Assembly (NCBI RefSeq): GCF_004402595.1 | Contig: NZ_SOFY01000037.1 | Span: 5,737-40,274, forward strand | Direction of reading: 5' to 3' | Length of the DNA stretch: 34,538 bases | DNA from: Cryobacterium shii | Lineage (GTDB): Bacteria > Actinomycetota > Actinomycetes > Actinomycetales > Microbacteriaceae | Shown: positions 1 to 34,538 of the stretch, in pieces | Layout of the letters: the number at the start of each line of letters is the position of its first letter | How positions within the stretch are numbered: the stretch's first letter is position 1 | Notes under the pieces: model-generated | Told to the model about the DNA's origin: nothing | Databases searched by the model: none | Seen by the model: only the letters and a program-made list of their open reading frames with translations | Made by a program: the position numbers and the translations under genes

Positions 1-52
1 GGGGGGGGAACAGGCGGCTCTCCAGCGCCGCTGTCGCGGCCGTGAAGGAACG

Positions 53-87
53 GAATCGATCGTGCCGCTTCGGGTGCGGCGCGATTC
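53..87. terminator. Imperfect hairpin near window start
   Basis: An outer stem GAATCG/CGATTC (53-58 and 82-87) surrounds an inner stem GCCGC/GCGGC (64-68 and 76-80) with the loop TTCGGGT. It could end transcription from a gene lying before the window. The rest of 1-276 holds no ORF I can support. The first eight bases are all G, which may mark a contig edge. Confidence 0.3.
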
Positions 88-276
88 ACTCCTGACAAGT
101 GAGTGGCGGCGAGCTGCCTGAGCAGTCCGGGCCGGTCCCCCTTTGTGAGGACAGACTACGTCCACGGGCACCCGGGAATCCAGTCCTCGCAGCCACTGCA
201 CAGGGTTCTGCCCACCCCCAGAGAGAGGCACACCCGCCAGGCCACCGAGGTGGGCACGCCGAGGGAGAATGGACAG

Positions 277-1341
277 ATGGAATACGCCACGATTCTGCCA
301 CCGACCATGCACGCCCTCGTGATCGACCGGCCCGGCGAGGCCGGCGAGCTTCACCTGGCCGAGGTTCCCGCGCCGATCGCCGTGCTCGATGAGCTGATCG
401 TGCGGGTGATCGCCGCCGGAATCAACCCGATCGACGCGAAGACCCGGGCCGGAAAGGGCGTCTCCGCGGCCATCACCGGCTACCCGGCGGTGCTCGGCAA
501 CGACTTCAGCGGCATCGTGGTCAGCGCTCCCTACGAACACTTCCCCCTGCAGCCGGGGGACGAGGTGTACGGCATGGCCCGGGTGCCCCGCACCACCGGC
601 AGCTACGCCGAATACCTGCCCGTCTCGGCGCTGAGCGTCACCCGCAAGCCGGCACGGCTCAGTCATGCCGAGGCCGCCGCGGTGCCGGTCGCCGCGCTCA
701 CGGCGTGGGGAATGGTCGTGGAGCTGGCCGAGACCGTCCCCGGGCAACGGATGCTCATCCACGCCGGCAGCGGCGGGGTCGGCCACTTCGCCGTGCAGTT
801 CGCCAAGGCCTTCGGCGCGCACGTGACCGCCACCGGGTCCACCCGTAACCTGGAGTTCCTGCGGGAGCTCGGCGCGGACGAGGTCATCGACTACACGACG
901 ACGCGTTTCGACGAGGTGGTCTCCGGCCTGGACTCCGTGATCGACCTCATCGGCAACGTGCACGACAACACGGGAACCCGGTCGCTATCCATGCTGCGGC
1001 CCGGCGGCATCCTGGTGAACGCGCCGACCGGGAGCTGGCCGACCATGGCCGCGGAGGCCGCGGCGGCCGGCATCCGGGCCACCGGTTACAAGGTCGCCGC
1101 CTCCGGCCGCACCCTGGACTTCATCACCGAACTCATCGACGACGGCATCGTGCGGGTGCACGTGGACCGGGTGTTCGACCTGGCCGACGGCGCCGCAGCA
1201 CACCGGCTGCTCGAGACCGGCCACACCCGCGGCAAGATCGTGCTGCGGGTCGCGGACGCCGCCGAGACGTCCGAGACGTCCGAGACGTCCGAGACGTCCG
1301 AGGCTTCCACCACTTCCGCACCCGCCGGGCCTCGCCCGTGA
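277..1341 (+). CDS. Zinc-free NAD(P)-dependent alcohol dehydrogenase / quinone oxidoreductase
   Basis: Medium-chain dehydrogenase of the quinone oxidoreductase branch, a cytosolic enzyme expected to reduce quinones or enones with NADPH. The GroES-like domain covers roughly residues 10-130 (GINPIDAK, LGNDFSGIV, GDEVYGM). The Rossmann fold follows with the glycine-rich run HAGSGGVGHFAVQFAK near residue 165 and LGADEVIDY further on. No structural-zinc cysteine cluster is visible, as usual for this branch. I chose ATG 277 because GAGGGAGA lies about 9 nt upstream; ATG 307 is the alternative, and an ORF open from 103 has no such support. The 354-aa protein ends in a low-complexity tail built from a 9-bp DNA repeat. 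Its stop overlaps the photolyase start (GTGA), so the two are translationally coupled. The true substrate is unknown. Confidence 0.85.
   Translation: MEYATILPPTMHALVIDRPGEAGELHLAEVPAPIAVLDELIVRVIAAGINPIDAKTRAGKGVSAAITGYPAVLGNDFSGIVVSAPYEHFPLQPGDEVYGMARVPRTTGSYAEYLPVSALSVTRKPARLSHAEAAAVPVAALTAWGMVVELAETVPGQRMLIHAGSGGVGHFAVQFAKAFGAHVTATGSTRNLEFLRELGADEVIDYTTTRFDEVVSGLDSVIDLIGNVHDNTGTRSLSMLRPGGILVNAPTGSWPTMAAEAAAAGIRATGYKVAASGRTLDFITELIDDGIVRVHVDRVFDLADGAAAHRLLETGHTRGKIVLRVADAAETSETSETSETSEASTTSAPAGPRP
1264..1308 (+). repeat. 9-bp tandem repeat GAGACGTCC, four perfect units plus one diverged
   Basis: Perfect units run 1264-1299 and a fifth, GAGGCTTCC, follows to 1308. The array encodes the Glu-Thr-Ser repeat in the oxidoreductase tail. 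Changes in copy number would stay in frame. Confidence 0.95.
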
Positions 1342-2771
1342 GCGGCGACGGCCCGTCCCTGGTCTGGTTCCGCGACGATCTGCGCCTCGCGGACAACCCC
1401 GCTCTGCAGGCCGCCCTCGAGCGCGGCGAGCCGATCGTGGCCGTGTACGTGCTGGACGAGGAGTCCGCCGGCGTGCGACCGCTCGGCGGCGCGGCCCGGT
1501 GGTGGCTTCACGGGAGCCTTCTCTCGCTGGCCGACTCGCTGGAACGCCTCGGCGGCCGGCTGACTCTGCGCCGGGGACCGGCCGAGCGCGTGATCGGCGA
1601 GCTGGCGGCATCCGTCGGCGCCGGCGCCGCGTTCTGGAACCGACGCTACGGCCGGGCCGAGCGCGAGGTGGACACCCGGATCAAGGCCAGCCTGCTGGCA
1701 GCCGGAACCGAGACCCGCAGCTTCGCGGGCTCGCTCCTGTTCGAACCGTGGACGATCCAGACCGGCCAGGGCGGGTCATACTCGGTCTTCACCCCGTTCT
1801 GGCGGGCCTGCACGGCCGGCCCGCCGCCCCGCGCGCCGTACCCCGCGCCGGAGGCGATCCCCGGACTCGCGGCCGACGTCCCCTCCGACGCCCTCGAGGA
1901 CTGGGCGCTGCTGCCGACCCGGCCAGACTGGGCCGGCGGACTGAGGGAAGCCTGGCAGCCGGGCGAAGAGTCCGCGCACCGCCTGCTCGATACTTTTCTC
2001 CGGGACTCGCTCCCCCGCTACGGCGCCGAGCGCGACCAGCCGGCCCAGGCCGTTACCTCGCGCCTGTCGCCCCACCTCCGCTGGGGCGAGATCAGCCCAT
2101 TCCAAATCTGGCATGCGACCGAATGGGCCCGGACCGGCCTGACCGGGAACGCCCAGTCCAGCGCGACGCGTTTTCTCACCGAGGTCGGCTGGCGCGAGTT
2201 CAGCTACCACGTGCTCTTCAACGCCCCCGACCTCGCGACCGAGAACCTGCGGCCCGAGTTCGACGCCTTCCCCTGGCCCTCGCTGGACGAGCGCGCGCTG
2301 GCGCGCTGGCAGCAGGGCCGCACCGGCATCCCCCTCGTCGACGCCGGGATGCGCGAACTGTGGCGCACCGGCAGCATGCACAACCGTGTGCGCATGGTGG
2401 CGGCGTCGTTCCTGATCAAGAACCTCCTGATCGACTGGCGCCTCGGCGAACAGTGGTTCTGGGACACCCTCGTCGACGCCGACGCGGCCAGCAACCCGTT
2501 CGGCTGGCAGTGGGTGGCCGGGTCGGGCGCCGACGCCGCACCCTATTTCCGGGTCTTCAACCCCGAGCTGCAGGCGAAGAAGTTCGATCCCCACGGGGAA
2601 TACATCCGTCAGAACGTGCCCGAATACGGCACGGATGCCTACCCCGCCCCGATCGTCGACCTCGGTGAGACGAGGCGGGCGGCCCTCGCCGCCTACGAGC
2701 AGATCAAGGGGATGAAGGAGCAGGCGATCGCGGCCCGCGCGGCCGCCGGCGCCGAGGCCGAAACCGTCTAG
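1338..2771 (+). CDS. phr: Deoxyribodipyrimidine photolyase
   Basis: Light-driven flavoenzyme that splits UV-induced pyrimidine dimers. The N-terminal antenna-binding Rossmann domain starts with LVWFRDDLRLADN (residues 8-20). The FAD-binding helical domain occupies about residues 200-440, with WGEISPFQIW near 250, RFLTEVGWREFSYH near 280, GMRELWRTGSMHNRVRMV near 340, and the hallmark block D-x-D-x-A-S-N-x-x-x-WQWVAGSGADA-PYFR-FNP near 380-410. At 477 aa it has normal class I length. The GTG start overlaps the preceding stop (GTGA). Its stop overlaps that of the convergent acetyltransferase by 3 nt. The motif set fits a CPD photolyase better than a plant-type cryptochrome, but a (6-4) photolyase is not excluded by eye. 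Pairing with an NADPH reductase may be coincidental. Confidence 0.95.
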   Translation: MSGDGPSLVWFRDDLRLADNPALQAALERGEPIVAVYVLDEESAGVRPLGGAARWWLHGSLLSLADSLERLGGRLTLRRGPAERVIGELAASVGAGAAFWNRRYGRAEREVDTRIKASLLAAGTETRSFAGSLLFEPWTIQTGQGGSYSVFTPFWRACTAGPPPRAPYPAPEAIPGLAADVPSDALEDWALLPTRPDWAGGLREAWQPGEESAHRLLDTFLRDSLPRYGAERDQPAQAVTSRLSPHLRWGEISPFQIWHATEWARTGLTGNAQSSATRFLTEVGWREFSYHVLFNAPDLATENLRPEFDAFPWPSLDERALARWQQGRTGIPLVDAGMRELWRTGSMHNRVRMVAASFLIKNLLIDWRLGEQWFWDTLVDADAASNPFGWQWVAGSGADAAPYFRVFNPELQAKKFDPHGEYIRQNVPEYGTDAYPAPIVDLGETRRAALAAYEQIKGMKEQAIAARAAAGAEAETV

Positions 2772-3295
2772 AGCGCCCGCTCGAGCACGAAGTCGTCCTC
2801 GTACCGTCCGCCCACCAGGAAGCGTTTCTCGCCGACCGTGGCGAACCCGTTCTTCTGGTAGAACCGGATGGCCCGCGCGTTCTCCTGGTTGACGCCGAGC
2901 CAGCTGCCGGCCGCCCCGCGTGCCCGGGCCGCCTCCAGCGTCGCCGCCATCAGGGGCGCGGCCACCCCGCGGCCGTGCGTCTCGGCGCGCAGGTAGCACT
3001 TGCTCAGTTCCACGGTGGGACGGATGCCGATGGCCGCGCGCACGTCGGCGTCGGCCGGTTCCGCGAATACGAGCATCGTGTACCCCAGCATCACCCCGCC
3101 CTCCTCGGCCACGAGGATCAGGCGCTCGGGATCGGCCAGGTAGGCGTCGAAGTTGCCCTCCGCGAGCACGTCGCGCAGGAACGCGGCGATGGCCTCGGCC
3201 GTGGTGTGCGGCGGGCAGGCGAGCCCGAACGTGGCGGCGGCCAGCTCGGCCAGCACCGCGGCATCCGTCGCCGTCGCCGTGCGAATCTCGATCAT
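2768..3295 (-). CDS. GNAT family N-acetyltransferase
   Basis: A 175-aa Gcn5-related acetyltransferase, which moves acetyl from acetyl-CoA to an amine; the substrate cannot be read from sequence. The acetyl-CoA-binding motif A is seen as LRAETHGRGVAAPLM near residues 103-117, followed by LGVNQENARAIRFYQKNGF, the usual N-x-x-A-x-x-F-Y-x-K-x-G-F block. It is convergent with the photolyase gene, sharing 3 nt. No Shine-Dalgarno is visible at ATG 3295. Instead TAGGGT lies 6 nt upstream on the minus strand, suggesting a leaderless transcript. The gene is separated from malate synthase by a strong hairpin, so it is probably transcribed alone. Confidence 0.9.
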   Translation of the reverse strand: MIEIRTATATDAAVLAELAAATFGLACPPHTTAEAIAAFLRDVLAEGNFDAYLADPERLILVAEEGGVMLGYTMLVFAEPADADVRAAIGIRPTVELSKCYLRAETHGRGVAAPLMAATLEAARARGAAGSWLGVNQENARAIRFYQKNGFATVGEKRFLVGGRYEDDFVLERAL

Positions 3296-3301
3296 CGTCC
3301 C

Positions 3302-3307
3302 ACCCTA
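3302..3307 (-). promoter_or_regulatory. Putative -10 box TAGGGT for the acetyltransferase (leaderless)
   Basis: The hexamer ends 6 nt before ATG 3295 on the minus strand. That spacing puts the transcription start at or next to the start codon. The -35 region is weak. Confidence 0.4.
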
Positions 3308-3333
3308 TCGACGCCCCCACCGCACGTACTTCA

Positions 3334-3394
3334 CGCGAGAGCGGGTGAATCGTCGGTCTGGCCAGGCCAAAACGACGATTCACCCGATCTCGCG
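3334..3394. terminator. Long hairpin after malate synthase, 22-bp arms
   Basis: Arms 3334-3355 and 3373-3394 pair at 21 of 22 positions around a 17-nt loop. The left arm begins CGCGAGAGCGGG and ends GAATCGTCG. It starts 13 nt past the malate synthase stop and lacks a clean U tract. A terminator is likely, and a dispersed palindromic repeat is possible. Confidence 0.8.
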
Positions 3395-3406
3395 GGAGGG
3401 CGATGC

Positions 3407-5074
<1,668 letters not shown>

Positions 5075-5204
5075 GGGCTGATCTCCTTCAAGAGTGTTGG
5101 GCCGGGCCGCGCGCTCCCGGCCAATCGGCCGGGTGTGCGGGAATGAGCTGTGCCTTGGATCCACTCTGGGCCCGCCGACGGTGCAGCAGCCCGCCCTCGG
5201 TAAC

Positions 5205-5224
5205 AGAAGAATTCCATTTCTTCT
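5205..5224. promoter_or_regulatory. Inverted repeat in the aceB-ramB intergenic region
   Basis: AGAAGAA (5205-5211) and TTCTTCT (5218-5224) form a perfect 7-bp inverted repeat with a 6-nt spacer, in an A/T-rich island rare for this window. It lies between the divergent malate synthase and RamB-like genes and is a good operator candidate. Nearby AGAAGTTTTCC (5232-5242) vaguely resembles the AAACTTTGC-type box reported for corynebacterial RamB. Binding by this regulator is an inference. Confidence 0.45.
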
Positions 5225-5265
5225 ACCCCTGAGAAGTTTTCCGTGAGGTGTGTGACTATGGGGAA

Positions 5266-6756
5266 ATGGTCATCGTCGATCCAGCCCTCCGTCCGTCCCT
5301 GTCCGCGGCCCCTGCCGAGGAGGAAGGGCTCGACGCCCTCACCCTGGGCCGGCGCATCCGGGAAGTGCGCACGTCGCGGCGGATGACGCTCGACGCCCTC
5401 GCGGCGGCGATCGACCGGGCCCCGTCCCAGGTCTCGATGATCGAGAACGGCAAGCGCGAACCGCGACTGTCGATGCTGCGCACCATTGCCGGAGCCCTCG
5501 GAACCACCGTCGACGACCTGTTGAAGACGGATGCCCCGTCCGAACGAGCCGCCCTCGAAATCGCCGTCGAGCGGGCCCAGCGGGGTCCCGTGTTCACCGC
5601 CCTCGGACTGCCGCATATCCGCGTTGGCCGGGGAACCAGCGACGAAACCCTGCAGACGCTGCTCAGCCTGCACGGCGAGATTCTGCGCCTGCACCGGGAA
5701 CGGGCGGCGACCCCGGAAGAGGCCAGGCGGGCCAATGTGGAGCTGCGCGCCACCATGCGGGCCAAGGACAATTACTTCCCCGAGCTCGAGGCGCAGGCGC
5801 AGCGGCTGCTCGCCGCGGTGGGCCACACCGGCGGGCCGGTCTCCCACCAGGTCGTGGCCGACATGGCCACGCACCTCGGCTATTCGCTGCACTACGTCGG
5901 CGACCTGCCGAACTCGACCCGGTCGGTCACGGACAAGCGCAACCACCGCATCTACCTGCCGACGGAGCACTCCGCGTCCCGCGACTCGCGCTCGCCCATC
6001 CTGCAGGCGTTCGCCACCCTGCTCTGCGAACACGAAGAACCCGAAAACTATGCTGAATTTCTGGCCCAGCGGGTGGAGACCAACTACCTGACCGCGGCCA
6101 TCCTGCTGCCGGAAAAAGACACCGTGAAACTGCTCACCGAGGCGAAGAACCTGCGCCGCATCTCGATGGAAGACCTGCGCGACGCGTTCGCGGTCTCCTA
6201 CGAGACGGCCGCGCACCGGTTCACCAACCTCGCCACGGCCAGGCTGGACATCCCGGTGCACTTCATGAAGGTGCACGAGTCCGGCACCATGATCAAGGCG
6301 TACGAGAACGATTCGGTGCGCTTCCCCAGCGACGCGCTCGGCGCGGTTGAGGGCTCGACGGTCTGCCGCAACTGGACGGCTCGGACGGTCTTCCATGTGG
6401 CCGACCGGTTCAGCCCCTGGTACCAGTACACCGACACCCCGAGCGGGACCTTCTGGTGCACGTCCCGGATCGAGAAGGCCAAGGAGGGCGACTACTCGGT
6501 CAGCGTGGGCGTGCCGTTCACGCACGTGAAGTGGTTCCGCGGCCGCGAGACGAACAACCGGGCGGTGTCCCGCTGCCCCGACGAGTCCTGCTGCCGCCGC
6601 GCCCCCGACGAGCTGTCGGAGCGGTGGTCCGGCCAGTCGTGGCCGGCCGCGCGCACACCGACGAGCCTGCTGGCCGCGCTCCCCACCGGCACCTTCCCCG
6701 GCGTCGACCAGACCGAGGTGTTCCAGTTCCTGGAGGGGCACGCCCCGGCGAGCTGA
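5266..6756 (+). CDS. ramB: RamB-type XRE family transcriptional regulator of acetate metabolism
   Basis: A 496-aa regulator of the short-chain fatty acid (ScfR/RamB) family. The Cro/C1-type helix-turn-helix is at about residues 26-86 (IREVRTSRRMTLDALAAAI, VSMIENGKREPRLSML). An IrrE/ImmA-like central region covers about 190-290 (NHRIYLPTEH, LLCEHEEPENYAEFL). The C-terminal ScfR domain holds the Cys-rich stretch SRCPDESCCRR near 440. In Corynebacterium glutamicum, RamB controls aceA, aceB and acetate activation. Here it is divergent from malate synthase, which supports the same role and likely autoregulation. ATG 5266 is preferred; GTG 5248, in frame, is the alternative and neither has a good Shine-Dalgarno. 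The family call is firm; the exact regulon is inferred. Confidence 0.85.
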   Translation: MVIVDPALRPSLSAAPAEEEGLDALTLGRRIREVRTSRRMTLDALAAAIDRAPSQVSMIENGKREPRLSMLRTIAGALGTTVDDLLKTDAPSERAALEIAVERAQRGPVFTALGLPHIRVGRGTSDETLQTLLSLHGEILRLHRERAATPEEARRANVELRATMRAKDNYFPELEAQAQRLLAAVGHTGGPVSHQVVADMATHLGYSLHYVGDLPNSTRSVTDKRNHRIYLPTEHSASRDSRSPILQAFATLLCEHEEPENYAEFLAQRVETNYLTAAILLPEKDTVKLLTEAKNLRRISMEDLRDAFAVSYETAAHRFTNLATARLDIPVHFMKVHESGTMIKAYENDSVRFPSDALGAVEGSTVCRNWTARTVFHVADRFSPWYQYTDTPSGTFWCTSRIEKAKEGDYSVSVGVPFTHVKWFRGRETNNRAVSRCPDESCCRRAPDELSERWSGQSWPAARTPTSLLAALPTGTFPGVDQTEVFQFLEGHAPAS

Positions 6757-6774
6757 GCGGCCGGCGCCGTCGCT

Positions 6775-6843
6775 GTCGCGGCGCAGGGTGTGGACGCAGG
6801 CGCAGGCTAGAACCCGCGCCCGCGTCCCGAGGGTGCGCCGCGA
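6775..6843. repeat. 69-bp GC-rich hairpin repeat, copy A
   Basis: The outer stem is a perfect 10-bp inverted repeat TCGCGGCGCA/TGCGCCGCGA (6776-6785, 6834-6843). An inner near-perfect stem pairs GACGC-x-GGCGC with GCGCCCGCGTC. The centre holds CTAGAACC. A second copy at 10308-10376 has the same length and about 85% identity by eye. This copy lies 18 nt after the ramB stop, so it may act as a terminator, but duplication suggests a dispersed element. Confidence 0.8.
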
Positions 6844-6918
6844 GGCCAGAGGACCCGGCCGGGCCCCGACTGGCATGATGTACGGGTAGCAGCGCCGCGA
6901 CGAGCAGAGGACGAAACC

Positions 6919-8349
6919 GTGGGCACGACCATTTTCGAACGAGCCAGGCCCGCCGCATCCGTCATCGACGAGGCCCTCGCCCGCACCCGCCAGGCCCCGT
7001 TCTGGCTCGACGACGTTGCGCCGCAGACGAGCCGCCCGCGGCTCACGGCCGACCTGGACTGCGACCTGGCTATCGTCGGCGGCGGCTACCTGGGCCTCTG
7101 GACCGCGGTGCTCGCCAAACGGCAGGACCCGGGCGCGCGGGTGGTCCTGCTCGAGGCGCGCACGATCGGCTGGGCCGCCTCCGGGCGCAACGGCGGCTTC
7201 TGCGAGGCGAGCCTGACCCACGGGGAGGAGAACGGCCGGCGCCGCTGGCCGCGGGAGATCGACCGGCTGACCGAGCTGGGGCTGGAGAACCTCGACGAGA
7301 TCGAGCGCGCGGTCGCCGAGCTCGGCCTGGACTGCGATTTCGAACGCACCGGGGCCATCGACCTGGCCGTCGAGAAGCACCAGGTCGACTGGCTCCGCGC
7401 GGAGCCCACGAACGATGACACCGTGTTTCTGGATGCCGCGGCGCTGCACGCCGAGGTCGACTCGCCCACCTACCTGGCCGGAGTGTGGCACAAGCGCACG
7501 AACGCCCTCGTTCACCCCGGCAAGCTGGCCACCGAGCTGGCCCGCGTGGCCACCGGGCTCGGAGTCGAGATCTTCGAGCACACCCCGGTCACGGGCCTCG
7601 ACACGCAGGGGCTGTCCCCGGCGCAGGGCACCCGGCTGCGCACCGAGGCTGGTGTAGTGCGCGCGCGGAAGACCGCGCTGGCGACGAACGTCTTCCCGTC
7701 GCTGTTGGCGCGGAACCGTCTCGCCACGGTGCCCGTGTACGACTACGTGCTGATGAGCGAGCCGCTCAGCGCGGAACAGCTCGCCGCGATCAACTGGCAG
7801 AACCGGCAGGGGCTGAGCGACCTGGCCAACCAGTTCCACTACTACCGGCTGAGCGCGGACAACCGCATCCTGTTCGGCGGCTATGACGCCATCTACCACT
7901 TCGGCGCCCGGGTGCGCGGCGGCTACGAGAACCGGCCGGAGAGCTTCCGGCGCCTGGCCAGCCACTTCTTCACCACGTTCCCGCAGCTGGCCGGGCTGCG
8001 GTTCAGCCACCGCTGGGCCGGCGCCATCGACACCTCCACCCGGTTCTGCGCCTTCTTCGGAACGGCCCGCGCCGGCCGGATCAGCTACGCGGCCGGGTTC
8101 ACCGGCCTCGGCGTGGGTGCCACCCATTTCGCGGCGAAGGTCATTCTCGACCAGCTCGCCGGCCGGCAGACCGAGCGCACGCAACTGGAGATGGTGCGCG
8201 GACGCGCCCTGCCGTTCCCGCCGGAACCGCTGGCCTCGATGGGCATCCAGACCACGCGCTGGTCGCTCGACCGCGCCGACCACAACGAGGGTCGCCGCAA
8301 TCTCATCCTGAAGACGCTCGACGCGCTGGGCCTCGGCTTCGACTCCTAG
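6919..8349 (+). CDS. FAD-dependent oxidoreductase, DAO family (PuuB/OrdL-like)
   Basis: A 476-aa flavoprotein of the D-amino-acid oxidase/glycine oxidase superfamily, expected to oxidise a C-N bond of an amino acid or polyamine. The dinucleotide-binding motif DLAIVGGGYLGLWTAVLAK is near residues 51-69, followed by VVLLEARTIGWAASGRNGGF, the usual flavin-contact block. The C-terminal domain has RFSHRWAGAIDTSTRFCAFFG and the FAD-closing run YAAGFTGLGVGATHFAAKV. Similarity in layout to gamma-glutamylputrescine oxidase is plausible, and a polyamine/GABA-type unit lies at 17251-22172, but the genes are not linked. GTG 6919 is preceded by AGAGGA at good spacing. The substrate is unknown. Confidence 0.85.
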   Translation: MGTTIFERARPAASVIDEALARTRQAPFWLDDVAPQTSRPRLTADLDCDLAIVGGGYLGLWTAVLAKRQDPGARVVLLEARTIGWAASGRNGGFCEASLTHGEENGRRRWPREIDRLTELGLENLDEIERAVAELGLDCDFERTGAIDLAVEKHQVDWLRAEPTNDDTVFLDAAALHAEVDSPTYLAGVWHKRTNALVHPGKLATELARVATGLGVEIFEHTPVTGLDTQGLSPAQGTRLRTEAGVVRARKTALATNVFPSLLARNRLATVPVYDYVLMSEPLSAEQLAAINWQNRQGLSDLANQFHYYRLSADNRILFGGYDAIYHFGARVRGGYENRPESFRRLASHFFTTFPQLAGLRFSHRWAGAIDTSTRFCAFFGTARAGRISYAAGFTGLGVGATHFAAKVILDQLAGRQTERTQLEMVRGRALPFPPEPLASMGIQTTRWSLDRADHNEGRRNLILKTLDALGLGFDS

Positions 8350-8401
8350 CCCGCGCCGCGCATCCGTGGGTCGCCAGCCCCAGCGTCAGCCCGCCCTAAC
8401 G

Positions 8402-8478
8402 AATTCGACGGAGATTTTGCCGAAAACCGGCCCCAGCAGTCCGGAAACGGGCTTTTAGCGCAAAATCTCCGTCGAATT
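8402..8478. terminator. Long hairpin, 19-bp perfect stem (family copy 1)
   Basis: Arms AATTCGACGGAGATTTTGC (8402-8420) and its exact complement (8460-8478) enclose a 39-nt loop containing CCGGAA and TTTT. It lies between the convergent oxidoreductase and MarR genes, 53 nt past the former's stop. Almost the same arms and the same loop length recur at 28533-28609. It could serve as a bidirectional terminator, yet recurrence implies a dispersed palindromic repeat. Confidence 0.85.
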
Positions 8479-8518
8479 GGTTCAGGGACGGGCGGGAGGA
8501 CGGACCGACCGACGGCGC

Positions 8519-8980
8519 CTAGACCGCGGCGGGCTGCGGGTCGGGCAGGCGGTGCAGCGCGTCCACGAGGGGGGCGAGCTCCGGCTTCTGCTCCGCGGCG
8601 GCGAGCGCCGCGGCGAGGGTCTCGTCATAGACCGGGCGGGCCGAGCCCAGCAGGGTCTGGCTGGCATCCGTCAACTCGGTGTAGATGCCGCGCCGGTCGT
8701 CGGCACAGAGGATGCGGGTCAGCAGCCCCCGGTCTTCGAGCCGGTTCACCAGGCGGGTGGTGGCACTACTGCTGAGGGCGGCCGCTCCGGCGAGCTGCTG
8801 CATCCGCATGTGCCAGCCGTGCTGGCGGCTGAGGGCGTCCAGCACGGTGAATTCGACCACGGACAGCTCGGCGGCATCCTGCAGGGCCCGCTCGAGCTCG
8901 ATCTCGATCAGCGCGTGCAGGGAGGCGAGCGTGCGCCAGCCCTGAGCGCGCACCTCGACGGCGTCGTCTTCGATGCCCAT
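8519..8980 (-). CDS. MarR family transcriptional regulator
   Basis: A 153-aa winged-helix regulator. The central DNA-binding part is visible as SVVEFTVLDALSRQHGWHMRMQQLAGAAALSS, then the recognition helix SATTRLVNRLEDRGLL and the wing DDRRGIYTELTDAG-like run. MarR proteins bind DNA as dimers and usually release it on binding phenolic or drug-like ligands. ATG 8980 is chosen because GGAG lies 6 nt upstream; the ORF runs on to 9082 but that extension reads through the intergenic region. It is divergent from an MFS exporter gene, the classical arrangement in which the regulator represses the pump. If the pump gene is truly broken, this regulator may have lost its main target. Confidence 0.9.
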   Translation of the reverse strand: MGIEDDAVEVRAQGWRTLASLHALIEIELERALQDAAELSVVEFTVLDALSRQHGWHMRMQQLAGAAALSSSATTRLVNRLEDRGLLTRILCADDRRGIYTELTDASQTLLGSARPVYDETLAAALAAAEQKPELAPLVDALHRLPDPQPAAV

Positions 8981-9010
8981 GGTGGCTCCAAACCGGTCGG
9001 GAAAAACAAG

Positions 9011-9066
9011 TAGTTGCTTGCGCCGATACCTAGCGTGTGCAAATATAAGTAACGCGCCTGCAACTA
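9011..9066. promoter_or_regulatory. marR-MFS intergenic region with separated inverted sites
   Basis: TAGTTGC (9011-9017) and its complement GCAACTA (9060-9066) flank an A/T-rich segment (9041-9050, AAATATAAGT) between the divergent MarR and MFS genes. They may be half-sites for the MarR dimer. The long distance between them makes a single operator unlikely, so two separate sites is the better guess. Confidence 0.35.
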
Positions 9067-9117
9067 ACAGCGTACGCAGCATATCCGCGTAAGTACAGTT
9101 CTCAAGGAGTTCCTCCC

Positions 9118-10343
9118 ATACCCATTGGCCTTTTCGCCCTCGCCCTCGGAGGGTTCGGCATCGGACTCACCGAGTTCGTCATCATGGGCATCCTGCCCGA
9201 CCTCGCCGCCGATTTCGGGATCAGCGAGGCCGCGGCCGGCTGGCTGATCTCCGGCTACGCCCTGAGCGTGGTCGTCGGCACCCTCGGTCTGACCGCCGCC
9301 GTGACCCGGCTGCCGCGCAAGAAGGTGCTGATCGCCCTGATGGTCCTGTTCATCCTCGGCAACCTGATCAGCGCACTCGCCCCGACCTACGCCCTGATGA
9401 TGCTCGGCCGGGTGGTCGCCGCACTCTGCCACGGCGCGTTCTTCGGCATCGGCTCCGTGCTCGCCGCCGACATGGTGGCACCGACGAAGAAGTCCGGGGC
9501 GATCGCGATCATGTTCACCGGCCTGACCGTCGCCAACGTGCTCGGCGTGCCCTTCGGCACCCTGCTCGGCCAGAACCTCGGCTGGCGCGCCACGTTCTGG
9601 GCGATCACCCTGATCGGCGTGATCGCGCTGGTCGGAATCGCGACCCTCGTGCCGCAGATCGAGCACGCCACCGACCAGAACGGCGGTCTCCGCGGCGAGC
9701 TGAGAGCCTTCCGCTCCGGCCAGGTCTGGCTGTCCATCGCCGTCACGGTGCTCGGCTACGGGGGCATGTTCGGGGCGTTCACCTACATCGCGTTCACCCT
9801 GACCGAGGTCAGCGGCCTCGCGGCATCCACTGTGCCGTTCCTGTTGATACTCTTCGGCGTGGGTCTCTTCATCGGCAATATCGTCGGCGGCAAGGCGGCG
9901 GACCGTTCCGTCGACACGACCCTGATCGTGCTGCTGGCGGCCCTGACGGTGGTTCTCGTCTTCTTCGCGCTGACCGTCCGCAGCCAGGTCGCAACGATCG
10001 CATCGCTTCTGCTCCTCGGCGGGTTCGGCTTCGCCACGGTTCCCGGCCTGCAGATGCGCGTGATGAGCTACGCCAGCGCGGCGCCCACCCTGGCCTCCGG
10101 CGCCAACATCGCCGCCTTCAACCTCGGCAACACGCTCGGCGCCTGGCTCGGCGGCCTGACCATCACGATCGGGCTGGCTACACCTCGCCGATCTGGGCCG
10201 GGGCCGGCGTGACGGTGCTCGGCCTGGTCGTCATGGTCGCTGCGGCGCGCGGCGCCCGGCTGACCCGCCGCCGGGTGGCATCCGTCGCCCTGCCGGTGAC
10301 GGCTCCCGTCGCGGCTCAGGTTGTGGACGCGGGCGCGCGGTAG
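9118..10343 (+). pseudogene. MFS drug exporter gene (AraJ/Cmx type) with ATA start and frameshift
   Basis: A 12-helix major facilitator of the DHA1 type; recognisable runs are PIGLFALALGGFGIGLTEF at the N-terminus, LLGRVVAALCHGAFFGIG and FNLGNTLGAWLGGL. Two lesions are visible. The family N-terminus starts at PIG, and the codon before it, 8 nt after a strong AAGGAG (9104-9109), is ATA (9118-9120) where ATG or GTG is expected. Near 10176, CTGGCTAC appears where CTGGGCTAC would keep the frame, so the uninterrupted frame from ATG 9184 ends prematurely at 10212. Adding one G restores GYTSPIWAGAGVTVLGL and a stop at 10343, giving 408 residues, normal for the family. Either the gene is decaying or the sequence has errors. 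The restored stop falls inside the 69-bp repeat. Confidence 0.75.
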
Positions 10344-10376
10344 AACCTGCGCCCGCGGCCGCAGGGTGCGCCGCGA
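10308..10376. repeat. 69-bp GC-rich hairpin repeat, copy B
   Basis: The same element as at 6775-6843. The outer stem has one mismatch and the inner stem pairs CGCGGGCGC with GCGCCCGCG perfectly. The central TAGAACC is kept and provides the restored stop of the MFS frame. Its 3' flank (GCGACATCCGTGGG) resembles a stretch at 8354-8370 (GCGCATCCGTGGG). Confidence 0.8.
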
Positions 10377-10402
10377 CATCCGTGGGTTCGAAACGACGGA
10401 TG
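10377..10402. terminator. Small inverted repeat CATCCGT/ACGGATG
   Basis: Arms 10377-10383 and 10396-10402 face each other across a 12-nt loop that contains TTCGAA. It lies between the convergent MFS and transglutaminase-like genes. Both arms are copies of the over-represented octamer core described in the findings, so it may be a terminator built from that motif. Confidence 0.5.
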
Positions 10403-10415
10403 CCGGCGGCGCGCC

Positions 10416-11261
10416 TCAGGCCTCCCGGGTGATCTCCACCGTGACGAACAGTTCCGACCCGCTCGTCCCCGAGAACACGCCGCGCAGCGGGGGCACGTCG
10501 TTGTAATCGCGGCCCCGTCCGACGGCCACGTGCCGGTCGCCGATGTCGATCGAGTTGGTCGGGTCGTAGCCGCGCCAGTCGCCGCAGAACCACTCGACCC
10601 ACGCGTGGGACTCGCCCCGGATGGTCTCGCCGATGCCGGCATCCGGCCGCGAGTGCAGGTAGCCGGACACGTACCGGGCGGGAATGCCCGCCGACCGCAG
10701 CGCTCCCAGCGCGATGTGGGTGATGTCCTGGCACACGCCGCGCTTGTCGCTCCACGATTCCCGGGCGGTGGAGTGCACGCCCGTGACGCCCTGCACGTAC
10801 TGCATCTGGTCCCCGATGGCGGCGCAGATCTCCAGCGCGGCGTCGCAGGGGCTCGCGCGGCGGGCCACGATCTCGGCGGCCAGCGCAGCGACATCCTCCG
10901 GCGGGTCGGTCAGCCGGGTCTGCCGCGCGTGCTCCACCGTGATGGTGCTGCGCCGGCTCGCGGCCGCCAGTTCCGGCCAGCCCAGCGGATGCGCCAGGTG
11001 GGTGCGCGGCCGCACCTCCACCAGGCTGGTGGCCGTGAGTGTGAGCTCGGTGTACGGGGTGAGCACCTCGAAGCTCGACACCTGCGTGCCCCAGTAGTCG
11101 AGGTAGCCGTGGTTGCTCGACACCGGCGAGATCTCGAGCCCGGCGTACAGCACGAACTGGTCCGGCGAGCTGACCGGCAGCATCCTCGCCTCGTTGTAGG
11201 AGGCGCCCACCTCGCCCTGGTACCGGTAGCCGGTCACGTGCCGGATCCGCAGCCGGTTCAC
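10416..11261 (-). CDS. Transglutaminase-like cysteine protease family protein
   Basis: A 281-aa transglutaminase-fold protein, probably a peptidase or amidotransferase acting on small peptides. The N-terminal beta domain (RIRHVTGYRYQGEVGASYNEARMLP) is typical of the bacterial family linked to alpha-E genes. The catalytic triad is readable: Cys in DKRGVCQDITH, His in GESHAWVEWF, Asp in GYDPTNS. GTG 11261 overlaps the stop of the alpha-E gene (GTGA). Because of the frameshift in that gene, the raw frame runs from 12194 straight into this one and simulates a 592-aa fusion; the residues between about 11260 and 11530 in that frame have no family resemblance. Third gene of the ATP-grasp, alpha-E, transglutaminase operon. 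Function of the system is not established. Confidence 0.88.
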   Translation of the reverse strand: MNRLRIRHVTGYRYQGEVGASYNEARMLPVSSPDQFVLYAGLEISPVSSNHGYLDYWGTQVSSFEVLTPYTELTLTATSLVEVRPRTHLAHPLGWPELAAASRRSTITVEHARQTRLTDPPEDVAALAAEIVARRASPCDAALEICAAIGDQMQYVQGVTGVHSTARESWSDKRGVCQDITHIALGALRSAGIPARYVSGYLHSRPDAGIGETIRGESHAWVEWFCGDWRGYDPTNSIDIGDRHVAVGRGRDYNDVPPLRGVFSGTSGSELFVTVEITREA

Positions 11262-12188
11262 GACGCCTCCCCGGTCCAGGTCGGCACGGTGCTCGTGGGG
11301 AAATACCGGTCGCCGATGGCTTCCGAGGCGGCGCTGGTGGCCTCCTGCACGGCGTCCATCTGCGCGGACAGGTCGTTCAGGATATCCATGATCGGCCGAT
11401 ATTCCAGCTGGCTGCGGATCCGGCCCAGCTCCCGCTGCGCCTGGTCGGACACGCCGACGCGGTCCGTGCGGGTCTCCATGTCGCGCCGGCACTGCTCCGC
11501 CCGGGAGAGGGAGAACACGATCGAGCGGGGGGAACAGTCGATCCAGCAGCAGGAACTCGGCCGCGTTCCGGGCCGAGGGCACCCCCCGGTAGGTGCGCAG
11601 GTAGGACTCGTACGCGCCGCAGGAGCGCAGGATCGTGGTCCACGAGGGCCCGCTGGCCTCGGTCAGCGACCGGGTGGCCAGCAGCCGGGCGGTCATGTCC
11701 GCCTGCTCGAGGCTGCGACCCAGGTTGAAGAACTGCCACGCCTCGTCCCGGCTGACCCCGGACTCCACGATGCCCACGGCGAGCACCGAGCGCTCGCGCA
11801 CCCAGCCGAAGAAGTCGTGCGTCTTCTCGCCGGCGACCTTGCGGGGCATCCTTGCGCTGGTCGTATTCAGGCACTCCCACAGTTCCGTCGGCACGATCTC
11901 CCTGACCCGCCTGGCGTTCTCCCGGGCCGCGGTGACCGAATAGGCGATCGAGGCCGGATGAAGGCGGTCGACGGCCAGCGTGGCGAGCACGTCCTTGCGG
12001 GTCAGCAACCGGTCGGTCGGCGCGGCGCTCCCCATCAGATGCAGCAGGGACTGACAGGCGAGGTTCTCCTCGATCCACGGGTCTTCGAGCAACAGTTGGA
12101 GGTGCACGTCGAGGATGCGCGCCGTGCCGTCGCTGCGCTCGATGTAGCGTCCAATCCAGAACAGGCTTTCCGCGATGCGGCTCAACAT
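11258..12188 (-). pseudogene. Alpha-E domain protein (DUF403), frameshifted in a G6 tract
   Basis: The helical alpha-E protein is the partner of circularly permuted ATP-grasp enzymes and is predicted to help in peptide synthesis. The N-terminal part (MLSRIAESLFWIGRYIERSDG) to AEFLLLDRLFP is intact. The frame then breaks at 11527-11532, where six G (+ strand) are present; five would restore RSIVFSLSRAEQCRRDMETRTDR and the normal end PTWTGEAS at 11258, giving about 309 aa, the usual length. A single-base homopolymer error or a real mutation explains it. ATG 12188 gives the canonical MLSRIAES; GTG 12194 would overlap the ATP-grasp stop (GTGA) and is also possible. Neighbours are in the same operon. 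Confidence 0.8.
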
Positions 12189-12190
12189 TC

Positions 12191-13858
12191 TCACCCCTCT
12201 CTCTCCCCGGCCGGCGCGGTCGACGCCTGCTGCTGCTGTTGCTGCTGCTCGTTGTCGCCGACGGGCTTGTCCTGCGGCGAGTGGTCCACGGCGTGCGCGA
12301 CCCCGGTCGAGCGCACGTTGGCGGCCTGGCCGGCGACCAGTCCCTGGATGGAGCGCCCGGGCCCCTCGGTGAAGGAATCCGGTTCCGTGCCGATCACCCA
12401 GGTGTCCTTGGACCCGCCGCCCTGGCTGGAGTTGACCACGAGCTCCCCCTCGGGCAGCGCGACCCGGGTGAGTCCGCCCGGCAGCACCCAGACATCCGTG
12501 CCGTCGTTCACGGCGAACGGTCGCAGGTCGGCGTGCCGCGGCCGCATGCCCGCGTCCACGAGGGTGGGGATGGTGGAGAGTTGCACGACCGGCTGCGCGA
12601 TCCAGCCACGCGGGTCCTTCAGCAGCTGCGCCGGCAGGGTGTCCAGCTCGGCGGCGGATGCCGCGGGCCCGACCAGGAGCCCCTTGCCGCCCGACCCGTC
12701 GACGGGCTTGACCACGAGCTCGCCGAGCCGGTCCAGTACCTCCTCGAGGGCCAGCGGATCTTCGAGCCGCCAGGTGTCGACGTTGGGGATGACGGCGTCC
12801 TCGCCGAGGTAGTACCGGATCAGCTCGGGCAGGTAGGTGTAGACCAGCTTGTCGTCGGCGACCCCGTTGCCGACGGCGTTGGCGATGGTGACGTTGCCGA
12901 GCCGGGCGGCCATCAGGATGCCCGGCGACCCCAGTTGGGAATCGGCCCGGAACTGCGGCGGGTCCAGGAATTCGTCGTCGACGCGACGGTAGATCACGTC
13001 GACCCGGGTGGGCCCGGCGGTGGTGCGCATCCAGACCCGGCCGCCGGAGCAGAACAGGTCCCGCCCCTCGACGAGCTCGACTCCCATCAGCCGGGCCAGC
13101 AGGGTGTGCTCGAAGTAGGCGGAGTTGAAGACGCCCGGGGTGAGCACGACCACGTTGGGGTCGTCGATCCCCGCCGGGGCCGAGGCGCGGAGGGCCTGAA
13201 GCAGCTTGTTCGGGTAGTCCCCGACCGGGCGCACGCGCATCGAGGCGAACAGCTCCGGCAGGGTCTGGGCCATCACGCGGCGGTTGGAGATGACGTAGCT
13301 CACCCCGCTGGGCACCCGCACGTTGTCCTCGAGCACTCGCCAGGCTCCCCGCTCGTCCCGGATCAGGTCGATCCCCGACACCTGGATGCGCACGTTGTTC
13401 GCCGAGACGATGCCGGCCGCCTGCCGATGGAAGTGACTCGACGAACTGATCAGACCGGCCGGGATGACGCCGTCATGCACCGCGGCCTGGGGTCCGTAGA
13501 TGTCCGCGAGGAACGCCTCGAGTGCCCGCACCCGCTGTTTGATCCCGGATTCGACCGTGACCCACTCCTGCTGCTCGATCACGCGCGGCACCGCGTCCAG
13601 CGGGAACGGCCGCTCCTCCCCCGCGAAGTCGAACGTGACCCCCTGGGCGAGATAGCTGCTCGCCAGGGCATCCGTGCGGCCCCGGAGCTCTTTCTGCGTC
13701 ATTTTCGCCAGGGCCGCATACACGTCCTTATAGGCCGTGCGCGCCTCCACCGGCGTGAGCGAGGTGAGGTCGGGGAACATTTCGTCCCAGGCGCTCGGCG
13801 CGCCGTTTTTCAATCGAAGGGATGCGGTCGTGCCGTAGCCCGTGAACAGGTCAACCAT
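12191..13858 (-). CDS. Circularly permuted ATP-grasp protein
   Basis: A 555-aa member of the circularly permuted type 2 ATP-grasp family, predicted from comparative work (Iyer and Aravind on amidoligases) to form peptide bonds in an uncharacterised modification or metabolite pathway. Seen: the N-terminal run YAALAKMTQKELRGR, the central LEDNVRVPSGVSYVISNR (metal or ATP contact region), VVLTPGVFNSAYFEHTLLARLMG, DVIYRRVDDEFLDP, and the glycine-rich VVKPVDGSGGKGLLVG near residue 390, ending the core near SSQGGGSKDTWVI. Beyond this an 80-residue tail contains seven glutamines encoded by a CAG/CAA run. First gene of the operon with alpha-E and transglutaminase-like proteins. ATG 13858 is supported by the conserved start MVDLFTGYG. 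Substrate unknown. Confidence 0.9.
   Translation of the reverse strand: MVDLFTGYGTTASLRLKNGAPSAWDEMFPDLTSLTPVEARTAYKDVYAALAKMTQKELRGRTDALASSYLAQGVTFDFAGEERPFPLDAVPRVIEQQEWVTVESGIKQRVRALEAFLADIYGPQAAVHDGVIPAGLISSSSHFHRQAAGIVSANNVRIQVSGIDLIRDERGAWRVLEDNVRVPSGVSYVISNRRVMAQTLPELFASMRVRPVGDYPNKLLQALRASAPAGIDDPNVVVLTPGVFNSAYFEHTLLARLMGVELVEGRDLFCSGGRVWMRTTAGPTRVDVIYRRVDDEFLDPPQFRADSQLGSPGILMAARLGNVTIANAVGNGVADDKLVYTYLPELIRYYLGEDAVIPNVDTWRLEDPLALEEVLDRLGELVVKPVDGSGGKGLLVGPAASAAELDTLPAQLLKDPRGWIAQPVVQLSTIPTLVDAGMRPRHADLRPFAVNDGTDVWVLPGGLTRVALPEGELVVNSSQGGGSKDTWVIGTEPDSFTEGPGRSIQGLVAGQAANVRSTGVAHAVDHSPQDKPVGDNEQQQQQQQASTAPAGEREG
12228..12248 (-). repeat. Glutamine-codon (CAG/CAA) trinucleotide run
   Basis: Seven consecutive Gln codons, read as CTGCTGCTGTTGCTG on the plus strand, encode a poly-Q stretch in the ATP-grasp tail. 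Length changes would stay in frame. Confidence 0.85.
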
Positions 13859-13914
13859 TCCGGGAGCGTAGCGGGGTGGTATTGCCGGGATATTTCAGCG
13901 AAATGACGGCCAGG

Positions 13915-13998
13915 TTGTATGCAAAACTCCCCATTTCGGGACACAAATGGGCAGAAGCCGGGGTTCACACAGGCGATTCACCCCCGGCATTGCATACA
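13915..13998. promoter_or_regulatory. Symmetric regulatory region between divergent ATP-grasp and ABC-like genes
   Basis: TTGTATGCAA (13915-13924) and TTGCATACA (13990-13998) are inverted copies sharing 9 nt. Between them lie a perfect 7-bp inverted repeat CCCATTT/AAATGGG (13930-13936, 13945-13951) and GCCGGGG/CCCCGGC (13957-13963, 13982-13988). TTGTATGCAA resembles the TTGTATACAA-type sites of GntR/FCD regulators, and such a regulator is encoded at 15217-15867. Overlap with likely -10 boxes on both sides (TACAAC leftward, TACAGT rightward) suggests coordinated repression. The regulator identity is inferred. Confidence 0.45.
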
Positions 13999-14000
13999 GT
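13995..14000 (+). promoter_or_regulatory. Putative -10 box TACAGT for the ABC-like gene
   Basis: The hexamer fits TANNNT and would start transcription near 14007, leaving a short leader with GGAGG before GTG 14030. It overlaps the right TTGCATACA site. No clear -35 box is visible. Confidence 0.3.
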
Positions 14001-14029
14001 GAAACCATTCAGAGCGGAGGGTGGGCAAC

Positions 14030-15091
14030 GTGAAGGCATTCCTTCCCACCGGCGACGCCTTCGGGGATGCGTTCGGGGATGCGTTCGGGGATGCGTTCGG
14101 GGATGCGTTCGGGTCGTTTCCCGACGCGGGTTCACCCGCCGAGGGCGACGAGCCGGTGCCCTCCGACGGATTCCGCGCCACCGCCCTGGTCGACGTGCGC
14201 GGACTCCAGATCGTTCGGGGCCCCCGAACGGATGCCTCGATCCTCGCCACCGGGATCTCGCTGTCGCTGGCGCACGGGGAGGTCCTCGGGCTGGTCGGCG
14301 ACGTCGGTTCCGGTGCCACCGAGATCGCCAGGGCCATCGCGGGACGGCTGTCCGCTCCGGACCGGATCGTCGCCGGCTCCATCCTGTTGGACGGCACAGA
14401 ACTGGTGGGTATCAAGGGCCGGGCCCTCGAACGACTCCGCGGAACCACGATGGCCCTGGTCCCCGCGGACGCGACGACCCGGCTCGCGCCGCACCGCGCC
14501 ATCGGGCGGCAGCTCACCCGCCCGCTCCGGCGCACCCTGGGCCTGTCCCGGGCGGCCGCCACCCGGCGAATGCTGGAAAACCTCGACCGGGCGAGAGTCG
14601 AGGACCCCCGGCACGCATCGACCCTCCTCCCCGGGCAGCTCCCCCGGCTCACCCTGCACCGGGTGCTGATCGCCGACGCCGTCGCGTGCGGGCCGGGCCT
14701 CCTGATCGTCGACGACCGGGGAGTCGCGCCAGGCACGGCGGCGGACGCGGCCGGGCAGGCGGCGGAGGACGCGGCCGCAGACGCAACCATCGCCGCGCTC
14801 TACCGCGGCCTCCGGCAGGAGCGCGCACTGGCCATGATCGTCGTGTCCCGCAACCTGGGAGACGCCGTGGCCGGCTGCGACCGGGTGGCCGTGCTCGACG
14901 CAGGACGGATCGTCGAACAGGGGTCGAGGGCCGAGATCGTCAGCGCGCCGCAGCATCCGCGCACCCGCCAGCTGCTCGCCACCGCGCGCGCCCACCCCGC
15001 CTGCCCCCCTGGTCTCTGCCCCCCTGCCCCCCTGATCCTCCTGCCCCTCCTGCCCCTCCTGATCCTCGGCGAGAAATCCGCCGAGCCGTGA
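14030..15091 (+). CDS. Degenerate ABC-type ATPase homologue (predicted non-catalytic)
   Basis: The 353-aa protein follows the layout of oligopeptide-transporter ATPases (DppD/OppD type), but every catalytic motif is altered. The Walker A run GLVGDVGSGAT has Ala96 in place of the lysine. The Q-loop reads VPADATTRLAP instead of VPQDP. The signature reads LLPGQLPRL instead of LSGGQRQR. Walker B ends LLIVDDRG, so Asp229 replaces glutamate. An Ala-rich run replaces the D-loop, and the H-switch reads VVSRNLGDAV. The N-terminus has five GDAF repeats (12-bp DNA units) and the C-terminus a Pro/Leu-rich tail from a C-rich repetitive stretch. GTG 14030 is chosen because GGAGG lies 9 nt upstream; GTG 14021 directly abuts that site. 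No permease is adjacent. It may have become a regulatory protein, or it is decaying while still open. Confidence 0.7.
   Translation: MKAFLPTGDAFGDAFGDAFGDAFGDAFGSFPDAGSPAEGDEPVPSDGFRATALVDVRGLQIVRGPRTDASILATGISLSLAHGEVLGLVGDVGSGATEIARAIAGRLSAPDRIVAGSILLDGTELVGIKGRALERLRGTTMALVPADATTRLAPHRAIGRQLTRPLRRTLGLSRAAATRRMLENLDRARVEDPRHASTLLPGQLPRLTLHRVLIADAVACGPGLLIVDDRGVAPGTAADAAGQAAEDAAADATIAALYRGLRQERALAMIVVSRNLGDAVAGCDRVAVLDAGRIVEQGSRAEIVSAPQHPRTRQLLATARAHPACPPGLCPPAPLILLPLLPLLILGEKSAEP
14051..14110 (+). repeat. 12-bp tandem repeat encoding GDAF, five units
   Basis: Four perfect GGGGATGCGTTC units (14063-14110) follow one diverged unit (14051-14062). The array is in frame and encodes Gly-Asp-Ala-Phe five times near the start of the ABC-like protein. 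Confidence 0.95.
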
Positions 15092-15142
15092 GAAGCGACC
15101 CTTAAAAACGCCGGAAAGGGGGCGGAACTCACGGCTCGGCGG
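15078..15142. terminator. Hairpin overlapping the stop of the ABC-like gene, 15-bp stem
   Basis: CCGCCGAGCCGTGAG (15078-15092) pairs perfectly with 15128-15142 around a 35-nt loop; GAGAA/TTCTC add an outer helix. The ABC-like stop codon lies inside the left arm. The loop, read on the minus strand, holds TCCGG followed by TTTTTAA, like the loops at 8421 and 28552. It serves as a likely terminator between convergent genes. Confidence 0.75.
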
Positions 15143-15169
15143 GCACTTCTCCGGCCGGAAGGGGAGGCC

Positions 15170-15214
15170 GGGTACGGGAAGGGCGGGTACGGGAAGGGCG
15201 GCTACGGGAAGGGC
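15170..15214. repeat. 15-bp tandem repeat next to the gntR stop
   Basis: Two perfect units GGGTACGGGAAGGGC (15170-15199) and one with two changes (15200-15214) abut the regulator's stop; a partial fourth unit begins at 15215, so the stop codon (15217-15219, minus strand) lies in the array. Confidence 0.9.
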
Positions 15215-15216
15215 GG

Positions 15217-15867
15217 CTACGCGTCGGCGGGCAACGCCGAGACCGCGTTCCGCGCGGCGAGAATGTGCGAACGCATCGCCACCTCGGCCCAGACCACGTC
15301 GCCCGAGCGCAAGGCGGTCAGGATGTCGCGGTGCTGGTGATTGCTGCCGGCCCGGAACGCGGCGCCGTCGCGGCGGAAGAAGTGGCTCATCATCGGCACC
15401 CGGCCGACGGATGCCGTCAGGCCGACGAGCTGTTTGCTGCGGGAGGCGGCCACGATGATCCGGTGGAATTCGGCGTTCAGCTCGCCGAGCCGGTCGATGC
15501 CCGGGTCGTCGGTCCTCCGCACGAACTCCTCCATCAGCCCGATCAGCGCACCGAGCCGGTCGAGGTCGCCGGGTTCGATCCGCGCGGCGGCGAGCCCGGC
15601 CGCGCGGCTCTCGAGGGCGGCGCGGAGAAAATACGTCTCGCGGACCTGTTCGGCCGTCCATGGGATGACCGTCGCGCCGCGATTGGGGATGAACTCGACC
15701 AGGCCGGCCTCGTCGAGCCGGCGCAGCGCCTCCCGGATCGGCGTGCGGCTGAGGCCGAGCTCCTGGGCGAGGGCGGTCTCCCGCAGGGTCGCGTTGGCGG
15801 GCAGTTCACCCGAGAGGATGCGCGCGCGCAGGTTCGCGTACGCGGCCTGCCCCCCGGTCACCGTCAT
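15217..15867 (-). CDS. GntR family regulator with FCD ligand-binding domain
   Basis: A 216-aa FadR-subfamily regulator. The winged helix-turn-helix covers about residues 8-72 (AYANLRARILSGELPANATLRE, LAQELGLSRTPIREALRRLDEAGLVEFIPNRGATV). The all-helical FCD domain follows, with the metal or ligand contacts likely in LNAEFHRIIV, NHQHRDILTAL and AMRSHI. ATG 15867 is chosen because GGGAGG lies 6 nt upstream; a frame extending to 15915 lacks such a site. It lies 54 nt downstream of the acyl-CoA dehydrogenase gene on the same strand and likely forms an operon with it, so the ligand may be a CoA-pathway acid. It could also act at the TTGTATGCAA sites near 13915. Its 3' end abuts a tandem repeat. 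Confidence 0.88.
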   Translation of the reverse strand: MTVTGGQAAYANLRARILSGELPANATLRETALAQELGLSRTPIREALRRLDEAGLVEFIPNRGATVIPWTAEQVRETYFLRAALESRAAGLAAARIEPGDLDRLGALIGLMEEFVRRTDDPGIDRLGELNAEFHRIIVAASRSKQLVGLTASVGRVPMMSHFFRRDGAAFRAGSNHQHRDILTALRSGDVVWAEVAMRSHILAARNAVSALPADA

Positions 15868-15921
15868 TTCGGCCTCCCCCCGCCACACTTCGATCCGTGT
15901 GCCACTATCGCACATCCGCCG

Positions 15922-17118
15922 CTAGGAGAACGCGTTCAGGTCGGTCAGGGCCCGTCCGATCACCAGCTGGTGGATCTCGTCGGTCCCCTCATAGGTGCGC
16001 ACGGACTCCAGATTGGCGAGGTGCCGCATCACGGGGAACTCGCTCGTGATGCCGTCGCCGCCCAGAATGGCCCGGGCGCTCTGCGCGATCCGGATCGCTT
16101 CCCGCACGCTGTTGAGCTTGCCGACGCTGATCTGGGCCGGGGTGAGTGTGCCCTGCTCCTTGAGCCGCCCCAGGTGCAGCGCGAGCAGCACCCCCTTCTC
16201 GTACTCGACCAGCATGTCGGCGAGTTTGGCCTGGATCAGCTGGGTGGCCCCGATCGGCTTGCCGAACACCTCGCGGGTCTCCGAGCGCAGGATGGCGGCG
16301 TCGAGGCAGCTGCGGGCGGCGCCCATCGCGCCCCAGACGATGCCAAACCGCGCCTCGTTCAGGCAGCCGAACGGCCCGGACAGTCCGGCCGCGTCCGGCA
16401 ACAGGGCGTCCGCCGGCACCCGCACGGCGTCGAGGCGCAGATCGCACTGAACGGATGCGCGCATGGAGAGCTTGTTCTCGATCGGAGTCGCCGTGAAGCC
16501 CGGGGTGTGGGTCGGCACCAGGAAGCCGCGCACGCCGGCATCCGTCTGAGCCCAGACCACCGCGACGTCGGCGAGGCTCGCGAGCCCGATCCACCGTTTG
16601 GAACCCTCGATCAGCCAGCCGGCCCCGTCCCGGGTCGCGGTGGTCGTCATCGCGGCGGGGTCGCTGCCGCCGCCGGCCTCGGTCAGAGCGAAGCAGCCGA
16701 TCAGCTCGCCGGCGGCCAGGCCGGGCAGCCACCGCTGCTTCTGCTCCTCCGAGCCGTACTGGTGGATGGCCGACATGGCCAGCGAGCCCTGCACCGAGAC
16801 GAACGTGCGCCAGCCGCTGTCGGCGGCCTCCAGTTCGAGGCAGACCAGCCCGTAGCTCACCGCCCCGGCGCCGGCACAGCCGTAGCCGGTCAGGTGCATG
16901 CCGAGGAAGCCGGCCGCGCCGAGTTCGGCGACGAACTCCCGGCGGAAATGCTTGTTCTCGAAGTCTTCCTCGATGGTGGGCAGGATGCGGTTGGTCGCGA
17001 AGGCCCGCGCCTTGCGGGCCCAGGCGATCTCCTCCGCGCTGAGCAGGGCGTCGAGGTCGAACACGGCGTCGACCAGGGGGCTGTGAACGAGGGCTGTGGG
17101 GCGGCCTGAGGCGGGCAC
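15922..17118 (-). CDS. gcdH: Acyl-CoA dehydrogenase, glutaryl-CoA dehydrogenase type
   Basis: A 398-aa flavoprotein that oxidises an acyl-CoA, passing electrons to ETF. Blocks typical of glutaryl-CoA dehydrogenase are FENKHFRREFVAELG near 50, SVQGSLAMSAIHQYGSEEQKQRWLPGLAAGE near 110-140, CFALTEAGGGSDPAAM near 145, GSKRWIG near 175, and the C-terminal RTYEGTDEIHQLVIGRALT, with the catalytic-base Glu in YEGT. The enzyme would convert glutaryl-CoA to crotonyl-CoA in lysine or tryptophan breakdown; other short-chain substrates cannot be excluded. GTG 17118 has GAAGGA 6 nt upstream. It precedes a GntR/FCD regulator and is divergent from a second FCD regulator, which heads the amine-oxidation unit; shared control is possible. 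Confidence 0.88.
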   Translation of the reverse strand: MPASGRPTALVHSPLVDAVFDLDALLSAEEIAWARKARAFATNRILPTIEEDFENKHFRREFVAELGAAGFLGMHLTGYGCAGAGAVSYGLVCLELEAADSGWRTFVSVQGSLAMSAIHQYGSEEQKQRWLPGLAAGELIGCFALTEAGGGSDPAAMTTTATRDGAGWLIEGSKRWIGLASLADVAVVWAQTDAGVRGFLVPTHTPGFTATPIENKLSMRASVQCDLRLDAVRVPADALLPDAAGLSGPFGCLNEARFGIVWGAMGAARSCLDAAILRSETREVFGKPIGATQLIQAKLADMLVEYEKGVLLALHLGRLKEQGTLTPAQISVGKLNSVREAIRIAQSARAILGGDGITSEFPVMRHLANLESVRTYEGTDEIHQLVIGRALTDLNAFS

Positions 17119-17238
17119 GAGAATCCTTCACGGATCGACGGAACACGGACGAAATCGAGCCACTCGCCACCGGCGATGGTAGCCGTGAGTCGATCCTATA
17201 GCGCATGATTGGCCCCGTCACCTGCCCGTCCGGTCGGC

Positions 17239-17244
17239 TAGATT
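17239..17244 (+). promoter_or_regulatory. Putative -10 box TAGATT (leaderless)
   Basis: TAGATT ends 6 nt before ATG 17251 and no Shine-Dalgarno is seen, so the GntR mRNA probably begins at its start codon. The -35 region is weak. Confidence 0.4.
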
Positions 17245-17250
17245 GGGTCA

Positions 17251-18015
17251 ATGGAGGCTCAGTTGCGACCCGGCGCGCGGGAAGCGATCTTCGCGCAGCT
17301 CATTGACGCCGGCCGGTCCGAACAGGTCGCCCGGCGCCTCACCGATGCCATCATCCTCGGCGTGCTCACCCCCGGCGAACGGCTGCCGAGCGAACAGGAA
17401 CTGGCGCGGCGTTTCGGGGTGGCCCTGATCACCGTGCGGGAGGGCCTCGTCCTCCTGCGCGACGCCGGCCTGGTTGAGACCCGGCGCGGCCGCGAGGGCG
17501 GCAGCTTCGTGATCCAGACGGATGCCCCGCACAGCGCCCTGCTGCAGGCTCGCCTCCGCGGCCTGGCCCAGGTGGAGTTGTCCGATCTGGCTGTGTACTT
17601 CTCCACGATCATCGAGGGCTGCGCCGAGCGTGCGGCCCTTCGCGCCTCCCCCGTCGACTCGGAGCGGCTCCGGGCCTGGCTGGCCGACAGCGCCGGCGGC
17701 GGGACCGCGGGAGCCCGCGCCACCGCGGGTGGTTTCTACCTCGAACTCGCGGTGCTCAGCCAGTCCCCCCGGCTCGTGCGGGAGCACATCAGGCTGCAGG
17801 CCGAATTCGGCCCCCTGCTGCTCCTGGCCCTCGGCGATGCCGGGATCCGCAGCCGCGTGGCCCGGGTGAATGGTGAGATCGCCGAGGCCATCGCCGGCGC
17901 CGACGGTCCGGCCGCCCGTGCGCTGGTCGCCGGCCAGGTGCAGGACCTGGCCGTGTGGCTGTTGACCGCCAAGGCGAGAATCGAACGGGGAGGGCAGCTC
18001 TATGACCCCGCCTGA
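17251..18015 (+). CDS. FadR-subfamily GntR regulator (FCD domain)
   Basis: A 254-aa regulator. The winged helix domain is at about residues 22-88: QVARRLTDAIILGVLTPGERLPSEQELARRFGVALITVREGLVLLRDAGLVETRRGREGG is the classic pattern in order. The C-terminal FCD helical domain follows with Ala-rich helices; contacts include FYLELAVLSQSPRL. The gene overlaps the next, a Cache-domain protein, by 14 nt, so the two are translationally coupled. Downstream lie an aldehyde dehydrogenase and an APC permease, so it probably controls uptake and oxidation of an amine, amino acid or GABA. ATG 17251 is likely leaderless, with TAGATT 6 nt upstream. It is divergent from the acyl-CoA dehydrogenase gene. Confidence 0.88.
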   Translation: MEAQLRPGAREAIFAQLIDAGRSEQVARRLTDAIILGVLTPGERLPSEQELARRFGVALITVREGLVLLRDAGLVETRRGREGGSFVIQTDAPHSALLQARLRGLAQVELSDLAVYFSTIIEGCAERAALRASPVDSERLRAWLADSAGGGTAGARATAGGFYLELAVLSQSPRLVREHIRLQAEFGPLLLLALGDAGIRSRVARVNGEIAEAIAGADGPAARALVAGQVQDLAVWLLTAKARIERGGQLYDPA

Positions 18016-18823
18016 GACAACCCCGCCTGAGACGTCGGTGCCTGAGACGTCGGTGCCAGACCTGACCGACGCCGCGCAGCTCAGCCTCGCCTCCTGCGCG
18101 GCAGAGGTCGGTGAGATCTTCGCCCGCGCCTTCCGCACCCTCGAGGGCTGGCGCGACGCGATCGTCGCCGCGGGACCGGTTCGCGCGGCCGAACTGGACG
18201 CCCTCGTCGAAGCTCTCGTCGTACCGGCGCTGCGAGCCGAACCTCCGGCGCCGGGCGGCGTGCCCGAGTCCCTCCTGATCGGGGCGGGTTTCATCGCGGC
18301 GCCGCAGTACGTGACCGGGCGCGACGCCCACTTCGCGTGGTGGCTCGGGCCTCTGGCCGGCACCCCGCTGCTCGGCACCACGAGCGGGCCGAGCCGACTG
18401 GACCTCGCAGCCCGGGTGAACACCGAGTTCCTGCGCGACTTCCGGGAACTGGAGTGGTACCAGGTGCCGGAATCGACCAACCACACCCACGTGACCGGGC
18501 CATACGTCGACCACCTGTGCACGTTCGACTACGTGATCACGCTGACCATGCCGGTGCGGGTGGACCGGGACATGGTCGGGGTCGTCGGAGCCGACGTCTT
18601 CGTGAAGAGCCTCGAACAGGTGCTTCTGCCGCACTTCCTCGCCCTGGCGAGCCCGGTGCTGTTGATCAACGAGGCCGGCCGCGTGGTGGTGTCGACCGAG
18701 CCCTCGCTGCCGGCCGGGGACATCCTGCCGAACCCGCGGCATCCGCTCGGCGACTACGACCGGATGCCGTGCCCCGGCACCCCGTTCCTGATCGCCACCC
18801 GCACGAGGAACGCCACAATTTAA
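18002..18823 (+). CDS. Soluble Cache-domain protein
   Basis: A 273-aa protein with no signal peptide and no membrane segment. It carries a Cache/PAS-like ligand-binding region: ELEWYQVPES, GPYVDHLCTFDYVITLTMPV and GVVGADVFVKSLEQVL match the usual order W-Y..., GPY-D..., ITLT-PV..., GV-GADV. Cache domains normally sit outside the cell in chemoreceptors and kinases and bind amino acids, GABA or polyamines. Here the domain stands alone in the cytoplasm. Its start lies inside the upstream GntR gene (14-nt overlap). The first 20 residues are a Pro-Glu-Thr repeat from 15-bp DNA units. A ligand-sensing partner of the regulator or a specialised enzyme are both possible. Confidence 0.75.
   Translation: MTPPETTPPETSVPETSVPDLTDAAQLSLASCAAEVGEIFARAFRTLEGWRDAIVAAGPVRAAELDALVEALVVPALRAEPPAPGGVPESLLIGAGFIAAPQYVTGRDAHFAWWLGPLAGTPLLGTTSGPSRLDLAARVNTEFLRDFRELEWYQVPESTNHTHVTGPYVDHLCTFDYVITLTMPVRVDRDMVGVVGADVFVKSLEQVLLPHFLALASPVLLINEAGRVVVSTEPSLPAGDILPNPRHPLGDYDRMPCPGTPFLIATRTRNATI
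18011..18055 (+). repeat. 15-bp tandem repeat at the Cache gene start
   Basis: Two perfect CCTGAGACGTCGGTG units (18026-18055) follow one diverged unit (18011-18025). The array is in frame and overlaps the stop of the upstream GntR gene. GAGACGTC is also the core of the 9-bp array at 1264. Confidence 0.9.
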
Positions 18824-18826
18824 AGA

Positions 18827-18854
18827 TTGTATTCCGGATGTTTTGAGGTATCGT
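18827..18854 (+). promoter_or_regulatory. Possible promoter TTGTAT-16-TATCGT
   Basis: TTGTAT (18827-18832) and TATCGT (18849-18854) lie in a locally A/T-rich gap between the Cache and aldehyde dehydrogenase genes. They would give a leader of about 90 nt. The match is modest, so the genes may also be read from the upstream promoter. Confidence 0.3.
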
Positions 18855-18951
18855 CGCCGTAAGGTGCCCATCGGCCCCCGAGCGACGCCGACGTCACCGA
18901 CGCTGAAGTCACGACCGACTCCGCTCCTCCACGCCCTCGAAAGGCCAGCGA

Positions 18952-20385
18952 ATGACCATCCGCGAACTGCGCAACTTCGTCAACGGACAGTACGTCGAGT
19001 CCGGCGCGAGCGAACAGCTCGACATCATCAATCCCGCCACCGAAGAGGTGTACGCCCGCACCCCGGTCTCCACCGAGACGGATGTCGCGGACGCCTACGG
19101 CGCGGCGGCGACCGCCTTCACGACCTGGGGCGAGACCACCCCGGGCGAACGCCAGCTGGCCCTGCTCAGGTTCGCCGACGCCCTCGAGGCCCGCACGGAG
19201 GAACTCGCCGACGTCGAGAGCGAGAACACCGGCAAGCCGCGGGCGGGGATCGTCGGCGACGAGATTGAGGTCATGATCGACCAGGTGCGCTTCTTCGCCG
19301 GCGCCGCGCGCGTGCTCGAGGGCAAGTCCGCCGGCGAGTACCTGAAGGACCACACCTCGATGGTGCGCCGCGAACCGATCGGCGTGATCGGCCAGGTCAC
19401 CCCGTGGAACTACCCGATGATGATGGCGATCTGGAAGATCGCGCCGGCCCTCGCCGCCGGCAACGCCGTCGTGCTCAAGCCGTCGGACTCGACCCCCGTG
19501 TCGACCCTGCTGCTGGCCGAAATCGCCTCCGAGTTCCTGCCCGCCGGAACGTTCAACGTCGTGACCGGCAACCGGGACACCGGGCGCGCCCTGGTCACGA
19601 ACCGCATGCCGCAGATGGTGTCGATCACCGGCTCGGTGCGCGCCGGCATGGAGGTCGCGGGCGCCGCGGCCCTCGACGTCAAGCGGGTGCACCTGGAACT
19701 CGGCGGCAAGGCCCCGGTGATCGTGTTCAACGACGCGGACATCCAGGCGGCGATCGAGGGCATCACCGCCGCCGGGTTCTACAACGCCGGCCAGGACTGC
19801 ACCGCCGCCACCCGCCTGCTCGTGCAGGAAGGCATCCATGACGAATTCGTGGCCGCCCTCGCCGCCTACGCCCGGGAGAACGCCCGCACCGGCGGACCCC
19901 GGGAAGACGGCGTGCTCTACGGTGCCCTCTCCAGCGCCGAGCACCTCGCCCGGATCGAGGGCGTCGTCGACAGCCTGCCCGACCACGCGAACGTGGCGCT
20001 CGGCGGCCACCGCCAGGGCTCGGTCGGCTACTTCCACGAGGCCACGATCATCACCGACCTGCGCCAGGGTGACGACGCGGTGCAGAACGAGTTCTTCGGC
20101 CCGGTGATGACGGTGCAGAAGTTCACCGACGAGGCGCAGGCGCTGGCCTGGGCCAACGATGTGCAGTACGGCCTGGCGTCATCCGTCTGGACCCGGGACC
20201 ACGGCACCGCGATGCGCATGGCCAAGCGCCTCGATTTCGGCTGCGTCTGGATCAACACGCACATCCCGCTCGTCGCCGAAATGCCGCACGGCGGTTTCAA
20301 GCACTCCGGCTACGGCAAGGACCTCTCCCTGTACGGCCTCGAGGACTACACCCGGATCAAGCACGTGATGAGCTACATCGGCTGA
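18952..20385 (+). CDS. NAD(P)+-dependent aldehyde dehydrogenase, gamma-aminobutyraldehyde type
   Basis: A 477-aa ALDH superfamily enzyme that oxidises an aldehyde to an acid. The general base is Glu249 in LELGGKAP and the nucleophile is Cys283 in AGQDCTA. Asn in [22 protein letters not shown] (about 147) and the GSVRAG turn are in place. The [15 protein letters not shown] run and the C-terminal [32 protein letters not shown] match PatD/aminobutyraldehyde dehydrogenases, which make GABA from putrescine-derived aldehyde. GAAAGG lies just upstream of ATG 18952. It sits between a Cache/GntR pair and an APC permease, fitting an amine catabolic unit. A betaine-aldehyde substrate is the main alternative. 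Confidence 0.9.
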
Positions 20386-20425
20386 CCTCGGCCTGACCCG
20401 CCTCGCACGACCCCCTCCCCTGTTC

Positions 20426-20475
20426 CCGTTCCGGTCGAGAGTGCCCGTTCTGCCGGTCACTCTCGACCGGAACGG
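20426..20475. terminator. Hairpin after the aldehyde dehydrogenase, 18-bp perfect stem
   Basis: CCGTTCCGGTCGAGAGTG (20426-20443) pairs exactly with 20458-20475 around a 14-nt loop. It begins 40 nt after the stop and has no U tract. It probably separates the dehydrogenase from the permease gene. The rest of 20386-20627 shows only a ribosome-binding site. Confidence 0.8.
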
Positions 20476-20627
20476 CCACTCTCACCGGCAACACGCCGCG
20501 GAAGACAAACATCCGGTTCCGCACCTTTGCGGTCTGCGGTCCACTATGTTGAAGCACACACACAATGAGGTGTCCGCGGCTAGGGGGTGTGGCCGCACGT
20601 CCCTCGGGCATGATCGGAAAGGTCCCA

Positions 20628-22172
20628 ATGTCATCCAACGCATCTCCACAGAAGAAGGGGCTCGGCGACAGCGAGCACCTCAAGGCCCTCGGCTACGACG
20701 ACTCGTTTCATCGGTCCATGTCGCTCTGGGCCAACCTCGCCCTCGGCTTCACCTATCTGTCCCCCCTCGTCGGCGTCTACTCACTCTTCGCGCTGGCTCT
20801 CAGCACGGGCGGGCCGCCCTCGATCTTCTGGCTCGTGATCGTGGGAACCGGCCAGCTGCTGGTGGCCCTCGTCTTCGGCGAAGTGGTGTCCCAATACCCG
20901 ATCGCCGGCGGAATCTACCCCTGGACCCGGCGACTCTGGGGCAAGCGGTACGCCTGGATGGCCGCGTGGGTCTACGTCTGGGCCATGCTCGTCACCATCA
21001 CCGCAGTCGCGGAGTTCGGCAGCGGCTTCCTCGCCAACCTGATCAACGCGCCCGTCACCAAGGAGGTCACCCTCGGCCTCTCGGTGCTGTTCCTCGTGGT
21101 GGCGTTCGCGTTCAACTTCTCGGGCACGAAGATGCTGTCCCGGGTCGCCCGGATCGGCCTCGCCGCCGAGCTGATCGGCGTAATTGGCCTCGGCCTGTAC
21201 CTGCTCATCTTCCAGCGCAAGCAGGAGTTCAGCATCTTCTTCGACACGATGGGCGTCCAGGGCAACGACAGCTACGCCGCCGCCTTCCTCGGTGCGGCCC
21301 TCGCCGGCCTGTTCCTGTTCTACGGATTCGAGGCCTGCGGTGACGTTGCCGAGGAGGTGCCGGACCCCGCCAGGGGAATCCCCCGGGCCATGATCCTCAC
21401 GATCCTGATCGGCGGAGTGTCCGCCCTCTTCTCGTTCGGCGGCTACGTGATGGCGGCGCCAGACCTCCAGGCCGTGGTCAACGGCACCGACATCGACCCG
21501 ATTCCAGCGATCCTCGAGGCGACCCTCGGCACCGTCGGCGCCAAGCTCTTCCTCATCGTCGCCCTGACGGCATTCCTCTCCTGCGTGCTCAGCCTGCAGG
21601 CCGCGGCGAGCCGGCTGATGTTCGCCTTCGCCCGGGACGGGATGATCCCCGGCCACGCTTGGCTGGGCAAGGTGTCACCGCGCACCACCGTCCCGGTCAA
21701 CGCGTTGATCGTGGCCTGCACGATCCCGCTGTTGCTCTGCCTGCTGATCTATGTGGGCGGCAGCACGCTGCTCACCCAGATCACCGCGTTCGCCGTGATC
21801 GGCATCTACGTCGCCTTCCAGATGGTGGTGCTCGCGGCCCTGCGGCAGAGGTTCAAGGGCTGGCGCCCCGCCGGGCCGTTCAACCTCGGACCGGTGGGCT
21901 TCGTCGTCAACGTCGTCGCACTGCTCTACGGGATCTTCGCCATGGTCCTGCTGGCCCGGCCGGGTTCGACCGGCGTCTTCCTCGACGACTGGATCGTGCT
22001 GATCGGCCTGGCCGTGGTGATGGGCAGCGGGCTGCTCTACCTGTTCATCGCCAAACCGCACAGCGCCTCGCACCAGCCGGAGGGCGATGCGATCGCAGTG
22101 GCCGCCATGCTCCGGGCACACCCGCAGAACGCCCACCGGAAGGACGCGCGTCCGACGACGTCGACGCAGTAG
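20628..22172 (+). CDS. APC family amino acid/choline/GABA-type permease
   Basis: A 514-aa integral membrane transporter with about 12 helices, of the amino acid-polyamine-organocation superfamily, ACT branch. Visible: YPIAGGIYPWTRRLWGKRYAWMAAWVYVWA (helices 2-3), the helix-6 FYGFEACGDVAEEVPDPARGIPRAM with the conserved E-A-x-x-D and E-V-x-x-P, and SRLMFAFARDGMIPG before helix 9. Members import amino acids, GABA, choline or polyamines by proton or ion coupling. ATG 20628 is chosen because GGAAAGG lies 5 nt upstream; the ORF runs 21 residues further up without support. It follows the aldehyde dehydrogenase and most likely brings in its precursor. The C-terminus is a hydrophilic tail. Confidence 0.9.
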   Translation: MSSNASPQKKGLGDSEHLKALGYDDSFHRSMSLWANLALGFTYLSPLVGVYSLFALALSTGGPPSIFWLVIVGTGQLLVALVFGEVVSQYPIAGGIYPWTRRLWGKRYAWMAAWVYVWAMLVTITAVAEFGSGFLANLINAPVTKEVTLGLSVLFLVVAFAFNFSGTKMLSRVARIGLAAELIGVIGLGLYLLIFQRKQEFSIFFDTMGVQGNDSYAAAFLGAALAGLFLFYGFEACGDVAEEVPDPARGIPRAMILTILIGGVSALFSFGGYVMAAPDLQAVVNGTDIDPIPAILEATLGTVGAKLFLIVALTAFLSCVLSLQAAASRLMFAFARDGMIPGHAWLGKVSPRTTVPVNALIVACTIPLLLCLLIYVGGSTLLTQITAFAVIGIYVAFQMVVLAALRQRFKGWRPAGPFNLGPVGFVVNVVALLYGIFAMVLLARPGSTGVFLDDWIVLIGLAVVMGSGLLYLFIAKPHSASHQPEGDAIAVAAMLRAHPQNAHRKDARPTTSTQ

Positions 22173-22187
22173 GCATCCGTTAACGAC

Positions 22188-22217
22188 CGAAGGGCCCGTC
22201 TCGCGACGGGCCCTTCG
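22188..22217. terminator. Bidirectional terminator between permease and rplA
   Basis: A perfect 13-bp stem CGAAGGGCCCGTC/GACGGGCCCTTCG with the tetraloop TCGC lies between convergent genes. No U tract follows on either strand, as is common in actinobacteria. Confidence 0.85.
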
Positions 22218-22246
22218 TGCTGCGGCTGAAGCCGCGGTGGAACTGG

Positions 22247-22936
22247 CTAGATGCTGTTCACATCGAGCGGGATGCCGGGGCCGAACGTGGTCGACACGGC
22301 GCCCTTCATGATGTAGCGGCCCTTGGAAGAGCTCGGCTTGAGGCGGACGATCTCCTCGAGAGCGGCGCTGATGTTCTCGTTCAGCTGCTCAGCGGTGAAG
22401 GACGCCTTGCCGACGACGAACTGCACGTTGGCGTGCTTGTCGACGCGGAACGCGATCTTTCCACCCTTGATGTCGGACACGGCGCGCGCGACGTCAGGCG
22501 TCACGGTTCCGGTCTTCGGGTTCGGCATGAGACCACGCGGGCCGAGGACCTTACCCAGGCGACCGACCTTACCCATGAGCTCCGGGGTCGAGACGGCGGA
22601 GTCGAACGAGGTGTAGCCGGCGGCCACCTTCTCGATCAGCTCGTCGCCACCGACCTCGTCGGCGCCGGCAGCGATGGCTGCCTCGGCGGCCGGGCCGGTT
22701 GCGAAGACGATGACGCGGGCGGTGCGTCCGGTGCCGTGAGGAAGAATCACGGTACCGCGAACCATCTGGTCAGCCTTGCGGGGGTCAACGCCGAGCTTGA
22801 GGGCAACCTCAACGGTGGAGTTGAAGTTCGCGGAGCCGGTCTCGCGAGCCAGGGTGACTGCCTCGGTCGGGGTGTAGAGCTTGTCTGCGTCGATCTTCTC
22901 GGCCGCGGCCCGGTAGGCCTTTGACTTCTGTGCCAT
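22247..22936 (-). CDS. rplA: 50S ribosomal protein L1
   Basis: Ribosomal protein L1, 229 aa, part of the mobile L1 stalk at the E site and, in many bacteria, a translational repressor of its own operon. The sequence begins [16 protein letters not shown] and includes the signature [23 protein letters not shown] and [28 protein letters not shown] 22936 has GGAGA about 6 nt upstream; the frame extends to 22993 without support. It follows rplK with a 90-nt gap on the same strand. A strong bidirectional terminator lies after its stop. Confidence 0.98.
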
Positions 22937-23026
22937 TTGAATCTCCTGTAAAACGAGTTGAGAGTGTGGTGCGAGCCTGGCTGGCTCTTCCACGTACTGC
23001 TGTGGCGGGATGCCGGTGGGTGTCGC

Positions 23027-23458
23027 TTAGGCCTCGACCGTGATACCCATGGAACGGGCGGTTCCGGCGATGATCTTCGCTGCTGCGTCGATGTCGTTGG
23101 CGTTGAGGTCAACCATCTTGGTCTCGGCGATTTCGCGGACCTGGGCCTTGGTGAGCTTCGCGACCTTGACGGTGTGCGGGGTGCCACTGCCCTTGGCGAC
23201 GCCGGCCGCCTTCTTGATGAGCTCCGCTGCGGGCGGGGTCTTCAGGATGAAAGTGAATGAACGGTCGTCGTAGACGGTGATTTCCACCGGGATGACGTTG
23301 CCGCGCTGGGATTCCGTCTGAGCGTTGTACGCCTTGCAGAACTCCATGATGTTGACGCCGTGCTGGCCCAGTGCCGGCCCGATGGGCGGTGCGGGGTTGG
23401 CGGCGCCGGCCTTGATCTGAAGCTTGATCAGACCAGTTACCTTCTTCTTCGGTGCCAT
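23027..23458 (-). CDS. rplK: 50S ribosomal protein L11
   Basis: Ribosomal protein L11, 143 aa, binds 23S rRNA at the GTPase centre and is the thiopeptide-binding region. The opening [40 protein letters not shown] and the end [11 protein letters not shown] are unmistakable. ATG 23458 has AAGGA upstream. It lies downstream of nusG, in the standard order nusG-rplK-rplA. The 82-nt gap before it can fold (GGGGCC/GGCCCC), but I cannot identify an L1-binding leader with confidence. Confidence 0.98.
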
Positions 23459-23540
23459 TGTTCTTCCTTACTTTGTGATGACGAGCAGCCAGGGGCCGCT
23501 CTCCCGGTAGCCCGGACGGGCCCCGGTGAATGTGAAGTAT

Positions 23541-24527
23541 TTAGAGCTTGGTGACCTGGTCGAAGCTGAGCTCGACCGGGGTCTCGCGCTCGAAGAGGGA
23601 CACCAGCACGATGAGCTTGCCGCTCTCCGCCTTGATCTCGCTGATCGATCCGGGCAGGCCCGCGAACGAGCCTTCCTTGATCGTGATGGTTTCGCCGATC
23701 TCGTAGTCGATCTCGGCCGGGAGGGCACGGGTCGGAACCTTGCCGCCGTGTCCGGCGCCGGTCTTGGCGGTGGGGACATCCTGGATCTCGACGAGGCTCT
23801 TCAGCATGCCGAAGGCTTCCTCGAAACGCAGCGGCGTCGGGTTGTGCGCGTTGCCGACGAATCCGGTGACGCCCGGCGTGTGACGCACCACGGACCAGCT
23901 GTCTTCGTTGAGGTCCATCCGCACGAGCACGTAGCCGGGGATACGGACGCGGGTGACCATCTTGCGCTGGCCGTTCTTGATCTCGACGACGTCTTCCATC
24001 GGAACCTCGACCTGGTAGATGAAATCTTCCATGGCCATCGACTGCTTGCGGTTCTCGATGTTCGACTTCACGCGGCGTTCGAAGCCGGCGTAGGAGTGGA
24101 TGACGAACCACTTGCCCGGCTGGAAACGCAGTTCCTTGCGGAACTCTTCGTAGGGGTCTTCGGGGGTCTCGTCCTCGACGGGCGCGGCCTCTGCCTCTGC
24201 CTCTGCCTCTGCCGCGGCGTCGAGCTTCTCTTCGTCTTCGACGGCTTCGACGGAGGCCTCGGCCTCATCGGCGGAATCGATGTCGAGGGCGTCGTCGACG
24301 ATCGCGTCGGCTTTGGGGTCCACCGACTCGGCGAGAGCATCCAGAGCGGCGTCGAGGTTGTCTTCGACTCCGACGTTCGGGTCGAACACGTGCAGGGCGA
24401 CCTGCTCGGCGGCCTCTACCGACTCTTCTTCTTCGGCGAGGGTGTTGCCCTCCTGCGCTTCGTCCTCGTTGGAGGACTGCTCGGCAGCGGTGGCCCAGTC
24501 GACATCGTCGTGATTCGTCTCAGTCAC
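23541..24527 (-). CDS. nusG: Transcription termination/antitermination protein NusG
   Basis: Transcription elongation factor that bridges RNA polymerase to Rho or the ribosome. The core NGN domain starts near residue 150 ([22 protein letters not shown]) and runs to [10 protein letters not shown]; the KOW domain is at the end ([43 protein letters not shown]). The first 140 residues are an acidic low-complexity extension typical of actinobacterial NusG, including a Glu-Ala repeat from a 6-bp DNA array. The total is 328 aa. GTG 24527 is the only reasonable start, though the ribosome-binding site is weak. Upstream on the strand is secE. Confidence 0.97.
24188..24211 (-). repeat. 6-bp tandem repeat (Glu-Ala) in nusG
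   Basis: Four perfect units, CCTCTG on the plus strand, encode alternating Glu and Ala in the acidic extension of NusG. Confidence 0.9.
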
Positions 24528-24598
24528 TAAATCTCAATCCTTATCAATTGTCTGGGCACGAAAGCGTGACCCGTTCAGCGTTGCCATGAATCTGTGCG

Positions 24599-24614
24599 GT
24601 GACCGTGGGGTCAC
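24599..24614 (-). other. Intercistronic hairpin between secE and nusG
   Basis: GTGACC and GGTCAC pair around a GTGG loop, 8 nt past the secE stop. It may adjust the secE:nusG expression ratio by partial termination or mRNA protection. Confidence 0.45.
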
Positions 24615-24621
24615 GGCGGCC

Positions 24622-24897
24622 TTAGCCGCCTGGCGTTCCGAACACGTAGGTCACGACGAGCGCGAACACCCAGTCGAGGCCGGAAACCAGGGCCATCATG
24701 ATCGTCACGAATACCAGCACGACGCCCGTGTAGCTCAGAAGTTCCTTGCGAGTCGGCGTGACGACCTTGCGGAGTTCCGCCATGACCTGCTGGATGAACA
24801 GGGAGATCCGAGCGAAAGGGCTGCGCTTGGAATCGCGCGCCAATTTCGCGTTTGCGACGATTTCCTCACTGGGTTCGTCGACAACTTTTCGGGCCAC
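24622..24897 (-). CDS. secE: Preprotein translocase subunit SecE
   Basis: Essential clamp subunit of the SecYEG translocon, 91 aa. A charged N-terminal region leads to the amphipathic helix FARISLFIQQVMAELRKVVTPTRKELLSYT, which is the SecE signature, then a single transmembrane helix (VVLVFVTIMMALVSGLDWVFALVVTYVF). The start GTG 24897 (MARKVVDEPSEE) is preferred because GAAAGG lies 8 nt upstream; GTG 24906, three codons earlier, directly abuts that site. It lies between tRNA-Trp and nusG, the standard bacterial order. Confidence 0.96.
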   Translation of the reverse strand: MARKVVDEPSEEIVANAKLARDSKRSPFARISLFIQQVMAELRKVVTPTRKELLSYTGVVLVFVTIMMALVSGLDWVFALVVTYVFGTPGG

Positions 24898-24938
24898 CAG
24901 ATACACCTTTCATGGGCCGACGGAATGCCACCGACTTG

Positions 24939-25011
24939 CAGGGCGGACAGGACTCGAACCTGCAACCTGCGGTTTTGGAGACCGCTGCTCTACCAATTGA
25001 GCCACCACCCT
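24939..25011 (-). tRNA. trpT: tRNA-Trp (anticodon CCA)
   Basis: The minus strand gives AGGGTGG acceptor, D arm GCTCAATTGGTAGAGC, anticodon stem GCGGT, loop CTCCAAA with CCA, stem ACCGC, T arm with GGTTCGAGTCC, and CCGCCCT closing the acceptor stem, then discriminator G. All four arms pair. CCA is not encoded. Position next to secE is conserved widely. Confidence 0.97.
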
Positions 25012-25024
25012 ATGGAGCAAATCC

Positions 25025-25030
25025 AGATTA
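25025..25030 (-). promoter_or_regulatory. Putative -10 box TAATCT for tRNA-Trp
   Basis: TAATCT on the minus strand ends 13 nt before the tRNA 5' end, with TTCCAC 17 nt upstream as a possible -35. The surrounding 25012-25130 is clearly richer in A/T than its neighbours. Confidence 0.4.
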
Positions 25031-25136
25031 CCTTGTTGCGCGCATCCGTGGAAACTGACCAAAAATAGGCGCAAGAAAGCATGGCGGAATTCAACTACCT
25101 CAATCAAGTCTAGGTCACTCGGCGGCCACTGTAAAG

Positions 25137-25172
25137 CCGAGGCCCCGCCCGGGGCCCACCCGCGGCCCTCGG
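25137..25172. other. GC-rich hairpin upstream of the aminotransferase
   Basis: CCGAGG (25137-25142) pairs with CCTCGG (25167-25172); inside, GCCCC/GGGGC form a second stem. It lies between the tRNA promoter and the aminotransferase promoter. Its role is unclear. Confidence 0.3.
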
Positions 25173-25198
25173 AGCGCGGAATTGGCCGGGTTCGGCCC

Positions 25199-25227
25199 TT
25201 CGCCGGATCGGGGCGGCCCCGTATGCT
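25199..25227 (+). promoter_or_regulatory. Promoter TTCGCC-17-TATGCT (leaderless)
   Basis: The -35-like TTCGCC (25199-25204) and -10 TATGCT (25222-25227) are 17 nt apart. The -10 ends 6 nt before GTG 25234, and no Shine-Dalgarno is present, so the message is probably leaderless. Confidence 0.5.
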
Positions 25228-25233
25228 CGAAGC

Positions 25234-26436
25234 GTGGCTCACGAACTCAAGCGAATCTCTACTCGAATCGGCTCCATTGCGGAGTCGGCGACCCTCAAGG
25301 TCGACGGCAAGGCCAAGGCGCTGCAGGCGGCCGGCCGGCCGGTGATCAGCTTCGCCGCGGGCGAACCGGACTTCCCGACCCCCGCGCACATCGTCGAGGC
25401 GGCCGCGGCGGCCGTGCTCGACCCGAAGAACTACCGGTACACCCCCGCGGCCGGGCTGCCGGACCTGCGCGAGGCGATCGCGGCCAAGACCCTCCGGGAC
25501 AGCGGCCTGCAGGTCTCGCCCAGCCAGGTGGTCGTCACCAACGGCGGCAAGCAGGCCGTCTATCAGGCCTTCGCCACCCTGCTCGATCCGGGCGACGAGG
25601 TCATCGTGCCCACTCCCTACTGGACCACCTATCCGGAATCCATCCGGCTGGCCGGCGGCGTGCAGGTCGATGTCTTCGCGGGCAGCGACCAGAACTACCT
25701 CGTCACCGTCGAGCAGCTCGAGGCCGCCCGCACCCCGCGCACCAAGGTGCTCCTGTTCGTGTCACCGTCCAACCCCACCGGAGCCGTCTACTCCCCGGAG
25801 CAGACGAAGGCCATCGGCGACTGGGCCGAGGAACACGGCCTCTGGATCATCAGCGACGAGATCTACCAGAACCTCACCTATGACGGCGTGCGCGCCGTGT
25901 CGATCGTGGAGGCGGTTCCCGCGCTGGCGGACCGCACCATCCTGGTCAACGGCGTGGCCAAGACCTATGCCATGACCGGCTGGCGGCTCGGCTGGATGGT
26001 GGGCCCGCAGGACGCCATGAAGGCGGCGGCCAACCTGCAGTCGCACCTGTCCTCGAACGTCTCGAACATCTCCCAGCGCGCCGGGATCGCCGCCCTCACC
26101 GGGCCGCAGGATGCCGCGATCGCGATGCGGGAGGCCTTCGACCGCCGCCGCAAGGTCATCGTCGCCGAGCTGAACAAGATCCCCGGCATGGTCACGCCGA
26201 CGCCGCAGGGCGCGTTCTACGTCTACCCCGACGTCTCCGGCCTGCTCGGTCGCACCTGGGGCGGCGTCACCCCGACGACGTCGCTGGAGCTCGCCGACCT
26301 CATTCTCGACCAGGTCGAGGTGGCCGCCGTGCCCGGAGAGGCCTTCGGCCCCAGCGGCTACCTGCGCTTCTCCTATGCGCTGAGCGACGCGGCCCTGCTC
26401 GAGGGCGTTCAGCGCCTGCAGCGCCTCTTCGCGTAG
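25234..26436 (+). CDS. Pyridoxal-phosphate aminotransferase, aspartate aminotransferase type
   Basis: A 400-aa class I fold-type enzyme that exchanges amino groups between aspartate (or a similar amino acid) and 2-oxoglutarate. Visible: [11 protein letters not shown] near 36, [37 protein letters not shown] (Asn and Pro contacts), [12 protein letters not shown] (Asp-Tyr contacts), and the cofactor Lys243 in [16 protein letters not shown]. The closing [15 protein letters not shown] holds the substrate-carboxylate Arg. This is the Ib subgroup found next to secE/nusG in many actinobacteria. GTG 25234 is likely leaderless. It is followed by a very strong hairpin. Confidence 0.93.
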
Positions 26437-26460
26437 CGCGCCGCGGGCACCCTCCGTTCG

Positions 26461-26518
26461 CGCGTGCGCTCAAATGACCGCCATCGGTGAAACGATGACG
26501 GTCATTTGAGCGCACGCG
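26461..26518. terminator. Near-perfect 26-bp hairpin after the aminotransferase
   Basis: Arms 26461-26486 and 26493-26518 pair at 25 of 26 positions around a 6-nt GTGAAA loop; the right arm contains CGGTCATTTGAGCGCACGC. It starts 24 nt after the stop. No U tract follows. It is the strongest hairpin in the window and is likely a terminator or an RNA-stabilising end. Confidence 0.85.
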
Positions 26519-26617
26519 GCGGCGATCCAGGGTCGCTATGAGGCGCTAGGCGAGGAACCCGGAATCCGTTCGTGCGCAGTGCTTCCTGTGGGCGGCGCGG
26601 CATGGGACCCTATTTCC

Positions 26618-27532
26618 ATGGAACTTTCGCCCCCGGTCGTGCGCGTGCGCGACCTGCACAAGTCCTACGGCGACTTCAATGCCGTGCGCGGGATCAGTTT
26701 CGACATCGAGGCCGGTGAGACGTTCGCGCTCCTCGGACCGAACGGGGCCGGGAAGAGCACCGCGATCGAGATCCTCGAGGGCTACCGCGACCGCACCTCC
26801 GGCGAGGTGAGCGTGCTTGGCGTCGACCCGCAGCGCGGCGGCCTCGGCTGGAAATCGCGCCTGGGCATCGTGCTGCAGTCCAGCGGGGAGAGCGGCAACG
26901 TCACCGTCACAGAGCAACTCACCCACTTCGCCGGCCTCTACCCGCGGCCGCGCCGCGTCGCCGAGGTGATCGAGGCCGTCGGCCTGGAGCCGAAGGCGAA
27001 GACCCGCATCAGCAAGCTCTCCGGCGGCCAGCGTCGGCGCGTGGACGTGGCGCTGGGCATCATCGGCCGGCCCGAACTGTTGTTCCTGGACGAGCCCACC
27101 ACGGGCTTCGACCCCGAGGCACGCCACCAGTTCTGGGACCTCGTGCGCCGGCTCAAGGCGGAGGGCACGACCATCCTGCTCACCACGCACTACCTCGACG
27201 AGGCCGCCCAGCTCGGCGACCGGGCGGGCGTGATCAACGACGGCCGGCTGATCGACATCGGTGCCATCGGCGAGATCGGCGGGGCGGATGCCCGGGTCCC
27301 CTTGGTGCGCTGGCGCGACGCTTCCGGCACGCTCCAGGAGAAACGCACGCAGGAACCGGCGCGGCTGGTGGCCGAACTCGCCGCGGCATCCGGTGGCGAA
27401 CCCGGCAACCTCGAGGTGATCCGGCCCAGCCTGGAGGACATCTACCTCGGCCTGGTGCGCGGCAGCCGGCCGGCCTCCGGCACGACGGATGCGGCGGACG
27501 CCCTGGGGAACGACGCGGAGGTGCTCGCATGA
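26618..27532 (+). CDS. ABC exporter ATP-binding protein
   Basis: A 304-aa ATPase of the ABC-2 (DrrA/CcmA-like) export type. Walker A GPNGAGKST is at residues 41-49, the signature KLSGGQRRR near 134, Walker B ELLFLDEPTTGFDPEA near 153-168, and the H-switch LLTTHYLDEAAQ after it. All catalytic residues are present. A C-terminal extension follows the core. ATG 26618 is preferred to the upstream in-frame ATG 26579, which would add 13 unrelated residues; no clear ribosome-binding site is visible. The stop overlaps the permease start (ATGA). The substrate cannot be told; such pairs export drugs or lipids. Confidence 0.93.
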   Translation: MELSPPVVRVRDLHKSYGDFNAVRGISFDIEAGETFALLGPNGAGKSTAIEILEGYRDRTSGEVSVLGVDPQRGGLGWKSRLGIVLQSSGESGNVTVTEQLTHFAGLYPRPRRVAEVIEAVGLEPKAKTRISKLSGGQRRRVDVALGIIGRPELLFLDEPTTGFDPEARHQFWDLVRRLKAEGTTILLTTHYLDEAAQLGDRAGVINDGRLIDIGAIGEIGGADARVPLVRWRDASGTLQEKRTQEPARLVAELAAASGGEPGNLEVIRPSLEDIYLGLVRGSRPASGTTDAADALGNDAEVLA

Positions 27533-28452
27533 GCCGGCTCGAGACGGACTCCGGCAGCACGACCCGAGCTGCGGCGAGCGCAGAGCGGCCAGGGTCTCGT
27601 GCGAGGTCGACGGCGAGGTCGAGGTCGAGCGCCGGGCTGGCGACGGTCCTGCGGGTCGGGCTTTCCCGCATCCGTTACGAGACCCGGATCTACTTCCGCA
27701 CCACGGACAGCGTGTTCTTCACGTTCCTGTTCCCGTTCATCATGCTGGCCATCTTCACGGCCGCTTTCGGGTCGTCGGGCAATGTGGGCGCCGCGCCCGA
27801 CGGCACCGGCGGCATCAGCGTGGGCGCGTATTACCTGCCCGGGATGCTCGCCGCCGGCATGCTGCTCTCGGGGGTGCAGAACCTCGCCGTCGACATCGCC
27901 GGGGAGAAGGGCGACGGCACCCTCAAACGGCTCGGCGGCACGCCGCTGTCGCCGCTGAGCTATTTCATCGGCAAGATCGGTCAGGTTCTGGTGACCGGTA
28001 TCTTCCAGGCGGCGCTGCTGATCCTGGTCGCCCGGGTGCTGCTCGGCATCGACCTGCCGACCGAACCGGGGAAGTGGCTGACCTTCGCCTGGGTGTTCCT
28101 GTTCGGCGTCGTCACCTGCGCTTTCCTGGGCATCGCGCTCTCGGCGCTGCCCCGCTCGGGCAAGAGTGCCACCGCGGTGGTCATCCCGATCGTGCTGATC
28201 CTGCAGTTCATCTCCGGCGTCTACCTGCAGTTCTACCTGCTGCCGGACTGGATGCAGAACCTGGCCAGCGTGTTCCCGCTCAAGTGGATGGCTCAGGGCA
28301 TGCGCGGCGTGTTCCTGCCGGACAGCTTCGCCAGTCTCGAGCAGAGCGGCGCCTGGGACTTCCCGCTGATCGCGCTCAACCTGGCGATCTGGCTGGTCGT
28401 CGGGCTCGTGCTCAGCCGGGTCACCTTCCGCTGGATCCGCAAGGACACCTAG
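27529..28452 (+). CDS. ABC-2 type exporter permease
   Basis: A 307-aa membrane protein with about six helices: SVFFTFLFPFIMLAIFTAAF (about 60-80), YYLPGMLAAGMLLSGVQNLAV, FIGKIGQVLVTGIFQAALLILV, FAWVFLFGVVTCAFLGIALSAL, AVVIPIVLILQFISGVYLQF and LIALNLAIWLVVGLVLSRV. The typical sequence order with FLP...LPPWMQNLA-like PDWMQNLASVFPLKWM supports the ABC-2 permease fold. The first 40 residues are a hydrophilic Arg/Ser-rich stretch encoded by a short repetitive sequence (CGAGGTCGACGGCGAGGTCG, near 27600). It overlaps the ATPase gene by 4 nt. A tandem repeat and a hairpin follow. Confidence 0.92.
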   Translation: MSRLETDSGSTTRAAASAERPGSRARSTARSRSSAGLATVLRVGLSRIRYETRIYFRTTDSVFFTFLFPFIMLAIFTAAFGSSGNVGAAPDGTGGISVGAYYLPGMLAAGMLLSGVQNLAVDIAGEKGDGTLKRLGGTPLSPLSYFIGKIGQVLVTGIFQAALLILVARVLLGIDLPTEPGKWLTFAWVFLFGVVTCAFLGIALSALPRSGKSATAVVIPIVLILQFISGVYLQFYLLPDWMQNLASVFPLKWMAQGMRGVFLPDSFASLEQSGAWDFPLIALNLAIWLVVGLVLSRVTFRWIRKDT

Positions 28453-28470
28453 CGCCGTTCCGCGCTGCGC

Positions 28471-28509
28471 GGTCGCGCTGCCGGGTCGCGCTGCGGGGTC
28501 GCGCTGCGG
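28471..28509. repeat. 13-bp tandem repeat, three units
   Basis: GGTCGCGCTGCGG is repeated from 28471, the first unit with one change, directly after the exporter operon and 24 nt before the hairpin. Noncoding, and the unit is not a multiple of three. Confidence 0.9.
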
Positions 28510-28532
28510 TGCAGCAATTCCCGGGCAGAACG

Positions 28533-28609
28533 AATTCGACGGAGATTTTGCCCGCATCGGGCCCGAAACACCGGAATCCCACTTTTTAGAGCAGAATCTC
28601 CGTCGAATT
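28533..28609. terminator. Long hairpin, 19-bp stem (family copy 2)
   Basis: Arms AATTCGACGGAGATTTTGC (28533-28551) and 28591-28609 pair with a single T/G wobble. The loop is 39 nt, as in the copy at 8402-8478, and contains CCGGAA and TTTTT. It lies 80 nt after the exporter stop. Confidence 0.85.
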
Positions 28610-28703
28610 GGTAGGGCGCCGGACACCGTTTCCCGTTTGGGGCGAGACGGGCCGCCGGGCGAAGGACCGGGCTGGACGAAGCATCCGTCGCCGGCCGGGG
28701 GCA

Positions 28704-28733
28704 TTGTCGGCCGGATCCACCGCGAGCAGACTG
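28704..28733 (+). promoter_or_regulatory. Promoter TTGTCG-18-CAGACT with a seven-codon leaderless ORF
   Basis: TTGTCG (28704-28709) and CAGACT (28728-28733) are 18 nt apart. An ATG follows at 28739 and opens the frame M-T-D-A-P-E-S, stopping at TAG 28760-28762. The frame is the same as that of the membrane protein at 28772. Confidence 0.4.
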
Positions 28734-28771
28734 TCAGCATGACCGATGCCCCCGAGAGTTAGGCGACGACG

Positions 28772-29467
28772 GTGCCCGCCGGGGTGGCCGCCGCCGGGAG
28801 TGCCCGTGGCTCGTGGCGCGACCGCCGCCCCGAGGTCGGCTTCGCCGCGATCGTGCTGGGCCTGGCCCTCCTCGCCGGAGCCGTCGCGGCCGCCGTGATC
28901 TCCGGCGGCGTCTGGTCTGCCGCGGTGCCGGTCGTCGGCCTGTCCGTCGCACTCGGCGTGCTCGCCGTCGGGATCATCGTGCTGGGTATCCGCGGCAAGC
29001 AGAGCGGCGCCGTCGGCCGGTTCGCCTTTCTGGCGGCCGTGGTCCTGGTAGTCGTGGGCCTGTTCCCCGCCGGCACGCAGTTCTTCCCGGTCGGAGCCGC
29101 CACCTGGACCGTGAGCGCCGACGCCGCCGGCGCTCCCCCGGGCTACGCCGTGCTCTCCGGCCGGGCGACCATCGAGCTCTCGGCCCTCGACGCCGCCGCC
29201 GCGGAGGCGCGCACGATCGACGTCTGGATGGGGGTCGGCGTGACCGAGCTCGTCCTGCCGGACAACCGGTCCGTGCGCGTCGAGGCCAGCACCCTGGCCG
29301 GCGAGATCGATTACGTCGGCGAGAGAGCCGCGGTGCAGCAGGGCGGCATCTTCTTCCACGACGCGCGCACGTTCAACCCCGGCGACGCCCCGCCGGTCGC
29401 GCGCGTGCGCGTCTGGACCCTCCTCGGCCAGGTCTCGGTCGTCGGCGCCGACCCCGGGGGCCCCTGA
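28772..29467 (+). CDS. Membrane protein with LiaF/Toastrack-like C-terminal domain
   Basis: A 231-aa protein with three transmembrane helices in the first half (VGFAAIVLGLALLAGAVAAAVIS, VVGLSVALGVLAVGIIVLGI, FAFLAAVVLVVVGLF). The second half (WTVSADAAG... SGRATIELSALDAAAAEARTIDVWMGVGVTELVLPDNRSVRVEASTLAGEIDY ... VRVWTLLGQVSVVG) is a beta-rich domain of the LiaF/Toastrack type, found in PspC-linked envelope-stress proteins. A PspC domain is not visible. GTG 28772 is the first start after an in-frame TAG at 28760; without that stop, translation would begin at ATG 28739. The stop overlaps the ATG of the following gene (TGATG). The fold call is from pattern similarity and is moderate. Confidence 0.7.
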   Translation: MPAGVAAAGSARGSWRDRRPEVGFAAIVLGLALLAGAVAAAVISGGVWSAAVPVVGLSVALGVLAVGIIVLGIRGKQSGAVGRFAFLAAVVLVVVGLFPAGTQFFPVGAATWTVSADAAGAPPGYAVLSGRATIELSALDAAAAEARTIDVWMGVGVTELVLPDNRSVRVEASTLAGEIDYVGERAAVQQGGIFFHDARTFNPGDAPPVARVRVWTLLGQVSVVGADPGGP

Positions 29468-30351
29468 TGGTCACCCCGCACCCGGACGACCCCGCCGCGG
29501 CCGAGCCCGGTAACGACGAAGCCAGCAGCGGCGAGCCGCGCACGGACCCACCGGGCACGGGCGAGCGCACGGATGCCGCAGCGCCCGAACCCGACACCGA
29601 CGCACTGTCCGAGACGGTCGCGCTGGAGCCCGCGGCGTCCGAGGCCGAGGTCTCCGACCTCACCGTGGCCCTGGCCCCCGCCCCCGACAGCGCGGCCACC
29701 GGACCTGCCGTTCCCGACGACCTGACCGTGGCGTTCACCCCGGTGCGCGACGGCGTGGAGCCCGACCGCGAGGCGCCCGAAGCCGGTGCGTCCGAGCCCT
29801 CCGACCTCACCGAGGCCTTCGCCCCCGGGCCCGATGCCACCAGGCCCGGAACCGGGCCCGGCACCGGCACCGACCCAGACGGTGCGCACACCATCGCGTC
29901 CCCGGGGCCGATCCCCGAATACCGGCTCGAGCGGTCCGGCACCGGAACCGGAACCGGAACCGGAACCGGCACCGCGGCCGACACGGCAGCGGACACGACG
30001 GGCGACACCGCGACGCTTCGTTATCTCCCGGCCGATCTCCCGGCCGCCAAGCCTGTCCGCCCGGCGACGGGGGCACCCGCCTACCCGGTCGCCGGTGGGC
30101 CGGGGTACCCCGCGGCAGCGGTGCCGGACGTGCCCGCGCAGCCGACGGCATCCGTGCGCCGCACTCGCCGGCCGCTCTTCGGCACCATCGTCTGGGGCGT
30201 GCTGCTGCTCGCCTTCGCCGCCTTCATGCTGATCGGGGTGCTGGCGCCCGCCCCCGCGGACCCGACCCTCCGGCTTCTCAGCGGTGTCGTCGCGATCGGA
30301 CTGCTGCTCATCGTCGTCGGCATCGTCGTCGTGTTCCGCCGAGCCGACTGA
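29467..30351 (+). CDS. Disordered acidic protein with two C-terminal membrane helices
   Basis: A 294-aa protein with no recognised family. The first 200 residues are acidic, Pro/Thr/Ala-rich and probably disordered. They contain three related motifs, SDLTVALAPAP, DDLTVAFTPVR and SDLTEAFAPGP, plus SETVALEPA, and six Gly-Thr pairs from a 6-bp DNA array (29938-29973). The C-terminus has two hydrophobic helices (LFGTIVWGVLLLAFAAFMLIG and LLSGVVAIGLLLIVVGIVVVF). The start overlaps the upstream stop (TGATG), so it is coupled with the LiaF-like gene. Repeated T-x-A-[LF] motifs could be phosphothreonine sites for FHA-domain partners; this is a guess. Confidence 0.7.
   Translation: MVTPHPDDPAAAEPGNDEASSGEPRTDPPGTGERTDAAAPEPDTDALSETVALEPAASEAEVSDLTVALAPAPDSAATGPAVPDDLTVAFTPVRDGVEPDREAPEAGASEPSDLTEAFAPGPDATRPGTGPGTGTDPDGAHTIASPGPIPEYRLERSGTGTGTGTGTGTAADTAADTTGDTATLRYLPADLPAAKPVRPATGAPAYPVAGGPGYPAAAVPDVPAQPTASVRRTRRPLFGTIVWGVLLLAFAAFMLIGVLAPAPADPTLRLLSGVVAIGLLLIVVGIVVVFRRAD
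29938..29973 (+). repeat. Gly-Thr hexanucleotide repeat, six units
   Basis: GGAACC is repeated perfectly four times, bordered by GGCACC at both ends. In frame in the disordered protein. Confidence 0.9.
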
Positions 30352-30378
30352 CCACCGACCCGGGGCCACCGGCCCGGG

Positions 30379-31572
30379 CTACAGGTCCAGACCGACCAGC
30401 ACCGGCTCGGGCTGCAGGTTGACGCCGAACTCGGCCTGCACCCGGCCCAGCACGAGGCGGGCGAGTTGTGCGATCTCGTCGGCGGTCGCTCCCCCCGTGT
30501 TGGTCAGCGCGAGCGTGTGCTTGCTCGACACGGCGGCGCGCGAACCGGGCAGCCGGAAGCCGCGCGTGATGCCCGAGTTCTCGATCAGCCAGGCCGCGCT
30601 CAGCTTGACCAGCGGCACGACGGGCGTGCCCGGGATCGGTCCCACCCCGGCGTACTCGTCGAGCGGGATCACTCGGTCGGGCAGCTCCTGCTCGTTCAGC
30701 GGCCAGCGCGGGCATGCGGCCGGCAGGGTGCGCGAGAAGGCCAGCGACACGATCGGGTTGGTGAAGAACGAACCGGAACTGCGGGTGTCCGGGTCGGCCG
30801 GGTCGAGCACCATCCCCTTCGCCGCGCGCAGCCCCAGCACGGTCTCCCGCAGCGCGGTCAGCGGCACGCGGTCGCCCAACTGCACGCCGAGGGCCGTCGC
30901 GAGCTGCGCGTACGCAACCGGCCGACTGAGGGCGCTGCCGAGAACGGATGCCTCCGCCCGGGTGTCGTGCAGGTCCAGTTCCACCGCGACCACCAGGCCG
31001 CGGAGCCCCTGCTTGAGCACCGAGGTGCGATAGCCGAGTGCGAGCTCCGCCGCGGGCATCCGGCGCAGCTCATGGGTCTCGTAGTCCAGGAAGTCGATCG
31101 CCGCCAGGCTGCTGCCGAGCTCCTGCCCGTAGGCGCCGATGTTCTGCACCGGGGCCGCCCCGGTCGACCCGGGGATGCCGGACAGGGCCTCGATGCCGGC
31201 CCAGCCCTGCGCGACCGTGTAGGCCACCACCTCGTCCCACGGTTCGCCGGCCTGCACGCGCAGCCGCAGCCGCCCGGGCTCGGTCGAGGCCGAGGCCGAC
31301 GCAGAAGCAGACGCCGGCTCAGAAGCAGAAGCAGGGTCGAGCACGCTGACCCCGCGGGTCAGCACCCGGATCACGGTGCCGTCGAAGCCCTCGTCGGCGA
31401 CCACGGTGTTGGAGCCGCCGCCGAGCAGCATCCAATCGTCACCGGACGCCCACGCCTCGAGCGTCTGGTCGACCAGGTCCTGCTCGGTCGCCGGGGAGAC
31501 CATCCGGGCCGGGGGGCCGCCCACGGCCATGGTGGTCAGCTGGGCGAAAGGAGGGGGTGCGAGCTCGGTCAT
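30379..31572 (-). CDS. murB: UDP-N-acetylmuramate dehydrogenase
   Basis: NADPH-dependent flavoenzyme that makes UDP-MurNAc, an early cytosolic step of peptidoglycan synthesis. The FAD-binding part shows TTMAVGGPPARMV, LLGGGSNTVVADEGFDGTVIRV, and the central IEALSGIPGSTGAAPVQNIGAYGQEL with the conserved GIPG and GAYGQE; later SSGSFFTNPIV holds the catalytic Ser, and the last domain has AAWLIENSG and SSKHTLALTNTGGAT. The 397 aa exceed the usual length partly because of an Ala/Ser-rich insertion near residue 82-97 ([12 protein letters not shown]) encoded by repetitive DNA at about 31285-31336. ATG 31572 lies 14 nt after hadB, indicating an operon. Confidence 0.96.
   Translation of the reverse strand: MTELAPPPFAQLTTMAVGGPPARMVSPATEQDLVDQTLEAWASGDDWMLLGGGSNTVVADEGFDGTVIRVLTRGVSVLDPASASEPASASASASASTEPGRLRLRVQAGEPWDEVVAYTVAQGWAGIEALSGIPGSTGAAPVQNIGAYGQELGSSLAAIDFLDYETHELRRMPAAELALGYRTSVLKQGLRGLVVAVELDLHDTRAEASVLGSALSRPVAYAQLATALGVQLGDRVPLTALRETVLGLRAAKGMVLDPADPDTRSSGSFFTNPIVSLAFSRTLPAACPRWPLNEQELPDRVIPLDEYAGVGPIPGTPVVPLVKLSAAWLIENSGITRGFRLPGSRAAVSSKHTLALTNTGGATADEIAQLARLVLGRVQAEFGVNLQPEPVLVGLDL
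31285..31336 (-). repeat. Imperfect Ala/Ser codon repeat inserted in murB
   Basis: GCAGAAGCAGA-type units alternate with GAGGCCGAGGCC on the plus strand and encode a run of Ala-Ser pairs. The insertion falls between conserved strands of the FAD-binding domain, so a surface loop is expected. Confidence 0.7.
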
Positions 31573-31586
31573 CGGGCGCGGTCCGC

Positions 31587-32021
31587 TCAGACCAGGCTGA
31601 CGCGGGCCTGCGCCTTGCCGAGCACAGTCACCTCGTTGGCCGACACGGCGAGGTCGATGCGGGCGATTCCGGCGGCCGGGTCGATGGCGCCGACCTTGGC
31701 CACCACGGTCACTTCGGCGCCGTCGACCGGATCCACCAGCACCGGGCGGGTGAACCGCACCTGGTAGTCGACGATGCGGCCGGGGTCGCCGGCCCAGTCG
31801 ACGACCGGCTGCACGGCGAAGCCCATGGTGAGCATGCCATGGGCGAGCACCCCCGGCAGGCCGACGGAGACGGCGACGTCGTCACGGTAGTGAATGGGGT
31901 TGAAGTCCCCGGATGCTCCGGCGTAGCGCACCAGGGAATCGCGCGTCAACGGGAACGTGCCGGTGGCGACGACGTCGCCCACGGTCAGGTCGGCGAGAAC
32001 GGGTGTTGCCTGGCTGGTCAT
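31587..32021 (-). CDS. hadB: MaoC-type dehydratase, HadB-like
   Basis: A 144-aa hot-dog fold protein, predicted subunit of a (3R)-hydroxyacyl dehydratase. The hydratase motif 2 is visible in YAGASGDFNPIHYRDDVAVSVGLPGVLAHGMLTM, including the catalytic Asp and His. Its ATG overlaps the stop of the upstream hadA (ATGA), which fits the HadAB heterodimer of fatty-acid or mycolate synthesis in actinobacteria. murB follows 14 nt later. This organism type lacks mycolates, so a role in ordinary fatty acid elongation or CoA-ester metabolism is more likely. Confidence 0.9.
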   Translation of the reverse strand: MTSQATPVLADLTVGDVVATGTFPLTRDSLVRYAGASGDFNPIHYRDDVAVSVGLPGVLAHGMLTMGFAVQPVVDWAGDPGRIVDYQVRFTRPVLVDPVDGAEVTVVAKVGAIDPAAGIARIDLAVSANEVTVLGKAQARVSLV

Positions 32022-32464
32022 TCGTCTCCCCTGACGACGAGGGTGGAGGTCGCGGTGACCACGTGGGCGCCGGCGGCGTCGACGACGCGCGATTCGGCCG
32101 TCACCATCGAGTGGCCGCCGAGGCTCTTGACGCTCGCCACCGTGAGGGTGGCGGTGAGCAGGTCGCCGGCCACGATCGGGCGGCTGAAGCTGAATCGCTG
32201 GTCGCCGTGCACGACCCGGCTGAAGTCGATTCCGGCATCCGGCTCGGCCAGAAGCTGCGCCAGCGTGGCCTCCTGCACGACCACGGCGAAGGTGGGCGGG
32301 GCGACGACGTCGGCGTAGCCCGCGGCGCGCGCGGCTTCCGGGTCGAGGTTGATCGGACTGGTGGCGAAGACGGCGCGGGCGAACTCGCGCACCTTCTCCC
32401 GGCCGACAAGGTAGGGGGCGACGGGCGGGAAGACCCGGCCCTGCAGTTCGGGGTTGACAGACAC
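32018..32464 (-). CDS. hadA: MaoC-like dehydratase N-terminal domain protein, HadA-like
   Basis: A 148-aa hot-dog fold protein resembling the non-catalytic HadA/HadC subunit: YLVGREKVREFARAVFATSPINLDPEAARAAGYADVVAPPTFAVV and VVHGDQRFSFSRPIVAGDLLTATLTV are the typical runs. It lacks the Asp-His hydratase motif present in hadB. Position with hadB and murB is the conserved actinobacterial layout. GTG 32464 has no Shine-Dalgarno; TAAGCT lies 6 nt upstream on the minus strand, so the message may be leaderless. The divergent acetyltransferase starts only 51 nt away. Confidence 0.9.
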   Translation of the reverse strand: MSVNPELQGRVFPPVAPYLVGREKVREFARAVFATSPINLDPEAARAAGYADVVAPPTFAVVVQEATLAQLLAEPDAGIDFSRVVHGDQRFSFSRPIVAGDLLTATLTVASVKSLGGHSMVTAESRVVDAAGAHVVTATSTLVVRGDE

Positions 32465-32470
32465 AGGAGG

Positions 32471-32508
32471 AGCTTACCTTTTCGCACCCGGCACGGATCG
32501 GGCAGACT
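32471..32508. promoter_or_regulatory. Back-to-back leaderless -10 boxes for hadA and the acetyltransferase
   Basis: TAAGCT (32471-32476, minus) ends 6 nt before GTG 32464. CAGACT (32503-32508, plus) ends 7 nt before GTG 32516, with TTTCGC 17 nt upstream. The two promoters share fewer than 60 nt. Confidence 0.4.
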
Positions 32509-32515
32509 GGCTGAT

Positions 32516-32980
32516 GTGGAATTCAAGCGCGTACGCTTCACCGACCAGGAGGTGGCCCCGCTCCTCGCCGACCTCCGCCGCGAGTACGACGAGCGTTACG
32601 GCGACGGCGACTCCGTGCACGACGTTCCGGGCGGGGCGTTCGAGCCGCCGACGGGCGGCTTCCTGGTGCTGCTCGACGGGGGCGCCACGGTGGCGGGCGG
32701 CGGCATCCGTCGGCTCGACGACACGACCGGCGAGGTGAAACGGATGTGGACCAACCCGGCCTACCGCCGGCAGGGCCACGCCTCGGCCGTGCTCGCCGCC
32801 CTCGAGGAACTGGCCCGCGAACTCGGCTACCGGCAGCTGCGCCTGGAGACCGGGCACGCGCAGCCGGAGGCCCTCTCGCTGTACCGCCGCCTCGGCTACC
32901 GGGAGATCGGCAACTACGGCATCTACGAGCGCGCGCACGGGTTCGAACGCACCCTCACGACCGGCGACGACCTCACCTGA
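32516..32980 (+). CDS. GNAT family N-acetyltransferase
   Basis: A 154-aa acetyltransferase. Motif A is seen in VKRMWTNPAYRRQGHASAVLAALEELARELGY (acetyl-CoA-binding R-R-x-G-x-A), followed by LRLETGHAQPEALSLYRRLGYREIGNYG, the usual motif B. GTG 32516 is chosen because CAGACT lies 7 nt upstream and the preceding reading frame belongs to the intergenic region; ATG 32514 opens a different frame and is rejected. The substrate is unknown. Confidence 0.9.
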   Translation: MEFKRVRFTDQEVAPLLADLRREYDERYGDGDSVHDVPGGAFEPPTGGFLVLLDGGATVAGGGIRRLDDTTGEVKRMWTNPAYRRQGHASAVLAALEELARELGYRQLRLETGHAQPEALSLYRRLGYREIGNYGIYERAHGFERTLTTGDDLT

Positions 32981-33013
32981 GTTGCGGCCTGAGGGCCGGC
33001 CGGGGCGCCGGTA

Positions 33014-33043
33014 TTGGCCAGCGCCACGGGCGCTTGATACCGT
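33014..33043 (+). promoter_or_regulatory. Putative promoter TTGGCC-18-TACCGT
   Basis: TTGGCC (33014-33019) and TACCGT (33038-33043) lie 18 nt apart, with ATG 33053 nine nt after the -10, near-leaderless. ATG 33048 just before it opens a six-codon frame only. Confidence 0.4.
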
Positions 33044-33052
33044 AGTCATGCC

Positions 33053-33661
33053 ATGCATAACAAATTAGAGCCTCACCCCGACCTTCCCATCGACCTGCCC
33101 ACGGCCGAACGCATCCATGCGGCCGTCGCGCACTATGGCGAACAAACGGTCATCGACAACTCGATCGCGCTCCTCCGCGCCAAGAACGCGGGCAAGGACT
33201 TCCTGCTCTACGCCGGCGGACGCCACGCCCTGGGCATCCTCGAAGGCGCCCCCGCCCTCTACTGGCCCGAGCTCTGGGGCGCCCGCGCGCTGCTCTACGT
33301 CTGGAGCGACGGCGCCGCGCCGTACATCGTCGTCGGCCTGAACAACCAGGCCTGGCGGGTGCGCGAGATGTGCGCGAAGGTCATCCTGCTCCGCGGCCTC
33401 GAGGTCGCCCCCAAGCTCGTGCGCCTGACCACCGATGAGGTGTCGCGCGTGCGCGCCGCCGCCCTCCACGCGCTGGCCGCCCAGGGCACCGAGGACCACC
33501 TCGCCACGATCGTGCAGCGCCTGCGCGACCCCGACAAAGAGGTGCGTCGTGCGGCCCAGCAGGCCCGGGACGTGCTCAACGCACGGTTCAGCCTGACCGC
33601 GGACTCCACCCAGGGCGTCGAACAGACCCACGGCACCAAGCACAGCCACCCGAGCGAGTAG
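33053..33661 (+). CDS. HEAT-repeat domain protein
   Basis: A 202-aa cytosolic protein of helical pairs. Residues about 95-180 (NNQAWRVREMCAKVILLRGLEVAPKLVRLTTDEVSRVRAAALHALAAQGTEDHLATIVQRLRDPDKEVRRAAQQA) show the HEAT pattern with V-R-x-x-A-A at helix starts, as in PBS-lyase-like scaffolds. The N-terminal 90 residues hold no motif I recognise. Probably a protein-binding scaffold. It is followed 58 nt later by an SGNH hydrolase. Partners and function are unknown. Confidence 0.85.
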   Translation: MHNKLEPHPDLPIDLPTAERIHAAVAHYGEQTVIDNSIALLRAKNAGKDFLLYAGGRHALGILEGAPALYWPELWGARALLYVWSDGAAPYIVVGLNNQAWRVREMCAKVILLRGLEVAPKLVRLTTDEVSRVRAAALHALAAQGTEDHLATIVQRLRDPDKEVRRAAQQARDVLNARFSLTADSTQGVEQTHGTKHSHPSE

Positions 33662-33719
33662 TTCGGCCGCCCGGCGGGCACACCGCGCCGGCACAATCTG
33701 CACCGCAACGGGGGACCGG

Positions 33720-34472
33720 ATGTTTCAGCGCTACGTCGCCATCGGCGACAGCTTCACCGAGGGCGTCGGCGACGACCTGCCGGGCGGGCAGGTGCGCGGC
33801 TGGGCCGACCTCGTCGCGCTCGGCCTGGCCGCGGCATCCGAGGCCCCCGTGTCCTACGCGAACCTCGCCGTGCGGGGCCGGCTGCTCGGCCCGATCGTCG
33901 CCGAGCAGCTCGAGCCGGCCCTCGCGCTCGGCCCGGACCTGATCAGCATCTGCGGCGGCGGCAACGATGTGATGCGCCCCCGGGTCGAGATCTCCTACGT
34001 GGTCGGCCTGCTGCAGCAGGCCGTCGACCGCGCCCTCGACGAGGGCGTGCACGTGCTCGTGCTCAGCGGCGGCAATCCGTCGCACCACCTGCCGCTCGGC
34101 AACCTGATGCGCCAGCGCGGCGACCGGCTGGCCGACGCCGCGCGCGCCGCGTTCGACCGGCCGGGCGTCACCCTGGTCGACAACTGGGTCGACACCGAGC
34201 TCGAGCACAAGCGGTTCTGGTCCGTCGACAAACTGCACCTGAACGCCCTCGGGCACACCCGGGTGGCGACGAACGTGCTGGCCGAGCTCGGCGTCCCGGT
34301 TCCGGTGGAGTGGCTGGATGCGCCGGCCGCGTCCGCCGAGCACGTGCAGGGCACGGCGGCGTACTACCGCGAGTTCGTGCTGCCGTGGATCGGCCGCCGC
34401 CTCACCGGGCGCTCCTCCGGCGACGGCCGCCCGCCGAAGCGCCCCGCCCTGGAGCCGGTCGACGCCGACTGA
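33720..34472 (+). CDS. SGNH/GDSL family hydrolase
   Basis: A 250-aa esterase-like enzyme. Block I is VAIGDSFTEGVGD with the catalytic Ser (residue 10), the Gly oxyanion contact is in block II (NLAVRGRLL), block III is GGGNDV, and block V is VDKLHLNALGH with the catalytic Asp and His. No signal peptide is visible, so it acts in the cytoplasm. Natural substrates of such enzymes range from acyl-CoA to acetylated sugars and lipids. ATG 33720 has GGGGGA 4 nt upstream. The last 66 bases of the window hold no feature. Confidence 0.92.
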   Translation: MFQRYVAIGDSFTEGVGDDLPGGQVRGWADLVALGLAAASEAPVSYANLAVRGRLLGPIVAEQLEPALALGPDLISICGGGNDVMRPRVEISYVVGLLQQAVDRALDEGVHVLVLSGGNPSHHLPLGNLMRQRGDRLADAARAAFDRPGVTLVDNWVDTELEHKRFWSVDKLHLNALGHTRVATNVLAELGVPVPVEWLDAPAASAEHVQGTAAYYREFVLPWIGRRLTGRSSGDGRPPKRPALEPVDAD

Positions 34473-34538
34473 GGGGTCCCGCCCCACGCAGCCGCCACGC
34501 GCCCCGCCGCGCCCGCCCGTCGCGACGCGCCCACCCGG

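Follow-up and report, generated by a model that had tools for sequence, protein, structure and literature searches.

An abundant, dialect-bearing DNA word of the Microbacteriaceae, with a DNA-uptake or Chi-like role as candidate functions

Results

A 34,538-nt stretch of Cryobacterium shii DNA (the window) is rich in the octamer GCATCCGT, and our analysis confirmed that this over-representation is real and reaches far beyond the window alone. The octamer is part of one asymmetric word family with a constant core, GGCATCC(G), and edges that vary by lineage. Among the candidate functions a DNA-uptake word fits best, closely rivalled by a Chi-like site read by an AdnAB-type nuclease.

Exact matching showed that the window contains GCATCCGT 26 times (14 plus, 12 minus), compared with 1.73 expected and a maximum of 6 in 100 dinucleotide shuffles. 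The original prediction had counted 25 (14 and 11) by hand; the 14 were confirmed, the other strand proved to hold 12, and the example positions given were correct to within a few bases. Its estimate for the core GCATCC, about 75 copies with 24 expected by chance, compares with 78 found and 29.9 expected. Twenty of the 26 copies lie inside predicted genes and six between them. The genic copies at 1608..1615 (+) and 2631..2638 (−) are each in a photolyase gene, and that at 30944..30951 (−) is in a gene with MurB domains. Copies that share a gene in opposite orientation include 3020..3027 (−) with 3261..3268 (+), 16451..16458 (−) with 16538..16545 (+), and 29569..29576 (−) with 30148..30155 (+). 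The other genic copies are at 747..754 (−), 5527..5534 (−), 6955..6962 (+), 8664..8671 (+), 13668..13675 (+), 14228..14235 (−), 15407..15414 (−), 17518..17525 (−), 27485..27492 (−), 27668..27675 (+) and, in a low-scoring predicted gene, 32703..32710 (+). Among the intergenic copies, that at 8360..8367 (+) lies 10 bp past a predicted stop codon; those at 10278..10285 (+) and 10396..10403 (−) form an opposite pair between convergent genes; that at 22173..22180 (+), also between convergent genes, lies immediately past a predicted stop codon; and two more are at 25042..25049 (+) and 28681..28688 (+).

The whole genome (3.49 Mb) contains 1650 copies of GCATCCGT, 822 on the plus and 828 on the minus strand, or about one octamer per 2 kb; the same word read backwards, used as a control, occurs 49 times (27 plus, 22 minus), giving a ratio of 33.7. 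Codon tests were carried out with 315 predicted genes (113,273 codons) from a 432-kb sample of this genome. These genes hold 184 copies, compared with 14.7 ± 3.9 after synonymous shuffling within genes (100 rounds, maximum 26) and 21.3 ± 4.3 after a shuffle that also preserved both neighbouring bases (60 rounds, maximum 30); the refuting test put forward with the original prediction did not overturn the over-representation. Nor was it matched by unrelated octamers: under the neighbour-preserving shuffle (25 rounds) 9277 octamers present 10 times or more were ranked; GCATCCGT came 1st, and those at ranks 2 to 16 all overlapped it or differed from it by one base.

In 233 copies sampled from the C. 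shii genome, the preceding base was G in 61%, and the following base was C in 46%, G in 32%, T in 21% and A in 1%, which bears out the extended form originally proposed as a tendency. Variants one base off the word were accepted mostly at its edges. The claim that copies force the codons GCA and GAT holds for 121 of 192 genic copies, which lie in frames using GCA (55) or GAT (66). Among the 15,337 Ala codons, 860 are GCA, and GCATCC accounts for 106 of the 860. Word density is similar within and between genes, and the majority of copies stand singly inside genes. Motif sites were modestly conserved from species to species: 70 of 158 were identical in the partner species, compared with 11,170 of 38,873 words with the same letter content, in comparisons that are pairwise and non-independent.

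The comparison with other Microbacteriaceae called for in the original prediction showed enrichment across much of the family, with spellings that vary by lineage. In 106 of 199 genomes of the family GGCATCC outnumbered the same letters read backwards by 5-fold or more, whereas the octamer reached 5-fold in none of 139 genomes from other families of the same order (median 1.7). In the 96 large family genomes at or above 5-fold, GGCATCC density was 0.34 to 1.9 per kb (median 0.88), and one 3.9-Mb genome contains 7364 copies. The 34 family genomes below 2 Mb showed weaker enrichment (median 3.0-fold), with 3 of them at 5-fold or more, and genus g52 showed none (0.9-fold). The strongest form in C. 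shii is GCATCCGT (9.3-fold), with CATCCGCT at 2.2; in three congeners CATCCGCT is co-dominant (7.7- to 15.5-fold). The strongest form in Microbacterium is CGGCATCC (10.4-fold), with GCATCCGT at 3.8; in five named Microbacterium loci CGGCATCC occurred 121 times compared with 24.9 by codon shuffle, and ranked 1st of 3693 octamers.

The word was at background in two plasmids of Microbacteriaceae and in an island (two stretches). Ten phages gave 0.6- to 3.7-fold over codon shuffle, that is, from background up to about half the chromosomal excess, compared with 4.4- to 6.6-fold for the five chromosomal loci. The highest values came from three related 17-kb phages, in which CGGCATCC was 2.7- to 3.7-fold over codon shuffle on both strands and ranked just 41st of 1335 octamers.

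Strand bias of the octamer was assayed by a test independent of origin position, the origin-based test in a second genome, G277, having been dropped because no gene near its position 1 could be read as dnaA. Biases of 75:25 and 65:35 were both rejected in the C. shii genome (21 stretches) and in G277 (22 stretches), and with them replichore polarity; the word shows no polarity with transcription either. The strand skew along replichores that marks KOPS and AIMS is therefore lacking here, as the original prediction had supposed in calling a KOPS-like signal unlikely. Strand counts per stretch in C. shii were instead more even than chance (heterogeneity 7.1, compared with 20.9 expected), and this unpredicted result was followed by orientation tests, which are exploratory. 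Neighbouring copies about 50 to 800 bp apart tend to point in opposite directions. In three data sets motif words took ranks 1 and 2 for opposite-orientation excess at 51 to 800 bp among 436, 366 and 393 common 7-mers, control lists that include words overlapping the motif. The excess was also seen inside single genes (opposite to same, 96:56, 121:93 and 348:246), and no trend across fifths of genes was found by which gene position or gene strand could explain it. The effect is modest, with an opposite-to-same ratio of 1.2 to 1.3 and no fixed spacing, and it depends on the form of the word: GGCATCC ranked only 31st in C. shii, and GCATCCGT showed no preference in G277 (83 opposite, 80 same).

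At spacings of 30 bp or less, in 12 genomes, the order ACGGATGC..GCATCCGT was found 243 times and the reverse order 95 times, and hairpins made of opposite copies occur behind stop codons. Of 43 such close pairs examined in context, a subset of the pairs from three genomes, 20 were intergenic and none of these 20 lay between divergent genes; five further pairs in C. shii are genic. Inverted pairs near gene ends, which the original prediction had pointed out, are borne out for part of the close pairs; most copies are single and within genes.

As for uptake machinery, ComEC was matched in 195 of 199 family genomes. The C. shii genome has a type IV pilus locus, and its comEC is split into two parts on two contigs, adjoining IS21-type genes. 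When genomes were classed by T2SSF match, with class limits that we set ourselves, those with type IV pilus-like T2SSF had the highest median enrichment (7.1, compared with 4.6 and 4.5; Kruskal p 0.006). Even so, among 25 large genomes whose T2SSF match was weak or absent, 10 were enriched at least 5-fold; these ten include all three sampled genomes of genus g8 and both of g44, and G140 is borderline. Within 11 mixed genera PilM was not associated with enrichment (p 0.90), so a role of PilM as its determinant is unsupported at that level. ComEA and ComEC were both matched in the unenriched genus g52.

Discussion

We tentatively read the word as a family-wide self-recognition signal that acts like the DNA uptake sequences (DUS) of Neisseriaceae and Pasteurellaceae, at less than even probability. 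Preferential uptake of DNA carrying words of its own kind has been described for those two families (PMC1939737). The DUS of Neisseriaceae is likewise described as a short asymmetric word, present in thousands of copies at family level, whose core stays constant while dialects differ by lineage, and the copy numbers found here (1650 and 7364) are of the same order as the published DUS counts. The uptake signal sequence (USS) of Haemophilus influenzae, described as a short word with about 1300 copies, often forms terminators from two opposite copies. Its effect on uptake is known from experiment. The present word shares with DUS and USS its copy excess, its dialects and its inverted-pair hairpins at gene ends, and differs from the USS in sequence and from both in host, which is actinobacterial here and Gram-negative in H. 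influenzae. If the DUS-like reading is right, a sequence-specific protein would bind the double-stranded word while DNA from outside is being taken up or incorporated by the ComEA-ComEC route, and word-bearing DNA of the cell's own kind would be preferred; repeated replacement by such DNA could then enrich the word and let dialects drift apart.

The likeness to uptake sequences that was first noticed in the window is supported in its anatomy by the copy numbers, the dialects, the hairpins at gene ends and the background values of two plasmids and the island. Uptake as a function is a candidate only: within genera enrichment is not tied to PilM, ten of the 25 large genomes whose T2SSF match is weak or absent are enriched at least 5-fold, and comEC of C. 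shii is split. This split gene and the tagged genera in which neither a type IV nor a Tad filament is clearly matched, a further difference from DUS, count against uptake, as does the unenriched genus g52 with its ComEA and ComEC matches. So do two features that uptake does not predict: the threefold excess in three small phages, and the preference for opposite orientation at 50 to 800 bp, which has no known counterpart in DUS systems. None of the papers listed in our search reports natural transformation in Microbacteriaceae.

A Chi-like site, at which a helicase-nuclease of the AdnAB/AddAB class would stop degrading DNA from a break on meeting the correctly oriented word and recombination would follow, is rather unlikely, although several results fit it. 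The word is asymmetric, GC-rich and chromosomal, is at background in two plasmids and the island and is not linked to pili; since a two-ended break needs both orientations, local strand balance would be favoured, consistent with the even strand counts and the opposite-orientation preference; and CGGCATCC is raised on both strands of the three 17-kb phages. However, the rank of 41st among the octamers of those phages prevents their enrichment from serving as proof, the orientation effect, as we read the binned data, seems to come from surplus opposite pairs rather than from a deficit of same-strand ones, and the polarity that defines Chi was rejected in both genomes. The Chi of E. coli is described as polarised and as occurring about once per 5 kb, compared with once per 2 kb for the unpolarised word here, and as RecC was found in none of the 199 family genomes, RecBCD Chi is ruled out and only the AdnAB/AddAB class is left. 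The opposite-facing pairs could also be bound by a nucleoid or bridging protein, as suggested by their top ranks in three data sets, their persistence inside single genes and the similar genic and intergenic densities; we think this improbable, since spacing is not fixed and the effect is modest and differs by word form.

A modification or strand-mark site would likewise be a poor bet. By this account, which follows a proposal made for the HIP1 palindromes of cyanobacteria, a methyltransferase or nicking repair enzyme would act at the word, which would accumulate by biased repair or by selection for about one mark per kb, as the median GGCATCC density of the enriched large genomes and the weakness of enrichment in small genomes would suggest. 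HIP1 is described as a hyper-abundant octamer at about one per kb, with alternate forms by lineage and low numbers in some genomes; lineage variants, and one-off words accepted mostly at the edges, are traits similar to those seen here. HIP1 is, however, palindromic and linked to methyltransferases, whereas GCATCCGT differs from its own reverse complement, and a repair-driven process should also have affected the two resident plasmids that are at background. Plain composition or codon context has next to no probability: it has in its favour the general abundance of GC-rich words and nothing beyond, although comparison with the reversed word controls for composition just approximately, other families giving a median of 1.7; the codon shuffles refute such an artefact, and the neighbour-preserving shuffles and the family range exclude it too.

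A literature search gave no match to the octamer strings, and the only matches to 7- and 8-base strings were unrelated by title; the papers listed by searches on uptake, competence and frequent words included nothing on Microbacteriaceae. Whether AdnAB responds to Chi is stated in the literature to be an unanswered question. We put at about even the chances that this word is the first family-wide, dialect-bearing DNA self-recognition signal of a Gram-positive (actinobacterial) family, that its reader protein prefers or needs two opposite copies within several hundred bp, and that it serves either as an uptake sequence, the first in actinobacteria, or as the Chi so far missing for an AdnAB-type enzyme. 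Because the word is abundant and bears dialects in a family with cultivable genera, such as Microbacterium, the questions of uptake and of an AdnAB Chi are directly testable. As a practical lead, DNA tagged with the word might transform Microbacteriaceae better, and low word density could mark recently acquired DNA.

Results

In the window the octamer GCATCCGT was found 26 times (14 plus, 12 minus) relative to 1.73 in dinucleotide shuffles (maximum 6 in 100 shuffles) and had the highest Markov score of any octamer, confirming the over-representation in both orientations of the original prediction. The predicted excess of the hexamer GCATCC was also present (78 versus 29.9 expected), this count being slightly inflated by four GGATGC spaced with a 12-bp period where a predicted gene repeats Gly-Asp-Ala-Phe (window 14065–14106). 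The Cryobacterium shii genome (3,487,785 bases, 91 contigs) contained 822 plus and 828 minus copies, compared with 27 and 22 of the reversed word, that is, 33.7-fold and 0.47 per kb. A 432-kb sample of this genome (20 stretches and the window) held 233 copies relative to 22.9 under a third-order Markov model. In 315 of its predicted genes, called by a simple codon-usage script rather than a standard gene finder, two codon-preserving shuffles gave 14.7 and 21.3 copies, nowhere near the 184 observed; like octamers were not equally enriched, GCATCCGT topping the ranking of the 9277 octamers present 10 times or more. At one locus (L013, 8480–8533), three intergenic 23-bp tandem units each contained the octamer.

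Among the 233 copies the preceding base was G in 61% and the following base A in 1%. Off-by-one words changed inside the core were not enriched in the 432-kb sample; the enriched variants differed at the edges (ACATCCGT, 48 versus 8.6; TCATCCGT, 39 versus 14.5; GCATCCGC, 103 versus 45.2). Density was 0.53 per kb within genes (192 copies) and 0.64 per kb between them (39 copies), and genic copies were 98 sense and 94 antisense.

Range and dialects

The nearest named relatives of the window's rplA include Leifsonia, Cryobacterium, Agreia, Curtobacterium, and Microbacterium, placing the host within or close to Microbacteriaceae. Across 199 Microbacteriaceae genomes from 85 genera, the shared core GGCATCC exceeded its reversed word, a rough control only, at least 3-fold in 154, at least 5-fold in 106 and less than 2-fold in 11, with maxima of 7364 copies in 3.9 Mb for the core and 2406 for the octamer. 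Restricting the set to genomes of 2 Mb or more with completeness of 90% or higher left 155, of which 96 showed at least 5-fold enrichment; the excess was weaker in the 34 genomes under 2 Mb (median 3.0; three at least 5-fold). The two large genomes of one genus, g52, showed none (0.9). A sample of the order comprised 149 genomes, 10 from the family; in the 139 from other families the octamer ratio had a median of 1.73, reached 3-fold in 11 and 5-fold in none (largest 4.8), at densities of at most 0.078 per kb. One genome of genus g85 (G164) is motif-poor, with 812 GGCATCC versus 271 control words, relative to 5599 versus 274 in its congener G106; it is a natural loss usable for comparison. A contig titled Stenotrophomonas maltophilia (L034) is probably a Microbacteriaceae contaminant, since its rplA is 83% identical to the query and it holds nine GGCATCC in 5.4 kb.

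The preferred form varied among 11 groups counted over 21–472 kb each, the remaining genera being represented by one or two 20-kb stretches. GCATCCGT was strongest in C. shii (238 versus 25.5) and Leifsonia sp. Leaf264 (17 versus 1.3); in five named Microbacterium loci it was CGGCATCC (135 versus 12.9; GCATCCGT, 28 versus 7.4). Three congeners used CATCCGCT alongside GCATCCGT (33 versus 2.4, 16 versus 2.1, 41 versus 2.6), whereas C. shii did not (48 versus 22.1). In genome G057, GGGCATCC (32 versus 3.8) and AGGCATCC (31 versus 3.3) were likewise high, and GCATCCGT was absent from the one Curtobacterium locus examined. Cryobacterium frigoriphilum (L024) carried CTGGTTGAG 10 times and GTCGAAACC 13 times in 20.7 kb, perhaps another interspersed repeat.

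Polarity and pairing

Strand heterogeneity was assayed without reference to an origin, on the assumption that every stretch lies within one replichore. It was 7.1 for 21 C. shii stretches (20.9 expected without polarity, 74 with 75:25 polarity) and 16.5 for genome G277 (21.8 and 62.7). As these values fall far below the polarity expectation, we concluded that the octamer lacks polarity, in line with the earlier view that a KOPS-like signal was unlikely. Mixing of the two strands in C. shii was more even than expected at random, 0.15% of simulations giving so low a value; GGCATCC was over-even in both genomes and CGGCATCC in neither.

In exploratory tests of orientation, adjacent copies were more often opposite than same for the octamer in C. 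shii (129:83) and for GGCATCC in G277 (339:264) and the pooled others (572:451); no such preference was seen for GCATCCGT in G277 (83:80), GGCATCC in C. shii (198:184), or five Microbacterium loci (86:74). All GCATCCG pairs at 51–800 bp gave 195/151 (C. shii), 271/226 (G277), and 690/543 (pooled others), and the preference held inside single genes (96:56, 121:93, 348:246). Motif words ranked first and second at this distance among 436, 366, and 393 common 7-mers (mean z −1.3 to −1.9), GGCATCC in C. shii just 31st.

Within 30 bp, the order ACGGATGC..GCATCCGT outnumbered the other 243 to 95 in 12 genomes picked for high motif counts, being reversed in G180 (4 and 10) and near even in G102 (33 and 27). 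We read 43 such pairs in context: 23 from 20 stretches of G142 (genome total 31), 14 of 19 from C. shii, and six of 27 from G053, chosen by eye among the wider-spaced ones. Inverted pairs had been noted near gene ends; this held for 20 of the 43, which were intergenic (13, 4, and 3, respectively; about 14% of the C. shii sample is intergenic). The other five C. shii pairs were genic. The 20 lay in 10 convergent and 10 co-directed gaps, never between divergent genes, and several continued into a longer stem shortly after a stop codon.

Mobile DNA and uptake genes

Relative to synonymous shuffles, CGGCATCC was 4.4- to 6.6-fold enriched in five Microbacterium chromosomal loci, 6 versus 5.9 and 3 versus 4.4 in two plasmids, and 0.6- to 3.7-fold in ten phages. 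Five phages, one a Curtobacterium phage, deviated from the shuffle by less than two standard deviations; the rise was 1.9-fold in Swervy and 2.5-fold in Clayda5, largely on a single strand, and 2.7- to 3.7-fold on both strands in three related 17-kb phages, where CGGCATCC ranked 41st of 1335 octamers. These small phages (Pelczarvirinae; L213, L254, and L255), with this host form about threefold over a codon shuffle, encode an Lsr2-like protein. Two C. shii island stretches beside comEC held one octamer in 24.7 kb. The 432-kb sample also contained an intergenic element, at window 8407–8473 and 28538–28604, whose inverted arms (GAATTCGACGGAGATT...) lie about 57 bp apart; 32 of its 35 arm copies were intergenic. 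The 10-base arm core had no match in 120 kb from three congeners, 420 kb from G277, or 103 kb from Microbacterium, and the whole resembles a miniature transposable or REP-like element.

A ComEC domain (PF03772) matched in 195 of 199 family genomes. When script-called genes from 18 com loci were compared by BLAST, ComEA relatives turned up at 15 loci and ComEC relatives at 16, both also in motif-free g52; neither was found at L186, probably because of poor gene calling at 52% G+C. C. shii ComEA has SLBB and helix-hairpin-helix domains. Its ComEC is in two parts on separate contigs, matching residues 3–270 and 265–795 of a congener's 817, with IS21-type genes on the contig of the second. The split gene (L172 on C83 and L173 on C44) sits beside DNA of lower GC that carries IS21-type genes, and additional genes separate comEA from the first comEC part.

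One C. shii locus encodes two T2SSE domains, T2SSF, prepilin, prepilin peptidase, PilM, and PilO, and we interpret it as a type IV pilus. PilM scored above cut-off in 97 of 199 genomes; among those at least 90% complete, median enrichment was 7.0 with PilM and 3.5 without, an association absent within the 11 genera holding both states. By best T2SSF score, medians were 7.1 (type IV pilus-like, n = 92), 4.6 (Tad-like, n = 38), and 4.5 (weak or none, n = 25; 10 still at least 5-fold), with labels and limits (1e-25, 1e-11) of our own choosing and G140 borderline at 1.4e-11.

Discussion

We regard as firm the existence of the word, its range in the family, its dialects, the lack of polarity, and an enrichment independent of codon use; any protein said to read it is inferred. 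A Chi-like site, a close rival of DNA uptake though on balance unlikely, would agree with a role inside the cell that does not depend on pili and with both strands being required. However, the polarity used to define Chi in proteobacteria is absent here, RecC was not found in any of the 199 family genomes, and use of Chi by AdnAB is stated to be unknown. A mark resembling the cyanobacterial HIP1 (PMC4390886) is improbable, HIP1 being palindromic whereas this word is not, and we give equally little credence to a structural site. PMC5217627, PMC8022716, PMC5030088, and PMC4824097 also underlie these comparisons.

The original prediction leaned toward a DNA uptake sequence. In its scale, dialects, hairpins, and lack of polarity the word resembles such sequences: published DUS counts (PMC3630211) are of the same order, and Haemophilus influenzae terminators are frequently made of opposite USS copies. 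The findings on filaments, comEC, and phages count against this reading; we suggest only tentatively that the word may be a self-recognition sequence for DNA uptake.
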